DNA of 64,000 nucleotides from Afipia sp. GAS231 (GTDB lineage: Bacteria; Pseudomonadota; Alphaproteobacteria; Rhizobiales; Xanthobacteraceae). The notes under the pieces are model-generated. The model did no database searches. It was not told the DNA's origin and worked only from the letters and a program-made list of their open reading frames with translations. The translations under genes were made by a program, and so were the position numbers. Positions within the stretch are counted from its first letter, which is position 1. Every line of letters starts with the position of its first letter. The stretch is taken from the NCBI RefSeq assembly GCF_900103365.1, contig NZ_LT629703.1, positions 1,488,001 through 1,552,000 on the forward strand, read 5' to 3'. Below are positions 1 to 64,000 of the stretch, piece after piece.

Positions 1-1
1 C

Positions 2-1027
2 GGCGGCGGCGCACTCGACGGCCGAAGCACTGGAGGTAACGGGCAGCCGCTCCTGCAGAACGTGCGGATCACACCAGATACCGTCAATAACACGCTGCTG
101 ATCTATGCCGATCAGGGAAATTACAAGATTATCGAAGCGACCCTGCAGCGTGTCGATCAGCCTCAGCTACAGGTGGCAATCGACGCAACAATTGCGGAGG
201 TCACGCTTAACAATGAGCTGAGCTATGGCGTCCAGTCTTTTCTAACGAGCAGGAATCTCGGTTTGCGACCGGACACTGGCTCCATTCTCAACACCCAATC
301 GACATCCGCGCCCGGCGCGACCGGCGCTGCCTCGGCCGCCGGAGCGGTCACCAACGCGTTTATCAACCGCGCCTTTCCCGGCCTCAATTTCCTGATCGGA
401 TCCGAGGCGCAACCGAGCGCAATTCTCGATGCGCTGCATTCCGTGACCAGCGTCAAGGTGCTGTCAAACCCCTCGCTGGTCGTGATCAACAATCAGGTGG
501 CGACGCTCCAGGTCGGCGACGTAGTACCGGTATCGACCGGCAGCGCCACCGTGCTGACTACCAGCAATACCGTGGTCAATACCATTGACTATCGCAACAC
601 CGGAATCATCCTGCGCGTATCGCCGCGGATCAATGTCAACGGCAATGTCAGGCTTGAGGTGGAACAGGAAATTAGCAATGTTTCGCCGGCGACTGCCGCC
701 AGTCTGACGCCGACGGTGTCAGAACGGCGGGTGAAAAGTTCGGTTTCGGTCGCCACCGGGCAGACTGTCTTGCTCGCCGGGTTGATTAGCGAGCAGCAAA
801 ATGGGCAGCGCAACGGCATTCCACTGCTCGATCAAATTCCGGGTCTGGGCGACGGTTTTTCGCATCAGGACAAGAAGGGAACCCGCACCGAATTGATTAT
901 CTTCATCCGTCCCCAGATCATCCGAGATGGCGTAGACGCCCATCAGGTCGCCGAAGAACTGCGGTCGAAATTGCGTGGCAGCGTGGGAGCAAGCACCGAT
1001 GATCTGCGGGTTCCGACGGTGCGCTGA
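2..1027 (+). CDS. gspD: Secretin, GspD type (3' part)
   Basis: C-terminal part of an outer-membrane secretin, the multimeric gated channel of a type II secretion system. The frame is open from the first base of the window, so the gene starts upstream and about 341 codons are visible. The secretin core shows as VKVLSNPSLVVINNQVA, followed by a Gly/Val-rich stretch and the hallmark SVATGQTVLLAGLISE, then IPLLDQIPGLGDGF near the end, where the periplasmic-gate and membrane strands lie. An Ala/Gly-rich insert around visible residues 100-120 is typical of the variable gate region. GspD is preferred over a type III or pilus secretin because of the last motif block, but the diagnostic N-domains are outside the window. 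Confidence 0.85.
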   Translation, partial: GGGALDGRSTGGNGQPLLQNVRITPDTVNNTLLIYADQGNYKIIEATLQRVDQPQLQVAIDATIAEVTLNNELSYGVQSFLTSRNLGLRPDTGSILNTQSTSAPGATGAASAAGAVTNAFINRAFPGLNFLIGSEAQPSAILDALHSVTSVKVLSNPSLVVINNQVATLQVGDVVPVSTGSATVLTTSNTVVNTIDYRNTGIILRVSPRINVNGNVRLEVEQEISNVSPATAASLTPTVSERRVKSSVSVATGQTVLLAGLISEQQNGQRNGIPLLDQIPGLGDGFSHQDKKGTRTELIIFIRPQIIRDGVDAHQVAEELRSKLRGSVGASTDDLRVPTVR

Positions 1028-1031
1028 CGCC

Positions 1032-1574
1032 GTGGCGAAGACGCGGCGCGGAGCGACCGTGGCGGCATTGGCGAGTGCGCGGCTGCATGTCGTTGCTGCG
1101 AGCCTGGTCGTGATCGCCTGTTTTTGGTGGCAGGTGGGTCCCGCTCGCGCCGATGCGATGGCGCGCGCCAACGCGGCTTACACAAGCGGCGATTTTGTCA
1201 AAGCAGTCAACGCGTTGGCGCCGCTTGCGTTGCGGGGAAATCCCAAAGCGCAGGCTATTCTCGGCTTCATGTATGAAAACGGATTTGGCGCGCCACAGGC
1301 CTACGACGCCGCCGCGAAACTCTATATGCAGGCGGCAATCAGGGGCAATCCGTTCGCTCAGCGTATGCTCGGGCTGATGTATGACAAGGGTCATGGCGTA
1401 CCGCAGGATTTCGTTCTGGCTTACAAGTGGCTGAACCTCGCCGCGGCACACGCCCCGAAACGCGATCGCGACTATTCGTTGCGCCTTCGCAACGCCGTGG
1501 CGTCGAAGATGTCGCCTGATCAAATTGCCGAAGGGCAACGGCTTGCGATGCTCTGGGCGCCTGGATGGCGATAA
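1032..1574 (+). CDS. Exported SEL1-repeat protein
   Basis: Protein of about 180 residues starting with GTG four bases after the secretin stop, so probably co-transcribed with it. A positively charged N-terminus, a hydrophobic stretch (residues about 18-36) and an AxA-like site (ARADA) form a signal peptide. Two SEL1 (TPR-like) repeats follow, seen as AQAILGFMYENGFGAPQ and AQRMLGLMYDKGHGVPQ. SEL1 proteins act as scaffolds for protein contacts, and the position next to a secretin suggests a periplasmic role in the same secretion system, which is inference. A start upstream at 975 would overlap the secretin gene and spoil the signal peptide, so GTG 1032 is chosen. Confidence 0.72.
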   Translation: MAKTRRGATVAALASARLHVVAASLVVIACFWWQVGPARADAMARANAAYTSGDFVKAVNALAPLALRGNPKAQAILGFMYENGFGAPQAYDAAAKLYMQAAIRGNPFAQRMLGLMYDKGHGVPQDFVLAYKWLNLAAAHAPKRDRDYSLRLRNAVASKMSPDQIAEGQRLAMLWAPGWR

Positions 1575-1719
1575 CGCACAACAACGATTGCTGTGCGGCG
1601 CCGCGCAAACGTCATCTGCGTGTCAACTCGACGCAACAACGCGCAACGAAATCTTCCCTGGTCGGTCATGTCACCGGCTGAAGAGGGTGACGACAATGAA
1701 GATATTGAGACCGTTTGGC

Positions 1720-2114
1720 GCGGACGGTTCCGCCTAGAACCGGCCACATCACGCGGCCTGCCCCCTGACCGGCGAAATAAAGCAGCATCCCGAGACCCGA
1801 TACTCCGTAAAAAGGCGCCATGGAGCGGAAATAGATCGAACCAGCGGCAAGAACCTCCGGGAACAACGCCAACCAGGCGTGGCGGATATCATCACGGCAA
1901 GTCCCAGCAGCTCGGTGGCGGCGGCCGCGAACAACGCAGCAACCCACGCGATGCGCTCCGCCCTCCGGATCTGGCCAGCACCGATATTCACCCCGACCAT
2001 GGTGAGCGCCGTGCTGCCAAGCGGAAACAGGATTTGAATCCGAATATAGTCCAGTCGTGACAGCTAAGTGATCTGGCCAACGTAGATCTTTACCGGAAAC
2101 ATTCCCTGCCCCAT
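1720..2114 (-). pseudogene. MATE efflux transporter remnant
   Basis: Reading the minus strand in two frames gives the C-terminal half of a MATE-family multidrug/Na+ antiporter. The first part reads MGQGMFPVKIYVGQIT, a stop codon near 2068, then LDYIRIQILFPLGSTALT and MVGVNIGAGQIRRAERIAW. After a frameshift near 1870 it continues with PFYGVSGLGMLLYFAGQGAG and VMWPVLGGTVR. These match the conserved GxNIGAGxxxRA and PFYGxxGLGxxLYFAxQGAGR blocks of the family. The N-terminal half is missing and the end is lost beyond about 1720. A dead gene next to the left side of the mobile element. Confidence 0.75.
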
Positions 2115-2402
2115 TCACAGCGCGACGTGAACGGCGCGATGAAGGGGGCGAGAACGATGCACATTCAATCGAAATAAAAATCGCGCTCCGCAACGAAATC
2201 CGCGTTGATCAAATGCGAACTGAAGAGATCATGCGCGCGCCAATTCCCGCGCGTGTCAGGAAACATCTCAATAAAATGTGAGCAACGTGACGACGTTGGC
2301 TCATGCTGCCGGCTTCCGTCTGGCAGACGATGGATACCAAAGCATTTCGATCGGGACGCGCCGACTCGGCATCCTCCTGATGCAGAGCCCGTAATCCGCC
2401 CG

Positions 2403-3545
2403 TCATTCTGGGCGAATCGTAGAGGCATCTGTTGGCTTATCCGCAAGATCGTAAGCGGCTGGGTTGGAGCCGAGTTCGGTTACGCCCTTGGCAAGCTCGG
2501 TTCGGAACGAATTCTGGAAATCGTCGTCATAGGTCGCGATGCTTGTGCGGATCGCTGCTTTCCAATGATCGCCGCGGTCCCAGGCTTCCGTAAAGGCAGA
2601 CGCAAGATCAGCGTGCTGCCGGTTGGCGATCATCGCTTCGATCATTGATCTGGCCTGAAGCCGGTCCTTCGAACTCTTTGCGGTCGCGTCGCGATCCTCC
2701 TTCCGGCGGGATCCGACAATGAGTTTGTGGATGGCGTATCGCTCCGGTGATGGGATGAAGACTAGCACGCCGGCGCCATGCAGCAGCACCGCACGAATGG
2801 GCTCGTAGATCAGGTAGTCGAGGAAGCGGAGCGGGAATGCCGCCGCTCCGCCCAGCGCTGGCATCGGGACTGGCTTCCCTGCCTGGTCGTCGGACCACTG
2901 GTTGGGCGTCAGGAATTCCGCCTGGAATTTGTCTCTCGAGACGAACTGGGTGGAGACCCTGCCGTCGACCTGGCTCGGAACCTCACGAAAGGTCGGGTCG
3001 ACCTGTCGAAGCACCTGCAGGATGGGTGGCATGGAATCCTTGATAGCCACCGAGATTTCGTGGAATTGCGCAAAGTCGGCGTCGCCGGTCTGCATGGCGA
3101 CCGCATCAAGGCGTGTACCGAGCACGGCGGGGTAACATTGGTAGGCAACAGTACCGACGAGCACTCCCCGCAAACGGAAGAAGCCGGCCTTCGCCAGTCG
3201 TTCCACCACTTGGCCAGTCATCGGCAGGGGGCGCGGCAGATAGGCCTCGCGCGTCAGCGTGGAAACGAGACGGCGGCGTCCTTTCAGGTCGGCTTTCAGA
3301 TCCTTGAACGCCTCGACCCTCTTGGAGATTTCAGGATCGTCAACGGGACCGACGTAGCGGCGATCCTGGGCGCCGCCCTCGGGCTTGGGCGTGTCGAAGT
3401 ACCAGTATTTCTTGCCCTTGACCTCAACGGCCACGAATCTGCCGTTCGAAGAGAACTCGGAGGTGAAGCTCTCGTCGAGACTGCGCTGGACCAGTTCGGA
3501 ATAGAGCGTCTGGTAGCTGATATCGAGACGTTGGGCGGGAGCCAT
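2403..3545 (-). CDS. NTP_transf_8 nucleotidyltransferase (GSU2403 family)
   Basis: A 380-residue protein of the GSU2403-type nucleotidyltransferase fold family (NTP_transf_8). The polymerase-beta-like active site is seen as GTRLDAVAMQTGDADFA at about residues 142-158, with the acidic pair in GDADF. A charged helical C-terminus (SRRKEDRDATAKSSKDR) follows a conserved ERYAIHKLIVG block. The family is found mainly on mobile elements and plausibly transfers a nucleotide to a protein or RNA, as in MenT-type toxins; the substrate is not known. No antitoxin gene is adjacent. The promoter region carries two identical-spacing palindromes, so expression is probably tightly repressed by an unidentified or self-encoded regulator. 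Confidence 0.75.
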   Translation of the reverse strand: MAPAQRLDISYQTLYSELVQRSLDESFTSEFSSNGRFVAVEVKGKKYWYFDTPKPEGGAQDRRYVGPVDDPEISKRVEAFKDLKADLKGRRRLVSTLTREAYLPRPLPMTGQVVERLAKAGFFRLRGVLVGTVAYQCYPAVLGTRLDAVAMQTGDADFAQFHEISVAIKDSMPPILQVLRQVDPTFREVPSQVDGRVSTQFVSRDKFQAEFLTPNQWSDDQAGKPVPMPALGGAAAFPLRFLDYLIYEPIRAVLLHGAGVLVFIPSPERYAIHKLIVGSRRKEDRDATAKSSKDRLQARSMIEAMIANRQHADLASAFTEAWDRGDHWKAAIRTSIATYDDDFQNSFRTELAKGVTELGSNPAAYDLADKPTDASTIRPE

Positions 3546-3558
3546 GGCAGATGATCCG

Positions 3559-3639
3559 TTATACTATTTTTGCGAGAATAGTATAACCAAGGGAACTCAA
3601 GCGCAACACAGCTATACTAGAATCGCTAAAATAGTATAA
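3559..3639. promoter_or_regulatory. Tandem palindromic operator of the nucleotidyltransferase gene
   Basis: Two inverted repeats of the form TATACTA-N12-TAGTATA lie at 3560-3585 and 3613-3638, just upstream of the nucleotidyltransferase start at 3545. The first extends to 10 perfect base pairs (TTATACTATT/AATAGTATAA). The two sites start 53 bp apart, about five helical turns, so proteins bound to both would sit on the same face of the DNA. Position and symmetry suggest a repressor operator overlapping the promoter. Confidence 0.7.
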
Positions 3640-3688
3640 CTTATTTATATATCAATACCTTATATAGTAAACGTGACGCTAATCTGGA

Positions 3689-4699
3689 CTATAAGCCCAA
3701 GCCGCGTTTTTGTCCGACCGACCATGAAATCCCCTCACCGCCGACGACGCCGGTGACCACCCGCCCCTTGGCCCGTTCATGCACTGTCCGCCACGGCACG
3801 AGACTGAAGTCGCGCGCGCGCTCGATCAGCGCAAAGCGGCCGCTGTTAAGCGTCAGCATGCGGCGATAGGTGCCTGTGATCCGCTCGCCCGGTTTCGTCT
3901 CGGCATAATCAAGGCCGGTCTCGCGCGTCATGCGCGAGCCGACCTCAACTAGTTTCAGCCGCTCCAGCGTTTGAAGCAGATTGCGCGCGTAAGCGATCCG
4001 TCCGCCCTGCTCGCGCGCAAGGCCTTGCTCCAGCAACCACTGCCGCCGCAAACGAAGCGCGCCCTCGAATTCCGACCCCAGTCCTGACGAAGCGATCATC
4101 TCCGACGATCTGGCAACGAGTTGCTTGTCGAGCCAGGTCGCGCCGGACGCGCCGGGCAGTTCGTCAAGGCTCTGCCAGGATAGCACGGTGATCCGCGCCG
4201 GGTTGCGCGATCGCTGCGCGGCCTCGAACTGACCTGCGCGTTCAAGATGGTCCGCACCAACGGACCAGTCGCCGTTACTTGAGCGCTCGACCAGGTCTAG
4301 CCGCCGCATCGCTTCCAGCCGGCGGACATGCGCCTGAATGTACTCCCCGGCAGCCTTCGGATCGAACTCTCGATGCAGTTCGGCGCTGTAGACCCCATGG
4401 TTACGGCGGGCGACGTCCGCGACGGTCCGGTCGACATCGCGCTGGCTGACGTCGCGCGCGCGAATCTCGACGATGGTATTTCGGATCAAGGGTTCGGAGG
4501 TCACTTGCCGGACTCCGAGATCGGCGTAATGCGTTCGCCCATCGATCCCGTCCACAATCACATATCGGCGGTCGTGCAACTCGTCAGAGATCCCTTCGGC
4601 AACCAGCCGCCCAATCACCCGCGCGGCGCCGGCCTGCCCGTCGAAGATCACGTGGTCACCGGCCGCACGGTGGATTCCCACCGCAGCCAGGGATCGCAT
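3689..4699 (-). pseudogene. 5'-truncated DUF3363 relaxase remnant
   Basis: The open frame codes for about 336 residues that match only the C-terminal DUF3363 half of rhizobial relaxases: VIGRLVAEGISDELHDRRYV, IVDGIDGRTHYADLG, GATWLDKQLVAR, TGTYRRMLTLNSGRFALIE and the final SVGQKRGLGL. The N-terminal nicking domain with its HxH metal motif and catalytic tyrosine is absent. The intact relaxase at 11328-13091 has the same C-terminal blocks (TGTYRQRLTLASGRFAMID, GFGRKRDLGL) but lacks a middle stretch present here, so this is a diverged second relaxase and not a recent duplication. The apparent start at 4699 is probably not a true initiation site. Confidence 0.72.
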
Positions 4700-4745
4700 T
4701 CCTCTTTCGGCGATCGATCCTCTCGAAAGTCCGCAACATTGAAGC

Positions 4746-5861
4746 CTACCGCCCCCGCTCAGGAATATTCAGGTGGTAACGCGTATGTTTGAGCTGTCCA
4801 GTCCTTAGCAGCGCACCCTTCTTCACCAAATCCCGCAAGTCCCTGGTGGCCGTGGCGCGCGTCGTCTTGGTGATGCTGACGTAGTTCTCGGCGCTAAGCC
4901 CTCCCTCGAAGCCGTCAATGCCTTCACGGGCCATGCGTGCCAACGCCTTCTCCTGGCGTTCGTTCAGCTCACCACGCAGAGTGTCGTACAGCCGCGCCTT
5001 GGCGAGATAGAACTCCAGGCGCCTAAGCGTATTGGCCTGCGCCTCCAGGACCGTTTCGGCAAAATATGTCAGCCACGCGGTAATCTCGTTGTTCTTGTTG
5101 CTGCGCTCTAGCATGTCGTAATAGGCCTTGCGGGCCCGTTCGATAGTGAACGCTAATGCGATGAGCGTTGGTTGTCCTAAGCTCTGTGCCAGGGATTTTT
5201 CAGCGAGCGCGCGCCCAATGCGGCCGTTGCCATCCTCGAACGGGTGGATGCTGACGAAGTAAAGGTGGGCCATACCCGCCCGCGTAAGGTAGGGCATGGG
5301 ATGGGAGCCGCCGGGCGCTGTGCGGTTGAACCACGCAGCAAAGGTATCCATTTCAACCGGCATGCTCTGAGACGGCGGCGCTTCGAAGTGGACTTTGGGA
5401 TCGTGGATACTACCGGAGACCACCTGCATCGGCTCGGTGTGCGTTCTGTAGCCACCGATGACGTGAATGTCGTTACGTTCGCTCATGATCATGTCATGCC
5501 AAGCGAACGTGGTTTGATGGGTCAGCGGAGCGGCAAAGGTCTCGTAGAGGTTGACCATCATCCGGGCGATGCCTTGTTCGGCCGGAGGCACCTGGCGCTT
5601 GTCGCCTGCGAGGCCAAACTGACGCCGGAGGGACGACTGGACGTTGTCGCGATTGAGTATCTCGCCTTCAATCTCGGAAGTTTTCAACGCCTCGTCGCTG
5701 ATCATCTCGATCTTGAACATGTCGCGATCATCCTGGCTAACATGCTTGAACGCACCGATGAGCTCGCCGGAACGCAACAGGAAACGCTTCTCAAGCGGCT
5801 CCAGCACCGCCATGTCATATCTGAATCCCGGCCAATCCGGCTGTTGCCAGTTCCATCCCAT
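4746..5861 (-). CDS. Fic-family protein adenylyltransferase
   Basis: Fic protein of about 371 residues. The catalytic loop HPFEDGNGRIGR fits HxFx(D/E)GNGRxxR, so the enzyme should transfer AMP (or another nucleotide monophosphate) from NTP to a hydroxyl group on a target protein. The N-terminal domain (DUF4172 type, WNWQQPDWPGFRY) contains TSEIEGE, which fits the inhibitory helix motif (S/T)xxxE(G/N), so this is a self-inhibited class II Fic. A winged-helix-like C-terminus (RATATRDLRDLVKKGAL) suggests DNA binding and self-regulation. ATG 5861 gives the usual MGWNWQ start; an in-frame TTG at 5867 is better spaced from AGGAAAGG and is an alternative. A perfect palindrome lies directly upstream. 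Confidence 0.86.
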   Translation of the reverse strand: MGWNWQQPDWPGFRYDMAVLEPLEKRFLLRSGELIGAFKHVSQDDRDMFKIEMISDEALKTSEIEGEILNRDNVQSSLRRQFGLAGDKRQVPPAEQGIARMMVNLYETFAAPLTHQTTFAWHDMIMSERNDIHVIGGYRTHTEPMQVVSGSIHDPKVHFEAPPSQSMPVEMDTFAAWFNRTAPGGSHPMPYLTRAGMAHLYFVSIHPFEDGNGRIGRALAEKSLAQSLGQPTLIALAFTIERARKAYYDMLERSNKNNEITAWLTYFAETVLEAQANTLRRLEFYLAKARLYDTLRGELNERQEKALARMAREGIDGFEGGLSAENYVSITKTTRATATRDLRDLVKKGALLRTGQLKHTRYHLNIPERGR

Positions 5862-5880
5862 GAGCAATAGCGACCTTTCC

Positions 5881-5914
5881 TATAGCTCATATTATGGGGA
5901 AAAAATGAGCTATA
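5881..5914. promoter_or_regulatory. Palindromic operator upstream of fic
   Basis: Perfect 10-bp inverted repeat TATAGCTCAT (5881-5890) and ATGAGCTATA (5905-5914) with a 14-bp spacer, beginning 20 bp upstream of the fic start codon. It probably overlaps the promoter. The winged-helix-like C-terminus of this Fic protein is a candidate binder, which is inference. Confidence 0.65.
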
Positions 5915-6642
<728 letters not shown>

Positions 6643-8037
6643 TCACCACTGCGCATCGTCATCGACGGGCATTAGCAAAGCCGTCTGCTTGTTCATAATT
6701 TCCGGCTGGATTCCGTCGAAGGTTGTAACCGGCATAGACAAGGGAGATGACCCCGGCCACCTGATGAGTGATCGCATCCAAGGTAGCGCGAACCACGCTA
6801 ATGCAACAATTTGCACTGCGACATTTAAGCCAAATGCGATTTGATAGGCCATGACGGGCCTCTGACCATCGTTCGTGGACCAGTGCTCCAGAATCAACCC
6901 CGTCACGTATTGAGCTTGAAATGCCCAACCGAAGTGCAAAACGTTCAAGGCGCCGTTGGCACGACCGACAAGTTCTGTTGGGAAGTAATCAGATATGACC
7001 GCGAAGCTGACCACGGTTGCTGCTCCGACAATGGCGATGGTCGACCAAGGCATAATGGAGGGTAAGGGTGCGCGCAGGATGAGAACTAACTCTGCTGCGA
7101 TGAGCAGAACCGCGGCCGCGACCAATACCGTTTCCGCCCTTATCCTTCTTCGTCGAATCAAATGCAGGCCGGTACCGAATAACCACGCCCCCCCGCTGAG
7201 CACGACCGACATTATGAATAACTGTTGGACGAGATTTGCACGATCGAGCCCTTCAACCTCCGTCAACCACGACGACGCCCATAGTCCCTGCAAGGACCAA
7301 GCCGAACCGATGCAGGTCGCGGACAAGGGAGCAATTCTCCAGAAGCGCCCATCCCTAAACACGTCTTTTAGAGTGCTGTGGCTCGGTGAGGTCGGCAACG
7401 CGATGGCCCGATCTGGTACCAGGACATAGATAAGCGCGGCTGTAGCGCCAGTCACCGCGGCTAACAGGACAAATAGCTGGCGCCAACTAATCCACGCGAG
7501 GAGTTGTTCAGCTGGAGCGGTGGCGGTCACCGCTCCGAGCGAACCCAACATGACCATGTAGCCGTTCATTAGAGCCACACGCTCTTTCGGAAACCAGAGT
7601 ACAATTGCCTTAAGCCCGGCCGTCAGCGATGCCGCGACACCAAGCCCGATCATTGCTCGCCCAAGCAACAAAGCTGGGAAATCCGTCGACATTGCGAACA
7701 GTCCGGCTCCTGCTGCGGCTACCAAGAGCAGCGCGCTTTGGATACGACGTGGACCATAGCGGTCCAAGAGTACGCCGATGGGAATCTGCGCAGACGCGAA
7801 CACGAGAAAATAGACCGAGGTAAGCAGCCCCAGGTCAGCAATGCGAAGACCCGCATCAGCATTGAGGTGGCTGGCGATCAGACCATTGATCGTCCGAAAC
7901 AGATACGCAAGGTAGTATCCCAAGGAGAAGGGAAGAAAAATACATGCGATGAGCCGCAAGCCGTGGACTGCATCAGCAAAACGCGTTTGGAAGGTGCCGA
8001 AAGTTCGGATTGCTGCCGTCCTCCCGGACGGCAGCAA
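6643..8037 (-). CDS. MFS transporter
   Basis: Inner-membrane major facilitator permease with about 12 hydrophobic segments and up to 464 residues. The loop 2-3 signature is LLDRYGPRR, and the N-terminal block FLPFSLGYYLAYLFRTINGL is typical of rhizobial MFS carriers. The substrate is unknown. The start is unclear: the longest frame begins with TTG at 8037, inside a perfect hairpin and overlapping the end of the RHH gene by 65 bases, with no visible ribosome-binding site; TTG 7959, just before the first membrane helix, is an alternative. The normal start may have been lost when this gene was joined to the mobile element. A passenger gene; no link to transfer functions is evident. Confidence 0.8.
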   Translation of the reverse strand: MLPSGRTAAIRTFGTFQTRFADAVHGLRLIACIFLPFSLGYYLAYLFRTINGLIASHLNADAGLRIADLGLLTSVYFLVFASAQIPIGVLLDRYGPRRIQSALLLVAAAGAGLFAMSTDFPALLLGRAMIGLGVAASLTAGLKAIVLWFPKERVALMNGYMVMLGSLGAVTATAPAEQLLAWISWRQLFVLLAAVTGATAALIYVLVPDRAIALPTSPSHSTLKDVFRDGRFWRIAPLSATCIGSAWSLQGLWASSWLTEVEGLDRANLVQQLFIMSVVLSGGAWLFGTGLHLIRRRRIRAETVLVAAAVLLIAAELVLILRAPLPSIMPWSTIAIVGAATVVSFAVISDYFPTELVGRANGALNVLHFGWAFQAQYVTGLILEHWSTNDGQRPVMAYQIAFGLNVAVQIVALAWFALPWMRSLIRWPGSSPLSMPVTTFDGIQPEIMNKQTALLMPVDDDAQW

Positions 8038-8626
8038 TCGGTCGGTCTAAGTCGCCGCCCAAATCTGGCTGTGAAACGGCATTAACTGACCGTTCGCGAG
8101 AAGCTGCCGGCAAAATATTATCCGGCTTCACCTGGGAAGTTCGACGATCAGCCAGGCGATCAATCGTCTCCTGCATCAAGGGACGGCTTGAACGAACGCG
8201 CCGGTCAACTTGCTCGGCGAGTTCATTGAACCGGTCTCGACCAAGAGCACATGCCTCCCGCTGCAGGGATTGCGGCATGGGCGGGGTGACAGTCAGATGA
8301 TATCGAGCGTGCAGCGCGGCCGTCTCTGCAACGATTCGAATCTCGCTTTGAAGGCGTCCCAGCTGACTGCCAATCCGATCAAAATCTTCTCGGAAACGAT
8401 CCTCAACCGACGGAGCCGGATCGAGAAACCGCTCAAGGGCAGTCTCTATTACCATGCTCTTGCCGACACCCGGCCGATCGGTCGCCGCTTTGAGGCGCTC
8501 AAACATCGTCTCGGAGAGATGAACGGTCAATTTTCTGGTTCGTAAAGACTCTTGAGACACCCGCCCCCCATCAAGGCAAGCTTGATCAGAGCCGATCTGG
8601 CCATCGAATTCGTCTCCCGCCTTCAT
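7973..8626 (-). CDS. Ribbon-helix-helix (CopG-like) regulator
   Basis: Protein of about 217 residues with an RHH domain at residues 31-75 (RTRKLTVHLSETMFERLKAA, then KSMVIETALERFL). The middle part (RIGSQLGRLQSEIRIVAETA, then ARYHLTVTPPMP) matches the same block of the shorter RHH protein encoded at 8868-9296, so the two are paralogues. In rhizobial elements such CopG-like proteins sit beside traG and probably control the transfer operon. ATG 8626 is chosen because GGGAG lies 7 bases upstream. The last 20 or so codons read into the MFS gene and may not be original sequence. Confidence 0.7.
   Translation of the reverse strand: MKAGDEFDGQIGSDQACLDGGRVSQESLRTRKLTVHLSETMFERLKAATDRPGVGKSMVIETALERFLDPAPSVEDRFREDFDRIGSQLGRLQSEIRIVAETAALHARYHLTVTPPMPQSLQREACALGRDRFNELAEQVDRRVRSSRPLMQETIDRLADRRTSQVKPDNILPAASRERSVNAVSQPDLGGDLDRPIAAVREDGSNPNFRHLPNAFC
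8008..8039. repeat. Perfect 13-bp hairpin at the RHH/MFS junction
   Basis: GATTGCTGCCGTC (8008-8020) and its exact inverse (8027-8039) enclose a 6-base loop CTCCCG. No run of T follows on either strand, so it is not a standard intrinsic terminator. It overlaps the end of the RHH gene and the first codons of the longest MFS frame. Confidence 0.8.
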
Positions 8627-8867
8627 TGTCGATCTCCCTAATTTATCGACGCCTATACAGATCCGCAGGTGGCTCTCGGGCCCGTTACAAGAAGTTGAGA
8701 GGAAGGACCAAACGTGCACCCGATCGGGAAAAACGACGAAATGACCACGGCTGCAACTGCGTGAACATCGGGTTCGCGAATTGTCGTAGAAAAAGGAAAG
8801 AGACGGCGAGGTATGGGCATGCTCGCGCTTTTTAGTTCAAACGGAACGTTCGATATGAGAAAGCGCT

Positions 8868-9296
8868 TCAGTCTCCGGATTCGTCGAGCTTCGTATGGAT
8901 GATATCGTCAGGAATTTCCCGCAGAAAGCTCTGTCCCTTCTGCAATCGACGCCCGAGCGCCTCGACAAATCCTTCAAAGCGCTCGCGGCCCTTCAGCTGC
9001 GCGGCTCCCTGCGCATCGTTGGGCAACGGAGGCGTGATTGTCAGCCAGAAGCGAATGAAGAGAGCCAAGGTTTCGGCCGTCATACCAACGTCACGCTCTA
9101 GCCTCTGCATCTGGCGCGACACCCGGTCCAGTCGACGGGCAAATGCGGCCTCCTGTCTGTCTGCTCCATCTGGTGACAGAAACGAAGCGACTGCCGCTTC
9201 CACGATCGCAGACCGAGACAGCTTCTTGCGATCGGCAAGATCGGTGATCTGCTTCAGAAGGTCTGGCGGAAAATACACGTTCATCCGGTCACGCAT
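8868..9296 (-). CDS. CopG-type RHH regulator next to traG
   Basis: A 142-residue protein whose N-terminus is a ribbon-helix-helix domain (MNVYFPPDLLKQITDLADRK, then LSRSAIVEAAVASFL), followed by a coiled helical part (RQMQRLERDVGMTAETLALF) and the LTITPPLP block shared with the RHH paralogue upstream in the window. The start lies six bases after the traG stop, and GAGGAAG at the end of traG serves as its ribosome-binding site, so the two are translationally linked. It probably regulates, or takes part in, relaxosome assembly. TraG-linked CopG proteins of this type are common on rhizobial mobile elements. Confidence 0.78.
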   Translation of the reverse strand: MRDRMNVYFPPDLLKQITDLADRKKLSRSAIVEAAVASFLSPDGADRQEAAFARRLDRVSRQMQRLERDVGMTAETLALFIRFWLTITPPLPNDAQGAAQLKGRERFEGFVEALGRRLQKGQSFLREIPDDIIHTKLDESGD

Positions 9297-9302
9297 ACTT
9301 CC

Positions 9303-11291
9303 TCACAGCTCCATGCCATCGTTTGGATCAAGCGCGACTTGGCGGACAACGCCACGCATCTGCTGACGTATGAGCCGGGACTGCCGGACCGCGTCCTCGT
9401 CGTCGTCAAGAACAACGGAAAATTCTTCTGCCGGCGTAGGCCCCGTCGTCTCCTTGACGATCGCAACGTGATCGGGGAGTTCGGGCTCTCGACGAAGACC
9501 ACTGTTCGCCGTGTCTTCCACAAGCTGATGGGCTTTTTCAGGTGGAACCGCCGCCGGCTTCAGCGCTTCAACCGCCGACCATCCGTCCGCTCGCGACGAC
9601 CGGCTAGAGGCCGCGGGATCGGGCGGCGGCAAGACCCGCTCGGTAAACCGCCGATCCTCGTAATAGCGCGCCTTCTTCGCCCTGATAGGCGGCGTGCCCG
9701 CCACCATGACGATCTCGTCCGGCGGAGGAAGCTGCATGACCTCGCCTGGGGTCAAGAGTGGCCTCGCCGTTTCCTGCCGCGAGATCATCAGGTGCCCGAG
9801 CCAGGGGTTCAACCTGTGTCCGGCATAATTCTTCATCGCCCGCATTTCGGTCGCCGTACCGAGCGCGTCGGACACCCGCTTGGCGGTCCGCTCATCATTG
9901 GTCGCGAAGCTGACCCGGACGTGGCAGTTGTCGAGGATTGCGTTGTTGGGCCCATAGGCCTTCTCGATCTGATTGAGCGATTGCGCGATCAAAAAACTCT
10001 TAATGCCGTACCCCCCCATGAAGGCGAGCGCGGACTCGAAGAAATCGAGGCGACCGAGCGCCGGGAACTCGTCGAGCATCATCAGGACACGATGCCGGCG
10101 GTCCCTGGCATGCAGGTCTTCGGTCAGGCGCCGGCCGATCTGATTAAGCACCAGACGGATAAGCGGCTTGGTCCGCGAGATGTCGGAAGGCGGCACCACG
10201 AGGTAAAGCGTCGTCGGGCTGATATCGGCGATCAGATCTGCAATCCGCCAGTCGCACTGGCGCGTCACCTTGGCCACGACGGGATCGCGGTAAAGTCCGA
10301 GGAACGACATCGCGGTGGACAGGACACCGGAGCGTTCATTCTCGGACTTGTTGAGAAGTTCTCTCGCGGTCGAAGCGACCACGGGATGCGCACCTTGCTC
10401 GCCAAGGTGCGCTGTGGTCATCATCGCCTTCAACGTCGCCTCGATCGGGCGCTTCGGGTCGGACAGGAAGGCAGCGACACCAGCCAGGGTCTTGTCCGCC
10501 TCGGCATAGAGGACGTGGAGGATGGCGCCGACCAGAAGCGAATGACCGGTCTTTTCCCAATGGTTCCGTTTGTCGAGCGAGCCTTCGGGGTCAACCAGGA
10601 CATCAGCGACGTTCTGGACGTCGCGCACCTCCCACTCCCCACGTCGAACCTCGAGCAGCGGATTGTAGGCTGAGGACTTTGGGTTGGTCGGATCGAACAG
10701 CAGGACGCGGCCATGACAGGAGCGGAAGCCGGCGGTCAGTTGCCAGTTCTCGCCCTTGATGTCGTGTACGATGGCAGAGCCGGGCCAAGTCAACAGCGAG
10801 GGGACAACCAAGCCGACACCTTTACCGGACCGGGTGGGAGCAAAACACAACACGTGCTCCGGTCCATCATGGCGAAGGTAGTTGCGGTCGAGCTTGCCCA
10901 GCACCACGCCATCCAGACCGAGAAGTCCGGCCGCTTGAACCTCCCGTTCATCGGCCCAGCGCGCCGAGCCATAGGTCTCGACATTCTTGGCTTCGCGGGC
11001 CCGCCAGACCGACATGCCGATCGCCACCGCAATCGAAACGAAGGTCCCCGACGCCGCGATGAAGGCACCCTCGACAAAGACCTGAGGGGCATAGGCATCG
11101 TAGACGAACCACCACCAGAAGAAGACCGGCGGGTAATAGACTTTCCAGCCCGACAACTGGAACCAGGGACGTCCAAGCTCCGGCTGGTAAGCGAGCCGCC
11201 AGGCCGTCCACTCGGTTGCTCCCCAGATGGCGATCAAAACGATCAGGCCAACAACGATCACCTGTCCCCAGAGGATTTTGGTTCCGGACAT
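9303..11291 (-). CDS. traG: Type IV coupling protein TraG/VirD4
   Basis: Membrane ATPase of 662 residues that links the relaxase-DNA complex to a type IV secretion channel. Two to three N-terminal membrane helices lie at residues 10-100, then the Walker A motif APTRSGKGVGLVVP at about residue 150 and the Walker B region VLMMLDEFPALG at about 405. The C-terminal tail is charged and poorly conserved. It is full length for the family. The gene lies between the relaxase and the RHH regulator on the same strand, the usual order in rhizobial elements. Because no mating-pair genes are present in the window, this coupling protein would have to dock to a transfer channel encoded elsewhere. Confidence 0.93.
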   Translation of the reverse strand: MSGTKILWGQVIVVGLIVLIAIWGATEWTAWRLAYQPELGRPWFQLSGWKVYYPPVFFWWWFVYDAYAPQVFVEGAFIAASGTFVSIAVAIGMSVWRAREAKNVETYGSARWADEREVQAAGLLGLDGVVLGKLDRNYLRHDGPEHVLCFAPTRSGKGVGLVVPSLLTWPGSAIVHDIKGENWQLTAGFRSCHGRVLLFDPTNPKSSAYNPLLEVRRGEWEVRDVQNVADVLVDPEGSLDKRNHWEKTGHSLLVGAILHVLYAEADKTLAGVAAFLSDPKRPIEATLKAMMTTAHLGEQGAHPVVASTARELLNKSENERSGVLSTAMSFLGLYRDPVVAKVTRQCDWRIADLIADISPTTLYLVVPPSDISRTKPLIRLVLNQIGRRLTEDLHARDRRHRVLMMLDEFPALGRLDFFESALAFMGGYGIKSFLIAQSLNQIEKAYGPNNAILDNCHVRVSFATNDERTAKRVSDALGTATEMRAMKNYAGHRLNPWLGHLMISRQETARPLLTPGEVMQLPPPDEIVMVAGTPPIRAKKARYYEDRRFTERVLPPPDPAASSRSSRADGWSAVEALKPAAVPPEKAHQLVEDTANSGLRREPELPDHVAIVKETTGPTPAEEFSVVLDDDEDAVRQSRLIRQQMRGVVRQVALDPNDGMEL

Positions 11292-11327
11292 TCCGAAGGT
11301 CCTTCCGCAATTGAATTGGCGAGATAG

Positions 11328-13091
11328 CTAGAGGCCTAGGTCGCGCTTGCGACCAAAACCCCATTCAATGCCGCCGCCGTCCTTCACGACGCCGGTGACG
11401 TGCTGGCCGAGCTTTCGTTCGAGCTCGCGCGACCAGGGCACGAGCTGGAAGCCCAGCCCGTTATCGATCATGGCGAAGCGCCCCGAGGCGAGCGTCAGGC
11501 GCTGGCGATAGGTGCCCGCCACGTGTTCACCGGAGGCGGCCTTCAAGTGAGGCAGCCCGGTGTCCGCCGAGACTCTTGCCCCCACCTCGTCCAGTTCGCG
11601 TCGGCGCAACGTGTTCAGGAGATCGCGCTGCAGGATAATGCGCTGGCCCTGCCGACGTGCCAGACCTTCCTGGATCAGATGCTCGGTGCGAGCCTCCATA
11701 GCTTCGCGGACCTCGCGACCAAATCCGCTCATGGCAAGCGGCATGGGGTCCCGTTCGACCAGTCGGTGGTCGAGCCAGGTCGCCCCCTTGGCGGTGACCT
11801 GCTTCCCAATATCCAGGTCGGAACGGATCGCAAGCACCAAGGTGGGACGCGGATCGCCGGCTTGACCCCGGCGTCGTACTTCGACAATTCCACCGACCGG
11901 CGGTGCATGTTCGAAGGCCTCGATCCCTCGGAAGCGGACGTGGTGGGCGCGTCCGTCTGTTCCATCGATGACCACGTAGGCCTCGCCAGTCAGTTCGTCA
12001 TGTAATCCCCGATCGACAAGCCGCCCGACGATCTGGGACGTCGGCGGTCCACCTTCGATGATATAATCGGAAATGCCGCGCGCCTCCTCGCGCTCGGTAA
12101 AGGCGCGGTGCATCGTCTTGATGATATCGCCTCGCATCCCGAGATCGCGTAGGTTACGCTCGGCTTCGAGCCCGACCATCCATTCCCCAGGAGCAGCAGA
12201 TGCGGCGAGGCCCATCTTCTCCAGATGCTGGAGGCGACCAACCATCAGGCGCCGGATCTCGAGGTCGGAGCTGCCCGGATTCACAGGTCGAAGATCGATG
12301 AAGCCTGTTTCATCGGCTGCCAGCCGGATCTCCTGATCGAGCCCCGTCCATCGCTCTGCCGCGACCTCCCTTTCCAGGGAATTGCGGATTTCATGCTCCG
12401 GTTTTGGTCCCAGTTCGATGGCAACCAGATCCTCGGCGCGTGAGCGTAGGCCTCGGCTGATATAGTCGCGGGAGATGACGAGATCAGCGCCCTCTTCGTC
12501 GACGCCCCGAACGAGAAGATGGACGTGAGGGTTGTCTGTGTTCCAGTGATCGACGGCCACCCAGTCAAGCCGCGTGCCGAGGTCGATCTCCATCTGTTTG
12601 GCTAAGTCGCGGGTGAAAGCCTTCAGGTCGGTCATCTCGCCGGCGTCCTCGGGCGAGACGATGAACCGAAAATGGTGGCGGTCGTCCCTGCAGCGTTCCG
12701 CGAAAGCCGCGCCATCGGCACGGTCGCTGCTGGCATCGAACATCTCAGCCCGCTCGCCGCTCCGGGTGACGCCATCGCGCTTCAGGTATGAAAGATGGGC
12801 TGTCAGCGGCGCCGAGCGGAATGCTCGTCCTTTGTGGCGGACAACACGCGCCTTCACCACGACGCGCCGCGCGGGACTGAACAACCGGCTGCGGCTAAAG
12901 GCGAGCCTGCCTCGGCCAAAGGTCGAGCGCCCGTAGGCCGTAGAACGCCTGCCAATCGCAGCCTGGCCCGAGGTGTGTCCGGCTTTTTTCGCCGCGCGTA
13001 GCACCTGGTTGATGAAGCTTTTCGACTTCAGCGCGCGGGTACTCCGAATGCGCCCAGGTCGAATACGCAGGTCGCTGTCGCCCACGGTCAT
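11328..13091 (-). CDS. MOB relaxase with C-terminal DUF3363
   Basis: Relaxase of 587 residues that nicks at oriT and pilots the strand. The basic N-terminus (to residue 90) is followed by AHLSYLKRDGV, carrying the probable catalytic tyrosine, by HHFRFIVSPEDAGEM, and by the metal-binding block DNPHVHLLVRG with the HxH pair. The second half is DUF3363, ending with TGTYRQRLTLASGRFAMID and GFGRKRDLGL. It is 36 bases upstream of traG on the same strand, so the two form a mobilization operon. The gene start has no strong ribosome-binding site, but the N-terminus RPGRIR is typical of the family. oriT is expected upstream, in 13092-13270, but I cannot point to it. Confidence 0.9.
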   Translation of the reverse strand: MTVGDSDLRIRPGRIRSTRALKSKSFINQVLRAAKKAGHTSGQAAIGRRSTAYGRSTFGRGRLAFSRSRLFSPARRVVVKARVVRHKGRAFRSAPLTAHLSYLKRDGVTRSGERAEMFDASSDRADGAAFAERCRDDRHHFRFIVSPEDAGEMTDLKAFTRDLAKQMEIDLGTRLDWVAVDHWNTDNPHVHLLVRGVDEEGADLVISRDYISRGLRSRAEDLVAIELGPKPEHEIRNSLEREVAAERWTGLDQEIRLAADETGFIDLRPVNPGSSDLEIRRLMVGRLQHLEKMGLAASAAPGEWMVGLEAERNLRDLGMRGDIIKTMHRAFTEREEARGISDYIIEGGPPTSQIVGRLVDRGLHDELTGEAYVVIDGTDGRAHHVRFRGIEAFEHAPPVGGIVEVRRRGQAGDPRPTLVLAIRSDLDIGKQVTAKGATWLDHRLVERDPMPLAMSGFGREVREAMEARTEHLIQEGLARRQGQRIILQRDLLNTLRRRELDEVGARVSADTGLPHLKAASGEHVAGTYRQRLTLASGRFAMIDNGLGFQLVPWSRELERKLGQHVTGVVKDGGGIEWGFGRKRDLGL

Positions 13092-13270
13092 GGCCGGGCC
13101 CCGATGGGAGTAAAGGCACCTACAGTGCTGAAAATCTCATTGATCGCGCTGCTCAAAATGCACGGCGCGGCACGCGCCCCGATCGACCGGCACGGTGGAA
13201 CCCAAGCGATGCCAATGGCTTGCGGTTCGACCGGCGAGCCTCTTTTATCTCGCTGATTAGCTGTCGTGTT

Positions 13271-14320
13271 GTAAGCGTCCGAGTCCTGCACCACTCTTCG
13301 ATAGTGTGTTCTCGTTCCATTTCGAGTTCTCTGCTGCATTGGAGAATCTCCGGTGGGTCCAAAACATTTCCAGAACAAAGCCAGGCGCGAATGGTGGTCG
13401 ATTCACATCGAGGCCTGGCAGCGTAGCGGCGTTTCGCGCAAGGCGTATTGCCGTCAACATCGATTGGACGAGGGGACGTTCGCGCGTTGGCTCAAGGCGC
13501 TTGCTGGCGAGGAAGCTGCATGCAAGCTCACGGAATATCAGGCGGAATTGCGCCGTGAAAAGCGCCTTGAACAGCGAGAAAAAGGGCTGCGACGACGCTT
13601 TGGCGTGAGCAAGGACGTGCGCAATCGCGCCCTGCAAGCGTTCTGGGCGATGAACTGGAGCGGAATGGGCGTACGCGAATATGCTGCGGCGCTGTCTCTG
13701 TCGCCCTATGCGCTTCGCAAATGGCGTGACCGGCTCGACGACGGCGAGGTCGAAATCGACTGGCGTGCGCATCTTCACCCCTCCGCCCGCCCCGTCGTTA
13801 GCACTAGTGCTAAGGAATCGACCTCCGAAAGCAGCTTGACAGGCGCTTTGAACGACGCTTCAGCGACGCTGGCCCGGCGCTTCTTCAGCGACGAACAGAA
13901 GCTGGCGATCGTGATGGAAACCGAGCAGCCGGGTGTGACGATCTCCGGCGTTGCCCGCAAGCATGCGATCGTCGCGGGGCTGCTGTTCCGCTGGCGAGTA
14001 GAGTTCGGCGTGGCGCAGAAGAAGCGCGCGAAGCTTGTGCCCGTCGCGCTCGCCGACGGCATGGCGGCAACGCACTTTCTGCGTGAACTTGTGCAACCGC
14101 CGGAAGGAATGATGGTCGCAAGAACCATCTGTTCGCCGGCAGCGATGGCGGCGGGCATCGCTGGGCGGTCGCCTGTTCCCTGGTCGAAACCTGCAAGCTC
14201 AACGACGTCGAACCCTACTCCTACCTGCGTGACGTGTTGCAGCGTATGGTCGACGGACATCCCGTGAACCGTCTCGACGAACTGCTGCCGTGGAACTGGA
14301 AATCCGCAGAGCCCTTGTGA
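13271..14320 (+). mobile_element. IS66-family element with large internal deletion
   Basis: GTAAGCGTCCGAG at 13271 looks like the left end of an IS66-type element. A TnpA-like frame begins at 13353, and the extreme C-terminus of the TnpC transposase lies at 14108-14320 in another frame (KNHLFAGSDGGGHRWAVACS, ETCKLNDVEPYSYLRDVLQ, LDELLPWNWKSAEPL). tnpB and most of tnpC are missing. No convincing right inverted repeat is visible after 14320. The copy cannot transpose on its own. Confidence 0.75.
13353..14267 (+). pseudogene. IS66 TnpA-like accessory protein fused out of frame to TnpC remnant
   Basis: The first 245 or so residues look like a double-HTH IS66 accessory protein: EAWQRSGVSRKAYCRQHRLD near residue 21, a second HTH in AQAFWAMNWSGMGVREYAAA-type sequence near residue 90, and a third in FFSDEQKLAIVMETEQPGV followed by GVARKHAIVAGLLFRWR. 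The last 60 residues are the TnpC tail read in the wrong frame and have no meaning as protein. The start is GTG with GGAG 8 bases upstream. TnpA of IS66 is required for transposition, but with tnpB and tnpC lost only a relic is left. Confidence 0.7.
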
Positions 14321-14482
14321 TTTGAACCTGCGCCGCACGGATCTGCCAGCTTGCCCGTCATGCCAACGGCCACGGGCATCAGCTGCACTAGCCAAATATA
14401 GCGCGAAATGCCATCCTAGAGGCACTAGCGGCCGTGACGGGCCATACGGGCGACAACGCCCGAACAATATCGAGGCTATCAA

Positions 14483-14713
14483 ATGGTCACTAAACGACAT
14501 CAACCAAAGTCGTTCGAACGTCGTGGGGACGCACGTATCATAGATCGCAGTGATATCTCTCACTTCTTCGGCAAATGCGAGCTGTGCGGAAAGGAGGATG
14601 AGCTTCGGCCGTACGGCCCAAACCACGAAAATATCTGTTTCAAGTGCGGCATGAAAAGTAAGGAATTGACTAAGAAGCGGTTCACCGAAATGCTGAAGGG
14701 TACTGGGCACTGA
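14483..14713 (+). CDS. Small zinc-ribbon protein
   Basis: A 76-residue protein with two CxxC pairs (CELCGKEDEL ... CFKCGMK, residues 33-56) that would bind one zinc ion, flanked by basic stretches (VTKRHQPKSFERR, KSKELTKKRF). The spacing is that of a zinc ribbon, so nucleic-acid binding is plausible. ATG 14483 is preceded by GAGG at 7 bases. No family name is recognised. Confidence 0.6.
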   Translation: MVTKRHQPKSFERRGDARIIDRSDISHFFGKCELCGKEDELRPYGPNHENICFKCGMKSKELTKKRFTEMLKGTGH

Positions 14714-14804
14714 GGGCTGAATATCGGACATCGCGAAGACGGAAGCTGCAATAGCTGAGGCCTCTCCAGATGGCTCATCTTTGCGATGTGACAGGGATAA
14801 AGAG

Positions 14805-15029
14805 GTGACGCAGTCTTCCCGAAACGCAGCAGACGCAGGACTGCTTTCCGAAGCCATTGCCGCGCTTAGTGAGCTGGTCTCGCGCGCGCAGGAAGTCCAC
14901 GATCGATCGTTCGACGATGGCCATTCCGTTGATACATGGCAGAGCGATGAACTCCGTGCCGCGATAAAGCGTGCTGAAGCGGTGATCGCGAAAGCGGAAG
15001 CTGCCATAGCTGAGCCCCGTACAAAGTAG
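14805..15029 (+). CDS. Small helical hypothetical protein
   Basis: A protein of about 74 residues starting at GTG 14805 with AGGGA upstream. It is mostly helical and Ala/Glu-rich, ending in IKRAEAVIAKAEAAIAEPRTK. The stretch just before the start (14733-14759) reads, in the same frame, AKTEAAIAEASP, which repeats the protein's own C-terminal AKAEAAIAE. This looks like the tail of an earlier tandem copy. Function unknown. Confidence 0.45.
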   Translation: MTQSSRNAADAGLLSEAIAALSELVSRAQEVHDRSFDDGHSVDTWQSDELRAAIKRAEAVIAKAEAAIAEPRTK

Positions 15030-15198
15030 GAGCTCCCCGAGCCGGTGCTTTGCCACCCGAGGCCGCTAGGCTCGTCAAGACCCGACGTCATGTGCAGCCT
15101 CCGGACGCATACGTCGTGCTTCTCCACCGCCCACCGCCCTCGTGTTTCCGTCCATTCTTCTCCAGCGCACGCCAATGCATGCGAGCTTGCGCATTCAG

Positions 15199-16092
15199 TC
15201 ATCGCGGGCCTCTTGCATCAAATCTCGCGACGAACAACCCTGTTGTCTGTGGCACGAGGGCCGAAGTGTCGTGAACGGAGGCGGCCGTCGGACCCCTGTT
15301 CGGCGGGCGCCCTGGCTGCAGCCGGGCGGCCATCTTTGAGCTTTCAGACCGCACAACGAAGAACGCCGCTGCCGATGGCTCTGGACTCGCGACAGCGCTG
15401 GAAGCTGCAGTGCCGCTGCCGATGATCGGCATCAACCTCCGCAAATAGGCCTGGGTCTCCGCTGGCAATGGACGCCCGGCGAGATGCTCTTCGTAGCGAG
15501 CAGGTCCTGCGTTGTAGGCTGAAAGGAAGCCAGGCGCACCGTACCGGTCGTACAGTTTGCGAAGGTACGCAGTACCCGCAACAATGTTGTCATGGGGATC
15601 GTAGGGATCGTTACCGAGGTGGTACCGAAAACGTAGCTCTGCCCACGTCTCTGGCATAATCTGCATCAGGCCCATGGCACCTTTCGGTGACCTCGCGCGC
15701 ACGTCTCCGGCGCTTTCGACATCTATGACTGCGCGCATCCAATGCACCGGGACGCCGAAGCGGTGCGAGGCCTCCTCCACGAAATCCGCAAACGGGTCGC
15801 TAGTTCGGGACTTCGCTGCAGGCTCTGCGAGGCGCATCTCCGCTACAGCAGTAGCGTTCCCCACAGTCAGCGCGACGAACAACGGTACGACAGCGCGTAG
15901 GCTCCTCTCGAACAAACGCAAGCGTGCCACCGTGCTTACGTCCGTCCAGGGTAAAGCTGCTTCGCGCCGGCCTTTCGGGCGCCCTGGACCGCCGCTGCGC
16001 GCGACAGATTTGCAGTCGTTGGCCGGGACGGAGGAATAGCGCAGCTCTTGGTCGAACAGAGGAATGGCAGATCGGAAACTTAATGCGCGCAC
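15199..16092 (-). CDS. Lytic transglycosylase (SLT domain), transfer-linked
   Basis: Periplasmic murein hydrolase with an SLT/goose-lysozyme-like domain: FGVPVHWMRAVIDVESAGD with the catalytic Glu in VES, then SPKGAMGLMQIMPETW, YDPHDNIVAGTAYLRKLYDR and FLSAYNAGP. It cleaves peptidoglycan glycan strands and in conjugation helps the transfer channel cross the wall. A hydrophobic signal-like segment (VVPLFVALTVGNATAVA) begins about 65 residues in, so the true start may be an internal GTG near 15932; GTG 16092 is given because GGGAGG lies 6 bases upstream and the traF stop is only 3 bases away. It is the last gene of the DUF2840-traF-SLT operon. The C-terminal 60 residues are low-complexity. Confidence 0.82.
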   Translation of the reverse strand: MRALSFRSAIPLFDQELRYSSVPANDCKSVARSGGPGRPKGRREAALPWTDVSTVARLRLFERSLRAVVPLFVALTVGNATAVAEMRLAEPAAKSRTSDPFADFVEEASHRFGVPVHWMRAVIDVESAGDVRARSPKGAMGLMQIMPETWAELRFRYHLGNDPYDPHDNIVAGTAYLRKLYDRYGAPGFLSAYNAGPARYEEHLAGRPLPAETQAYLRRLMPIIGSGTAASSAVASPEPSAAAFFVVRSESSKMAARLQPGRPPNRGPTAASVHDTSALVPQTTGLFVARFDARGPR

Positions 16093-16094
16093 GA

Positions 16095-16607
16095 TCAATC
16101 CTCCCAGGTCCACACTGGAAGCGCGCGGCCAATGACGGACGATGCCGGCAGGAACCCGAAATAGCGGCCATCCAGCGAGTTGGTGGACCGCCAGTTCATG
16201 ACGAAGAGTTCGCCCTCACCGACGACGCGGCAGCCCTGCCATTTCGGGAGCGGATGGCCGCGACCATCGCGATCTCGGGCCTCGCCCATTTTGATGGCGT
16301 CAATCGAAACGGTGAGCCCGCTTCTGCAGACGGTTTGCCCGGGAAACGCCAGCACACGTTTAAGCATCGGCAGCCCGGCTGGTAGATAGCCGTTCAGGTC
16401 GAGAAAGGTCGATAGTGGTTCCGGCGGCTGAACGGCAAGGAGTTCAGTGACGAACAGGTTGTCGGCCGGCTGCAAACGATAAAGCCCGATTGGTACGCTG
16501 TCGGATGCATTCCAGACATAGAGCGGTGTGATCTCCAGAACGATTGGTGCAATAAGAGCCGCTGCCCCGCCGAGCATCGCGATCAACGTCTTAGACCGTC
16601 CTGTCAT
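16095..16607 (-). CDS. traF: TraF-type S26 signal peptidase
   Basis: Protein of about 170 residues of the TraF/signal peptidase I (S26) family. One N-terminal membrane helix (LIAMLGGAAALIAPIVL) is followed by NASDSVPIGLYRL, where the conserved Ser lies in the SxPxGLY motif, by LPMLKRVLAFPGQTVCRSG with the catalytic Lys region, and by SLDGRYFGFLPASSVIGRA. In IncP plasmids TraF cyclizes the pilin, and rhizobial elements keep it next to DUF2840. ATG 16607 overlaps the upstream stop (ATGA) and is chosen over longer starts that run into DUF2840. Confidence 0.87.
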   Translation of the reverse strand: MTGRSKTLIAMLGGAAALIAPIVLEITPLYVWNASDSVPIGLYRLQPADNLFVTELLAVQPPEPLSTFLDLNGYLPAGLPMLKRVLAFPGQTVCRSGLTVSIDAIKMGEARDRDGRGHPLPKWQGCRVVGEGELFVMNWRSTNSLDGRYFGFLPASSVIGRALPVWTWED

Positions 16608-17068
16608 CGCATGATCCTCTGCCGATGAAGCCACGCCTGGTGACGGGCTCTCGTGTAAGAGCGTGGGTTTTCGTTGACGGAAAGACGGTTGTGGACGTGA
16701 TGCCAATAGTCCGGTGCGGCGTCCGCTGGATTGATGTCCAGTGCTTCGACGACGTCGATCAGCTGAAGAACCCGCTCAACCTTGGACCAACCTGAAAGCC
16801 GTAGGAGAATCTCACCGCCAGGCTGCACATACGGTACAGTCGAGCAACGCCGTCCCGGGGCGACCGCGCGTAGGACGTCGATTCGCGAGATTGCCGCTCC
16901 GAAGTCGGTCGACGTCCAGCGAACGAACGCAAAGATGCTGCCTGGCGCAAATAACATCACCCGTCGGCGACCATCCAGGACCTTCTCCTCGACAGCGCGT
17001 CCGAACCGAATGCGGTTCTCGATGCGCTTCTCGAGCCAAAGGAGTTCGACTTCCGTGAGATCGCTCAT
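16604..17068 (-). CDS. DUF2840 protein
   Basis: A 154-residue DUF2840 protein, conserved upstream of traF in rhizobial mobile elements. Motifs seen are TEVELLWLEKRIENRIRFG, PGSIFAFVRWTSTDFGA and the C-terminal PDYWHHVHNRLSV. No membrane segment is visible and the function is unknown; gene order ties it to conjugative transfer. The stop overlaps the traF start (ATGA), showing translational coupling. In many elements a parA gene directly precedes it, but here the next 200 bases hold none. Confidence 0.82.
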   Translation of the reverse strand: MSDLTEVELLWLEKRIENRIRFGRAVEEKVLDGRRRVMLFAPGSIFAFVRWTSTDFGAAISRIDVLRAVAPGRRCSTVPYVQPGGEILLRLSGWSKVERVLQLIDVVEALDINPADAAPDYWHHVHNRLSVNENPRSYTRARHQAWLHRQRIMR

Positions 17069-17271
17069 GAAACGCTCCGAACTTGTGAGACTTTCTGATT
17101 GCGTGGCTGGATCGCGATTGCGACGGCGCGGAAATTGATCAGCAAAAGGCGCTAGATCTTTGCGAGGGACAAACCATCAGATCCTGCGCGTCACACGGGG
17201 GCAGATCGCCAAGTAGCGCGCAGCTCAAGCTGGTCGCGCTCGGATGAGTGTTTGCGCCGCATCCTTGGCGA

Positions 17272-17553
17272 CTAGCGGCGTTCCTGGCCCGCATATGGGC
17301 GCAGCACCGGATGCTTTTTGGCCGGCAGAACAGTCCCCTTCCCAGGATCAGACGTCGACGTTTTGGTGCCCAGATCGGCCCAGGCCTTCAAATCATCCAG
17401 TGCGTAGACGACGCGGCCGCCAATCTTCCGATAGGTCGGTCCGGTGCCGTAGGTGCGGTGCTTTTCTAGGGTGCGGCCGGAGAGACCGAGGAATCGCGCA
17501 GCTTCGGGCGTGCGCAGGAAGCGTGGCGGTAGGCTGGCTATTGGGTCGGGCAT
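17272..17553 (-). CDS. AlpA-like helix-turn-helix protein
   Basis: A 93-residue MerR/AlpA-type HTH protein. The DNA-binding part is LRTPEAARFLGLSGRTLEKH, followed by RTYGTGPTYRKIGGRVVYAL and DDLKAWAD, the canonical HTH-17 pattern. Such proteins act as transcriptional activators or excision factors on mobile elements. Commonly a replication-initiator gene lies directly downstream, but that gene is missing here and 200 bases of unassigned sequence separate this one from DUF2840. Confidence 0.78.
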   Translation of the reverse strand: MPDPIASLPPRFLRTPEAARFLGLSGRTLEKHRTYGTGPTYRKIGGRVVYALDDLKAWADLGTKTSTSDPGKGTVLPAKKHPVLRPYAGQERR

Positions 17554-17686
17554 TTGAAAACTCTGTGATGACGATTTGTACCGGCGGTGGTGCCGGCGGG
17601 TGTGCGGTCATCGTGGAGGAGCATGCCCTCGCAGGGGGATGCCGGTGATCGGAGGCTGGATTTTCGATACCCCCAGATCGAAGGCA

Positions 17687-18316
17687 CTACTTGTTTTTGC
17701 GCCGCGGCCGTAGAAGTCCACGATAGCCACCGCGCATCAATTCGAAGCCGCTGTGTACGAGGCGAATGGTCCGATTCCGCAGATCGTGCGTTTTCCAGGC
17801 GCGATCCGGGATCTTCCTCTTGCCGAACAGCGCCTCGGCTATTGAGCGGTAAGTGCCGCCAGAATTGCGAGCATCGAGCGCGCGAATGGCGGCGCCTAGT
17901 CGCCCGCGCCGCTGTTTGGATAGTTCATAAAAAGGGGGCCCTGGGGCGCGCCCATTCATTGCCCGCCACAACCGTCGGCCAGCGTGCGCGCGTGCATCAA
18001 AATCGCCGTCAAACGGCAACTCGGCTACATACCTTGCGCCGATAGCTGGGGGCTCTTTCAGCCAGACACGATGCTCCACAGCGCCGAGACGGAAGATGGC
18101 GTGCCATCCATCGGAGGCGCGCCGCACCTGACCGGCCGTGAGATCGAGCAGTGGCTGAGGCGCGTCGCCGGTACGGAGCGACGTGGTCGCTGCGATTGGA
18201 ACGACAGTCGGCAGAACCTCGGGCGCCCAAAAGATGGTCTGCTCGCTGCAGGACCCTTGTGGGTCATGCGCGAAAGCAGATGCCCCACCTCCTCCTGAAT
18301 TCCGGCGTTGCTTCAC
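17687..18316 (-). CDS. DUF2285 (RovC-like DNA-binding) protein, frameshift-separated N-terminus
   Basis: The recognisable part is EQTIFWAPEVLPTVVPIA near residue 25, then the DUF2285 core with ALDARNSGGTYRSIAEALFG and IPDRAWKTHDLRNRTIRLV, and a basic C-terminus. DUF2285 is a DNA-binding domain found in regulators of mobile elements. The first 15 residues from the GTG at 18316 read through the end of the overlapping DUF6499 gene in another frame; the DUF6499 and DUF2285 parts join well only if the frame changes by one base near 18270. It is either a broken two-domain gene or an overlapping pair. Confidence 0.7.
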   Translation of the reverse strand: MKQRRNSGGGGASAFAHDPQGSCSEQTIFWAPEVLPTVVPIAATTSLRTGDAPQPLLDLTAGQVRRASDGWHAIFRLGAVEHRVWLKEPPAIGARYVAELPFDGDFDARAHAGRRLWRAMNGRAPGPPFYELSKQRRGRLGAAIRALDARNSGGTYRSIAEALFGKRKIPDRAWKTHDLRNRTIRLVHSGFELMRGGYRGLLRPRRKNK

Positions 18317-18458
18317 CGTCTGGACTGTTGACGATCATCGCTTCGTAGTCGCGTTGATAGTCGACATTGCGACGCAGACATTCCCAAGCGATGTCAGTGA
18401 TGCCAGCATTCTGTAGGCTCTGGTAAGTCTCTGGCGACCGCCAGTCGAATTCAGGCAT
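18264..18458 (-). CDS. DUF6499 transcriptional regulator domain
   Basis: A protein of about 64 residues: MPEFDWRSPETYQSLQNAG, then ECLRRNVDYQRDYEAMI and FRRRWGICFRA. This is the DUF6499 module usually found directly N-terminal to DUF2285 in rhizobial elements, either fused or as a neighbour. ATG 18458 with GGAAG upstream is chosen. The stop lies inside the start of the DUF2285 frame, with an overlap of about 50 bases. Confidence 0.68.
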   Translation of the reverse strand: MPEFDWRSPETYQSLQNAGITDIAWECLRRNVDYQRDYEAMIVNSPDGEATPEFRRRWGICFRA

Positions 18459-18622
18459 TGCTTCCGCCCCATTCACGCAGCTAACGAGGATTGCGGCGCA
18501 ATAATTCTGAACGATTGGGTTGTAGGAAGTCCCTAGTTTGGCACCACGTGGTGCTCAGGGATAACCACCAATTCGCGGAGGAAAGATTTGTCTTCAAAGG
18601 AGAGATGATCGGAAAATTTCTT

Positions 18623-18895
18623 CTAATTTGATCCAGTACCGCGCAAGAGACGGCCCTGCTGGGTAACCCATTTCGCGCGCGTCAGGTGGCTCTCGTACGC
18701 ATTCCGCGCACGGTCAGGTTCGCCGTCAGCATCGATATGCAAGACAATTTGTGCGACTTCCCGCCAGTCGGCCCCCTCGCTTTCCGCCTGCAGAAGGCGC
18801 GTATAGGTCACCACATGCTGCTGGTCATAATCCGTAACTGTCAGGTCGGTCGGCGCAGCATCCGCGACATCAGGATCAAGCGGTGGTTTTGACAT
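18623..18895 (-). CDS. Conserved small DUF2285-like protein
   Basis: A 90-residue acidic protein with DYDQQHVVTYTRLLQAESEG, ADWREVAQIVLHIDADGEPD and RARNAYESHLTRAKWVTQQG. This pattern is a recurrent small protein of rhizobial mobile elements, related to a DUF2285/RovC-type domain. Its role is unknown, but it always lies near the DUF6499/DUF2285 regulators in such elements, as here. The short C-terminus (LLRGTGSN) may be truncated. Confidence 0.65.
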   Translation of the reverse strand: MSKPPLDPDVADAAPTDLTVTDYDQQHVVTYTRLLQAESEGADWREVAQIVLHIDADGEPDRARNAYESHLTRAKWVTQQGRLLRGTGSN

Positions 18896-19064
18896 TGGGC
18901 CTATGCTGCACTAGCGATTGAAATGCAAACTGAGGCGTATGCACTGCCACCTCGCATGGTTTGCGAGCGAAACATATGGCAAGCCGCCGCGAACCGTCGG
19001 GGAGCTCTTTCTCTACGTTTCGGCAATCGAACCTCCATCCGCGAACACAAGCCGCTGGTACGTC

Positions 19065-19097
19065 CGCGTATTATAACACGTAGCGCCAAAATACGCG
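19065..19097. promoter_or_regulatory. Inverted repeat upstream of the XRE regulator
   Basis: Perfect 8-bp inverted repeat CGCGTATT (19065-19072) and AATACGCG (19090-19097) with a 17-bp spacer, ending 19 bp before the ATG of the small XRE regulator. Size and place fit an autoregulatory operator. Confidence 0.55.
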
Positions 19098-19116
19098 ATT
19101 GCCTTCTATCCTGCGG

Positions 19117-19344
19117 ATGGACATCCGCAAGGCCTTTGGAGGAAACGCTCGCCGATTCCGGCTTGCCCTTGGCTTGAGCCAGGAGGCGGTTGCGGAACGC
19201 ATGGGTGTCGACAGGGCTTTCATAAGCAGCATGGAAAGGGGGCTGCAAAACGCGACACTGCTCACGATCTGGCAGACTGCCCAAGCCCTAGAAGTGCGGC
19301 CTGCAGATCTGCTCCAGGAAAACGCGTCTAAGATTCGATCCTGA
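19117..19344 (+). CDS. XRE-family HTH regulator
   Basis: A single-domain lambda-repressor-like HTH protein of 75 residues: GGNARRFRLALGLSQEAVAE, MGVDRAFISSMERGLQNAT and LTIWQTAQALEVRPADLL. It is the classic XRE fold with nothing attached, of the type that controls mobile-element transfer genes or acts as an antitoxin. It is transcribed divergently from the DUF2285-like gene. The start codon ATG 19117 sits inside a small palindrome (TGCGGAT...ATCCGCA), which may limit translation. No leader codons upstream look coding. Confidence 0.8.
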   Translation: MDIRKAFGGNARRFRLALGLSQEAVAERMGVDRAFISSMERGLQNATLLTIWQTAQALEVRPADLLQENASKIRS

Positions 19345-19623
19345 TCTTCGCGCGGCGGGCCGGAGGCTCGGCGAGCGCCGGACGCGGGCACGGGTCGCCG
19401 TTACCAAACCGGCTTCGCTCTATCAAGCGCTTCGCCTTCCCCTTCCAGTTCAAGCCTCGCGTCCCGATACGATTTAGTTCGGGCAACGCCGTAGTCCCTT
19501 GCACGAAATCAAAGGTGATCTCGGCTTCAGACTTTCCTCGCCCAGAACGGTTTCGAGTTTTCGAGGTCTTGGATTTTGTACCATCGACTCGCGTCTGGCG
19601 TAACCCGCGGTGGAGATCCTCTC
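19345..19623. other. Intergenic, nothing recognised
   Basis: No frame resembles a protein and no repeat or terminator is evident between the XRE gene and the convergent end of hipA. Confidence 0.5.
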
Positions 19624-20904
19624 CTAATCCATCAGGTTTGTTACGGCTTCCGGTGCTTCCAGAAAGGCATACGGATTCAAGAATTGGCGACGCCAGAGGA
19701 AATTCCGATCTACCTTGCTGAGCTTTGCCTCATCGCATACCGCGGGCCAGCGCTGCTTGATCGTTTTGACCTGTCTGGTAGCGAGCAGGACCGCCTCTGC
19801 ATTGTTCATCAGAAACAGCGGCGCCGCCTTCAGGCACAGAGCAATTTGGCTCGCGCGCTCCTGGCCCATGATCAGCATGGCTTGGGTGGCTTCTCCGCCT
19901 GTCCGACTTTGCGGACAGATGTCATATGCCGGGGTCAAGGACAGTTCCTTGCCGTTCCAGAAAGCGGCGTGATTGCGCGCATGGTCATCGGTATTTCCAC
20001 AGAGAATGTTGAACAGCATTCGTGCAAAGAGTTCTTTGAGCGTCTCTCTTGGCGTCTGAAACCGGTGACGAATGATGGTCGCAAGTTGCTCGTAGCTGGC
20101 ATAGCGGGCCATGAGTTCGTCGAGCTCGAGCAGCGTGAGGGCGGAAACCATGGCTTTCCGGCTCCAACCTCCTTCCACCTTGACGCGATCAAAGCGTTCG
20201 ATAAGGAGGACGTCCTTTCCTGCTGCGCGCTCTAGGCTTACCGGGGCGACGGTCAAGCCGACATCGGCGGCCAGACGCATGGCGATGTACTCGGCCTTGA
20301 CGACGCTGTAGAGGTCGTTCTGCGATGAGAACTTCGCTACAAATTTCTTGTTGCCCGACGTGATCATCGCCTTGGGGCGTGCACCACCGATCGAGGTTCC
20401 ATGGAGAAGGGCCTGATCGAGTTCAACCGGGAGCGGAACTCCCTTTTCAACCAGCGCTGCGGCGTCCAGAAGCTGATGGAGGGAGGCTTCAGGTCCTTCG
20501 CGCGCCAGGTAATTCGCGGAAGACGTCTGAAAATCCAGTGCGCCGATGCGGTCTGAGCCGGATTCCAACAGATAGGTGAACTCATCGACGCTGCCCGGAT
20601 CGACATTCCTGCTGCGCGCTCCGAATTTTCGATTGATGATAATGCGACGGCCCCATGCGTCGGGAGCCGCATCGCGAATACAGTTTGGCATGCTCAACCC
20701 CGCCGTGAGCGGCAAGATTCCGCTCCGCAGCGGCAATTCCGGTTCGTAGAGCGGAATGGCATCCTTGCGCGCGAGGTAACTTCGCCCGTAGTTGAATACG
20801 AGTTGCTTGCCACTTGCCGATAGCAGGCCGGCGACGACGGGCTTCGTTTGATCTGGAAGCCAGACCCAGACAAAAGCCTGGGTGTAGTTGGCATCAGAAG
20901 TCAT
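19624..20904 (-). CDS. hipA: HipA toxin kinase
   Basis: A 426-residue serine/threonine kinase of the HipA toxin family, which phosphorylates a translation target (glutamyl-tRNA synthetase in E. coli) and causes persistence. An N-terminal HipA domain (VFNYGRSYLARKDAIPLYEP, GILPLTAGLS) precedes the kinase core: SIGGARPKAMI (ATP loop), KFVAKFSSQNDLYSVVKAEY, LLIERFDRV, the catalytic loop GNTDDHARNHA and the metal-binding LTPAYDICP. All catalytic residues appear intact. It overlaps hipB by 11 bases on the same strand, so the antitoxin is made first. Confidence 0.92.
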   Translation of the reverse strand: MTSDANYTQAFVWVWLPDQTKPVVAGLLSASGKQLVFNYGRSYLARKDAIPLYEPELPLRSGILPLTAGLSMPNCIRDAAPDAWGRRIIINRKFGARSRNVDPGSVDEFTYLLESGSDRIGALDFQTSSANYLAREGPEASLHQLLDAAALVEKGVPLPVELDQALLHGTSIGGARPKAMITSGNKKFVAKFSSQNDLYSVVKAEYIAMRLAADVGLTVAPVSLERAAGKDVLLIERFDRVKVEGGWSRKAMVSALTLLELDELMARYASYEQLATIIRHRFQTPRETLKELFARMLFNILCGNTDDHARNHAAFWNGKELSLTPAYDICPQSRTGGEATQAMLIMGQERASQIALCLKAAPLFLMNNAEAVLLATRQVKTIKQRWPAVCDEAKLSKVDRNFLWRRQFLNPYAFLEAPEAVTNLMD

Positions 20905-21229
20905 CGTCGGCCTCGATACGCGGATTGCGAACCGATTTCGGCAGCAGTGCCATTATTTCGCGATTGGTCTCGACCGCCTTGGATAGCGCTGTCTGATCGG
21001 CATCGAATAGTCGCACGCCGACAATTGTCGAGACCTCGAACACCGCGCCGATCGTGCATCCCGGATCACCCGTCTCGATGCGCCGCAGGAGACCACGCGA
21101 GATCCCTGCCCGGTCGGTCACATCGACGGCCTTGAGCTTTCGTTCGATGCGCGCTTTGCGAATGAGCTGGCCAAGAAGGGCCGCCGCGTCAGCGGCATAG
21201 GGAGAGAGTGGGCGCTGGGTTTTGGACAT
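20894..21229 (-). CDS. hipB: HipB-type antitoxin
   Basis: A 111-residue XRE-type HTH antitoxin (GQLIRKARIERKLKAVDVTD, RAGISRGLLRRIETGDPGC), first gene of the hipBA operon. It binds HipA and represses the operon through palindromes upstream. The acidic C-terminus (ADDDF) overlaps the hipA start. Full length for the family, with the start at ATG 21229. Confidence 0.88.
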   Translation of the reverse strand: MSKTQRPLSPYAADAAALLGQLIRKARIERKLKAVDVTDRAGISRGLLRRIETGDPGCTIGAVFEVSTIVGVRLFDADQTALSKAVETNREIMALLPKSVRNPRIEADDDF

Positions 21230-21236
21230 TTAGGAA

Positions 21237-21352
21237 CGGTCCATAAATAGCACATATTTGGCTCTGCGGTCCTTTTATAGCCCATTCGATTTTGACGGTC
21301 AACCTGTTTGTACTATAAATATCTCATTTAGATTGATATGGACTATTTATAG
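21237..21352. promoter_or_regulatory. hipBA operator region
   Basis: Upstream of hipB, two direct repeats CGGTCCATAAATAGC (21237-21251) and CGGTCCTTTTATAGC (21267-21281) start 30 bp apart and agree at 12 of 15 positions. Further out, CTATAAATA (21313-21321) and its exact inverse TATTTATAG (21344-21352) form a palindrome with a 22-bp spacer. Several ATAAATAG half-sites fit cooperative HipB binding over the promoter. Confidence 0.6.
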
Positions 21353-21963
21353 ATCATTTTTGTTCAACGATGCGGTTCGACGATGATAACCGCGTCTCCG
21401 ATTTGGCCTCCAATTTTTGTCCCCACCGGTGACCGGAGGGATCTTCCCGAAGCGAAGCGCAGGCAGGAGAAAGAGGCAGCCGCAGGAGCGTCAGCATAGC
21501 GCCGATGCGGGAACCGCGGCGGGACGCGGGACCGACTGCAGTCGCGAGACCGGTTAAGAAGGCACCCGCAGAGGGGCAGTGATAGCGACGCCGGAATGAA
21601 ATGACGGCGGGACCCGAAGGCGAGTGCCTCCGGCGAGCGACCCATGATTGCGCGAGGGATCAAAGCCGGATGGCCGAGACGCCTTGCGGCTCGGTTTACG
21701 AGAGCCCGGTCCGCGGTCAGCGGACGCGCCCAACGCTGAAGGCGGGAACGCCATCACTTGAATGCATCATTGAGAATTTGTGCGCGGCGAATGCCGGCAG
21801 GGGACAATTGCGCATCGATTACGGGCGTAAGCTCGTTCGCACAATCCTCACGAAGACCATCGTTTGGGGCCCCGACGGGTTGAAGCCTATCGCACGCGAT
21901 GCGCGGGCCCAAGCCACGGCATCCACATCAAGGCTGTGACTGCCGTGAGCGGGCTTTTGAAGC
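21353..21963. other. Gene-free region with a structured repeat element
   Basis: No protein is recognised. The region contains the first copy of the type 1 structured element (21609-21741), otherwise GC-rich sequence with no clear features. Confidence 0.5.
21609..21741 (+). repeat. Type 1 structured element, copy 1
   Basis: About 130 nt shared with 27090-27217. The core reads GAGGGATCAAAGCCG, TGGCCGAGACGCC, GGCTCGGTTTACGAGAGC. A central stem pairs GCCGAG with CTCGGT, and a 3' hairpin pairs GTCCGC (21709-21714) with GCGGAC (21720-21725). In the other copy the 3' stem is GTGCGGC/GCCGCAC, so pairing is kept while the sequence changes. Strand is given by the direction of the stated sequence; transcription direction is unknown. 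No named RNA family is recognised. Confidence 0.65.
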
Positions 21964-21997
21964 AAAAAAAGCCCCGCCCGAGGAACTCGGGCGGGGC
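21964..21997 (-). terminator. Intrinsic terminator after DUF736
   Basis: On the minus strand GCCCCGCCCGAG-TTC-CTCGGGCGGGGC is followed by seven T. A strong, perfect 12-bp stem directly after the DUF736 stop codon. Confidence 0.93.
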
Positions 21998-22007
21998 GCG
22001 ATGAGCC

Positions 22008-22331
22008 TCAGTCGCCATTCGGCCTGCGGCTGCGGGACCAGATGAGGCTGAGGGTCTCGGCGTCTTCGTCGTCGAAGAGGTTGGCGTAGATCGGCGCGTT
22101 GAAGCTCGGATCGTCCAGCTTGACCGAGAGATAATCGCGGCCCTCGGCGGAGCGCTTCGGCCAGGCGGCGCCGATCTCGGCACGACCGACATAGACCCGG
22201 TGGCTCGGCGCGTTGTCGTTGGTCCGGTCGGTCTCGGGGATAATGCGGACGCCCCTGGTCTGAAGGCTCAGGGTGACGATTTCGCCGTGGAATTCCTCGC
22301 CGGATTTCTTGAATGAGCCGATGTTAGCCAT
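22008..22331 (-). CDS. DUF736 family protein
   Basis: A 107-residue DUF736 protein beginning MANIGSFKKSGEEFHGEIVT, with NAPSHRVYVGRAEIGAAWPK and SVKLDDPSFNAPIYANLF, typical of rhizobial plasmids and mobile elements. Its function is unknown; it is always near transfer or stress genes of such elements. ATG 22331 has AAGGAG 8 bases upstream. The stop of an upstream small frame lies 2 bases before this ATG. Confidence 0.87.
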   Translation of the reverse strand: MANIGSFKKSGEEFHGEIVTLSLQTRGVRIIPETDRTNDNAPSHRVYVGRAEIGAAWPKRSAEGRDYLSVKLDDPSFNAPIYANLFDDEDAETLSLIWSRSRRPNGD

Positions 22332-22332
22332 G

Positions 22333-22515
22333 TCACTTCTCCTTGCTGTTTTCGAGCTCCGCGACCACCGCGGCCTCGATGGCGATCTGAAAGCCGAAGG
22401 CGATCGACGCCGCACCCACGGGTGCCGTAGCGCAGCGGAGGATGGCGGCGGTGAGACTTTCTTGACCCGCGAGGAATGGGCGAAGCCCAGGGGAAGAAAG
22501 TCTCACCGCCGCCAT
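22333..22515 (-). CDS. Possible small leader peptide of DUF736
   Basis: A 60-residue frame ends 2 bases before the DUF736 start; its last codons (ENSKEK) contain the DUF736 ribosome-binding site. The C-terminal half (GAASIAFGFQIAIEAAVVAE) looks like a real amphipathic helix, while the N-terminal third lies in a long inverted repeat. It could be a translated leader peptide that couples to DUF736, or just open sequence. Unrecognised family. Confidence 0.4.
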   Translation of the reverse strand: MAAVRLSSPGLRPFLAGQESLTAAILRCATAPVGAASIAFGFQIAIEAAVVAELENSKEK

Positions 22516-22519
22516 TGCG
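22435..22519 (-). repeat. Type 2 long-hairpin element, copy 1
   Basis: A perfect 22-bp inverted repeat, arms 22442-22463 and 22494-22515, around a 30-nt loop that itself contains GGGC-gaa-GCCC. The outside is marked by GCGGAGGATGGC (22435-22446) and GCCATTGCG (22511-22519), the same marks found at the second copy (24344-24433). It lies about 110 bp upstream of DUF736 on the minus strand. Confidence 0.75.
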
Positions 22520-23292
22520 GCTCAGGCGATCGAGGCGCAGCCGGCCTTCGGCCAGATCAAGCCAATGAGAGGCTAGGTGCTCGCGTGCGCTGAACAGCAT
22601 TTGGGAGAGGTGCCAGCGCGCGATCGGCTCACACAAGGAACCCCGCCTTCCCGGCCAAGGAAAAGAAAACCTGGCGTACAGAAAGGCGTCCCGTTGTTAA
22701 CGAGCAGACGGAAGTCAGCGCATATGCCGGCTAGCACTGGCTGTGCAGTCGGCCAAAAAGTTCATCCGGTTCAATCGAGCCGAGCGAAACGACCGCGATG
22801 CGGCGATCAGCAACGACGACTAGATTGCGTTATGGCAACCCGGTGACAACAGACGCGCATAGTCACCCGCCCGGGGGTTGCCGTCCCATTCGGTGACTGA
22901 CTAGCCTGAGTGCAACGCCTGGTCTGAGAGCGATATCGGTCTGTATCGACACATTCGATCAAGCGGTGCCCGCGACAGCGATGGCGCCAAGCACGGCGAA
23001 CGATTCCCGCCATCATTCCAAGGGAATATCGAGCCGTGCAAGGGCACGTCGCCGAGAATGAGCTTGGTGGTGGTTCCGTGGCTAAGGTTGCAGTGTTGCG
23101 CCTTTCCACCACTGTAGCGCGGGCTTAGAAATAGCCGATCCCGTGCGCGTTTGGAATCCCTTGCAGCCGAGCTGGCCAACCGGGGCCGCAAAAGGCGGCC
23201 CGAGCGCGCGCGGCCCCGTTCACGGTTACGGTGTAGAGCGGACAATGCCGCTCTGCAGGTTGGATGAATAGCAGCTGGAGATACGGTGGCGC
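22520..23292. other. Gap of about 770 bases, nothing recognised
   Basis: Several open frames exist on the minus strand (22807-23112, 22901-23245) but they read Arg/Ser-rich shadow-like sequence, overlap each other and have no family resemblance. No clear repeat or structured RNA stands out. It may be a decayed gene region. Confidence 0.4.
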
Positions 23293-24231
23293 TTACGCAC
23301 CACCGTTGCCGAAGTTCCAGACGGGGATGCCAAGCTTCCGCGCCTTGTCAGCCAGGTTCTCCTGAATGCCGGTGCCGGGGAAGGCGATGACACCGATCGG
23401 CAGCGCGTCGAGCATCTGATCGTTGCGCTTGAACGGTGCTGCCTTGGCGTGTTTGGTCCAATCGGGCTTAAAAGAAATTTGCGGAACTTTACGGTGGTCG
23501 GCCCAGCGCGCGGCGATAAGTTCAGCCCCCTTCGGCGAACCGCCGTGCAAGAGAACCATGCCGGGATGCTTGGCATGGACCTGATCGAGCTTGTCCCAGA
23601 TCAGACGATGATCGTTGCAGTCGAGGCCGCCGGTGAAGGCGATCTTCGGACCGGGAGGCAACATAACCTCGGTATTGGCCCGGCGCTTGGCGGCGAGGAA
23701 GTCGCGGCTGTCGATGACGGCGGAAGTCAGGGCACGATGATTAACCTTCGAGCCGCTGCGCGGGTGCCAGTGCGATCCGATTTGGCGGGCGAAGTGTTCG
23801 GCAGCTTGGTCGCGGAACAGTTCCATGACATCGCGGCGTTCGATCAAACTCATGCCCTCGGCGGTGAGACGCTCCAGTTCGACTGAGCGGATCTCGGAGC
23901 CATCCTGGTCGCGTTGGCTGCGCTTTTGCGCCTGCTCATTGTCGTCGAGTTCACGTTCGACCCGCTCGCCGGCGCGGTGGAAGAGATTGACCGTCGACCA
24001 CAGCAGGTCCTCAAGATCAGGTTCGAGGCGAGTGTCGCTCAAGGTAGCGGTGAGTGCGTCGAAGATATCGGCGACGGCACCGGCGATGGTACGGGCTTCG
24101 GGAAGCGATCGCGGGTCGGGCTCATCCTGGAAGGGCCGATAGCCATGGAGTTGAAGCTCGGTAAGGATGTGATCGGTCGGGGATGTTGTCTGTGGCGGCT
24201 CGTAGGCCTGTTCCTTGAGGTCGATGGTCAT
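23293..24231 (-). CDS. DUF2493 (SLOG-like) protein
   Basis: A 312-residue protein. The C-terminal third is a DUF2493/YspA-type Rossmann-like SLOG domain: KIAFTGGLDCNDHRLIWDKL, MVLLHGGSPKGAELIAARWA, FKPDWTKHAKAAPFKRND and VIAFPGTGIQENLADKARKL. SLOG domains bind nucleotide-like ligands. The N-terminal part (RTIAGAVADIFDALTATLSD and the Glu/Arg-rich helix) is conserved in rhizobial homologues. No catalytic assignment can be made. A second-type long hairpin element precedes it. Confidence 0.82.
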   Translation of the reverse strand: MTIDLKEQAYEPPQTTSPTDHILTELQLHGYRPFQDEPDPRSLPEARTIAGAVADIFDALTATLSDTRLEPDLEDLLWSTVNLFHRAGERVERELDDNEQAQKRSQRDQDGSEIRSVELERLTAEGMSLIERRDVMELFRDQAAEHFARQIGSHWHPRSGSKVNHRALTSAVIDSRDFLAAKRRANTEVMLPPGPKIAFTGGLDCNDHRLIWDKLDQVHAKHPGMVLLHGGSPKGAELIAARWADHRKVPQISFKPDWTKHAKAAPFKRNDQMLDALPIGVIAFPGTGIQENLADKARKLGIPVWNFGNGGA

Positions 24232-24569
24232 GATGGCGTCCTTTTGTCGGATCGGCCGCGCCCATCGCGGCCTTCATGGCGACGAAAGGCGGCAGGCGGA
24301 CCGGACCTGCACCGCCGAGCGGAGCGACAGCGGCCGCAGCGAAGCGGAGGATGGCAGGAGCCGGCTATTTTGTTTCGCGATGTAAAGCGGCCCTTGCGGA
24401 CGCGACGGAAAATAGTCGGCGGACGCCATTGCGTGGCCGGACCGCTTGCCGCAGGGTCGCCCTCTCAAGAAGGCCGTGGGCGCGGTCCTCTCCGCCAATA
24501 TGGAAGCTCCGTGGTCGATGGCACATGGTCAGGGCGGAGTCCCCCAACCTCGTTCCGTGATCATCTCAT
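24232..24569. other. Intergenic region holding the second type 2 hairpin element
   Basis: No recognisable gene. The hairpin element at 24344-24433 is the only feature found. Confidence 0.5.
24344..24433 (-). repeat. Type 2 long-hairpin element, copy 2
   Basis: Bounded by GCGGAGGATGGC (24344-24355) and GCCATTGCG (24425-24433), as in copy 1. The inner arms GCCGGCTATTTT (24360-24371) and AAAATAGTCGGC (24409-24420) pair with one mismatch. These arms share no sequence with the inner arms of copy 1, so only the end marks and the ability to pair are kept. It lies about 115 bp upstream of DUF2493, matching the position of copy 1 before DUF736. Confidence 0.65.
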
Positions 24570-25604
24570 CTAAGCCCCAGTGCTCAAGAACCGGCCAACG
24601 TCCTCCGGGGTGAGCTGGATGCGCAACGCCGCGCGCAGCGCGGAGATGTCAGAGTTCCGCAGATCCTCGTTGAAATCTCCATCCTGTGGCGACAGCACCA
24701 TCGCCTCGATCCCGGCCGACTGAGCCCGGTCGAACAGTCCTGCCACCGCGCCATCGCCCGCCCGATCGTCATCACGGACGATATAGATTCGGCGCAACGT
24801 TGCTGGAAACAGGAATGCTGCGAGATGCGCGGCCGAGAGCGCTGCGACCATCGCCATGCTGGGTACAGCGCAGCGGAGCGACAGCATGGTCTCGATGCCC
24901 TCGCCCGCCGCCATCACGTCGCCAGATAGACCGAAACGAACCGCATGTCCGAGAAGATGGCCCATCGCCCGGCGTGGAGTTCCGACTGGTGCCTTGTCAC
25001 ACCCAGACGGATCGAGCCATGTGCGGTGTACGCCGGTGATGTGTCCCTGGAGGTCGGTAACAGCCGCGATCATCGCAGGCCAAATTTCGGCTGTGGTGCC
25101 TGCCTCGGGACGGTAGTAGCAACGCGGATGGAACCGCAGGCTGTCGATGCCATGCAAGTTGATTATGCCGCGTTGACGTAGATAGGTCTCCACTATGGTG
25201 CCGGAAATCGGGCTCGACATGGCGAAGAGCCGCCGCGCAGATTCCAGTGAGCCGGTCGGTACTGTTGACAGATGCCGCCGACAGTCCGGCCCGGGTTCGG
25301 ATCGCGGCAGACCCAGGAAGCGGCGTGCCTCGTCGGCGACGTCGCGGAAGTCGAGAAGACCGCAGGTTTCGCGAATGATGTCGAGGAGATCGCCGTGCTC
25401 GCCCGTTGCGGCGTCAGTCCATTTGCCGGCTGGTCGTTTCGGCAACTCCCTCAACCGAACGAACATGGAGCGGCCCGGCGTGTTTCTGACATCGCCGACT
25501 AACCAGTAGCTCCCCTGGCGCCTTCCGTTCGAAAGATAGTGGCGACACACCGCCTCGGCATCGCGCGCAAGACGGTGCACCAGTTCGGAAGCGTCGCGCG
25601 GCAT
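24570..25604 (-). CDS. Toprim-domain primase-like protein
   Basis: A protein of about 344 residues. The N-terminal half (DUF7146 type) has CRHYLSNGRRQGSYWLVGD and GEHGDLLDIIRETCGL; the C-terminal half is a toprim domain with AAGEGIETMLSLR (metal-binding Glu) and RRIYIVRDDDRAGDGAV (the DxD motif). This pattern fits replicative or mobile-element primases without a zinc finger. It may prime the transferred strand after mobilization. ATG 25604 overlaps the stop of the ParB-like frame (TGATG) and is preferred over upstream starts. Confidence 0.83.
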   Translation of the reverse strand: MPRDASELVHRLARDAEAVCRHYLSNGRRQGSYWLVGDVRNTPGRSMFVRLRELPKRPAGKWTDAATGEHGDLLDIIRETCGLLDFRDVADEARRFLGLPRSEPGPDCRRHLSTVPTGSLESARRLFAMSSPISGTIVETYLRQRGIINLHGIDSLRFHPRCYYRPEAGTTAEIWPAMIAAVTDLQGHITGVHRTWLDPSGCDKAPVGTPRRAMGHLLGHAVRFGLSGDVMAAGEGIETMLSLRCAVPSMAMVAALSAAHLAAFLFPATLRRIYIVRDDDRAGDGAVAGLFDRAQSAGIEAMVLSPQDGDFNEDLRNSDISALRAALRIQLTPEDVGRFLSTGA

Positions 25605-25837
25605 CACCCGACTTCCCGCTCGCTGATGCACGCGATACTGGTACGCTGTGGTACCTCGGCGGAGACGCCAATACCGGCCGCGTCAATGGGTAAGAACATG
25701 CCCGTGACGCTCTTGGGCAATCGTTCGATCAAGACCCTGGCGTTTACGCTCCGGATAGCCGACTGGCTTGGCACCAGCTTGTTGAAAGGATCCTCGCCAG
25801 AGGGCGACAACGCGATTCTCCTGATACCGTTCGTCAT
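25604..25837 (-). pseudogene. ParB-like N-terminal fragment
   Basis: The first 45 residues, MTNGIRRIALSPSGED and FNKLVPSQSAIRSVNAR, match the start of the ParB/Spo0J-like nuclease proteins of rhizobial elements (IxKIxLSPxRDIPFNKLxLSQxNVR). After VLIERL the match stops and the frame ends after 77 residues instead of several hundred, so most of the gene is gone. What remains is translationally coupled to the toprim gene by a TGATG overlap. GGGAG lies 8 bases before the ATG at 25837. Confidence 0.6.
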
Positions 25838-25852
25838 CTCCAAATCTCCCAT

Positions 25853-25929
25853 GACGGGCGGCCGAAAGCACCTCTCTCGGCCTCCAACCCGTCACAGAAA
25901 CTGACCCGCCCTCTCACTCTTTTGGTCTC
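25853..25929 (-). repeat. Type 3 structured leader, copy 1
   Basis: Upstream of the ParB-like fragment. Outer stem GACGGG (25853-25858) and CCCGTC (25888-25893); inner stem GGCCGAAAG (25860-25868) with CTCTCGGCC (25874-25882), one mismatch. A box CCCTCT-ACTCTT-GGTC follows (about 25909-25926). The same architecture is found upstream of ardC at 26912. Confidence 0.65.
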
Positions 25930-25953
25930 CCGGCAGGCTCCCGAGACGACGCA

Positions 25954-26898
25954 TTACGCCGCCTCGTGATCGGCGACCAACGTCGGTGCGCCCACGGCGA
26001 GATCGGGAAGGAATCCGAGGAGATAATCCGCGGCCTTGCTAGCTTGCGAAGCCGCCCGCACAATCGCGCGATTATCCTCGCGCAGCACCTCGAGCCAAGA
26101 GCCGATGTAGTCGGCGTGCCGCACGGTGGGCACAATGCCGAGCGACGCACAGCAAAACGAGGAGGAAATCTCAGCGACAATTTCCTCGAAGGCGTATTTT
26201 TTGCTACCGTAGCCGCCCGAGAGCTCGCGATTGAGCCGGGAGGAATGACCGCTGGCGTGCGCCAACTCATGCAGAGCGGTCCGGTGCCAGTTGATCGGCT
26301 CGAAATAGGCAGCCGGAGGCGGTACCTGAACGTAGTCGTTGCGAGGACAGTAGAAGGCCCGGTCGCCCCCAATACGGAAGTCGATCCTGGTCGCACGGAT
26401 CAGCGCTTCGACCTGCGGCTCAATCATATGAGACGACGGTGCGATGCTAGAGGCATCGACGGATAGGCCGTCACATTGTTCGGTATTAAAAACTGTAAAT
26501 CGCTTCAGGAACGGAATCGCTCGGGCTTCATCACCCGCCGTGCACGCCCGCTTCATCTCCTCGGCGGGCACGAAGCGGTCGGCGTAAACAACGGTTGTAC
26601 CGCGCTCGCCTTTACGAACGCGGCCCCCGAGCGAAAATGCTTGGCGGAAAGTGAGCCAGCTCTGGCCCGAAAAGCCCCGCTCGACGGCGGCACCTAGCAG
26701 GATCAGGATGTTGATGCCAGCATATCGCCGGCGGGTCGCGGCGTTATGCGGTATTGCAAGCGGCACCTTTGCCGCGGCCCAGGGCTGGACCCACGGCACA
26801 CACCCAGATTCCAACTCGGCGATGATCTTGCTGGTGATGTCTTCATAGAAATTTGTCCGGTCGGTACCGACTCGGGCCTTGCGAACATGTCTGGGCAT
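25954..26898 (-). CDS. ArdC-type antirestriction protein
   Basis: A 314-residue ArdC-family protein. The N-terminal ssDNA-binding half has NFYEDITSKIIAELESGCVP, NILILLGAAVERGFSGQSWL and the C-terminal half is a zinc peptidase-like domain with HELAHASGHSSRLNR (HExxH) and EIVAEISSSFCCASLGI. Such proteins protect the incoming single strand from restriction systems on transfer. It is typical of the leading maintenance region of conjugative elements. Full length. A structured leader (type 3) precedes the start. Confidence 0.9.
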   Translation of the reverse strand: MPRHVRKARVGTDRTNFYEDITSKIIAELESGCVPWVQPWAAAKVPLAIPHNAATRRRYAGINILILLGAAVERGFSGQSWLTFRQAFSLGGRVRKGERGTTVVYADRFVPAEEMKRACTAGDEARAIPFLKRFTVFNTEQCDGLSVDASSIAPSSHMIEPQVEALIRATRIDFRIGGDRAFYCPRNDYVQVPPPAAYFEPINWHRTALHELAHASGHSSRLNRELSGGYGSKKYAFEEIVAEISSSFCCASLGIVPTVRHADYIGSWLEVLREDNRAIVRAASQASKAADYLLGFLPDLAVGAPTLVADHEAA

Positions 26899-26911
26899 CG
26901 CGGTTCTCCGC

Positions 26912-26988
26912 GACGGGTGCCACGAGCCTCTCTCGTAGCCACTAACCCGTCACGGCAAAACCGGCCGTCCCTCTGACTCTTCGGTCCT
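26912..26988 (-). repeat. Type 3 structured leader, copy 2
   Basis: Directly upstream of ardC. Outer stem GACGGGT (26912-26918) and ACCCGTC (26945-26951); inner stem CCACGAG (26920-26926) with CTCGTAG (26932-26938); loop CCTCT. The box CCCTCTGACTCTTCGGTC follows at 26969-26986. The inner stem sequence differs from copy 1 but still pairs. Confidence 0.65.
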
Positions 26989-27089
26989 GCTGCGAGAACC
27001 CAAAGGGCTGGTCGGTCGATCCGCTCGCAGGCGGCAAGACCAAGGAAGATAGGCGCAGGCGATCAGTGAGTGTCGGCGCGAAGCGCCGT

Positions 27090-27217
27090 GGAACCCGGAC
27101 CGAGCGCGTTCGGCGAGGGACACCTTATTGCGCGCGAGGGATCGAAGCCGTATGGCCGAGACGCCGCGCGGCTCGGTTCAAGAGAGCCCGGTGCGGCGCA
27201 CGCCGCACGCGCTGAAG
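27090..27217 (+). repeat. Type 1 structured element, copy 2
   Basis: Second copy of the element at 21609-21741, about 190 bp upstream of ardC. Core GAGGGATCGAAGCCG, TGGCCGAGACGCC, GGCTCGGTTCAAGAGAGC. The 3' hairpin pairs GTGCGGC (27191-27197) with GCCGCAC (27202-27208); compared with copy 1 both arms have changed together. The central loop differs (CGCG against CTTG). Confidence 0.65.
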
Positions 27218-28098
27218 TACAAATCGAGTTATATCAGCGGCACGAATTGCACGCCACCGGCGCCTCGTTTTAGCACCGACATCTAGCGAGGGCTGTCGTT
27301 CCGACAAAGGGAGGACTAGTCACGGCTGTAATGTTAGGTGAGCGACAGATTTGTCGGCTTGACTGTTGATAGCCTGATCAAATCAGATGACTCTTAATCA
27401 TCGGGCCCCAGGTTCGAGCCTCCCCCCGCTTCGTCACGATGGTTCTGCTTGTGCAATCCAAAGCGGAAGTGGATGGGTGTCGCCGCGCGCTTCAAGTCGC
27501 CTCGCCTCTCGTAAGGTCGGCCGCTGCACATTCGACGAGCCGTGTCGCTGATGCCAGCGCTAGCCGCGCGAGAAGTATGGATCTGCCTGCGCGATATGGC
27601 GATGGTGTTGGCCTGCGCCGCCGGCAGCCCATGAGGCGCGAGGAGATTGCGTGTCGTGCACGACGACGGTCATCTCGAGCAGGTGCAGTTCAGACAGATC
27701 GGGTCCTAGAAGCCCAACCGCGGCGCGCGATCTCCGACGCCACCTTTCAGCGAGCATTCCAGCGGGATTTGTCGTGCGACCGAACATGCGAGCCCTGATC
27801 GTTCCCTTATGCGGGGGTCCTCCGTCCTATTTGCACTCCAAATCACCCGATTCCCGCACCAGCACTTAGCGGCCCCTTTCTCCGAAAGCTTGTCATTCTC
27901 TATCTAGAGGGCCCGGTTGACTAGAAAGGTGAGGATGTGTGCAAGCATGAGGCACGAAACGGCCAAGCCGAGTTACTTGAATTTGCAATTTCTTAGGTCG
28001 CGCACCGGGCGACGATGCTCGGAAAGATCGCGCGATTTCGTCAGTTGCCTGAATTCGCAATATGGACGACTGATCCATTGACGCGCGAGCCGGCAGTC
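27218..28098. other. Gene-poor gap with a tRNA-like fragment
   Basis: Apart from the tRNA-Lys-like sequence at 27386-27430, I find no coding region with family resemblance. Frames at 27439-27869 on both strands read as shadow-like Arg-rich sequence. Confidence 0.45.
27386..27430 (+). other. tRNA-Lys(CTT)-like 3' fragment, candidate attachment site
   Basis: GATGA-CTCTTAA-TCATC makes a perfect 5-bp anticodon stem with a CTT anticodon (Lys). It is followed by CAGGTTCGAGCC, a T-arm-like sequence. The D-arm and a pairing acceptor stem are absent, and the T-stem is imperfect. Together with the xis and int genes 0.7-1 kb downstream, it fits an integration-site remnant. A whole tRNA is not encoded here. 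Confidence 0.55.
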
Positions 28099-28380
28099 AT
28101 GACACGTCGCATCGCCCTGCCTGCCCGTTATCCGCCCATCAGCGGGTGGCCCGCACTCATGCGCGCGGACATGGCCGCCGCTTACCTGGATTACCGCGAC
28201 ACAGGTGAACTCGCACGCGCCGTCGGCCGCGGTGAGGCACCGCAGCCAATCGGCTATCATGGAGTTGGGCGTACTCGAGAGCCAGTTTGGTCGAAGGCGA
28301 TTATCGATAAGGTCACGGCACCAGGCAAGGCTATGATTCAGAATCGATTAGAGGGACAAGACTTGGCCTCTCTCGTATGA
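28099..28380 (+). CDS. Excisionase-like (recombination directionality) protein
   Basis: A protein of about 93 residues: MTRRIALPARYPPISGWPAL, MRADMAAAYLDYRDTGELAR and EPVWSKAIIDKVTAPG. The pattern is a winged HTH-like excisionase/AlpA type seen beside integrases of rhizobial elements. The stop overlaps the integrase start (ATGA), so excision factor and integrase are made together. An upstream start at 28015 gives an unconserved leader, so ATG 28099 is chosen. Confidence 0.75.
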   Translation: MTRRIALPARYPPISGWPALMRADMAAAYLDYRDTGELARAVGRGEAPQPIGYHGVGRTREPVWSKAIIDKVTAPGKAMIQNRLEGQDLASLV

Positions 28381-29651
28381 ATTTACCCCACACCGCGTTG
28401 AGGCTTCCCCGCTACTGCCGGCGAAGGTCACTAAAGAGTGGTCGATGGGCCTATTTCTTTGAGCCACCGACTTGGGCCCGTAAGCAGGCCTGCTACGTCC
28501 AGGCCGAAGCGTTAGGGGACGATTATGCGGCGGCCTTAGACCGAGTCGAGAATGTTCTGCTGCCCGCCTTCGACAGCTGGCGTTCAAGAGGATTGACCGA
28601 CATGGTTCCAGCTACTCCTGTGCCCGGCACTTTCGATTGGCTGGTCAGTGTTTTCAAAGCACATCAGAAATGGAAAGAGATAGATCACAAAACGCAGCGC
28701 AGCTACGAAAATGGCTTGGCGCTGTTTGCCAACCAAAAGCTGAAGGATGGTAGCCGCGCAGGCTCGAAGCAGATTTCCGACTTCACGAAGCGATTTGTCG
28801 ACGCAATTTACGCGAAGCTGCTCGTTGTGGAAGAAAAAGACGGGGATGGAAACGTTGTGAAGCGCGAGCGTCGCCGCTCTGCAAATGCGTCCATGACTGC
28901 TTGCAGGCGCGCTTGGTTTGTTGGTCAACGCGCGCACGAAGCGGATGTCCCTGCGGTCAATCCATTCTCGCGCATGGGCCTGAAAATCCGCACGCTTGCT
29001 ATGCCCGAGCGCCAGACGCCAACAGCGACTTGGGATGAGCTGGTTGCATTCAGGATAGCCGCAAACAAGCTCGGATACGGCTCGGTCGCGACGGCCGCGT
29101 TGTTGACCTGGGAGTGGTTGCAGCGGCAAGAACACATATTCGGCGCCTTCGAAATCTCGCATTATCGGCCAAATGAGCGGCCGAATAGTGTGAAGATCGT
29201 CCATCCGAAGAATGGTGAAGAAGCCTGGTGGCCTCTGTTCGACGAAACCGGTGCCTCCCTATTTCCCGAGTTGATGGCGGAGCTCGACGCCATTAAGGCA
29301 ACAATGATTTCGGGGCTAGTCTTTCGGCGTGACCATGAGCATCGCCGGTCACGCGAACAACTTCCTTGGATTACGGCACGCAAGGATCTGCGTTACCTTC
29401 GAGCAGTCGTGAAGAAGATCGTCGCAGCGGCTGGGCTACGAAGCGAACTCTCATTTACTTCCTTCCGCCACGGCGGTTTTACCGAAGGGGCGGACAGCGA
29501 TCTTACGGATGCCGAGTTACGCGCTGCGGCCCGCCATCGATCTCCGCACCAACTACCAACTTATGCCAAGCGCACACGCAAACAGCTGATCTCAGGCGCC
29601 AAGAAGCGCCGTGAAGAGCGACGAAATGCTCCCCATCGCCTGTCAGAATGA
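28377..29651 (+). CDS. Tyrosine-type integrase
   Basis: Site-specific recombinase of 424 residues. The SAM-like arm-binding and core-binding parts (residues 80-200) precede the catalytic domain, in which R250 (TWEWLQRQEH), K278 (KIVHPKNGE), R364 (SFTSFRHGG), H387/H391 and Y396 (HQLPTYAKRT) fit the R-K-R-H-Y set; the usual His of HxxR is Thr. It is full length and has no disruption. It probably integrates and, with the overlapping xis-like protein, excises the mobile element. It lies at the right end of the element next to a tRNA-like fragment. Confidence 0.92.
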   Translation: MNLPHTALRLPRYCRRRSLKSGRWAYFFEPPTWARKQACYVQAEALGDDYAAALDRVENVLLPAFDSWRSRGLTDMVPATPVPGTFDWLVSVFKAHQKWKEIDHKTQRSYENGLALFANQKLKDGSRAGSKQISDFTKRFVDAIYAKLLVVEEKDGDGNVVKRERRRSANASMTACRRAWFVGQRAHEADVPAVNPFSRMGLKIRTLAMPERQTPTATWDELVAFRIAANKLGYGSVATAALLTWEWLQRQEHIFGAFEISHYRPNERPNSVKIVHPKNGEEAWWPLFDETGASLFPELMAELDAIKATMISGLVFRRDHEHRRSREQLPWITARKDLRYLRAVVKKIVAAAGLRSELSFTSFRHGGFTEGADSDLTDAELRAAARHRSPHQLPTYAKRTRKQLISGAKKRREERRNAPHRLSE

Positions 29652-29706
29652 CCCCTCTGGCCCAAAATGATCAAATTCACCTGGCACGAGCTCCTGGTTA
29701 ACCGGG

Positions 29707-30489
29707 CTATTTGCCAGGCCACGAAGGCTTTCGCTTTTCGCTGAATGCCTTCAGGCCTTCTTTTGCATCCTCGGTCATCGCCAGCAACGCGATCTGGCTT
29801 TCGGTGTAGGCGATGCTTTCGTCGAACGACATCGAGGCGATGGCCCGCATGGCATATTTGCCACGGCGGATCGCGGTCGGCGATTTGTCGACGATGCGGC
29901 CGATCAGCCAGTCGACCTTGGCGTCGAGTTCGGCCGCGGGCACCACATAGTTCAGAAGTCCGGCAGCCTTGGCTATATGGGCGTCGAACGGCTCGCCGGT
30001 CAGCGACCATTCGTTGACGAGGCGTTTTGGCGCGATCGTCTGCAGCAGGCTCAGCACCTGCATCGGGAACACGCCGACCTTGACCTCGGGCAGTCCGAAG
30101 ATGACGTGATCGGCTGCGACCGCTATATCGGTCATGCACAGCAGGCCCATGCCGCCAGCCATGCAGACGCCGCCGACGCGCGCGATCGCGGGCTTGGTGG
30201 CATTCTGCGACAACCGCAACAGATCCGCGTAGTCGACATTGGGCCTTGAAAAATCCATCGCAAAGGCGGCGCCGCTGTTCTGCAGGTCGGCGCCGGCGCA
30301 GAACGCCTTGTCGCCCGCTCCCGTCAGCACGATGACGCGGATGTCCTTGTCGTCATGCGCCTCGCGATAGCCGCGGGCAATGCCGGCGACGACGTCGGCA
30401 TTGATGGCGTTGCGCTTGTCCGGCCGGTTGATGGTGATCCAGAGCGCCTGTCCGCGCTTTTCGCGTATCACACTATTAGTATCGGTCAT
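29707..30489 (-). CDS. Enoyl-CoA hydratase/isomerase family protein
   Basis: A 260-residue crotonase. Oxyanion-hole segments are KAFCAGADLQNSG and GGVCMAGGMGLLCMTDIAVA, and the second catalytic region reads FGLPEVKVGVFP, keeping the Glu in GLPE (E164 of rat crotonase), while the E144 position is Gly. It probably acts on a CoA thioester in beta-oxidation. ATG 30489 is the usual start; an in-frame upstream start adds 4 codons. The promoter carries a perfect palindrome. Not linked to the TetR-controlled cluster by a shared site. Confidence 0.87.
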   Translation of the reverse strand: MTDTNSVIREKRGQALWITINRPDKRNAINADVVAGIARGYREAHDDKDIRVIVLTGAGDKAFCAGADLQNSGAAFAMDFSRPNVDYADLLRLSQNATKPAIARVGGVCMAGGMGLLCMTDIAVAADHVIFGLPEVKVGVFPMQVLSLLQTIAPKRLVNEWSLTGEPFDAHIAKAAGLLNYVVPAAELDAKVDWLIGRIVDKSPTAIRRGKYAMRAIASMSFDESIAYTESQIALLAMTEDAKEGLKAFSEKRKPSWPGK

Positions 30490-30502
30490 TGTCCCACTCA
30501 CC

Positions 30503-30525
30503 TGTTCGCTATTGGTTGGCGAACA
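30503..30525. promoter_or_regulatory. Palindrome upstream of the crotonase gene
   Basis: Perfect 7-bp inverted repeat TGTTCGC (30503-30509) and GCGAACA (30519-30525), spacer 9, ending 14 bases before the crotonase start. Position fits a repressor operator, of TetR type in shape. Confidence 0.5.
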
Positions 30526-30646
30526 TTTGCCGCAGGAAGGCGGTGGACTGCAAGGCCGTTTACGTTCAGGGTGATCGATTATCTTCGCGATTGTTATTTC
30601 CGATCGCCTCGGCCCAGTCAGCTTTGGGACGCGATCCGGGTCGGCG

Positions 30647-30844
30647 TTATTTCACGCGTCGTCCCTTGAAAAATCCGGCATTCGTCGTGTTCTGCTTGAT
30701 ATTGGCGGTCTCGCCCTGCTCTGCCGAATTCTGAATATCGTCGTGCCCCTTCGACGTATCCTTGTTCACCTCGGCATGGTCGCCAGTACCCTTCTGGCTG
30801 CGATTGGCAGGTGGCACTGGCGGCATTTCATTATGACGTGACAT
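30647..30844 (-). CDS. Small hydrophilic protein
   Basis: A 65-residue Asn/Gln/Lys/Gly-rich protein (NEMPPVPPANRSQKGTGDHA, DIQNSAEQGETANIKQNTTN, FFKGRRVK), common as a short hypothetical in Bradyrhizobium. No domain or hydrophobic segment. The composition suggests a disordered stress-associated protein, but function is not known. Confidence 0.65.
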   Translation of the reverse strand: MSRHNEMPPVPPANRSQKGTGDHAEVNKDTSKGHDDIQNSAEQGETANIKQNTTNAGFFKGRRVK

Positions 30845-30955
30845 TTTGATTTCCCTTGCTGCGACGCATATCGCTTAGCTAAGGAAACCGCCGCGCTTTG
30901 GTTCCAATCGCAGCCCGCTGCGGTGCAACATGCGACCCGGCCCTATCGGCCAGGC

Positions 30956-33046
30956 TCAGGCCCCGGCCTTCTTCACCCAGACCTTGTTGTCGTGGAACGC
31001 GGCGCCGCCGACCGGCGCCACTTCCTCGGCCCCGGTCAGCATATTGATGCCGCGGCCGCCGATATGGGCCTTGTTGGGCTGAATGGATTCCGCGATCAGC
31101 ACGCCACGGCGCACGCCGTCGAACAATTTGGCGGTCAGCGTGGTTTCGCCGCGCGTGTTGCCGAGCGTCACAGCCTCGCCGTCGGCGATCCCGAGATCTG
31201 CAGCATCGGCAGGATGAATCATGACCGATGGATTGCCCTCACGTGCAATCGAGGACGGCGTTTCATTGAAACTGGTGTTGAGAAAGCTGCGCGACGGACT
31301 GGTGGCGAGCCGGAACGGATGCGCTTCATCCGCCTCCTCGATGATCCTCCAATGGTCGGGCAACGACGGCATCTCCGCCCACGGACCCATCCCGGGCGTG
31401 CCCCAGGGCGGATGCGCCCAGTCGGCCTTGAAGTGGAACTTCTTGTCGGCATGGCCGAAGCCATCGAGATAATGCGAGGCGCGGAAGTCCGGCTGGATAT
31501 CGCGCCACAGATCCTTCTCCAGGCTTTCGATATCGCCGTGGCCGCTCTGCTTGAGCGTGGCATCGATCAATTCGCGCGGCGTCATGTCGAAGCCCGGATG
31601 CACGACGTTGAGGCGGCGGCCGAGGCCCTGCAAAACCTCGTGGTTGGAGCGGCACTCGCCGGGCGGATCGATCAGCTTGGCGCCGACCGAAATATGCTGA
31701 TGGCCGCCGCCGTAATAGAGGTCGTCGTGCTCCATGAACATGGTGGCCGGCAGCACGATGTCGGCCATCTGGGCCGTCTCGGTCATGAATTGCTCGTGCA
31801 CCACCATGAACAGGTCTTCGCGCGCAAAGCCCTGACGCACCAGCGCCTGCTCCGGCGCCACCGTCATCGGATTGGTGTTCTGGATCAGCATCGCCTTGAC
31901 CGGTGGCCCGTTCTTCAGCGCCACCGGATCGCCGGTCAGGATGCGTCCGATCCGTGATTGATCGAGTACGCGGACGGAGTTGTCGCGCGCGTCATGGCCC
32001 TCGATAATAGATTCGTTGAACTTCCAGATCGCGAAATTGTTGAAGAACGCACCGCCGCCCTCGTATTGCCAAGCGCCGGTCACGGCCGGAATGCACAACG
32101 CCGCATGCATCTGCGCCGCGCCGTTGCGGCTGCGGGTAAAGCCATAACCGAGGCGGAAGAACGTGCGCTGGGTCTGGCCGACCGCGCGCGCGAACGCCTC
32201 GATCTCCTCGACCGGCACGCCAGAGATCGCCGAGGCCCATTCCGGTGTGCGGGTCGCCAGATGCGCTTCGAGTTCGTCGGGACAATCGGTGTACTCAGCA
32301 AGATAGGCCCGGTCGGCATACCCCTCGCGGAACAGCACATGCATGACGGCGCAGGCGAAGGCGCCGTCGGTGCCGGGCTTGAGCAGGATCTTGATATCGG
32401 CCTGCTTCATGGTTTCGTTGTTGTAGACGTCGATCGCCGCAATCTTCGCACCGCGCTCCTTGCGGGCGCGCATCGCGTGCGTCATCACGTTGACCTGGGT
32501 GTTGACGGGATTGGTGCCCCAGATCACGATCAGGTCGGAGACGCCCATCTCGCGCGGATCGACGCCGGCGATCTTGCCGGTGCCAATGGCAAACCCGACG
32601 CGTGCGATGTTGGCGCAGATGGTAGAGTAGAAGCGCGAATATTTCTTCACATTGGCGAGGCGGTTGATGCCGTCGCGCATCACCAGTCCCATGGTGCCGG
32701 CGTAATAATACGGCCAGACCGATTCAGCCCCGAACTCGCGCTCGGCCAAATCGAAACGTGCGGCGATTTCGTCCAGCGCCTCGTCCCAGGAAATCCGCGC
32801 GAACTGGCCTGAACCCTTCGGTCCGGTGCGGCGCATCGGATAGAGCAGCCGGTCAGGATGATGGATCCGTTCGGCATAGCGCGCGACCTTGGCGCAGACG
32901 ACACCGGCGGTGTAGGTCTGCTGCTTCGAGCCCCGCACCCGGCCGATGCTGCGGCCTTCGATCACCTCGATGTCGAGCGCGCAGGCCGACGGGCAATCGT
33001 GCGGACAGGTGGAATGGCGGATATCGACCTTGGCGTGCTGGTTCAT
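30956..33046 (-). CDS. Molybdopterin oxidoreductase
   Basis: A 696-residue enzyme of the DMSO-reductase/formate dehydrogenase family. The N-terminal [4Fe-4S] site is CPHDCPSACAL with a fourth Cys in GVVCAKV, then the bis-MGD-binding core (VWPYYYAGTMGLVMRDGINR, IWGTNPVNTQVNVMTHAMRA, LLKPGTDGAFACAVMHVLFR). The C-terminal domain has NPSVMIHPADAADLGIADGE. No Tat signal is visible, so it is probably cytoplasmic. The substrate is unclear; the family includes putative dehydrogenases for small organic acids. No partner subunit lies next to it. Start at ATG 33046. Confidence 0.9.
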   Translation of the reverse strand: MNQHAKVDIRHSTCPHDCPSACALDIEVIEGRSIGRVRGSKQQTYTAGVVCAKVARYAERIHHPDRLLYPMRRTGPKGSGQFARISWDEALDEIAARFDLAEREFGAESVWPYYYAGTMGLVMRDGINRLANVKKYSRFYSTICANIARVGFAIGTGKIAGVDPREMGVSDLIVIWGTNPVNTQVNVMTHAMRARKERGAKIAAIDVYNNETMKQADIKILLKPGTDGAFACAVMHVLFREGYADRAYLAEYTDCPDELEAHLATRTPEWASAISGVPVEEIEAFARAVGQTQRTFFRLGYGFTRSRNGAAQMHAALCIPAVTGAWQYEGGGAFFNNFAIWKFNESIIEGHDARDNSVRVLDQSRIGRILTGDPVALKNGPPVKAMLIQNTNPMTVAPEQALVRQGFAREDLFMVVHEQFMTETAQMADIVLPATMFMEHDDLYYGGGHQHISVGAKLIDPPGECRSNHEVLQGLGRRLNVVHPGFDMTPRELIDATLKQSGHGDIESLEKDLWRDIQPDFRASHYLDGFGHADKKFHFKADWAHPPWGTPGMGPWAEMPSLPDHWRIIEEADEAHPFRLATSPSRSFLNTSFNETPSSIAREGNPSVMIHPADAADLGIADGEAVTLGNTRGETTLTAKLFDGVRRGVLIAESIQPNKAHIGGRGINMLTGAEEVAPVGGAAFHDNKVWVKKAGA

Positions 33047-33330
33047 GTCACCATAGGTAACATCAAATGTTTCTGCCGCCGAAGGACTTTCTCAAGGAAG
33101 AGTGAAATGCATTTTGTATCAATAAGTTAGATAAGTTCTCACCCTCTAAATGTTGCATTGAAGCGCAATGTGTATTTTCACGATTGGCAAACTTCGCGCT
33201 CAATCGACCCAATCCAGCATGGGCGAGTTTGAGCTAACTTCGGCAAGTAAGCTCCAAGAAGATCGTGTCAATGAATGCACGCGTCAGACGTCGCCGGTGC
33301 ACGACCAGACTAGATCGGCAGGACGGAGAT

Positions 33331-33620
33331 TTAGGTGGCGATAGGTTCAAATCGAGGACCTGCAAGCGCGTTTGTTATAACTTCTGGCCGAGGCGACCTC
33401 CGACGGCCGGCTGCAAGGTCAAGAACGGCCACCAGGTCGCCGCGTAGGGTGGCGTGATTCTCGCCCCGCTTGTCGCCGGGGGTTATCACCACCTCGCCAA
33501 CGAGCGAGCGGATGTCCTCGCAGGCCTCCCCATTGGACTCCGGCTCGGCGAGCGTTTCGGCGAGGCGGATCACGTTGGCGCGGTAGTGCTCAGCGATCCA
33601 AAGCGGAACATGGGCTCTGC
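33331..33620 (-). pseudogene. Serine recombinase C-terminal remnant
   Basis: The minus strand reads HVPLWIAEHYRANVIRLAET, LAEPESNGEACEDIRSLVGE and VVITPGDKRGENHATLRGDLV, matching the C-terminal part of large serine recombinases (EAxExIRxLIxxVVLTPxxxRGExHAxLxGDLAxIL). The catalytic N-terminus is absent. A relic of a resolvase-type element. Confidence 0.75.
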
Positions 33621-34069
33621 AATATTATTGCTAATATTACGCGCAGCACTCTGACCATCAAAACCTCAAGCCGCAACGGAATCACATTAGTGCCTGGCTG
33701 TCTTGTTCCGCCGTGTAGTCGGACGCCCTCCTCATGGACAGTTCTTAGCGCGTTCATGAAGATAGACGCGGCGCCTAACACCGCGAAAGCCAGGAAGCAG
33801 CATCCCAAGAATTACTCACTTGCGCTGCGGCCGACTATGCAGATTCGGGCTGCGACACAGTGCGGATGTGTTAGGAAGTGCCGCGTGTTCGGTACTCACT
33901 AGCCTGCCCAGCTCAGGAACACATGCCATCGTGGGCAAACGATTCCGAAAAGCCACGGGCCGATTGCGGCTATTGGGGCGGTGATTTGCAGACGAGCCAG
34001 CGCCCGGCCTTGGATTACCAATTATCGGAAAATTGCTCGATCGATTGGGATGGCCGTCGGCAGTTCACA
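33621..34069. other. Intergenic, nothing recognised
   Basis: Short frames only, none with family resemblance; it separates the recombinase relic from a small possible gene. Confidence 0.4.
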
Positions 34070-34282
34070 TCAGCGAGTATGCCGGCCTCGGAATTTTAAG
34101 AAGTGGACCTGGCTGTGTTGCGGGTGGCGGTCGTCCGGATGCTCGCCTTCTCTAAGTGGCTTCGGCGCGTGCAAGAAGGCGCATCCTTTCTTTTCGTCGA
34201 GAGCGGCATTGAGCAGATGAAAATAAAGCTTTAACAAGGCGGCTTGCCCACCGCCTCTGAAGTGAATCACATTGTCCGTCAT
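34070..34282 (-). CDS. Possible small protein
   Basis: A 70-residue frame MTDNVIHFRGGGQAALLKLY, then FHLLNAALDEKKGCAFLHAP and a His/Arg-rich end. ATG 34282 has a good ribosome-binding site (AAAGGG, 6 bases). No family recognised; it may be decayed at its 3' end. Confidence 0.4.
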   Translation of the reverse strand: MTDNVIHFRGGGQAALLKLYFHLLNAALDEKKGCAFLHAPKPLREGEHPDDRHPQHSQVHFLKFRGRHTR

Positions 34283-34490
34283 TTTTGGCCCTTTACATGC
34301 GCAAACGGCGAATGAATTCCAGCAGCCGATATTGTTAACGTGCTGTGACGCGCAAGACCCACCCGAAGCGGAGATAATGTCGTCCCGCTTTGGATCGAGG
34401 CAAAACTAAATGAACAAGAGCTACCGTCTATGCGAAAACGGACACGCCACCTAAAACCGGTGCCGCATCCCTGATCCGAGTGTCCATCCG

Positions 34491-34620
34491 TCAGCCGTTC
34501 CCACTGGCTAATGGCAGCGTGAGGCAAAACACCGCGCCGGGCAGCGGATTCTCCGCCCAGATGGCAGCGCCGTAATTTTCGGTGACGGTGCGCGCGATAG
34601 GCAATCCCAACTCTCTCCTT
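34491..34620 (-). pseudogene. Sensor histidine kinase C-terminal fragment
   Basis: The minus strand reads ELGLPIARTVTENYGAAIWA and ENPLPGAVFCLTLPLA, the G2 box and last strands of a histidine-kinase ATPase domain, ending in an original-looking stop. Nothing upstream matches the rest of the domain. Confidence 0.72.
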
Positions 34621-35019
34621 TGCGGCCCTTTTCGATTTGCGGGTCGGGATTGGGGAACGTCCGCTTTCGACGTGCTCAAGGCGTTCGCCGAGGCCCAGTG
34701 CTCGAGTGGTCGGGCGAGGCGATCGCGCTCGTATTTCGCTGGCACTCCGATCGCGGCGTCTGTTTTTGCATAGTCTGGTGCATCCGTTTCGATACTCTTT
34801 AGAGCACACGATCGGGCCGCTTTGGAGGTTCGCAAGCTGATATCGAATACTTGACCTCCCCACCGCGCGAAAACTGAGTCGAACCCAAACCTGTCAACAT
34901 CGCTAATTCTGTGTGGCGATAAAGATGAACCTTAAGCGGAGAAAAGGAGCGACCGGTCACAAGGCTGCTGAACATCCAAGGCAGCGCTTCACAGTGGCTG
35001 GGCCTTGTGCGAGCGACAG
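34621..35019. other. Intergenic, nothing recognised
   Basis: No supported gene between the kinase fragment and the small hypothetical gene at 35020. Confidence 0.4.
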
Positions 35020-35298
35020 ATGACTCATGCTTGGTATGTTACTTTTGAGGTGCTCAAGAGCGGGGTATTGCCCAGAAAGCGAAGCCCTCGAGAAACAAGA
35101 GTGTTTGAAACTGAGGCGGAAGCCAAGAACTTCGCGCGAGCGAAATTCGAGGAGGGCCTGAAGGTTTACGCCGGCACTATTAATCCTCACTCGCCGAGAA
35201 AATTAATTGTCTCAACCTGCATAGCTTGTTGGCTCGAAGATGAGCAAGAACAAGAAGCTAAATCTTCGAACGACGCTGGGGAAACGCGAAGGAAATAG
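35020..35298 (+). CDS. Conserved small Bradyrhizobium-type protein
   Basis: A 92-residue protein: MTHAWYVTFEVLKSGVLPRK, RETRVFETEAEAKNFARAKF and EEGLKVYAGTINPHSPRKLI. The sequence has the look of a compact alpha/beta domain and resembles short conserved hypotheticals of Bradyrhizobiaceae. No motif points to an activity. An upstream in-frame start adds 5 codons; ATG 35020 is chosen as the conserved MTHAWYV start. Confidence 0.6.
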   Translation: MTHAWYVTFEVLKSGVLPRKRSPRETRVFETEAEAKNFARAKFEEGLKVYAGTINPHSPRKLIVSTCIACWLEDEQEQEAKSSNDAGETRRK

Positions 35299-35573
35299 TC
35301 AGGCTTTCGATGCGAATTTCGGGCGTGTTACTTGAACGGCAAGGAGACAACTCCAACGCAAACAATTGGTCGTGCCCCCACCGAGCATAACGCAGTCTTT
35401 CCGATGTTTTAGTTTCGTCAAGAATTTCAGGTAAATCAATGAGTACAGTCTCTGCCGCACTTTTTCCTTGAGTGTTGCCATTATGGCACAGGGGCTCCGG
35501 GCTCGAGCATTTAAGATTTCCCTCAGATCAATTTTCGCTTCACATCAGAAGCGACGGAGCTGGAGGAAATACG

Positions 35574-36338
35574 ATGAAGAAGTTTTTCCTGGGTACGCTT
35601 GGTCTAGTTGCAATGGCTGCTCCTGCGGTCGCCGCTGACCTTGCGGTTAAGGCAGCCCCGCCGCCACCGCCGCTGCCCGTGTTCAGTTGGACCGGGTTCT
35701 ATATCGGCGCCAACATTGGCGGTGCCTGGGCCCACAACAACTGGACCGATACGCTCTTCCTGACGAACTTCAACAACAACAACAACGGCAGATTTATCGG
35801 TGGCGGCCAGATCGGCGGCAATTACCAGATCGGTAACTTCGTCATCGGCGGCGAATGGGACTTCGACTGGGCCGGCAACAACAACGGCGGCACCGGGGTC
35901 GTCATTCCAGGTGTTGGGACCATTGTGGTCACCAACAACAATCGCTGGATCACGACGGTGGCCGCCCGCTTCGGCCTTGCCGTCGATCACTGGCTGTTCT
36001 ACGGCAAGGCTGGCGGCGGCTGGGTCGGTAACAACAACCTGACCGTCACCAACGTCACGACAGGTGTGTCGCTGACCTGCGGTAACTTCGCCAACTGCGG
36101 CAACAACACCGGCGGCTGGCTGGTAGGCGCTGGCTTCGAATATGCGTTCACGAACAATTGGACGGTGAAGGCCGAGTACGATTATCTCGGGTTGGGCAAC
36201 CGGACTTTGTTGATTCCGGCCACCGCCCCGCTCCTTGCCGGCGATACGTTCACCTCCAACAACCGCAATATCCAGATGGTGAAAGTTGGGGTAAACTACC
36301 TGTTCAACTGGGGCGCACCGGTTGCCGCCAGATACTAA
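35574..36338 (+). CDS. Omp31-like outer-membrane beta-barrel protein
   Basis: Outer-membrane protein of 254 residues. The signal peptide MKKFFLGTLGLVAMAAPAVA ends at AADLAVKAAPPPPP, typical of alphaproteobacterial Omp25/31 porins. Barrel strands follow (WTGFYIGANIGGAWA, IGGNYQIGNFVIGGEWDFDW, WLVGAGFEYAFTNNWTVKAE, NIQMVKVGVNYLFNWGAPVAA). It is rich in Asn runs in the loops. GGAGGAA precedes ATG 35574. It ends normally; a second C-terminus follows at 36344. Confidence 0.88.
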   Translation: MKKFFLGTLGLVAMAAPAVAADLAVKAAPPPPPLPVFSWTGFYIGANIGGAWAHNNWTDTLFLTNFNNNNNGRFIGGGQIGGNYQIGNFVIGGEWDFDWAGNNNGGTGVVIPGVGTIVVTNNNRWITTVAARFGLAVDHWLFYGKAGGGWVGNNNLTVTNVTTGVSLTCGNFANCGNNTGGWLVGAGFEYAFTNNWTVKAEYDYLGLGNRTLLIPATAPLLAGDTFTSNNRNIQMVKVGVNYLFNWGAPVAARY

Positions 36339-36343
36339 TCACT

Positions 36344-36475
36344 GAATCCACTTTTGACTTCGGCGATCATAAGGGCTCGGTCACCGCTAATACCAGGTCG
36401 GATGTTAATACGATCGCGGCGCGCATCAACTATCACTTTGGCTGGGGTACCCCGCCGGTCGTATCGAAATACTGA
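36344..36475 (+). pseudogene. Second porin C-terminus
   Basis: Immediately after the porin stop, in another frame: ESTFDFGDHKGSVTANTRSD and VNTIAARINYHFGWGTPPVV then SKY and stop. These are the last two strands of a different Omp31-like porin. The junction suggests recombination between neighbouring porin genes, leaving only the tail of the second. Confidence 0.75.
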
Positions 36476-36506
36476 CCTCGACCAATTTCTATTTCTCCAG
36501 CAAACT

Positions 36507-36534
36507 AGGCCGGCAGAAATGCCGGCCTTTTTTA
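36507..36534 (+). terminator. Intrinsic terminator after the porin genes
   Basis: GGCCGGCA-GAAA-TGCCGGCC followed by TTTTTT on the plus strand, a perfect 8-bp stem. Confidence 0.9.
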
Positions 36535-36644
36535 TTGGGTGAATATGTCTGAAAGATTCGCCGACTTGCGGAAACGGAGCCGCTTTTTTTTGCGACTGCA
36601 ATCCCGGTGAGGCCAGTTGAGTCCCGAGCGCGGCAAGTCACGCG

Positions 36645-36870
36645 TGGGCAACCCCTAGCACCCGCTGGTCCCCCACGTTCGGCCACAACACGCAGCAGTT
36701 CCGTGTCCCCTTTGCGTCCGACTGGCGCGACAATGCCGAACTCGGCGAGGTACGCTCGGATCGAATTGATCACCGCGGCGGCTGGCGGATGAATAGATAG
36801 CGCGTGCAGTGAAGCATGAGACAACTGTGTTGCTCAGGCGTCTTTGTTGGCAATATGGCGGTGGCCGGAC
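36645..36870 (-). pseudogene. IS110-family transposase remnant
   Basis: Minus strand reads PTKTPEQHSCLMLHCTRYLF and IRQ, then after a frameshift near 36783 VINSIRAYLAEFGIVAPVGR and KGDTELLRVV. This matches the middle of IS110 transposases (RFVPxKTxEQQxxLMLHRTRxLxIRQxTxxINAIRAHLAEFGIVAPxGxxG). Both ends are missing. Confidence 0.8.
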
Positions 36871-37098
36871 CTGAAACATTGCTCTTGGGATCACCCCTCC
36901 TGACAAACATGGTCGAACGTCGGGGATCGGGCTCCCGTCAATGCACCAGCGCTTTCGTCAGTTTGCTGAAACTGTTCAAGATGGCGAAAGCGGCCAAGAC
37001 CATCGCGATATCCGGCGCACAAATGAGACGTCCTCGCTAGCGTATTATCGGTCGCCCGCTCCCGCCGAAAGGCGCACACGTTTGGAGGATCCGCATCG

Positions 37099-37737
37099 TT
37101 AGCCGACTCTTTGGCGCCTGCCTGCCGCAGTCGCTTTTGCGGCCTCAGCCGGTGTGAAGCCCTTCAAGAACAGGTCGACGACCATGTCGGCGAATTCCTC
37201 GGGATCGATGCTGCCCGTGGGGTCGTACCAAGTGTGGCTGAAATTGAGGATGCCGAACAGCATCATCGTGTAGACCTTCTTGGTGCGCTTGACGATCTTG
37301 CCTTCCGTGTCGAGCCGGATCAGCAGATCGGACACCATGTCCACCAGCTGCCGCTCGAGCGCCTTGATCGTTTTCTGCTCGTCCTCGCTCAGAAACGAAA
37401 GGTCGTTCAGGATCAGCCGCTGCTCGTGGGTCGAGCGCGCGTTGAGGGTGACAATCGCCGTGATCGCCGCACGAAATTGCTCCAGCGCGGTGGGCACGCC
37501 TGCAACCGCGGCTTCGACGTCGACGATCATCTGACGAACATGAGCATCCAGAATCGCGAACAGGATCGCTTCCTTGGAATCAAAATAGTGATACAGCGCA
37601 CCCCGGGAAAGCTTACAGGCGTCGGCAAGCTCGGCGATCGAGCTGCGCATATAGCCCTGCCTCGCGAACAGGCCGCAGGCCGTCGTCAGGATGCCCTGAT
37701 GGATTCCGTCGTAATTCTCGGAGCGTGTTCGCGCCAT
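37099..37737 (-). CDS. TetR-family repressor, likely regulator of the catabolic cluster
   Basis: A 212-residue TetR-type repressor. HTH residues about 14-60: ILTTACGLFARQGYMRSSIA, ELADACKLSRGALYHYFDSK EAIL region. The helical C-terminal ligand domain includes FLSEDEQKTIKALERQLVDM and FGILNFSHTWYDPTGSIDPE, seen in regulators that sense acyl-CoA or aromatic acids. The site at 37896-37916 upstream of the gene recurs in three other promoter regions of the cluster, so it probably autoregulates and controls the cluster, with a CoA thioester or acid as inducer (inference). Confidence 0.85.
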   Translation of the reverse strand: MARTRSENYDGIHQGILTTACGLFARQGYMRSSIAELADACKLSRGALYHYFDSKEAILFAILDAHVRQMIVDVEAAVAGVPTALEQFRAAITAIVTLNARSTHEQRLILNDLSFLSEDEQKTIKALERQLVDMVSDLLIRLDTEGKIVKRTKKVYTMMLFGILNFSHTWYDPTGSIDPEEFADMVVDLFLKGFTPAEAAKATAAGRRQRVG

Positions 37738-37895
37738 TGCAATCTCTCAGTTCATTCGCTGCTCAGGCGCGAATCCGGACGACGTTTGCATCTCATCATA
37801 CTATCGGTGCCGGCCGAAGGCCGCGACCTCCCGCCGCAAGGATCATCCACCGCAACCGTCTTCCATCCCAGGATCACCAGCTTTGATCTGGGTCA

Positions 37896-37916
37896 ATTAA
37901 CCGGTCAGCCGGATTA
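37896..37916. promoter_or_regulatory. TetR-type site A
   Basis: ATTAACCGGTCAGCCGGATT-A, 21 bp, upstream of the TetR gene. It agrees with site C at 18 of 21 positions. Part of the four-site set A (37896), B (41199), C (44718), D (58390). Confidence 0.75.
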
Positions 37917-37967
37917 ATTAATAGGGTCTTCCATGCGGCGGAGCAAGCGTAACCGGCCTCGCTGTTT

Positions 37968-38459
37968 CTACCGCTCGTCACCCGTGGCTATCTGATGAAG
38001 CATGGATTTGGGCGTCATCCCGATCTCGACCTTGAGCTGGTCGCGGATGAGGCCGCGAAGCGTGCGCGCGATTTCATCGGTCGCGACCGGCGCGCTGGCC
38101 CGGGCGCTTTCGCTCGTCGCCCACAACAGGAGTCCGCCGAGTTGGCGATCGCCCTCGTCCCGCAGCGCTTCGAGTTGCGCCGGGTCGGCAACCTCCGGTC
38201 CCGCGCGGGGCGTCGCGGGAATACGCGGATGTTGCAGCTTGTCCGCCAGCCGCCCGACCTCGGAGAATGCGGCATCCTGAAGCCGAATTTGTTCCAGCAA
38301 GGGCCCGGTCTTCCAGTCGGCCGCGAGTTTCAGGCCATTGAGGGCGAAAATGATCGAGAATACCTGACCGCGAACGAAATCGTCATCGCTCTTCGGCAGA
38401 ACATGCGTGCGCAACGCGTCGATCACGCCATCGACGACGACTTCGAAGGATTTGGTCAT
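37968..38459 (-). CDS. DUF6285 protein, partner of the phosphotransferase
   Basis: A 163-residue soluble helical protein: SFEVVVDGVIDALRTHVLPK, VFSIIFALNGLKLAADWKTG and EIARTLRGLIRDQLKVEIGM. DUF6285 genes regularly follow APH-like phosphotransferases next to acyl-CoA genes; here ATG 38459 overlaps the upstream stop (ATGA). By analogy with the LvaA/LvaB pair of levulinate catabolism, it may stabilise or activate the kinase, which is inference. A longer upstream start would run into the kinase gene. Confidence 0.78.
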   Translation of the reverse strand: MTKSFEVVVDGVIDALRTHVLPKSDDDFVRGQVFSIIFALNGLKLAADWKTGPLLEQIRLQDAAFSEVGRLADKLQHPRIPATPRAGPEVADPAQLEALRDEGDRQLGGLLLWATSESARASAPVATDEIARTLRGLIRDQLKVEIGMTPKSMLHQIATGDER

Positions 38460-39535
38460 GCCGCGGCCTCCAGCGCGCGATCGAAGGCACGCACAATCGA
38501 AGCCATCTGGCTTGCCATCACCGCCATCCGCATGTCGTTGAACCGGTCGACCTCGAAGGCATGGACCGCACACATCTGAATCGCGGCGGCCTGATACAGG
38601 GCGAAGGCCTCGTAAAAGGCCAGGCTTTTGCCGGATATCGGAATTCCGGACACGCGTTGATACAGATCGATCACCTCGTCGCGCTCGACCACACCATAGA
38701 ACTTGCGGCTTCCAGCGTTGAACGTCGGCATCAAGGCCCATGCAAGATCTTCGTGAGGATCGCCGAAATGCGTGAGTTCCCAGTCGAGAATGGCCGTGAT
38801 CTTCTGTTCTTGCTCGAGGAAGTTTCCGATCCTGTAATCGCCATGTACGACAGTCCGGCGCGGCGGCGGCGGACAGTTCTCCTCAAGCCAGCGGCCTCCC
38901 CAATCCAGCAGCGGGTAATATCGCGCCGTCGGCCGCGCCAGCGATGCACGCCAGACCCTGATGGCGCGAACCTCTCCTCTCGCTTCGCCGGCGACATCTG
39001 ACGCAGCCAGCGATGTCCCTCTCCAGTCGAACTTGTGCAGTTCGCCCAATATCGCGACGAATTGCCCGGCGATGTTGCGACGGTGATCTTGACTGAGCCC
39101 ACTGCTGGCCCAGGGCGCCGGCACTTCGCCCTCGACATGCGCGCACACGAAGAAGGGAAAACCGATTTCGGCGCCTTCCTCGTCAAAGCTGACGAGAGCG
39201 GGAACCGGCACCGCCGTTCCGGCCAGGGATTGCAGCGCGTTCACCTGGGGCAGAACCGAATAGGGAGCGAACAATCCGTTCGGCGGCCCGACGCGCAGAA
39301 TCAGCTTGCGGTCGGGACTTGATGGCCGCCGCGCGACGAAGCTGTAGGTGATCCAGGAAAATCCGGAAGATTTGCGGGCGAAGTCAGCAATTGCGACCTC
39401 GCCGCCGAATTTGCGGCCGAGATGCACAGCGAGCGCAGTTCGGATGACGCTGTCATCCACGACCTTGGACGGCAGCGAAACCGGGTCGGCGGTCGTGCGC
39501 GGCACGCGGTCGGATGGTGCGGCGGTCCCCTGCAT
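38456..39535 (-). CDS. APH-family phosphotransferase (LvaA/ACAD10-like)
   Basis: A 359-residue kinase-like protein. The N-lobe has DFARKSSGFSWITYSFVARR and KLILRVGPPNG; the catalytic loop is TVVHGDYRIGN and the metal-binding segment AILDWELTHFGDPHEDLAWA. This subfamily is the one that phosphorylates 4-hydroxyacyl-CoA in LvaA and in the kinase domain of ACAD10/11, not antibiotics. It sits between an acyl-CoA ligase and DUF6285 with overlaps on both sides (TGATG and ATGA), so the three form one translational unit. ATG 39535 is chosen; upstream codons overlap the ligase gene. Confidence 0.83.
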   Translation of the reverse strand: MQGTAAPSDRVPRTTADPVSLPSKVVDDSVIRTALAVHLGRKFGGEVAIADFARKSSGFSWITYSFVARRPSSPDRKLILRVGPPNGLFAPYSVLPQVNALQSLAGTAVPVPALVSFDEEGAEIGFPFFVCAHVEGEVPAPWASSGLSQDHRRNIAGQFVAILGELHKFDWRGTSLAASDVAGEARGEVRAIRVWRASLARPTARYYPLLDWGGRWLEENCPPPPRRTVVHGDYRIGNFLEQEQKITAILDWELTHFGDPHEDLAWALMPTFNAGSRKFYGVVERDEVIDLYQRVSGIPISGKSLAFYEAFALYQAAAIQMCAVHAFEVDRFNDMRMAVMASQMASIVRAFDRALEAAA

Positions 39536-41088
39536 CAGTTGACCGAACGCGAATAACCGCGCCACTTCTCCTCGCGCAGCGCGGATTTCATGATCTTTCC
39601 GGAGCCCGTCAGCGGCAGCGGATCGAGACGAATCTCGACCGACCGCGGGCACTTGTAGCCGGCGATCAGTGTTCGGCAGTGGGCAATGACCATTTCCGGC
39701 ACCAGCGCCCGGCCTTCCTTCGGCACCACGATGGCGTGGACCGCCTCGCCCCAATGCGGGTCAGGAACGGCAATGACTGCACACTCTCTCACATTCTCGT
39801 GCTGGAAGATCGCATTCTCGACCTCGCCGGAATAGACGTTCTCCCCACCGGAGACGATCATATCCTTCAGACGATCGACAATGTAGACGAATCCATCCTC
39901 GTCCATCCACGCGCAGTCGCCGGTATGCAGCCAGCCGCCGCGCAACGCGCGCGCTGTCTCCTCCGGCTTGCGCCAGTATCCGAGCATCACGCCCGAGCCG
40001 CGGATGGCAATCTCGCCGACGCTGCCGCGCGGCAATTCCTTGCCCGCATCATCGACAATTCGAAGCTCGACGCCCGGCGCCGCGCGCCCGGCGGACTTTC
40101 GCTTCTCCGCGACCGGCCCTTCGAGCGCGTGGTACTTCCACGGCAGGATGGTCGCGAGCGCCGCGCATTCGGTCATTCCATATCCCTGATGGAAGCGCCA
40201 GCCGGGAAGGACCTTCATGAGCTTGACGAGAAGGGCATCCGGCATCGGCGAGGCGCCGTATTCGCAATCCTTGACGCTGCTCAAATCATATTGCCCGAAC
40301 GAAGAATGGTTCAGCATCATGTTGAGCATGGTCGGGACGAACAGACAGTAGTCCACCTTGTGGGCAGCTATGGCTTTCATCGCGGCTTCCGGCTCGAACC
40401 TGGAAATGGTCACGTGCGTGCCGCCGACGAGCGTCAACGCGACCATCGGGGAAGTGCCGGCGAGATGAAACAACGCGGCCGAATGCAGATAGCGGGTGTC
40501 CTCCCTGAAATTGAGCGAGTAGATCCACACTAGGGACTCGTAAATGATGTTGGCGTGGGACAGCATCACCCCTTTCGGGAAACCCGTGGTGCCCCCGGTA
40601 TAGAAAATGCCGGCCAGTTCGTTGTCGGCGCCCGACATATCCTCGACCGGATCCTCTTCGGCGAGCGCTGCGTAGCTGAGCATGCCCTCCGGCGCGCGTC
40701 CCTCACCTACGTAAACCAATGCAGCCAGTGGCTGCGACGCCCTCAATTCCACGGCCATTGCCGCGAAGGCGTCATCGACCAGCAGAACGACCGGCTCGGA
40801 GTCCCTCAGGACATAGGCGTTCTCCGCAGCCGCCCAGCGCGTGTTAAGCGGCACCGCAACCGCGCCGGCCCAAGCGATGGAATAAAAGGCTTCAATATAG
40901 AGATCGCTGTTGAAGGCGAGGATCGCGATGCGATCGCCACCCTTAACGCCGAGCCGACGAAATCCGCCTGCCGCACCGGCAACCCTGTGGCCGATCTCCT
41001 TCCATGTGCGCGAGCGGCCGACATGAATGGTGCCGACATTGTCCTTGCGCAGCTGGACCGCCGAGGTAAGCGCCTGCGTCAACTTCAT
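39535..41088 (-). CDS. Acyl-CoA synthetase (AMP-forming)
   Basis: A 517-residue adenylate-forming ligase of the fatty-acid/aromatic-acid CoA ligase family. The AMP-binding motif is YTGGTTGFPKGVMLSHAN, later HQGYGMTECAA, GWLHTGDCAWMDEDGFVYIV, DRLKDMIVSGGENVYSGEVE and the catalytic Lys region LPLTGSGKIMKSALRE. It should activate a carboxylic acid with ATP and CoA as the first intracellular step. Operon with phosphotransferase and DUF6285, divergent from a binding-protein gene; site B lies between them. Confidence 0.9.
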   Translation of the reverse strand: MKLTQALTSAVQLRKDNVGTIHVGRSRTWKEIGHRVAGAAGGFRRLGVKGGDRIAILAFNSDLYIEAFYSIAWAGAVAVPLNTRWAAAENAYVLRDSEPVVLLVDDAFAAMAVELRASQPLAALVYVGEGRAPEGMLSYAALAEEDPVEDMSGADNELAGIFYTGGTTGFPKGVMLSHANIIYESLVWIYSLNFREDTRYLHSAALFHLAGTSPMVALTLVGGTHVTISRFEPEAAMKAIAAHKVDYCLFVPTMLNMMLNHSSFGQYDLSSVKDCEYGASPMPDALLVKLMKVLPGWRFHQGYGMTECAALATILPWKYHALEGPVAEKRKSAGRAAPGVELRIVDDAGKELPRGSVGEIAIRGSGVMLGYWRKPEETARALRGGWLHTGDCAWMDEDGFVYIVDRLKDMIVSGGENVYSGEVENAIFQHENVRECAVIAVPDPHWGEAVHAIVVPKEGRALVPEMVIAHCRTLIAGYKCPRSVEIRLDPLPLTGSGKIMKSALREEKWRGYSRSVN

Positions 41089-41198
41089 ATTTCCCTCCCT
41101 TGCCGGCGCCGCGGATCTTTCCGTCGAGCCTTTGATCTAGAGCCCGCCGGTTCTCCGTGAATCCGAACAGACCGAGCCCGGCCGGACAAATCAGTTGA

Positions 41199-41222
41199 TA
41201 ATCCGGATAGACGGTCTATTAT
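41199..41222. promoter_or_regulatory. TetR-type site B
   Basis: TAATCCGGATAGACGGTCTA lies between the divergent ligase and binding-protein genes. On the other strand it aligns with the rest of the set, agreeing with site D at 13 of 21 positions; it is the weakest of the four. Confidence 0.55.
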
Positions 41223-41315
41223 TGCACGGGCAGCGTTGCCGGTAAAGCCTTCGCCGCGATGTCCGTAGCAATCAGCCAAGCCGCGCAAAGACGGCGGCAA
41301 ACCCAGGGGGAAGCA

Positions 41316-42542
41316 ATGCGAAGAGCCTGTTCTTTGTTGGCGGTATGGACGTTGACCCTCGGATGCACGTTGGGAACAGCATTTGCCGAGAACGCGTACG
41401 GACCGGGCGTAACGGACCACGAAATCAAGCTTGGGACGAACGCCCCCTACAGCGGCCCGGCATCGATCTATGCAAGCTTCCCGCGCACGATGCTGGCCTA
41501 TTTTGCGATGTTGAACGAGAAAGGCGGGATCAACGGTCGGCAGATCAATATGCTGACCCGTGACGATGCCTATAGCCCGCCAAAGACCGTCGAGGTGACG
41601 CGGTCACTGGTCGAAAACGACAACGTGCTGGCCATCATGGCGCCGTTCGGGACGCCGACCAACGCGGCGATCCAGAAATACCTCAACACCAACGGCGTGC
41701 CACAGTTGCTGGTGCAAAGCGGCGGCACGCGATGGAACGACCCCAAGCAGTATCCGTGGACCACGCCCTACTCGCCGACCTACGTCAATGAATCCAAGAT
41801 CATCGCGCGCTACCTGCTGCAGACCAAGCCGGACGCCAAGGTTGGCATCCTGCTGCAGGCCGACGACATCGGAAAGGACTTCATTGCCGGCCTGAAAGAA
41901 GGGCTCGGCGCCAAGTCGGATACGATGATCGTCAAGGAGGCCAGCTATCAAGCGACCGAGCCGACCATCGATTCGCAGATCGTCAATCTGAAAGCATCGG
42001 GCGCCGATACGATTCTGATTGCCGCACAGAACAAGTTCGCTTCGATGGCGATCCGCAAGATCCATGAATTGGGATGGAAGCCGTTGATATTCCTCGGTTC
42101 GACCGCGAACTCGATCGCCGGCGTTCTTGCGCCAGCCGGGCTCGACGCCTCGACCGACATTCTGACGACGACGTCCTACAAGACCCCCAACGATCCGACA
42201 TGGGCTGCGGACAGGGGAATGATCGACTATCTGACGTTCATGGCGAAACATATGCCCGGGCAGGATCCCAACGATGTCATCGCGGTCACGGCGTACACGA
42301 CCGCACACCTCGGTGCGATCATTCTGGAACGATGCGGCAACAATCTCACCCGGGAAAACGTGCTCAAGCAGGCCACGAGCCTGAAGGGCGTCGCGTTGCC
42401 GATGTTGCTCCCGGGCATAGCGATCCAGTCAAATCCTGCAGATTATGCGGCCATCACGCAGCGCCAGTTTGCGCGCTTCGACGGCAAGACCTGGGTGCTG
42501 TTCGGCGACGTCATCGGTGCCGATTCCGGTGCCAAGGACTGA
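41316..42542 (+). CDS. Liv-type ABC substrate-binding protein (orphan)
   Basis: Periplasmic binding protein of 408 residues. Signal peptide (LLAVWTLTLGCTLGTAFA), then the PBP type 1 start TDHEIKLGTNAPYSGPASI and LNEKGGINGRQINMLTRDDA, ALNEGG-type features and VAVTAYTTAHLGAIIL. It has no permease gene beside it and would need to feed the LivHMGF channel encoded at 46135-51632, or another. GGGGGAAG lies just before ATG 41316. The first gene of a unit with the CrtC-like gene and the thioesterase, next to site B. Confidence 0.88.
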   Translation: MRRACSLLAVWTLTLGCTLGTAFAENAYGPGVTDHEIKLGTNAPYSGPASIYASFPRTMLAYFAMLNEKGGINGRQINMLTRDDAYSPPKTVEVTRSLVENDNVLAIMAPFGTPTNAAIQKYLNTNGVPQLLVQSGGTRWNDPKQYPWTTPYSPTYVNESKIIARYLLQTKPDAKVGILLQADDIGKDFIAGLKEGLGAKSDTMIVKEASYQATEPTIDSQIVNLKASGADTILIAAQNKFASMAIRKIHELGWKPLIFLGSTANSIAGVLAPAGLDASTDILTTTSYKTPNDPTWAADRGMIDYLTFMAKHMPGQDPNDVIAVTAYTTAHLGAIILERCGNNLTRENVLKQATSLKGVALPMLLPGIAIQSNPADYAAITQRQFARFDGKTWVLFGDVIGADSGAKD

Positions 42543-42601
42543 CCGCGCGATAGCGCGTGTATGAGACCTGCAACGGCCTTTGGCTTCCGGGGAGAACAAG
42601 A

Positions 42602-43717
42602 ATGCTAACCGCTCAAGACGACCTGATCGGCCACCAAACACCCGCCCCGTTTGCAACGTCGGGCGCCGGCGACGCCCGTTTCACCGAACGCTATTGGTAC
42701 ACCGCCCATCCGATCGACGGCAGCGAACTGCTGTTCGATGCCGGGCTCGGCTACTATCCGAACAAGGACGTGATGGACGCCTTCGCCGGACTGACTATCG
42801 GCCGGCGGCAATATAATTTCCGCGCCTCGCGCCGACTCGGCGGACGTCCCCTCGAAACATCGGTCGGGCCTTTTCGGATCGAGATCGTCGAGGGAATGAA
42901 GCGGCACCGGCTCACGTTGGTGGAAAACCCCTCCGGAATCAGCTTTTCGCTCGAATTCGAGGCCAGCTTTCCTTCGGCCCAGGAGAAACAAAACTACCGC
43001 GAGCGCGACGGCCTCGTTGAGGAAGACCTCGCGCGCGTATCGCAGTTCGGCCGCTGGCGCGGCTGGATCGTCGTCGATGGCCGGCGCTTCAACGTCGAAC
43101 CAGCGATGTGGTGGGGACAGCGCGACCGTTCCTGGGGCTTGCGCTCGGAAATGCGGACGGACGAAACCAGGCCGCCGGTCGCGACGCACCGGAATTTCTT
43201 CTGGACCTGGTCGATGTTTCAATTCGAAACCTCGGCCCTGTCGATCTTCCTGAAGGAGCGCTCTCCGGGCAAGCCGCACTATCTGTCCGGAACCGAGTTC
43301 AAGCGGGAATCCGACGGATCGGTATCGCACCGCGAGGTCGTCGCGGTCGAGCACCGGATCGACTGGGCCAACGATCCGCTCGGACAGACGATCGCGAACG
43401 GCGATCTGACTTTCCAGTTCGATCGAGGCGCACCACGCCAGGTGAAGATGCACGGGCTTCCGACACGTTTTTATCTGAAAGCCGGCATGTATGGCGGCCT
43501 GCAGGGATGGACCCATGGCGACGATCGCGGCGACTATTATGCCGCGCACGATGTCTGGAATCTCGACGATCCCGCAACGCGGGAGGTCGCGCGCACGCTG
43601 TCGGATCACGTCATCAAACTGGAGAGCGCCGGCGATGTCGGATTTGGCATCAGCGAATACGGCGTTGCCACCGGATATCCGCTCTATGAAGGCCCGCAAA
43701 AATTCCCCGCGCTGTGA
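42602..43717 (+). CDS. CrtC-like (DUF7064-type) protein
   Basis: A 371-residue protein with no signal peptide. It resembles hydroxyneurosporene-synthase/CrtC-like and DUF7064/7065-type proteins: ERYWYTAHPIDGSELLFDAG, FRASRRLGGRPLETSVGPFR, NVEPAMWWGQRDRSWGLRSE and AHDVWNLDDPATREVARTLS. These have an attractin/lipocalin-like double beta-barrel that binds hydrophobic isoprenoid-like molecules and in CrtC hydrates them. In this cluster it may hydrate or bind the hydrophobic substrate. GGGGAGAACAAGA precedes ATG 42602. Family assignment moderate. Confidence 0.65.
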   Translation: MLTAQDDLIGHQTPAPFATSGAGDARFTERYWYTAHPIDGSELLFDAGLGYYPNKDVMDAFAGLTIGRRQYNFRASRRLGGRPLETSVGPFRIEIVEGMKRHRLTLVENPSGISFSLEFEASFPSAQEKQNYRERDGLVEEDLARVSQFGRWRGWIVVDGRRFNVEPAMWWGQRDRSWGLRSEMRTDETRPPVATHRNFFWTWSMFQFETSALSIFLKERSPGKPHYLSGTEFKRESDGSVSHREVVAVEHRIDWANDPLGQTIANGDLTFQFDRGAPRQVKMHGLPTRFYLKAGMYGGLQGWTHGDDRGDYYAAHDVWNLDDPATREVARTLSDHVIKLESAGDVGFGISEYGVATGYPLYEGPQKFPAL

Positions 43718-43747
43718 CCAGCGTTCTCTCCATCAGAGACGACGACG

Positions 43748-44669
43748 ATGAAAGAGGGATCCTTCGATTGCGCACCTGCAATCGGATCGGCCTGCGACGT
43801 CTGGGACGGTATCGACGTTGAAGCGCTGGTTTCGCTCGAGACCGTCGGCGCGCACCGCTACCGCAGTCGTTATGGCGACGGCAATCTGAATGGACGCCTA
43901 TGGCGGCCAGGTTCTTGGCCAGGCCATGATGGCGGCGTCGCTGAGCGTTCCCGAGGACCGGCCGGCGTCAACCTTCCAACTGCTGTTTCTTCGCGGCGCC
44001 GATCCCGGCCATCGGATCGACTTCGAGGTCAGAATTCTTCAGGACGGCAAGCGGTTCTCGTCGCGGCATGTCTTCGGCTACCAAGGGGACGGACGCGCCG
44101 TCCTCAACGCCCAAGCGACATTTTGCACTCCGCAATCGGCGCCCGGCCATGCCGTACCCTCGTCCGCTCCGGAAGAGAACCCAGAGGATTTGCCGGAACT
44201 GACTGTTCTGCCACCTGCGCTGATGGAGGGCTTGCGTCCGTTGGCGCCGTACTCGAATCTGGTCAAGCCGTGCATGGATTTTCGTATTCCGGGCATCGAA
44301 CGCCAGCTTGTGGCGAAAACCGCGCAATCGCGGTTGCGATTCTGGTTGCGCGGCAAACATCCGCTCGCCGGTGATATTCGCGCGAAAGCGGCCGTGTTCG
44401 CCTATCTGTCGGACTGGTGGCTCAATTTCAGCAGCCTCGGCAGTCACCTCCGCGACCTGCAGTCGCAGCCACCGCTCTACATCGCGAGCCTCAATCACTG
44501 CATCTGGTTCCACCGCGCATTTTCCCCCGACGAATGGATGCACTTTGAATCCGAAAGCGCTTGCGCCGACGGCGGTCGCGGCCTGTCGATCGCCCGCATC
44601 CATGATCGCGCCGGGCTGATGCTGGCGACCGCGACCCAGGAAACGCTGATGGTCCATTCGGGCGCGTAA
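43748..44669 (+). pseudogene. TesB-type acyl-CoA thioesterase with a frameshift
   Basis: The first frame gives VWDGIDVEALVSLETVGAHR and GDGNLNGR, then the second frame from about 43897 continues YGGQVLGQAMMAASLSVPED, FFLRGADPGH-type sequence and SLNHCIWFHRAFSPDEWMHF, ESESACADGGRG. Together these make a complete double-hotdog acyl-CoA thioesterase II of about 305 residues. Between NLNGR and YGGQ the reading frame changes; family members have A there (NLNGRAYGGQ), so about two bases seem to be missing. It is either inactivated or a sequencing error. It would release CoA from pathway intermediates. Confidence 0.82.
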
Positions 44670-44717
44670 CCGGAAGCAAGCAGCCTCCCCCTTACCCGCA
44701 ATCTGACCAAAAAATAA

Positions 44718-44738
44718 ATTGAACGGTCAGTCGGATTA
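44718..44738. promoter_or_regulatory. TetR-type site C
   Basis: ATTGAACGGTCAGTCGGATT-A, 21 bp, about 80 bp upstream of the FAD oxidoreductase start and so of the whole Liv operon. It agrees with sites A and D at 18 of 21 positions each. Confidence 0.78.
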
Positions 44739-44815
44739 TAATATCCTCCCCTAATCTTAGGCAAGGCAAGCAGCACGCGCGGGACCAACCGGCGGCTCAC
44801 CGAGGGAGGCTGTTC

Positions 44816-46129
44816 GTGGCGCGTGAAAAGATGGATGCCGTCGTGATCGGAGCCGGCGCGGGTGGGCTGTGCGTCGCCGCGCGGCTGTCCCATGCCGGGC
44901 TGCATACGTTGGTGGTGGACGACAAGGGCCGGCTCGGCGGCCGGGCCTCGACCGAACAAATCGAAGGCTTTACCGTCAACATCGGCGCCATCGCCATCGA
45001 ACTCGGCGGTGTGTTCGAAGAGACCTTCAACACCGTCGGCGTTCCCCTCGATATCCGCACGCCGGAGCCGGCCTCCTCCTTTTTCATCGACGGCAAGTTG
45101 ATCGACGTCGGCCGCGGCGGCTGGTCGCTGCTGCTCGGGCAGCTGACAAAACAGGCCTCACGTATCCTGGAAAAATTCGCGGATGCGCGCTCCGGCAATC
45201 TTCCGGACGGGCGGCAATCGACCGAGGACTGGCTCAAGAGCTACACCGGCAATGCCACGGTGCACGCGCTGTTCCGCAATCTCTGCGCGGCAATCTTCGC
45301 CTGCAACGCCGATGAATTGCCGGCCCGCGCCTTCCTGACCTATTTCACCAGCAAGGGCGCGTTCAAGCGCTTTGGATTTTGCCCGCAGGGCACGATCGGG
45401 GTCTGGAACGCACTCGGCACCGCTATCAAACGGAACGGCGAGATCTGGCTCGCGACGCCAGCGCTGCAAATTCACACGACCGACGGCCGCGTTGAAGGTG
45501 TAACGGTGGTCCGGGATGGCCAGCAGATCCGGATCGACACCGATCTCGTCATCAGCAACGCCGGTCCCAAGGCGACTGTTGCGCTGGCGGGCGAAGCAGC
45601 GTTCCCTTCTGCCTACATCGAGAAGGTTCGCACCGGGCTCAAGCCCGCGGCCAATATCGTCATCAATATCGCGAGCCGCGAGCCGCTGATTTCGCACCCC
45701 GGCATCGTGACCTTCGGCAAGACGCGCCGTCTCTGCAACATGGCCAATCTCACCGCCACCTGCCCCGAACTGGCGCCGCCCGGCTGGCATCTTTATGTCG
45801 CCTACGCCGTGCCGATCCCGGCGCTCGGCGATTTCGATTCCGACGCCGAGGTCGAGCTGGCGCTGACCGACCTGCGTGAGCAGTTTCCGAATTTCGGCCA
45901 GGCGAAAGTCCTCTCGATCCGGGTGATGCGGGATGACTGGCCGGCACAACGCAGCTGCGCCGGCTACGATCTGCCGCGGGAGACCGGCATCGAAGGCCTG
46001 TGGTGCGTCGGCGACGCGGTGAAGCAATATGGCAATGGCGGCACGCAAGCCTGTGCGGAAACCGCAAAACTCGTCACCGATGCGATCCTCGCCAGCCGGC
46101 CGCGCGTTGCGCAGGCCGGCAGGGTCTAG
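44816..46129 (+). CDS. Phytoene-dehydrogenase-like FAD oxidoreductase
   Basis: A 437-residue FAD protein. The Rossmann start is VIGAGAGGLCVAARLSHAGL, then GRLGGRASTEQIEGFTVNIG (arginine-bearing dinucleotide-binding segment) and the C-terminal GLWCVGDAVKQYGNGGTQAC. It belongs to the CrtI/NAD(P)-dependent amine-oxidase-like group that desaturates or isomerises isoprenoid-like molecules. It starts the liv operon: GTG 44816 has GAGGGAGG 6 bases upstream, and livF follows 5 bases after its stop. An FAD desaturase in a transport operon suggests it acts on the imported compound. Confidence 0.85.
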   Translation: MAREKMDAVVIGAGAGGLCVAARLSHAGLHTLVVDDKGRLGGRASTEQIEGFTVNIGAIAIELGGVFEETFNTVGVPLDIRTPEPASSFFIDGKLIDVGRGGWSLLLGQLTKQASRILEKFADARSGNLPDGRQSTEDWLKSYTGNATVHALFRNLCAAIFACNADELPARAFLTYFTSKGAFKRFGFCPQGTIGVWNALGTAIKRNGEIWLATPALQIHTTDGRVEGVTVVRDGQQIRIDTDLVISNAGPKATVALAGEAAFPSAYIEKVRTGLKPAANIVINIASREPLISHPGIVTFGKTRRLCNMANLTATCPELAPPGWHLYVAYAVPIPALGDFDSDAEVELALTDLREQFPNFGQAKVLSIRVMRDDWPAQRSCAGYDLPRETGIEGLWCVGDAVKQYGNGGTQACAETAKLVTDAILASRPRVAQAGRV

Positions 46130-46134
46130 CATCG

Positions 46135-46989
46135 ATGCCGGCGAAGATCGCAACGCGAGCGGGCAACACCGGCGGTCAGACGACGCCTGCCCCACCGTGC
46201 CTGCTCGAATTCCGCAACATTCGCATCGTCTACGACAATGCCATCGAGGCGATCCGGGACGTCAGCATTGCGGTGCCCCAGGGCGGCATCGTCGCCTTGC
46301 TCGGCTCCAACGGCGCCGGCAAGTCGACGCTGTTGAAGGCAATGTCGGGAATTCTCTACACCGAGGAAGGCGTAATCGAGAACGGCACGATCCGCTTCCG
46401 CGGCGAGGACGTGCATCACCTCGCGCCCGATGAGCTGGTACGGCGCGGCATCGTCCAGGTGCCGGAGGGCCGCCGGGTGTTTCCGGCGCTGACCATCGAC
46501 GAAAACCTGCAGATGGGCGGCTACACCAAAACCGCCGCCGAGGCGCGCGAGCGACGTGAGACGGTGTTCGCATTGTTCCCGCGGCTGTTCGAGCGCCGCG
46601 GCCAGATCGCCGGCTACATGTCCGGCGGCGAGCAGCAGATGCTGGCGATCGGCCGTGCCCTGATGACCGATCCGGTGCTGCTGGCGCTCGATGAGCCGTC
46701 GCTCGGCCTCGCGCCGCTGATCATCGACCGCATCTATGAAGTGATCGCCAAGCTGCGCGATGAGATGAAGATGACGGTGCTGCTGGTCGAGCAGAACGCG
46801 CAGCGCGCGCTCGATATTTCCGACTACGGCTACATCCTGGAGACCGGCCGCGTCGTCCTCGACGGCTCCGCGAAGAAACTCGCCGCCAATGAGGACGTCC
46901 AGGAATTCTATCTTGGCGTCTCCAATTCCGGGCGCAAGAGCCTGCGCGACGTCAAGCACTACAAACGGCGCAAACGGTGGCTGTCGTGA
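46135..46989 (+). CDS. Liv-type ABC ATPase (LivF)
   Basis: A 284-residue cytoplasmic ATPase of the branched-chain-type importer. Walker A GSNGAGKST, signature MSGGEQQMLAIGRALM, Walker B LLALDEPSLGLAPLII and the switch His region VLLVEQN. A C-terminal basic tail (DVKHYKRRKRWLS) overlaps the start of the next gene. A GTG start option is absent, and ATG 46135 begins the predicted leader. It follows the FAD enzyme directly and forms one operon to 52824. Confidence 0.92.
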   Translation: MPAKIATRAGNTGGQTTPAPPCLLEFRNIRIVYDNAIEAIRDVSIAVPQGGIVALLGSNGAGKSTLLKAMSGILYTEEGVIENGTIRFRGEDVHHLAPDELVRRGIVQVPEGRRVFPALTIDENLQMGGYTKTAAEARERRETVFALFPRLFERRGQIAGYMSGGEQQMLAIGRALMTDPVLLALDEPSLGLAPLIIDRIYEVIAKLRDEMKMTVLLVEQNAQRALDISDYGYILETGRVVLDGSAKKLAANEDVQEFYLGVSNSGRKSLRDVKHYKRRKRWLS

Positions 46990-47780
46990 CCTCTCTGCTC
47001 AGGATCGAAAATCTCAGCAAGCGCTTCGGCGGCCTGCAGGCCGTCGCCGATGTCAGCCTAGCGGTGAGCGCAGGCGAAATCTTCAGCGTGATCGGCCCGA
47101 ACGGCGCCGGCAAGACCACGCTGTTCAACATGATCTCCGGCGTGCTGCGCCCGAGCGGCGGCAGCATGGTGTTCGACGGTATCGACCTCGCCCACGTGTC
47201 ACCGTCCCGATTCGCCGCGATCGGAATCGGCCGAACCTTCCAGAACCTCGCCCTGTTCAAGCACGGCACGGTGGTCGAGAACATCCTGACCGGCCGCCAC
47301 ACCCATCTGCGCTCCAACGTGCTCGATGCCGTGATCTTCTTCGGCCGCACCCGGCGCGAGGAAATCGAAGCCCGGCAACGGGTCGAGGAAATCATCGAAT
47401 TTCTCGAGATCGAGCACATCCGTGACGCCATCGTCGGCACCCTGTCCTACGGCCAGCAGAAGCGCGTCGAACTGGCGCGGGCGCTGGCCTGCGAGCCGAA
47501 GCTGCTGCTGCTCGATGAAATGGTCTCGGGCATGAACCAGGAGGAGACCGAGGATATCGCCCGCTTTGTGCTCGATATCCGGGAGGAACTCGGCATCACC
47601 GTCCTGATGATCGAGCACGAGATGCGGATCGTGATGGATATCTCCGACCGCGTTCATGTCCTGAACTTCGGCCGCAAGATCGCCGAAGGCACGCCGGCCG
47701 AAGTCCGGAGTGACCCGGCCGTGAGAGAAGCCTATCTCGGCGGCCATCGCGCAGAAGCCGCAGCACAGGTGAGCGCGTGA
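46986..47780 (+). CDS. Liv-type ABC ATPase (LivG)
   Basis: A 264-residue ATPase, second subunit of the importer. Walker A GPNGAGKTT, signature LSYGQQKRVELARALA, Walker B LLLLDEMVSGMNQEE, where DEM replaces the usual DEP. GTG 46986 overlaps the livF stop (GTGA), so the genes are translationally coupled. The last codons overlap the start of the next ligase gene. Confidence 0.92.
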   Translation: MTSLLRIENLSKRFGGLQAVADVSLAVSAGEIFSVIGPNGAGKTTLFNMISGVLRPSGGSMVFDGIDLAHVSPSRFAAIGIGRTFQNLALFKHGTVVENILTGRHTHLRSNVLDAVIFFGRTRREEIEARQRVEEIIEFLEIEHIRDAIVGTLSYGQQKRVELARALACEPKLLLLDEMVSGMNQEETEDIARFVLDIREELGITVLMIEHEMRIVMDISDRVHVLNFGRKIAEGTPAEVRSDPAVREAYLGGHRAEAAAQVSA

Positions 47781-49714
47781 TGTCGGTTCTCGAAAGCCCG
47801 CGCACCGAACATCCGCCGTTCCAATCCAGTTCGGCGTGGACATCGTCCGGCGCCGACGTTAATTCCCTGCACGCCGCGCTGAGAAACGCAGCAATCACCC
47901 TTCCGCAACTGCTGCGCCAGCGCGCGTCGATGCATGGCGACAAACTGGCGCTGCGCGAAAAGGAATACGGCATCTGGAATCCCTATTCCTGGGATCATTA
48001 CTACCAGACCGCACGCGCGATCGCGCTCGGCCTGATCTCGCTCGGCCTCAAGCCGGGTGACCGCGTCGCGATCGCCGGCGAGAACACGCCGGAATGGTTT
48101 TATGCCGATCTCGGCGTCCAGATGATCGGCGCGGTCGCGGTCGGCATCTATCCGACCAATCCATGGGTCGAACTACAATACATCGTCCGCCACTCCGGCT
48201 CACGGGTCGTCATCACGGGCGACCAGGAACAGACCGACAAAGTGCTGGAAGCACTCGCCAACAACGACGGCCTGCCGGCGCTTGAGGCCATCGTCTGCGT
48301 CGACACCAAGGGCCTCCGGCAATACCGGCAGTCGCAGTTGATGTCGTTCGAGACGCTGTGCCAGCTCGGCAAGACTTATGCGGCCGAAAACCCCGAGGCC
48401 AACGCGACTCTCGACCGCCTGATTTCACAGGCCACGCCTGACGACGTCTCCATCCTTGTCTACACCTCAGGTACGACAGGTCCGCCCAAGGGCGCGATGC
48501 TGACGCATCGGAACCTGGTCTACGCCGCCTATGTCTACGCCGAAGCGGTCGGGATCGCCGACAAGCCGTTCGAAGCCGTGAGCTACCTGCCGCTGTGCCA
48601 CGTCGCCGAACGCTGCTACGGCGAGGTCACGCATCTGGTGCTCGGCGGCACCGTCAGCTTTGCGGAATCGATCGACACCGTCGCCCTCAATATCCGCGAG
48701 ATCGCGCCGACGTTTTTTGTCGGCGTGCCCCGCATCTATGAAAAGCTGCAGCAGGGCTTTCTGTTTCGGCTCGGCGAAAGCGGCGCGTTCCGCCAACGGT
48801 TTGTTAAAGCCTGCCTTGCCTGGGGCCGCAAACTCTCGGACCGGCGGCAGACCGGGACCGCGACGACGCTCGACCGTCTGAGCTACGCGCTCCTGTATCT
48901 CGTGCTATTCCGCAACATCCAGCGCCATCTCGGCTTTGCCCGCAGCCGTCACCGGCTCTGCGCCGGCGCCTCGATCTCGCCGGAGACCTTGCGCTTCTTC
49001 GACATCATCGGCCGCCCGGTTTCGCAAGGCTACGGGCTGACCGAAAGCGGCGGCGTCGCCTTCATTCAGACCGAAAGCCATCACCGGCTCGGCGGCTGCG
49101 GCCTGCCATTGCCTGCGACCGAATGGAAGCTCGACAGTGACGGTGAAATCCTGCTGCGCAATCCCGGCGTCTTCAAAGGCTATTTTCTCGACGAAAAGGC
49201 TTCGACGGCTTCGGTCGAGCCGGGCGGATGGCTGCGCACGGGCGATATCGTCGAAGTGCTTGATAACGGGGAAATCACGGTGGTCGACCGCAAGAAGGCG
49301 ATCATCATCACCGCCGGCGGCAAGAACATCGCGCCATCAGAGATCGAAAATGCGCTGAAGGATTCCGAATTCATCAAGGAAGCGATCGTGGTCGGCGAGG
49401 CCAAGAAATATCTCGGTGCGATCATCCAGGTCGACTTCGACAATGTCGGCCGCTGGGCCCGCGACAAGGCGCTGCCCTACACCAATTATAAGTCGCTGTC
49501 GCAGCTTGCCGAGGTGCATGAGCTGGTCGAGCGCGTCGTCAACGAGACCAACAAGCGTTTCGCGCGCGTCGAGAACATCCGCCGCTTCGCCATCCTAGAA
49601 AAGGAACTCGATCACGACGACGGCGAGTTGACTGCCACCCAAAAGGTCCGCCGCGCCCTGATCGAGAAGAAGTTCGCGCGCGAACTCGCCATCATCTACC
49701 AGGCGGAGGGCTGA
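47780..49714 (+). CDS. Long-chain-type acyl-CoA ligase inserted in the liv operon
   Basis: A 644-residue AMP-forming ligase of the FadD15/long-chain type. Motifs: LVYTSGTTGPPKGAMLTHRN, PISQGYGLTESGG-type sequence, GWLRTGDIVEVLDNGEITVV, DRKKAIIITAGGKNIAPSEI. The start overlaps the livG stop (TGATG) and its stop overlaps livH (TGATG), so it is made in fixed ratio with the transporter. It probably couples uptake to CoA activation (vectorial acylation), as seen for some lipid and sterol importers; the substrate is not known. The long form suggests a bulky or long chain. Confidence 0.92.
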   Translation: MSVLESPRTEHPPFQSSSAWTSSGADVNSLHAALRNAAITLPQLLRQRASMHGDKLALREKEYGIWNPYSWDHYYQTARAIALGLISLGLKPGDRVAIAGENTPEWFYADLGVQMIGAVAVGIYPTNPWVELQYIVRHSGSRVVITGDQEQTDKVLEALANNDGLPALEAIVCVDTKGLRQYRQSQLMSFETLCQLGKTYAAENPEANATLDRLISQATPDDVSILVYTSGTTGPPKGAMLTHRNLVYAAYVYAEAVGIADKPFEAVSYLPLCHVAERCYGEVTHLVLGGTVSFAESIDTVALNIREIAPTFFVGVPRIYEKLQQGFLFRLGESGAFRQRFVKACLAWGRKLSDRRQTGTATTLDRLSYALLYLVLFRNIQRHLGFARSRHRLCAGASISPETLRFFDIIGRPVSQGYGLTESGGVAFIQTESHHRLGGCGLPLPATEWKLDSDGEILLRNPGVFKGYFLDEKASTASVEPGGWLRTGDIVEVLDNGEITVVDRKKAIIITAGGKNIAPSEIENALKDSEFIKEAIVVGEAKKYLGAIIQVDFDNVGRWARDKALPYTNYKSLSQLAEVHELVERVVNETNKRFARVENIRRFAILEKELDHDDGELTATQKVRRALIEKKFARELAIIYQAEG

Positions 49715-50586
49715 TGCAGTACCTGATCCAGCTCCTGATCTCCGGTCTTGCGATCGGCGCCATCTACGGCCTGATCGCGATGGGCTTTGCCGTGATCTAC
49801 AAGTCTACGGGACTGGTCAATTTCGCGCAGGGCGAAATGACCATGATTACCGCCTACATCGCCTGGACCATTTCGACCACGGTCAGCGGCAACGTGGTCG
49901 TGGTGGCGCTCGGCGCCATCCTCGCCGCCGTCGCGCTCGGCCTCGTGATCGAGCGGCTGGTGATGCGGCCGATGCTCGGCGAGCCGGTGTTTGCCACCGT
50001 CATGGTGACGATTGGTCTGGCCGTGATCCTGCGCTCGTCGATCAATTTCATCTGGGACGCCTACCCGCACGGCCTCGACGTCGGCTTCGGCCGCACCATC
50101 GTGCGGATCGGCGGGGTCGGCGTCCGCACCGGACAGATCGCCGTCATCGCCACGCTTCTCGCACTGCTCGCGGCGATCTGGGCATTCTTCCGCTACAGCA
50201 AGATCGGCGTCGCGATGCGCGCCGTTGCCACTGACGACCGCACCGCGCTGTTGATGGGCATCAGCGCGACGCGCGTCCATGCGCTGGCCTGGGCCGCCTC
50301 GTCCGTGATCGCCGGGATCGGCGGGGTGTTCTTTGCGTTGTCCTATGATCTCTCGCCGGCGATGTTCCAGCTCGGGCTGAAGTCGTTTCCGGCCACCATC
50401 CTGGGCGGCCTCGATGCCGTGCTCGGATCCGGCCTCGGCGGCCTCCTGATAGGCATCACCGAAAATCTCGCCGGCGGCTATGTCGGCTCGGGCATGAAGG
50501 AAGTCGCGGGCTTTGCCATGATCATCGTGGTGCTGATGATCCGCCCGTTCGGTATCTTTGGCGAACGCGACATCGAGAGGGTCTGA
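49714..50586 (+). CDS. Liv-type permease (LivH)
   Basis: A 290-residue membrane protein with about 8 segments, first subunit of the channel. Conserved parts: IYGLIAMGFAVIYKSTGLVN, FAQGEM, MRAVATDDRTALLMGI and PATILGGLDAVLGSGLGGLL. The start overlaps the ligase stop and its stop overlaps livM (TGATG). Confidence 0.92.
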   Translation: MQYLIQLLISGLAIGAIYGLIAMGFAVIYKSTGLVNFAQGEMTMITAYIAWTISTTVSGNVVVVALGAILAAVALGLVIERLVMRPMLGEPVFATVMVTIGLAVILRSSINFIWDAYPHGLDVGFGRTIVRIGGVGVRTGQIAVIATLLALLAAIWAFFRYSKIGVAMRAVATDDRTALLMGISATRVHALAWAASSVIAGIGGVFFALSYDLSPAMFQLGLKSFPATILGGLDAVLGSGLGGLLIGITENLAGGYVGSGMKEVAGFAMIIVVLMIRPFGIFGERDIERV

Positions 50587-51632
50587 TGCGCACCGGTGAT
50601 TTCAAACAGACCTATGGTGAACTCGTCACGCTGGTGGACTCGCCGCCGGTATGGGCATGGTCGGCCGTGCTGGTGACGGCGCTGATCGCTGCACCCTTTG
50701 TGCTGAACTCCTATGCACTGTCGTTCCTGATGATCATCCTGATCACCGCAGTGGGCGCGCTGGGGCTAAATATCCTGACCGGGTATACCGGCCTGATCTC
50801 GCTCGGCCATGTCGGTTTTCTCGTCACCGGCGCCTACGCCTATGCGGTGTTGGTCTCCAAATATCACATGCATCCGCTGATCGGCTTCCTCGGCGCCGGC
50901 GTGGTGCCGGCGCTCGCCAGCCTCATCGTCGGCGCGCCGTCGCTGCGGCTGAAGGGGCTCTATCTGGCCATCACCACGCTGGCGTTCTCCTTCATCATCA
51001 ATACCGTGATCCTGGAGGCGCGCTGGCTTACCAACGGCGCACGCGGCATCTCGGTGCAGCGGCCGGAGATATTCGGTCTCAGCTTCGATAGCGACGCGGC
51101 GTTCACGTATCTCTGCCTCGGCTTCGCCGTGCTCACGCTGTTCGCCACCCTCAACATCCGCCGCAGCCGCGTCGGGCGAGCATTCGTCGCGATCCGCGAT
51201 AACGACACCGCCGCCCGCGTGATGGGCATCAACCTGCACGCCTACAAGCTGTTCGCCTTCGTCACTTCCGCCTTCATCACCGGCCTCGCAGGCGCGCTGT
51301 ACGGCATCTACCTGTCGTTCGTCAGCGTCGAAGGCTTTCCGTTCCTGCTCTCGATCGAGGCACTGGCAATCCTGATTGTCGGCGGGCTCGGCTCAGCGCT
51401 CGGCGCCGTGCTCGGCACCATCCTGATCGTTCTGCTGCCTGAAGCAACGCGGCTGATGTTCAGCCTGTTCAGCGCGCAGATGGACGCCACCTTCACGACC
51501 GGCGCGCAGGAACTCAAGAGCATGCTCTACGGTCTCGTCATCATCCTGTTCCTGCGCTTCCAGCCGCGCGGGCTGGTCGGCGCCTGGCACGACATCCGGC
51601 GGATGTGGGTGAACTGGCCGCTGCGTTACTGA
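50586..51632 (+). CDS. Liv-type permease (LivM)
   Basis: A 348-residue membrane protein with about 9 segments. Conserved parts: GLNILTGYTGLISLGHVGFL, VGRAFVAIRDNDTAARVMGI and ALAILIVGGLGSALGAVLG. The second channel subunit of the importer, coupled to livH. The start is preceded by no extra space, as for its neighbours. Confidence 0.92.
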   Translation: MRTGDFKQTYGELVTLVDSPPVWAWSAVLVTALIAAPFVLNSYALSFLMIILITAVGALGLNILTGYTGLISLGHVGFLVTGAYAYAVLVSKYHMHPLIGFLGAGVVPALASLIVGAPSLRLKGLYLAITTLAFSFIINTVILEARWLTNGARGISVQRPEIFGLSFDSDAAFTYLCLGFAVLTLFATLNIRRSRVGRAFVAIRDNDTAARVMGINLHAYKLFAFVTSAFITGLAGALYGIYLSFVSVEGFPFLLSIEALAILIVGGLGSALGAVLGTILIVLLPEATRLMFSLFSAQMDATFTTGAQELKSMLYGLVIILFLRFQPRGLVGAWHDIRRMWVNWPLRY

Positions 51633-51663
51633 CAAAAAAGCAAACCAACAGGAGGAGGAAACA

Positions 51664-52824
51664 ATGATCAAATATCTGGCGAGCGCGTCGCTGCTGCTCG
51701 CGGGCGCGTATCTCACGGCCGGCCCTGCGCTTTCCGCCGATCCCGGTATCACCGATACCGAAATCCTGATCGGCGACGTCGAGCCCCTCACCGGCCCACC
51801 GGCGCTGCTCGGCGTGGCCGCTTCGATCGGCCACAAAATCGCGATCGCGGAAGCCAACGTCGCCGGCGGCATCAACGGCCGCAAGATCAAGTATGTGCTG
51901 GAAGACGACGGCTACGTCACCGCCCGCACTATCCAGGGCGTCAAGAAGGTGATCGATGTCGACAAGGTGTTTGCGATGCTCGGTATCTCCGGCTCGGGTC
52001 AATCCATCGCCGTGATGCCGGTGCTGGAAAAGGCGGGCATCCCCACCGTCATCGACGTGGCGCCGGTCAAATTCCTCTGGGAACCGCCGCGCAAGAACGT
52101 GTTCGTGGTCGGGCAATCCTACGAGGAAGGCATCATCCACCTCGTCAATTATCTCGCCGACAGGAACCCCGGCAAGAAATGGGGCCTGATCACCCAGGAC
52201 GACGATTACGGCATCACCGTGCGCGACGGCTTCGATACCGTGGTCAGGGCCAAGAAGCTCAACGTGGTCTACAGCGGCAACTACAAGAAGGGCCAGCAGG
52301 ATTTCTCGTCCGACATGCTGCAACTGAAGGATTCCGGCGCCGAGGTGTTTTTGGCCGGTGGCATCATCGGCGAGAACATCGCGATGATGAAGGAACTGGA
52401 GAAGCTCAACATCAAGCCTGTCACGGGCATCTTCTGGCCCGGACGGGTCGAGCCGGTGCTGAAGCTGATGGGTCCGGCCGGCGACGGCATCTACGCCGTC
52501 GACTATGTCGAACCGTTCGCGGGCACTGCCGGCAAGGCGTTTCTGGAAAAGGCCAAGGGCCTGCTTCCGGAAGCCGAGATGAAAGGCATCAACCGCTACA
52601 GCATGACCGGCTATGCCGCCGCAAAAGTACTGATCGAGGCGATCGGGCGTTGCGGCAAGGACCCGACCTGGGCCTGCACCATCGCTGAACTGGAAAAGAC
52701 CAAAAACGTCGAAACCGGCGTCATGGCGCCGATTACCTTTGGCCCCGGCGTCCGGTTCTCGAACCAGAGGCTGCAGATCATGCAGGCTGAAACGGCAACG
52801 CTGAGCTTCAAGCCGGTGAACTGA
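51664..52824 (+). CDS. Liv-type ABC substrate-binding protein
   Basis: A 386-residue periplasmic binding protein. Signal peptide (LASASLLLAGAYLTAGPALS), then DTEILIGDVEPLTGPPALLG and EANVAGGINGRKIKYVLEDD. AGGAGGAGG lies directly before the ATG, a very strong ribosome-binding site that fits the excess of binding protein over channel. It ends the liv operon. The match to branched-chain amino-acid binders is in fold only. Confidence 0.92.
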   Translation: MIKYLASASLLLAGAYLTAGPALSADPGITDTEILIGDVEPLTGPPALLGVAASIGHKIAIAEANVAGGINGRKIKYVLEDDGYVTARTIQGVKKVIDVDKVFAMLGISGSGQSIAVMPVLEKAGIPTVIDVAPVKFLWEPPRKNVFVVGQSYEEGIIHLVNYLADRNPGKKWGLITQDDDYGITVRDGFDTVVRAKKLNVVYSGNYKKGQQDFSSDMLQLKDSGAEVFLAGGIIGENIAMMKELEKLNIKPVTGIFWPGRVEPVLKLMGPAGDGIYAVDYVEPFAGTAGKAFLEKAKGLLPEAEMKGINRYSMTGYAAAKVLIEAIGRCGKDPTWACTIAELEKTKNVETGVMAPITFGPGVRFSNQRLQIMQAETATLSFKPVN

Positions 52825-52865
52825 GCAACGAGACGCTGGCCGGCACGCCTCGCGCCGGTCAACCC

Positions 52866-54059
52866 TCACATCCGCTTGGCGACCTCTTCCAGCATGACCT
52901 CGGTGGCGCCGCCGCCGATGGTCAGCACCCGCGCATCGCGCACCATCCGCTCGATCGGCGTGCCGCGCATGAAACCGGTGCCGCCATGCAGCTGCAGGCA
53001 GCCATGCACGACCTCGTGCAGCACTTCCGGCGACAGCGCTTTCACCATCGACACTTCGCGCGGACAGGGCTTGCCGGCCTCGACGAGCTCCGCAGCATGA
53101 TAGGCGAGCGCCCGGGCGGCCGCGGCCTTGGTGGCGAGCGAGGCGAGCTTGAGCCGTACCGCCTGCTGGTTCCACAGCGGGCCGCCGAAGGCCTGCCGGC
53201 TCTTCACATAGTTCGTGGTGAGCTCGATCGCCTTGGCGGACTCGCCGGCGCAGATGCCGCCAATGCAGATGCGCTCGTTCTCGAAGGTTTCCATGATGCC
53301 GTAGAAGCCGCGGTTCTCCTCGCCCAGCAGGTTTCCGGCGGGGATCCGCACTTCCTGAAACCCGATCTCGGCGGTGTCGGAGCAAAGCCAGCCGTGCTTG
53401 TCGAGTTTTGTCACGGATATGCCGGGCGTCGTCCTCTCGACGATGAACAGCGAGATACCGCGGCTGCCCTTGGCGGCAGGATCGGTGCGCGCCGCGACGA
53501 TCAGGATATCGCCGTAGACCGCATTGGTGATGAACATCTTCGAGCCGTTGATCACCCAGCAATCGCCGTCGCGGCGTGCCCGCGTCTTCAGCCCGGCGAC
53601 GTCGGAACCCGCATCGGGCTCGGTCACTGCGATCGAGCAGATCGTCTCGCCGCGGATAATCGCAGGAAGATATTTCCGCTTCTGCTCAGGCGTGCCGCGC
53701 AGCGTGATGTGGACCGCCGACATGTCGGTATGAACCAGCACCGACGAGGTGAAACCGCCGAAGGTCGAACGTCCGAGTTCCTCGGCCCACACCATCGACG
53801 CCAGCGCGCCCATATCGGTGCCGCCGTATTCGGCCGAATGCCGCATGCCGAGGAAACCGAGCGCGCCCATGCGCCGGTAGATCTCGCGCGGGATCTTGCC
53901 GTCGCGCTCCCACTGCTCGCCATGCGGCACCACTTCCTTCTCGACGAACCGCCGCACCTGCTCGCGCAGCATCCGCAACTCCTCGGATAACTGCGGCTGC
54001 TCCGAGAATTGGAATTCACTGTCGGACTGGGCGCGGACATCGGTTGGCTTGACGTTCAT
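52866..54059 (-). CDS. Acyl-CoA dehydrogenase
   Basis: A 397-residue acyl-CoA dehydrogenase. Motifs: EYGGTDMGALASMVWAEELG, AVTEPDAGSDVAGLKTRARR, GFYGIMETFENERICIGGIC, CLQLHGGTGFMRGTPIERMV and RDARVLTIGGGATEVMLEEV. The Glu position of medium-chain enzymes (the E of YEGT) is Gly here, so the catalytic base must be elsewhere, as in isovaleryl- or long-chain-type enzymes. ATG 54059 overlaps the stop of the hydrolase (ATGA). Distal gene of the minus-strand operon that starts at the Rieske gene. It introduces a double bond into the CoA ester. Confidence 0.9.
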   Translation of the reverse strand: MNVKPTDVRAQSDSEFQFSEQPQLSEELRMLREQVRRFVEKEVVPHGEQWERDGKIPREIYRRMGALGFLGMRHSAEYGGTDMGALASMVWAEELGRSTFGGFTSSVLVHTDMSAVHITLRGTPEQKRKYLPAIIRGETICSIAVTEPDAGSDVAGLKTRARRDGDCWVINGSKMFITNAVYGDILIVAARTDPAAKGSRGISLFIVERTTPGISVTKLDKHGWLCSDTAEIGFQEVRIPAGNLLGEENRGFYGIMETFENERICIGGICAGESAKAIELTTNYVKSRQAFGGPLWNQQAVRLKLASLATKAAAARALAYHAAELVEAGKPCPREVSMVKALSPEVLHEVVHGCLQLHGGTGFMRGTPIERMVRDARVLTIGGGATEVMLEEVAKRM

Positions 54060-54994
54060 GGCGATGCCCTTTCGGCTTTGAGATGGAGGTGCCGGTCGAG
54101 AAACAAGGCGATGTCGGCGACGGCCCGATGCGCCTCGGCAAGTTCCCCACCGAACATCTGGAAGACATGGATCATGCCATTCCAGACCTGCAGATCAACC
54201 GTGACACCGGCGGCGCGCGCTTTGCCCGCCAACATCACGGAATCGTCCAGGACGGTTTCGCGGTCGCCGACCTGGATCAAGAGCGGCGGCAAGCCCGCGA
54301 AATCGGCGTAGAGCGGCGAGACTAGAGGATCCCGAGGATCGCCCTCTCCGCCCAGATAATTCTTCGCCAGCGCCAGGATCATCGCACGCTGATGGATCGG
54401 ATCGGCCTCGGCTCGGCTTAGATAACTCGCGCCGGTCGCCGCCAGATCGGTCCAGGGCGACATCAGCGCAGCCGCCGCCGGTAGCGGGCGCTTGTTATCG
54501 CACAACGCCAGCATCGCGGCGAGCGCGAGATTGCCGCCGGCGGAATCTCCGGCAAAGGCGATATTGGCGGGCTTCAATCCCTGCTGCAGCATCCAGTCGT
54601 AGGCCGCGAGCGCATCATCAAGCGCAGCCGGGAATCGATGCTCCGGCGCCAGACGATAATTGATGGCGAGCACACGACAGCCGCTGGCCAAAGCGATCTG
54701 CGCGATCAGGTCGCGGTGCGAGGTGACCGAGCCGATCCGAAAGCCGCCGCCATGGAAGTAAAGAATGGCCCTGTCCTTCGGCGCGTCGGCCGGCAATATC
54801 CATTCACCGTCAACACCGCCCGCAGTAACTTGCTCGCACTTCACTGGAGCCATCGTACCGCCGAAAGCAGCATCCCAGTCGCTGCGCATCTGCGCCACGG
54901 TCGTGTCGCGGTTCCAGTTCCGGTACACCGCGCGGATACGCGCGATCGCCCGATCGATCGGAGCCGGCGTGATGTCTTGAGCCGCGCGTGCCAT
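54056..54994 (-). CDS. HSL-type alpha/beta hydrolase
   Basis: A 312-residue esterase of the hormone-sensitive lipase group. The oxyanion motif is YFHGGGFRIGS, the nucleophile is in AFAGDSAGGNLALA, the acid lies in VGDRETVLDD and the His in GMIHVFQMF. It hydrolyses an ester or lactone, probably of the imported substrate. ATG 54994 follows the SDR stop with one base between; its stop overlaps the dehydrogenase start. The upstream frame extends without a good start. Confidence 0.88.
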   Translation of the reverse strand: MARAAQDITPAPIDRAIARIRAVYRNWNRDTTVAQMRSDWDAAFGGTMAPVKCEQVTAGGVDGEWILPADAPKDRAILYFHGGGFRIGSVTSHRDLIAQIALASGCRVLAINYRLAPEHRFPAALDDALAAYDWMLQQGLKPANIAFAGDSAGGNLALAAMLALCDNKRPLPAAAALMSPWTDLAATGASYLSRAEADPIHQRAMILALAKNYLGGEGDPRDPLVSPLYADFAGLPPLLIQVGDRETVLDDSVMLAGKARAAGVTVDLQVWNGMIHVFQMFGGELAEAHRAVADIALFLDRHLHLKAERASP

Positions 54995-54995
54995 C

Positions 54996-55757
54996 TCAGC
55001 CGCCCACTCCCATGCCGCCCGATACGCCGATGGTTTCGCCGGTGATATAGGCCGCTTGATCGGACGCCAGGAAGCGCGCGGCGGCAGCGACTTCCTCGGG
55101 CTCGCCGAGACGCCGCAACAGCGTGGCATCGGTCATGGCGTGCAGGATCTTGTCGCCGCCCTTTGCGACGGCCGCTTCCAGCATTGGCGTCCGGATCGGG
55201 CCCGGCGCAATTGAATTGGCGGTGATGCCGAAGCGCGCATTTTCACGCGCGATGCTTTTGGTGAAGGCGATCACACCGCCCTTGGCGGCGGAATAGACAG
55301 CGCCGCCCCTGGAGCCGAGCCGGGCCGCTTCCGACGTGATGTTGATGATGCGTCCAAAGCCGGCCGCCTGCATCGCCGGCAGCGCGGCATGGGTGCATGC
55401 AAGAGCTGAAACCAGATTGACCGCAAGCAGCTTCACCCAGTCTTCCGGCGTGGTGTCGGTAAAAAACGCGTGTTGATCGAGGCCGGCATTGTTGACGATG
55501 ATATCGAACGGCCCCTGCTGTGCCATGGCCTGCTGCACCATGCCGGTGTCGCTGACATCGAGCTTGACCGCGGCCGCGCCGACCTGCCCTGCCAGTTCCG
55601 ATGCCGTTGTAATGTCGAGATCACCGATCACGACCTTTGCGCCGGCGCCCGCAAAGCTTCGCACGATTGCCGCGCCGATACCGTGCGCGCCACCCGAGAC
55701 GAAGGCGCGACGGCCGTCGAGCCGCCCGAAGGGCAACAAGGTGCTGCCAGAAGGCAC
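54996..55757 (-). CDS. Short-chain dehydrogenase/reductase
   Basis: A 253-residue SDR. Cofactor motif FVSGGAHGIGAAIV, NNAGLDQHAFF, catalytic Ser in INITSEAARLG and YSAAKGGVIAFTKSIARENA with Tyr and Lys. The Asp in VIGDLDITT after the second strand favours NAD(H). It may oxidise a 3-hydroxyacyl-CoA or hydroxy acid in this pathway. The start is GTG 55757. Confidence 0.9.
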   Translation of the reverse strand: MPSGSTLLPFGRLDGRRAFVSGGAHGIGAAIVRSFAGAGAKVVIGDLDITTASELAGQVGAAAVKLDVSDTGMVQQAMAQQGPFDIIVNNAGLDQHAFFTDTTPEDWVKLLAVNLVSALACTHAALPAMQAAGFGRIINITSEAARLGSRGGAVYSAAKGGVIAFTKSIARENARFGITANSIAPGPIRTPMLEAAVAKGGDKILHAMTDATLLRRLGEPEEVAAAARFLASDQAAYITGETIGVSGGMGVGG

Positions 55758-55760
55758 TTG

Positions 55761-56555
55761 CTAGCGCCCCGTAAACTTCGGCTTGCGCCGTTCGATGACG
55801 GCGGCAAGGCCCTCGCGCGCGTCGGCCATGCCCGAAAGTTCAGAGACGGTCCGCGCCTCCTCGGACAGGCATTGTTCGATACTGCTGCCGGACCCGGCCC
55901 AGACCAGTCGCTTGGTCGCAGCCAGCGCCTTCGGCGCGCCGGCCGCCAGCTCCCGCGCAAGCGCCAGTGACGCCTCACTTAGTTCTTCGTCAGCCACGAC
56001 CTTGGTGACGATGCCCATCTCCAGCGCCTCGGGCGCTGATATGACCGGATTGGTCAACAGAATCGACATTGCGCGGCGCAAGCCGACCAGCCGCGACAGC
56101 GTGACGGAGACGCCGGCATCCGGCGCCATCGCCACCCGCGTCGCACCGGCCAGGAATTTGGCGGATGCGCCAGCGATCACGATATCGGAGGCGCAAACCA
56201 GACCGAAGCCACCGCCGCCCGCGGCAAAGCCATGTACCGAAGCGATCACGGGTGCTTCCAACCGTAACAACCCCGTTACCGCGTTCTGCAGGTAAGCGGT
56301 GGCCTGGCGGATATAGGCCGGCAATTTTTCGCCCTTGGCCGCAAAAGCACGGACATCACCGCCGGCACAGAAATTCGCACCCTCGCCGCTCAGGATCAAC
56401 ACGCGCAGATCCGGCTGGCCGTGGCAGACCATGATGGCGTCGCACAGCGCGCTCAAGAGTTCTGCGCTCATGCCGTTGGCCGCATCTGGCCGGTTGAGCC
56501 GCAACCGCGCGATGCCGTCGGCGATATCGAGCAAAACAGGTCCCGTGTCGATCAT
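55761..56555 (-). CDS. PaaG-like crotonase-family protein
   Basis: A 264-residue crotonase. GANFCAGGDVRAFAAKGEKL and HGFAAGGGFGLVCASDIVIA form the oxyanion hole. Both Glu positions of enoyl-CoA hydratase are replaced (E144 by Gly; E164 by a non-acidic residue), while MAPDAGVSVTLSRLVG keeps the Asp of PaaG-type enoyl-CoA isomerases (PDxGxTxxLPR). Isomerisation is therefore more likely than hydration. ATG 56555 is used; a longer start adds 5 codons. Between the SDR and the ring-hydroxylase beta gene in the operon. Confidence 0.87.
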   Translation of the reverse strand: MIDTGPVLLDIADGIARLRLNRPDAANGMSAELLSALCDAIMVCHGQPDLRVLILSGEGANFCAGGDVRAFAAKGEKLPAYIRQATAYLQNAVTGLLRLEAPVIASVHGFAAGGGGFGLVCASDIVIAGASAKFLAGATRVAMAPDAGVSVTLSRLVGLRRAMSILLTNPVISAPEALEMGIVTKVVADEELSEASLALARELAAGAPKALAATKRLVWAGSGSSIEQCLSEEARTVSELSGMADAREGLAAVIERRKPKFTGR

Positions 56556-56573
56556 TGCCAGACTTCCCAAAGG

Positions 56574-57068
56574 CTAGATGAGGAACGAAAGCGTAAACAG
56601 CGCCTTCTCGTTGTTGACCAAGATCACCTTCTTGTAGGCCATCCGCAGTTCGCCATCGACATAGCGCAGCCGGTATTCGTTGCGGGCGGCCCAGATCGTG
56701 TCGTCGCGCAGGCTCGATTCGAAGATCATGCTGTTGCTGGCAACTGCGATGTCGCCGTCCGCTTGGTCCTCGAGCAGCTCGATATTGGAGACCAGGCGCC
56801 GCAGCCGCGACTGCGGCGTCTGGGTATGGTGCTTACCTGTGAGCAATTGCTTGACCCGCAGCGAGATGCGCGAGCGGTTGTCGTAAATGATCGACATTTC
56901 CTTCTCGGGATCGATATCGGCGCCGTTGGCCGGCACCCAATAGACCCCGTCATCCGTCCATAATGCTTCCCAGGCCTCGTATTGATGCTCGTCCTGGAAT
57001 CGCGCCTCCTTGTAGATGAAGGCGGTCACCGCGCTCATCAGCGTGGCACTGCTCTCGCGCGACAGCAT
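56574..57068 (-). CDS. Ring-hydroxylating oxygenase, beta subunit
   Basis: A 164-residue beta subunit (NTF2-like fold). Motifs: AFIYKEARFQDEHQYEAWEA, LWTDDGVYWVPANGADIDPE, SRISLRVKQLLTGKHHTQTP. It supports the hexameric oxygenase and has no redox centre. Its ATG overlaps the alpha stop (TAATG), so the two subunits are made together. Confidence 0.9.
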   Translation of the reverse strand: MLSRESSATLMSAVTAFIYKEARFQDEHQYEAWEALWTDDGVYWVPANGADIDPEKEMSIIYDNRSRISLRVKQLLTGKHHTQTPQSRLRRLVSNIELLEDQADGDIAVASNSMIFESSLRDDTIWAARNEYRLRYVDGELRMAYKKVILVNNEKALFTLSFLI

Positions 57069-58327
57069 TACACCGGCTCCATCAGCTTGCGATAATGGCG
57101 CCAGATGCCGCGTGAAGGCACCTCGTCGGTGACATGGCCGACCTTGAAGCCGAGTTCATCCTGATGTTCGCGTTTTTCGCCACGGCCCAGGAATATCCAT
57201 TCGGGACTGCGCGCCAGGACGCCGCGATGGCAACGCTCGTACATCTCGGAATCATCGGCCAGCAGCAATCCGGCCGGCCCCACCGATCCCATGGTCTGCT
57301 GGCGCAAACGCCGGTTCATGTCGGGCACGCCCTTGAACTGCAATGCCGTGACATGCTGCACGCTGTCGGCGACCGCAAGCGGCTGAATCACGAACATCTG
57401 TATTTCCGCGATGAACAGGTTCGGAAAGATCATCACATGCGGCGTGCCGTCGATCATGATCTCGCGCGCCTGCTGATCGCCATAGGCGGCCTTCATGCGC
57501 GCGGTGTAGTCCGGCAGCCGCTCTTCCGTGGTGCCGAACCAGCTCATCGGCACATCGCGCTTGCGAAACTCGGGGCGCAGATCGATTTCGGTATGGCCGT
57601 TGCCGTAGTCGCGCGTCAACGCGGTGGAAGCGCCGCCGTAGAGTTTTCCGATCGCGCTGTCGGCGACGCCGAAGATCGAGGAATGCACGAATGCCGGATG
57701 GTAGCCGTCGCATTCGTTTTCCAGGATGAATTTCCAGTTGGCCTTGACGCGATGCTTCAGGAATCCCGCGGTGACCTCGACCTCGCCTTCCGGCGAGGTG
57801 CGGACCAGGCGATCGATGGTCTCGGCCGCGCCGCCGAGATGCTCTTCCAGCGTCGGGCCTTCAGCAGCGAACGAGCCAAATACAAAGCCGCGATAGGACT
57901 GCACGCGCGTGACGCGGCCGAGCGCCAGCTTTGTTCGGTCCTGGCCTTCATAGCCGTCCGGGAAGGCATAGCCGACCAGACGGCCGTCATTGGCAAAGGT
58001 CCAGGAATGGAACGGGCAGGTAAAGGATCGCGCATTGCCTTTGTCGTAGGAGCAGACCTGATTGCCACGGTGCGAACAGCGGTTGAGCAGCAGGTTGACC
58101 TTGCCCTGCTCGTCGCGCGTCATGATGACCGATTGCGGGCCGATCGACTTGACGATGTAATCGTTGGCTTTGGGAACCTCGCTCTCGTGCCCGACATAGA
58201 CCCAGGTGCGGTACCAGATGTTCTGCAGTTCGGCCTCGAAGATCGCGGGATCGCTATAGAGCGAGCCATGCACCCGGTCCGGCCGGATCAGTTCCCCCCA
58301 TTGCGACGCGCGCGGCATGACGTTCAT
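57068..58327 (-). CDS. Rieske ring-hydroxylating oxygenase, alpha subunit
   Basis: A 419-residue large subunit. The Rieske [2Fe-2S] ligands are C84, H86, C104 and H107 (NRCSHRG ... TCPFHSW) and the mononuclear iron site is D207-x-YH-x4-H (ENECDGYHPAFVHSS, H210 and H215). It adds oxygen to an aromatic or other unsaturated acid (derivative). No ferredoxin or reductase gene is in the window, so electrons must come from elsewhere. ATG 58327 has GGGAGG upstream. First gene of the minus-strand operon, with TetR-type site D in its promoter. Confidence 0.92.
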   Translation of the reverse strand: MNVMPRASQWGELIRPDRVHGSLYSDPAIFEAELQNIWYRTWVYVGHESEVPKANDYIVKSIGPQSVIMTRDEQGKVNLLLNRCSHRGNQVCSYDKGNARSFTCPFHSWTFANDGRLVGYAFPDGYEGQDRTKLALGRVTRVQSYRGFVFGSFAAEGPTLEEHLGGAAETIDRLVRTSPEGEVEVTAGFLKHRVKANWKFILENECDGYHPAFVHSSIFGVADSAIGKLYGGASTALTRDYGNGHTEIDLRPEFRKRDVPMSWFGTTEERLPDYTARMKAAYGDQQAREIMIDGTPHVMIFPNLFIAEIQMFVIQPLAVADSVQHVTALQFKGVPDMNRRLRQQTMGSVGPAGLLLADDSEMYERCHRGVLARSPEWIFLGRGEKREHQDELGFKVGHVTDEVPSRGIWRHYRKLMEPV

Positions 58328-58389
58328 CGCTGCACCTCCCATAGCTGCCCTACGGCTCTCTTGCGGAGACCTGCGGCATCCGTTAAAAA

Positions 58390-58414
58390 TAATCCGACCG
58401 ACCGTTCTAATAAT
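58390..58414. promoter_or_regulatory. TetR-type site D
   Basis: TAATCCGACCGACCGTTCTA between the divergent Rieske and NTF2-crotonase genes. On the other strand GAACGGTCGGTCGGATTA is almost the same as sites A and C. It is a palindromic-looking CCGA/TCGG array and probably controls both directions. Confidence 0.75.
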
Positions 58415-58537
58415 AGCATCGGAGCTTTCGGGCTTCAAGGGTCTTTTCCAAAGGGAACGTCCCCGTTTCGCCGAGCAACTGGTTAGTGCGATCGCGCCCG
58501 TTTCTCACACCGGCGCCTGTAGAAGAGGACCAAAGGG

Positions 58538-59725
58538 ATGGAAAGCCGTAATTCTGCCGACCTCGCACGCGCGTTCTATGCCGCGCTCGCGGACGGCAAC
58601 CGCATCCAGCTCGACGCCCTGCTCCATCCGGAATTCACCGGCCGCACGGCCGAGGGAATGCCGTTCGGCATCGGCGGTGATCATGACAGTCCGGCGACAA
58701 TGCGGCGCAACGCCTGGGGAACCATCGCCCGGCACTTCGAGGCGCGGGTCGAACCGGAGCGTTTTCTTGATCTCGCCGACGGCCGCCTGCTGGTGACCGG
58801 CCGTTACCGCGGCCACGGCAAGCAGAGCGGCGCGCCGCTCGATGCCGCGTTCGCGCACCTGATCACGATCGAGCAGGAGCGCATCAAGGTGCTGGAGCAA
58901 TATACCGACACCGCGCGCTGGCATGATGCGGCCGGTCCTTTGCGGACCATACTGCTCGATTTCGCCGACGGTGTCGCGACATTACGGTTGAACCGCCCGG
59001 ACAAGGGCAACGCGATCGATACCACCATGGCCAGCGATCTCGCCGAGGCCGCGACGCAGATCGCGGAAAGGCCTGATGTTCGCGCCGTGCTGATCGCGGG
59101 CAACGGACCCAATTTCACGGTCGGCGGCGACCTCGGCCTGTTTGCAGGCACAGCGCGCGAGCAATTGCCGGACCGGCTTCGCCGCATGATCGACAGCTAT
59201 CATCTGGCGATCGAGCGGCTGACGAGTATCGATGCGCCGGTCGTGGCGGCCGTACGCGGTGGCGCCGGTGGCGGCGGGCTTGGACTGCTCTATGCCGCCG
59301 ATATCGTCGTCGCGGCGGATGATTCGAGATTCGCCCTTGGCTATGGCGCGTTGGGTCTCACCGCAGATGGCGGCAATACCTGGTTCTTGCCACGCATGGT
59401 CGGGATGCGGCGGGCGCAGCAACTCTTTCTGCTCAACCGCCGCTTGACCGCGCAGGAGGCATTGGAGTTCGGATTGATATCGCGTCTCGCATCGTCTGAT
59501 GACGTGGAAGCCGAAGCAGCGACTATCGCAGCAACGCTCGCTGCAGGCCCGACACGGGCTTACGGCGCCGTCCGCCGCATGCTGCGTCAATCGTTCGAGA
59601 CAGGCCTGTCCGATCAACTCGACGCCGAAAGGGATTCGATCGTCGCCGCCAGCAGCACAGATGACGCTCAAGAGGGAATTGCCGCCTTTGTCACCAAACG
59701 CCGCCCAAGATTCCGCGGCGGATAA
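58538..59725 (+). CDS. NTF2-like domain fused to a PaaG-like crotonase
   Basis: A 395-residue two-domain protein. Residues 1-125 are a SnoaL/NTF2-like fold (ARAFYAALADGNRIQLDALL, HPEFTGRTAEGMPFGIGGDH, VTGRYRGHGKQSG), a fold that serves small-molecule isomerases. Residues 135-395 are a crotonase (NGPNFTVGGDLGLFAG, RGGAGGGGLGLLYAADIVVA, LGLTADGGNTWFLPRMVG). The two Glu positions of hydratases are replaced, and the PaaG-type Asp is kept. A fusion of two substrate-binding folds is unusual and suggests that intermediate is passed between them. ATG 58538 and GGACC-type weak upstream site; it is divergent from the Rieske operon with site D between. Confidence 0.88.
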   Translation: MESRNSADLARAFYAALADGNRIQLDALLHPEFTGRTAEGMPFGIGGDHDSPATMRRNAWGTIARHFEARVEPERFLDLADGRLLVTGRYRGHGKQSGAPLDAAFAHLITIEQERIKVLEQYTDTARWHDAAGPLRTILLDFADGVATLRLNRPDKGNAIDTTMASDLAEAATQIAERPDVRAVLIAGNGPNFTVGGDLGLFAGTAREQLPDRLRRMIDSYHLAIERLTSIDAPVVAAVRGGAGGGGLGLLYAADIVVAADDSRFALGYGALGLTADGGNTWFLPRMVGMRRAQQLFLLNRRLTAQEALEFGLISRLASSDDVEAEAATIAATLAAGPTRAYGAVRRMLRQSFETGLSDQLDAERDSIVAASSTDDAQEGIAAFVTKRRPRFRGG

Positions 59726-60109
59726 TGACCAGAACAGACGACAGCAAGATTGGGCCACCGCTAGCGCTGCAGTGCGCTCAGTTGAGCTTGCTCACGTTGG
59801 ACGTGGCCAGATTTTCTTGGATCTCTCGGTGCACACATCGTGCACACGCTGCCCTCTAACACATTGAAAAAATTGAACTCTCGTTCCAATCCATCATGGG
59901 GAAGTTTGAGCTAGGTCCAGCCAATGAAGGCCAACGAAATCTAAGTCGCACATCCCAACGGCAGCTTTGCACCACAACCTGCCGTTCGTTCATCATGGCA
60001 TCGCGATCCATAGGCGCGTCTGACTATGACAATTTCCTATCACCAGGAGCCAGGTTGCGGGCGCCATTACTGCAGGCTTGAACTGGAATCGTGAACGCCG
60101 CCCAAACAC
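59726..60109. other. Intergenic region, nothing recognised
   Basis: No gene. A 28-nt stretch at 59886-59913 repeats (25 of 28 identical) at 33209-33236. Confidence 0.5.
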
Positions 60110-60485
60110 GATCCTGCCAAGGGGACTGGTCCGGGCAACGGCATGGCAGCGCCCAGCAAAACATGCAGCCGAGATAACCGCAGCCTGGACGGGACGCGCT
60201 GTGGTGATTTCCGCGATGCCGAATTCGTCGCGACGCGTGAGCTGTCAACGCGTTCTTCGCCATCAACTGCTCGGCCGCCTGCCGCGCCAGAGGCTTGGCG
60301 ACACCTCGCTTGACGTAAATTTCGGCTAGTTCGTCGAGGTTAAACGCGGGGTTCTCGTTCGACTCCCTGCGCTCCCGTGCAAGACCAGCCTGTTCGGTGT
60401 CCGACTGCGAACTGACGGTAACATAGTCGCCAGCCGCCATTGACACCGCCCAACCACCAATCCCGCAATCAGCCGGCTTGGTGTG
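60110..60485 (-). pseudogene. VIT/CCC1-family transporter remnant
   Basis: Three minus-strand frames together give a VIT-family (iron/manganese vacuolar-type transporter) N-terminal half: RLIAGLVVG in one frame, AVSMAAGDYVTVSSQSDTEQ and DELAEIYVKRGVAKPLARQA, EQLMAKNALTAHA in the next, then RDEFGIAEITTARPVQAAV in a third. The match to MSMAAGEYVSVSSQADTExADLARE and RELGISD... of the family is clear. At least two frameshifts, so the gene is dead. Confidence 0.8.
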
Positions 60486-60585
60486 CAAGTGTGTCCTTCC
60501 ATGCAATCGGCAATTGTAAAACAAAGGGCATCGAGATGTGCCTGCGGGAGCCGGATATCCAACTCCCGCAAGCTGACTTTCGTGC

Positions 60586-61305
60586 TTACCACCTGCCGGA
60601 ATGCGCGCCGCCATCGACGTGCAGGGATTCCCCTGTAACGTTCTGGGCTTCGGTCAGATAGACGATGGCATCGACGATGTCCTTGACGCTGGAAATCGTG
60701 CCCAGCGGCGCTAGAGTTTTCAGGAATTCCGCCGGATCGTCCTTATGCAATGGCGTATCGACCATGCCGGGCGCAACCGTGTTGAAACGGATACCTTGCT
60801 TCGCGTATTCGACCGCCAGGTTACGGGTCATGGCATCGAGGCCGCCCTTGGTAATCATCGGCACCGAAACATTCAGGCCCGCGATAGGATTCTCAACCAG
60901 CGACGACGTGACGCCGACAACACTGCCACCCGACTTCTGGGCCAGCATCTGCTTCACTGCAAACTGCGTGACGTAGAGATAGCCTTCCAGATTGGTTGAC
61001 GACAACTTTTTCAGATCTTCACCCGTGTAATCGGTGAATGCCTTGGGAAAGAAGATGCCGGCATTGTTGACCAGCGCATCGATAGAACCGAACTTGCTGA
61101 TCGCGGTTTGGGCCACCTTCGCGGCCACAGATGCATCGCCGATGTCGCCATCAACCAACGCGAGCTTGGGGGACGCCGGCAATTCCTTCGACTTGGTAAC
61201 ACTACGCGACGTTGCGACGACGTTATAGCCCTTGTCCAGAAAGGCCTTTACAGCGCCTGCACCGATACCCTGTGAAGCACCCGTTACGATAACTGTCTTA
61301 CTCAT
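60586..61305 (-). CDS. SDR-family protein lacking the catalytic Tyr
   Basis: A 239-residue SDR fold. VTGASQGIGAGAV binds the cofactor and NNAGIFFPKAF is conserved. The active-site stretch is NVSVPMITKGGLDAMTRNLA, where YxxxK has Pro in place of Tyr while the Lys stays. It ends in LHVDGGAHSG. Normal reduction is therefore doubtful and a binding or altered role possible; such VPMITKGG-type SDRs do exist in related bacteria. First position next to an AhpD-like gene and Ohr, all on the minus strand. Confidence 0.85.
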   Translation of the reverse strand: MSKTVIVTGASQGIGAGAVKAFLDKGYNVVATSRSVTKSKELPASPKLALVDGDIGDASVAAKVAQTAISKFGSIDALVNNAGIFFPKAFTDYTGEDLKKLSSTNLEGYLYVTQFAVKQMLAQKSGGSVVGVTSSLVENPIAGLNVSVPMITKGGLDAMTRNLAVEYAKQGIRFNTVAPGMVDTPLHKDDPAEFLKTLAPLGTISSVKDIVDAIVYLTEAQNVTGESLHVDGGAHSGRW

Positions 61306-61325
61306 GATCTTCTCCGTTGTTTAAG

Positions 61326-61883
61326 TTAGTTGCTGATAGATTCGTTGGCTTCTGCTCGAAACACCGGATCGATCGAAATCGGATTCAGGTGATCGAGGTA
61401 ATTACTCATCGTCTTAAGGGCGACGCCGATTAGAACCTCCATCATTGTGGCTTCGTTGTACCTCGCCTTAAAAAATCGCTCCTTGACACTTTCGGCGACG
61501 AAGCCGCGCTCTTTGACCAGTTCTCGAGTCAATGCAACCAGCGCATCCAGCCTTTCATCGGGCAGCGATTTCCTGCAGCGAATTGCCTTGATGACCGCGA
61601 CGTCGAGTTTCATTGCCTTCAGCACCGTGGCATGAGCCGCCGTGCCGTAGAGGCACCTATTTTCAACCGAAGCGGTAAGGAGGATGATCTGCCTGTCCGT
61701 TGCAGAGAGCGACGAGCTTTCCCAAGCCGTATCAAGCGCAAGATAGCCATTCAGAACCGATGGCGAATTAGCGAAGGTCGCCATCAGATTCGAGATAAAC
61801 CCGAACTTCTTCCGAAAGGCTTTCATACCTTGCTTCGAGCCAGCGGGCGCTGACTCGACAGTTTGGGGTTCAAGGCATTTCAT
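61326..61883 (-). CDS. Carboxymuconolactone decarboxylase/AhpD-like protein
   Basis: A 185-residue CMD-family protein: FKFGFISNLMATFANS-type start, LSATDRQIILLTASVENRCL, YGTAAHATVLKAMKLDVAVI and ALVALTRELVKERGFV. The catalytic CxxC of AhpD peroxidase partners (CxYCxxxH) is here CLYG, so the second Cys is missing and disulfide chemistry is unlikely in the usual form. It lies in an oxidative-stress-like operon with an SDR and Ohr. Confidence 0.83.
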   Translation of the reverse strand: MKCLEPQTVESAPAGSKQGMKAFRKKFGFISNLMATFANSPSVLNGYLALDTAWESSSLSATDRQIILLTASVENRCLYGTAAHATVLKAMKLDVAVIKAIRCRKSLPDERLDALVALTRELVKERGFVAESVKERFFKARYNEATMMEVLIGVALKTMSNYLDHLNPISIDPVFRAEANESISN

Positions 61884-61933
61884 CGTGGTTTACTTTTTCC
61901 GGGAGGGACCGGACCGTTTATCGAACGGCAACT

Positions 61934-62371
61934 TCACTGAGCTGCGTCGACGATGTTCAGGCGCACGTTGAGGCTGCCGCGCGTTGCATCCGAGTAGGGG
62001 CAAACGTGATGAGCCTTTTGCACCAGGGTTTCGGCATCGGCCTTCGTCAACCCAGGCGCGTAAATTGCGAGGGCGACGTCAAGGCCAAAACCGCCATCGG
62101 CGCGCGGACCGATCCCCACTGTTGCTGTGACGCTGGCGTCGGCGGTCACTTTCGGGCCACCTTGAGCGGCAACGTACTGCATCGAGCTCAGGAAACAGGC
62201 CGCATAACCGGCAGCAAACAACTGCTCCGGATTAGTACCGGCGGCACCATTGCCGCCCAGTTCCTTGGGTCTGGTGAGGTCGACAGTCAGGTTTCCGTCT
62301 GCAGTGGCAGCGTGGCCAACACGGCCGCCGGTCGCCTTGGCGTTGGTTTGGTACAGGACTTTGGTCGGCAT
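61934..62371 (-). CDS. ohr: Organic hydroperoxide resistance protein (Ohr/OsmC)
   Basis: A 145-residue Ohr/OsmC peroxiredoxin: MPTKVLYQTNAKATGGRVGH, GTNPEQLFAAGYAACFLSSM with the peroxidatic Cys, and AHHVCPYSDATRG with the resolving Cys. It reduces organic hydroperoxides. ATG 62371 has GAGGAG upstream. It is the first gene of the minus-strand operon and divergent from a LysR regulator. Confidence 0.92.
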   Translation of the reverse strand: MPTKVLYQTNAKATGGRVGHAATADGNLTVDLTRPKELGGNGAAGTNPEQLFAAGYAACFLSSMQYVAAQGGPKVTADASVTATVGIGPRADGGFGLDVALAIYAPGLTKADAETLVQKAHHVCPYSDATRGSLNVRLNIVDAAQ

Positions 62372-62486
62372 AACTGACTCCTCTTCATCTTCGGCGATGT
62401 TCTCCATCGGCGATGTTCTTCATCGATGGGTGTAACAATGGGGGAAGAGGGTCCGATTGATTAGCCGGAAATATCTGGAATCACTT

Positions 62487-62500
62487 TTCCATTTATGGAA
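62487..62500. promoter_or_regulatory. Palindrome in the ohr/LysR intergenic region
   Basis: TTCCAT-TT-ATGGAA, perfect, 11 bp before the LysR start, with further TGGAA/TTCCA half-sites just upstream. It fits LysR-type binding that represses its own gene and controls the divergent operon. Confidence 0.5.
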
Positions 62501-62510
62501 TAATCTACAA

Positions 62511-63404
62511 ATGGCCGATTTGAATGATATCGCTGTTTTCGTGAGGGTTGCGCAGTTCGAAAGCTTCAGTCGCGCAGCACACGCCCTTGGCATGCCCGTT
62601 TCTACGGTCAGCCGGAAAGTCGCAGCGCTTGAGGCGGAACTGGGCGTAACGCTGCTGCAAAGGACGACGCGCAAGCTTGCGCTCACTTCACAAGGTCGGA
62701 ATTATTTCAATCAATGCAGCGAACCGCTTAACCTGCTGTTCGACGCGGAACGGGTTTTGACACAGACCCAAAAGAAACCGGAGGGGTCACTCAAAATCTC
62801 CGTGCCCGTGGTTTTAGGGCAAGGCCCGTTTCTCGAATTTATTTCTGATTTTCTGAAAAACTATCCGCGCATCAATATCGATCTTTTCATCACCAACGTG
62901 TTTTTGGATTTGATCGCTGAAAATGTGGATGTTGGCATTCGCTTTGGCGAATTGAAAGACTCAACGTTGATTGCAAAAAAGCTTGGCAGCCAAGTCCGTT
63001 ATGTTGTCGCTTCTCCCGAATATTTGAGAGATCGGAAACCTCCAACCAAACCCGAAGACCTCAAACTGCATCAGTGTGTCTTGCTCAATGGCAAAAATAG
63101 CGAAGCGGAGTGGGAATTACTGAATGGACGCAAACGCGCCAGAATTCGTGTTTCAGGCCCCATTTCGAGCCGAGATTTCCAATCAGTCAGTACGTTTGTT
63201 TACAGAGGGCACGGCGTAGGTTTTCTGCCTTCGACCTATTGCAACGACAAGATCAGAAAAGGTGAGCTCTTGAGGTTGCTGCCTGGCTGGACTTCCAAGG
63301 AACTCGACGTCCATACCGTCTACCCCACAAGAGACTTCCTTCCTTCAAGGCTCCATGTATTTCTCGAAGCACTGAGGGCTTGGAAAAGCCCACCGTGGGG
63401 TTAA
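62511..63404 (+). CDS. LysR-family regulator
   Basis: A 297-residue LysR regulator. HTH residues 1-60: DIAVFVRVAQFESFSRAAHA, LGMPVSTVSRKVAALEAELG, TLLQRTTRKLALTSQGR. The C-terminal inducer domain begins GSLKISVPVVLGQGPF. It is divergent from the ohr-AhpD-SDR operon and is the likely activator of it in response to peroxide or electrophiles. ATG 62511 is chosen, 18 codons downstream of the longest frame. Confidence 0.9.
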   Translation: MADLNDIAVFVRVAQFESFSRAAHALGMPVSTVSRKVAALEAELGVTLLQRTTRKLALTSQGRNYFNQCSEPLNLLFDAERVLTQTQKKPEGSLKISVPVVLGQGPFLEFISDFLKNYPRINIDLFITNVFLDLIAENVDVGIRFGELKDSTLIAKKLGSQVRYVVASPEYLRDRKPPTKPEDLKLHQCVLLNGKNSEAEWELLNGRKRARIRVSGPISSRDFQSVSTFVYRGHGVGFLPSTYCNDKIRKGELLRLLPGWTSKELDVHTVYPTRDFLPSRLHVFLEALRAWKSPPWG

Positions 63405-63674
63405 GACCAAAAAGAGGCTGTGGAGAGCGCGGCGTCGCCCTGCTCATCTACGTGCCTCGGACGCATCGCCGCTGCAGATGGCCGTTCTCACCGGCTGATC
63501 TCCCAACCCGCTCATCGCGTCCGGCCGAAGCCGCAAGATTGTGCCGATCTACGAAAGAGTGTCTTCCTGCTGGCGGCTGTTCGTCCGACGGTTAAGTCGT
63601 CCCATATACCGAACAAGTTCAGGGGGTGCCTGGCGTGCCCAAACGTAACCAAGCGAGTAGCGAGCGGCCTTTCC
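63405..63674. other. Intergenic, nothing recognised
   Basis: No gene seen. GAGCGGCC-type sequence precedes the DsbA-like start, without a clear ribosome-binding site. Confidence 0.5.
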
Positions 63675-64000
63675 ATGACAAAAACAGTCAAGATCGACTT
63701 CATATCTGATGTGTCATGCCCTTGGTGCGTGATTGGGTTGGGAAACCTGGATGCTGCGCTGAACCGCTTCGAAGGTCGATTAGCAGCCGACATTCGTTTT
63801 CAGCCCTTCGAACTCAATCCGGGCATCCCGCCGGAGGGTGAGAGCCGCTTCGACAACGTGGCACGCAAATACGGCGTCGGGCGAGAGCAGGCGATCGTGA
63901 ACCGTGAGCGCCAGCGTGCCCTGGCCGCGCAAGTGGGCTTCGACATGGTGACAACCGACGAAAGCCGGTTCTACAACACATTTGACGCGCATCGCCTGCT
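63675..64000 (+). CDS. DsbA-family (FrnE-like) thiol oxidoreductase (5' part)
   Basis: The frame is open to the end of the window, with 108 complete codons. The thioredoxin-type start MTKTVKIDFISDVSCPWCVI has the CPWC active site, followed by ADIRFQPFELNPGIPPEGES and ARKYGVGREQAIVNRERQRA. It matches the FrnE/2-hydroxychromene-2-carboxylate isomerase branch of the DsbA family, cytoplasmic (no signal peptide). The partners and substrate are unknown. It follows the LysR regulator on the same strand. Confidence 0.88.
   Translation, partial: MTKTVKIDFISDVSCPWCVIGLGNLDAALNRFEGRLAADIRFQPFELNPGIPPEGESRFDNVARKYGVGREQAIVNRERQRALAAQVGFDMVTTDESRFYNTFDAHRL

Follow-up and report, generated by a model that had tools for sequence, protein, structure and literature searches.

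The regulator and its neighbouring genes

In a soil bacterium of the genus Bradyrhizobium, the window (the whole stretch of DNA analysed, 64,000 nucleotides) holds some 20 adjacent genes apparently suited to the uptake and breakdown of a compound. The question raised by this locus is whether these genes answer to the single TetR-family regulator encoded beside them, as the initial annotation proposed from four similar intergenic sites, here called A to D. The features concerned are as follows.

37099..37737, − strand: tetR, TetR/AcrR-family regulator of 212 aa (Pfam TetR_N, TetR_C_24)
37900..37918, + strand: predicted operator A, 163 bp upstream of tetR; strict pattern with 0 mismatches; 19.2 bits (matrix)
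37968..38462, − strand: small conserved protein, encoded downstream of the kinase; start probably inside ORF 37968–38741
38456..39754, − strand: APH-fold kinase (mechanical ORF; start probably nearer 39535); Pfam APH, 101.9 bits
39535..41088, − strand: AMP-dependent acyl-CoA ligase (Pfam; NCBIfam NF004837 above cut-off)
41193..41223, − strand: predicted operator B, between the divergent CoA ligase and binding-protein genes; 12.5 bits
41259..42542, + strand: periplasmic binding protein, Liv/Urt type (Pfam Peripla_BP_6)
42557..43717, + strand: Rv3169-family protein (NCBIfam NF053593, 329 bits, cut-off 150)
43890..44669, + strand: acyl-CoA thioesterase, TesB-like (Pfam)
44722..44740, + strand: predicted operator C, in front of the FAD/transport operon; strict pattern with 0 mismatches; 50.4 bits
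44816..46129, + strand: FAD-dependent amine-oxidase/desaturase-like enzyme, first in the C operon (Pfam Amino_oxidase)
46000..46989, + strand: ABC transporter ATPase, LivF-like (mechanical start; Pfam/NCBIfam)
46977..47780, + strand: ABC transporter ATPase with a branched-chain amino acid transporter C-terminal motif (Pfam)
47777..49714, + strand: long-chain-type acyl-CoA ligase (Pfam)
49714–50586 and 50586–51632, + strand: two Liv-type permeases (Pfam BPD_transp_2)
51664..52824, + strand: second periplasmic binding protein (Pfam)
52866..54059, − strand: acyl-CoA dehydrogenase (Pfam)
54056..55129, − strand: hormone-sensitive-lipase-type hydrolase (mechanical start; Pfam Abhydrolase_3)
54996..55757, − strand: short-chain dehydrogenase (SDR; Pfam)
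55761..56570, − strand: crotonase (enoyl-CoA hydratase/isomerase; Pfam)
56574–57068, − strand: ring-hydroxylating oxygenase beta subunit (Pfam)
57068–58330, − strand: Rieske alpha subunit (Pfam; related to solved dioxygenases)
58388..58406, − strand: predicted operator D, in front of the Rieske oxygenase operon; strict pattern with 0 mismatches; 49.8 bits
58538..59725, + strand: SnoaL/NTF2-crotonase fusion, read divergently from the Rieske gene (Pfam)

The operon limits would give tetR alone to A, three genes on either side to B, seven to C and six plus one to D, about 21 genes altogether. Comparison with relatives places the start of the Rieske gene at the ATG near 58330, and not at the mechanical TTG at 58438. 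No NCBIfam equivalog scored above its cut-off among the cluster enzymes scanned, and no description of the cluster was found in the literature searched, mainly openly readable papers. The small protein at 37968..38462 is 58–63% identical in relatives and matches no Pfam family at a threshold as loose as E 10. The kinase has a relative in the kinase portion of ACAD11 (PDB 8v3v, E 1e-17), and this match and published abstracts suggest that it may be linked to 4-hydroxyacyl-CoA chemistry. Close orthologues of the binding protein at 41259..42542 (at least 81% identity) occur in 14 of 146 genomes, its own included. The SnoaL/NTF2-crotonase gene keeps its divergent place in three of seven relatives.

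The regulator carries TetR_N (PF00440; 55.7 bits, cut-off 24) and TetR_C_24 (PF17932; 79.5 bits, gathering score 26.4) domains, and its predicted structure is an all-helical two-domain fold (pLDDT 87.1). The best fold match is 3ccy (TM 0.83), and the nearest solved folds also include two acyl-CoA regulators, AibR (isovaleryl-CoA) and FadR, besides PfmR and KstR2. As the TetR fold is widespread (475 matches at E ≤ 0.001), these neighbours say little about the ligand; the Bacillus FadR model (NF053878) is matched at 51 bits, below its cut-off of 200. Fold and sequence neighbours suggest an acyl-CoA-type regulator, and are the only source of the proposal that its effector is an acyl-CoA.

Four intergenic sites and the background of chance matches

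All four sites lie at the positions first reported, and the gene map around each bears out their intergenic placement. The 21-mers are ATTAACCGGTCAGCCGGATTA for A (37896, + strand), ATAGACCGTCTATCCGGATTA for B (41199, − strand), ATTGAACGGTCAGTCGGATTA for C (44718, + strand) and TTAGAACGGTCGGTCGGATTA for D (58390, − strand). Out of 21 positions, A–C and C–D agree at 18, A–B and A–D at 15, B–C at 14 and B–D at 13, which reproduces the values claimed earlier for A–C, C–D and B–D; the consensus quoted with them has 18 letters, not 21. Palindromy of the core is imperfect, with 6 to 9 of 12 pairs at the best centring on the motif. Operator C lies some 76 bp ahead of the FAD gene, and operator D sits between the Rieske and NTF2-crotonase genes, directly preceded by a −35/−10-like pair (TTGAAG-17-TATTAT). 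B overlaps both hexamers of a promoter-like pair that points rightward, the −35 at 41195 (TTGATA) and the −10 at 41217 (TATTAT). C extends from the −10 onward of a leftward one, and the hexamers at A are weak (7/12 the best found). Scans of 41080–58560 found 9 sites resembling promoters, where 3.9 are expected, and 18 resembling terminators, where 12.7 are expected, each weak evidence alone.

The pattern AMCGGTCRGYCGGATTA has exactly three perfect matches in the 7.58-Mb genome, which are A, C and D, none with one mismatch and 10 with two. At up to three mismatches there are 142 matches, and the reversed pattern already has 95, which makes the weak matches mostly noise. Within the window, the strict pattern at up to three mismatches gives six matches where 2.35 are expected, and because 3 of 100 shuffles also reach six, loose matching there is not decisive. 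Pattern searches covered the whole genome and matrix scores the window. The matrix, trained on other genomes with the window sites and B-class sites left out, gives the top four places to C (50.4 bits), D (49.8), A (19.2) and B (12.5), in line with the earlier remarks that B is weaker and that no other site was noticed: the next-best place, reverse-strand readings of A–D set aside, scores 2.0 bits. Matches of at least 12 bits are expected by chance about 0.085 times per 64 kb and about 10 times per genome, and extra weak targets of the B kind may exist elsewhere in the genome.

Co-occurrence of the motif with tetR

Presence of the regulator was scored at E ≤ 1e-50 in a sample of 146 Bradyrhizobium genomes and found in 36. 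The strict pattern occurs in 35 genomes, every one of them TetR-positive (35/36), and in none of the 110 TetR-negative genomes; the reversed-pattern control is 0 throughout. Among genomes not used in designing the pattern, 27 of 28 TetR-positive genomes carry it, compared with 0 of 110 TetR-negative ones (Fisher p ~8e-28, shared ancestry not corrected for). Two genomes without a site carry a TetR remnant, G073 a fragmentary match and G007, counted as TetR-negative, a fragment at a contig end. In G124 and G134 the D site is weaker, at 29.5 and 34.2 bits, and misses the strict pattern. The Rieske gene follows the same split, being present, among 11 genomes checked, only in the TetR-positive G099.

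The 146 genomes contain 66 strict-pattern matches at 0 mismatches, of which 35 lie within 1.5 kb of tetR and 27 more on the same contig within 21.3 kb; the other four are on another contig than tetR, in draft genomes. A motif spread at random across the genome would have spoken against the regulon, and this is not what is found: with 62 of 66 matches within 21.3 kb of tetR and four on draft contigs, a general spread of sites is ruled out. Chance similarity is excluded likewise, by the three-only perfect matches in the window genome together with the restriction to TetR-holding genomes.

Positions are also kept. C and D are retained in all seven relatives compared closely, each of which has one C site between tetR and the FAD operon. 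Across 34 Bradyrhizobium-type loci, which include at least two strains already used for the pattern, the site upstream of tetR has 0 mismatches in 33 and one in the remaining locus. Two loci with a TetR 54% identical (L114 and L247) have another gene order, in which tetR is divergent from the Rieske gene with one site between them. Seven more distant relatives (35–48% TetR identity) retain the Rieske, crotonase, SDR and lipase genes and have one to four sites of at least 12 bits each, 15 in total by the matrix, 12 of which lie no more than 260 bp from the start of a cluster gene; of the 17 distant loci scanned, eight are without a site, and 29 further loci lay outside the scan. By computation, then, the sites are real, confined to TetR-holding genomes in the sample of 146, near tetR and constant in position among relatives.

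Site B and the alternative explanations

By similarity alone, B is not outstanding genome-wide, and its case rests on conservation because scores of its level are expected about 10 times per genome. It has three mismatches to the strict pattern and four, counted by eye, to AMCGGTCRGYCGGATTA, its core reads ACCGTCTATCC as against ACGGTCAGTCG, and it holds a dyad of its own (ATAGAC-C-GTCTAT). These features would fit an arrangement in which only A, C and D are bound by TetR, the promoter at B has a different operator read by another regulator, and the ligase/binding-protein block stands outside the regulon. B is nevertheless in register with the conserved flanks (ATAATCCG-N6-CGnTC, other strand). 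Its core is invariant at 26 of 30 positions across 14/14 loci (the rest of the intergenic region is ~44% identical) and occurs once in each of these 14 genomes, all TetR-holding, and in none of the other 132; its 25-bp sequence, at up to three mismatches, occurs once in the window genome. Ten of 13 B orthologues score 11.2–12.0 bits and one 9.6, but two reach 16.8 and, in L216, 21.1 bits. Between 37738 and 59725 no other regulator is annotated, the next being a LysR at 62457. We consider a separate regulator at B unlikely, and conservation and cluster specificity support B as a divergent operator class linked to TetR.

It is barely conceivable that the sites represent a promoter element common to sigma-factor promoters or some other general feature. 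The sites do touch −35/−10-like hexamers, but their offset varies, from across them at B to downstream at D and from the −10 onward at C, and the absence of the strict motif from all 110 TetR-negative genomes of the sample speaks strongly against a general promoter element. Some TetR-family proteins activate, and FasR, a named activator in NCBIfam, is among the weak matches of this TetR. The regulator could on that footing be an activator, or the sites mainly autoregulatory with another regulator inducing the pathway. We regard this as improbable: at B and D the site overlaps core promoter positions or lies next to them, which is where repression usually takes place, and D is conserved at the Rieske promoter ~14 kb from tetR.

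The regulator is thus read as very probably a cluster-specific TetR repressor of a local catabolic regulon, with A–D as its predicted operators. Binding is predicted as highly probable for C and D, and as probable for A and, to the same degree, for B. The initial proposal of one TetR regulon is supported, with the co-occurrence (35/36 versus 0/110 genomes) and the 12 of 15 distant matches at cluster promoters in its favour, and is refined in that B is assigned to a divergent class and A is seen as a weakened duplicate of C.

Proposed model and rearrangement history

A TetR dimer, or a pair of dimers, would bind A, B, C and D upstream of the cluster operons and block RNA polymerase; three of these sites (B, C and D) lie over or next to promoter-like hexamers. 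The signal for release would be a metabolite of the pathway, the likeliest candidate being an acyl-CoA formed by one of the cluster's CoA ligases. Physical binding, repression rather than activation, an acyl-CoA inducer and a single pathway of uptake and degradation are what we infer from these patterns.

In the window genome, a 6.7-kb block separates tetR from its ancestral partner operon, and the operator is duplicated (A and C). A, a weaker copy of C that the rearrangement left behind, shares a flank with the tetR–FAD intergenic region of relatives and has lost its flanking conservation. Taken as a whole, and tentatively, the locus may represent an undescribed aerobic catabolic pathway that combines a Rieske oxygenase with CoA-ligase/crotonase/SDR chemistry and is patchy in Bradyrhizobium and other Alphaproteobacteria (Reyranella, Rhizobiaceae and Chelatococcus loci). 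A subset of the genomes would add a branch with an ACAD11-like 4-hydroxyacyl-CoA kinase, joined to the regulon via the variant operator B, and here that branch would have been relocated into the tetR–FAD gap with duplication of the operator. If so, the move of a block with its own operator rewired a local regulon, and the locus is a clear example from nature of an operator being duplicated while a cluster was rearranged. The prediction ties a conserved oxygenase cluster and its transporters to one switch, and makes the regulator a handle on the substrate: the compound whose CoA ester frees the repressor would name the pathway.

Comparison with known TetR systems

The closest parallels come from catabolic regulators. 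PaaR of Burkholderia cenocepacia is described as a TetR repressor of phenylacetate genes acting at several catabolic promoters, with the operator ACCGACCGGTCGGT and sites between −10 and −35 (PMC2770484). The present system resembles it in its several catabolic promoters and in the position of B between −10 and −35. The core CGACCGGTCG is exact in the relatives G004 and G010 and degenerate in the genome of the window. It differs in that the cluster proteins scanned are not paa proteins (none reaches a paa model cut-off, the PaaG model giving 163.8 and 196.5 bits with the crotonases against 345.15), and in that the flanks here are ATAAT-rich.

MbdR of Azoarcus sp. CIB, whose structure (4uds) matches this TetR in sequence (E 6e-10), is one TetR controlling several promoters, including those of an ABC transporter and CoA ligase operon, a catabolic operon and its own gene, in an anaerobic 3-methylbenzoate pathway whose first acyl-CoA is the inducer (PMC4424350). 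The likeness is one TetR over transporter/ligase, catabolic and own promoters; the difference is an anaerobic pathway there and an oxygenase here, and the MbdR operator ATACN10GTAT is absent from A–D when the sites are read directly.

AibR (5k7f/5k7h/5k7z), solved with isovaleryl-CoA and with operator DNA according to the structure titles, is both a sequence match (E 1e-18) and a fold neighbour of this TetR. PfmR (TTHB023) of Thermus thermophilus (3vpr) is likewise a fold neighbour with a related sequence (E 7e-13), although it regulates other genes and is 27–28% identical; its sites such as ACTACCGACCGTTCGG (PMC7022988) match the CGACCGTTCGG layout of the D sites of relatives. Control of several catabolic promoters by a local TetR is a well-known arrangement, and the surprise here is modest; on our best reading of the motif, the predicted operators belong to the PaaR/PfmR class.

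Candidate operators in the catabolic cluster

The initial annotation placed the whole catabolic cluster under one TetR regulator on the strength of four matching, operator-like 21-bp sites. Re-reading the sequence and comparing the four 21-mers returned the same positions and the same pairwise agreement. The regulator gene and its candidate operators are:

37099..37737 (-), tetR, TetR/AcrR-family regulator gene
37900..37918 (+), site A, upstream of tetR
41193..41223 (-), site B, between the divergent CoA ligase and binding-protein genes
44722..44740 (+), site C, upstream of the FAD/transport operon
58388..58406 (-), site D, upstream of the Rieske operon

A pattern search of the Afipia sp. GAS231 genome (a single contig of 7.58 Mb) with AMCGGTCRGYCGGATTA gave A, C and D as the only perfect matches; no place has one mismatch and ten have two. 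Up to three mismatches, there were 142 matches vs. 95 for the reversed pattern. These counts mark A, C and D as unique and the weaker matches as mostly background. Site B has more than three mismatches to AMCGGTCRGYCGGATTA and was therefore judged by other means.

A matrix of 31 columns and 39 bits was built from 34 distinct sites in other genomes, with no window sites and none of class B. It scored C at 50.4, D at 49.8, A at 19.2 and B at 12.5 bits; the next place in the window reached 2.0 bits, reverse readings of A–D set aside. Matches of at least 12 bits are expected 0.085 times per 64 kb, or about ten times per genome, in random sequence of the window's composition. As a negative control, 145 kb from 46 loci (27 weak pattern matches from the same genome and 19 distant TetR paralogue loci) yielded none.

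Conservation in close relatives

Among 41 genomes (GAS231 itself, 24 of the same genus and 16 of the same order), a whole tetR orthologue (69–80% identity) is present in seven relatives and a fragment in one, G007. In the 40–60 kb taken around tetR from each of the seven, tetR always adjoins the divergent FAD gene with one operator between them, and a second operator always lies at the Rieske promoter, ~14 kb away. The palindromic core CGACCGGTCG is retained at C in two of the seven. In the window, D lies directly 3′ of TTGAAG-17-TATTAT; of these promoter-like positions, CTTG is kept in all seven relatives and TGCTATT in six. At C, TATAAT sits at the operator edge in all eight genomes (the window and seven relatives), with a reasonable −35 in six, and in the relatives it forms the −10 of a promoter-like pair directed at tetR. 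The predicted layout is that of a repressor controlling its own gene, the FAD/transport operon and the Rieske operon.

Co-occurrence of operator and regulator

A strict pattern, AMCGRNCRKYCGGATTAWW, fixed from the window and the seven relatives, was applied to 146 Bradyrhizobium genomes, a sample of a larger group. TetR is present in 36 (E ≤ 1e-50), and the pattern occurs in 35, all within these 36; the reversed-pattern control gave no match in any of the 146. Without the eight design genomes, the pattern is found in 27/28 TetR-positive vs. 0/110 TetR-negative genomes (Fisher 8e-28, a statistic that ignores shared ancestry). Of 66 matches, 35 are no more than 1.5 kb from tetR, 27 farther off on the same contig (up to 21.3 kb), and four on another contig in draft genomes; the three of these contigs that were examined (all but that of G116) each hold the binding-protein gene of the cluster. 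D is weaker in G124 and G134 (29.5 and 34.2 bits).

The sole TetR-positive genome without a site, G073, has a fragmentary TetR match and no Rieske orthologue. Its locus (L246, contig C162) holds a TetR fragment of 76% identity (14717–15106) with no operator nearby, and is probably decayed. The G007 fragment, at a contig end, counted as negative at the threshold used; that genome lacks both the Rieske gene and a site.

Among 80 compared loci, 34 are of the Bradyrhizobium type, and their tetR-upstream site matches the strict pattern exactly in 33 and with one mismatch in the other. The matrix scan covered 17 of the other 46 loci and found 17 sites of at least 12 bits (0.3 expected in 18 loci, including the training-set locus L114); eight of the 17 have no such site. 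At least seven (L115, L116, L117, L118, L120, L121 and L153; TetR 35–48% identical) retain all or part of the Rieske/crotonase/SDR/lipase genes, a count made apart from L125–L128, L131 and L132. All seven carry sites, 15 in total, of which 12 lie within 260 bp of a cluster gene start; the Rieske start in L115 and L117 was read from the sequence, since the protein alignment extends past the start. The three further sites are in L115 (7589) and L153 (10879 and 14960).

Site B

The binding protein beside B has close orthologues (at least 81%) in 14 of the 146 genomes, GAS231 included, all of them TetR-positive (Fisher 3e-10). B was found in all 14. Across them 26 of its 30 positions never vary, against a mean identity to the window of 44% (each gap taken as a difference) over the remaining intergenic sequence. 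Allowing up to three mismatches, the 25-bp B sequence occurs exactly once in each of the 14 and nowhere in the other 132. B also spans TTGATA and TATTAT, spaced 16 bp apart. This conservation, the invariant positions, the absence from 132 genomes and the promoter-like overlap make B very likely a functional element of the cluster.

By the matrix, two B orthologues score 21.1 and 16.8 bits, ten 11.2–12.0 and one 9.6. The common register and outer bases, the two higher-scoring relatives, and the lack of any other annotated regulator between 37738 and 59725 make it likely that B is read by the same TetR.

Rearrangement beside tetR

In the window, a block (37968–44669; small protein, kinase, ligase, B, binding protein, Rv3169-family protein and thioesterase) separates tetR from the FAD gene. 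The five relatives whose order was seen (G004, L244, L245, L248 and L249) have this block on the far side of the Rieske gene, and tetR is 18–21 kb from the binding-protein gene in the ten other genomes that hold both on one contig vs. 4 kb in the window. Among genomes with gene order seen, only GAS231 has the 6.7-kb block in the tetR–FAD gap. A and C both hold remnants of the relatives' single tetR–FAD intergenic region, the tetR-side flank GATCTGGGTCAA at A and the FAD side at C. On the simplest reading, the operator was duplicated, leaving one copy on each side of the block, and A is the copy that decayed afterwards (19.2 bits vs. 50.4 for the intact C).

The leftward promoter-like pair at C (TTGCCT-18-TATAAT, 44735–44764, −), which would drive tetR in relatives, no longer faces tetR and is directed into the thioesterase gene from that gene's end; it is possibly an orphan promoter.

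Within the block, an APH-fold kinase (38456–39754, −) resembles the kinase part of ACAD11 and is followed by the small protein, with the CoA ligase alongside. This neighbourhood suggests a 4-hydroxyacyl-CoA branch of the kind known from levulinate catabolism, with a presumed resemblance to LvaA/LvaB. The Rv3169-family protein (NCBIfam; 42557–43717) is kept in the B block of relatives. In L245 (G134), the second permease gene (11040–12082) appears as two overlapping matches in different frames and may be frameshifted.

Comparison with known systems

Sites, co-occurrence and conserved positions make a single TetR regulon for the cluster well supported by comparative genomics, as the initial annotation proposed. 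Such control would be of an ordinary kind, acting on a predicted catabolic pathway.

The predicted TetR structure (pLDDT 87.1) has 3ccy, whose title gives no function, as its nearest fold match. AibR, PfmR, KstR2 and FadR are among the first ten of 475 fold matches (E ≤ 0.001). By title, the AibR and FadR structures are acyl-CoA complexes and that of KstR2 concerns cholesterol metabolism; an acyl-CoA is thus the best guess, and no more, for the inducer.

In L122 (6081) and L124 (639), the matrix picks ATTATTCGACCGACCGGTCGGTCAAT, ~4 kb from a TetR of 35–36% identity. This sequence includes the operator described for PaaR (PMC2770484). For the cluster studied here, PaaR offers the nearest operator, and MbdR (PMC4424350) is the nearest analogue as a whole system.
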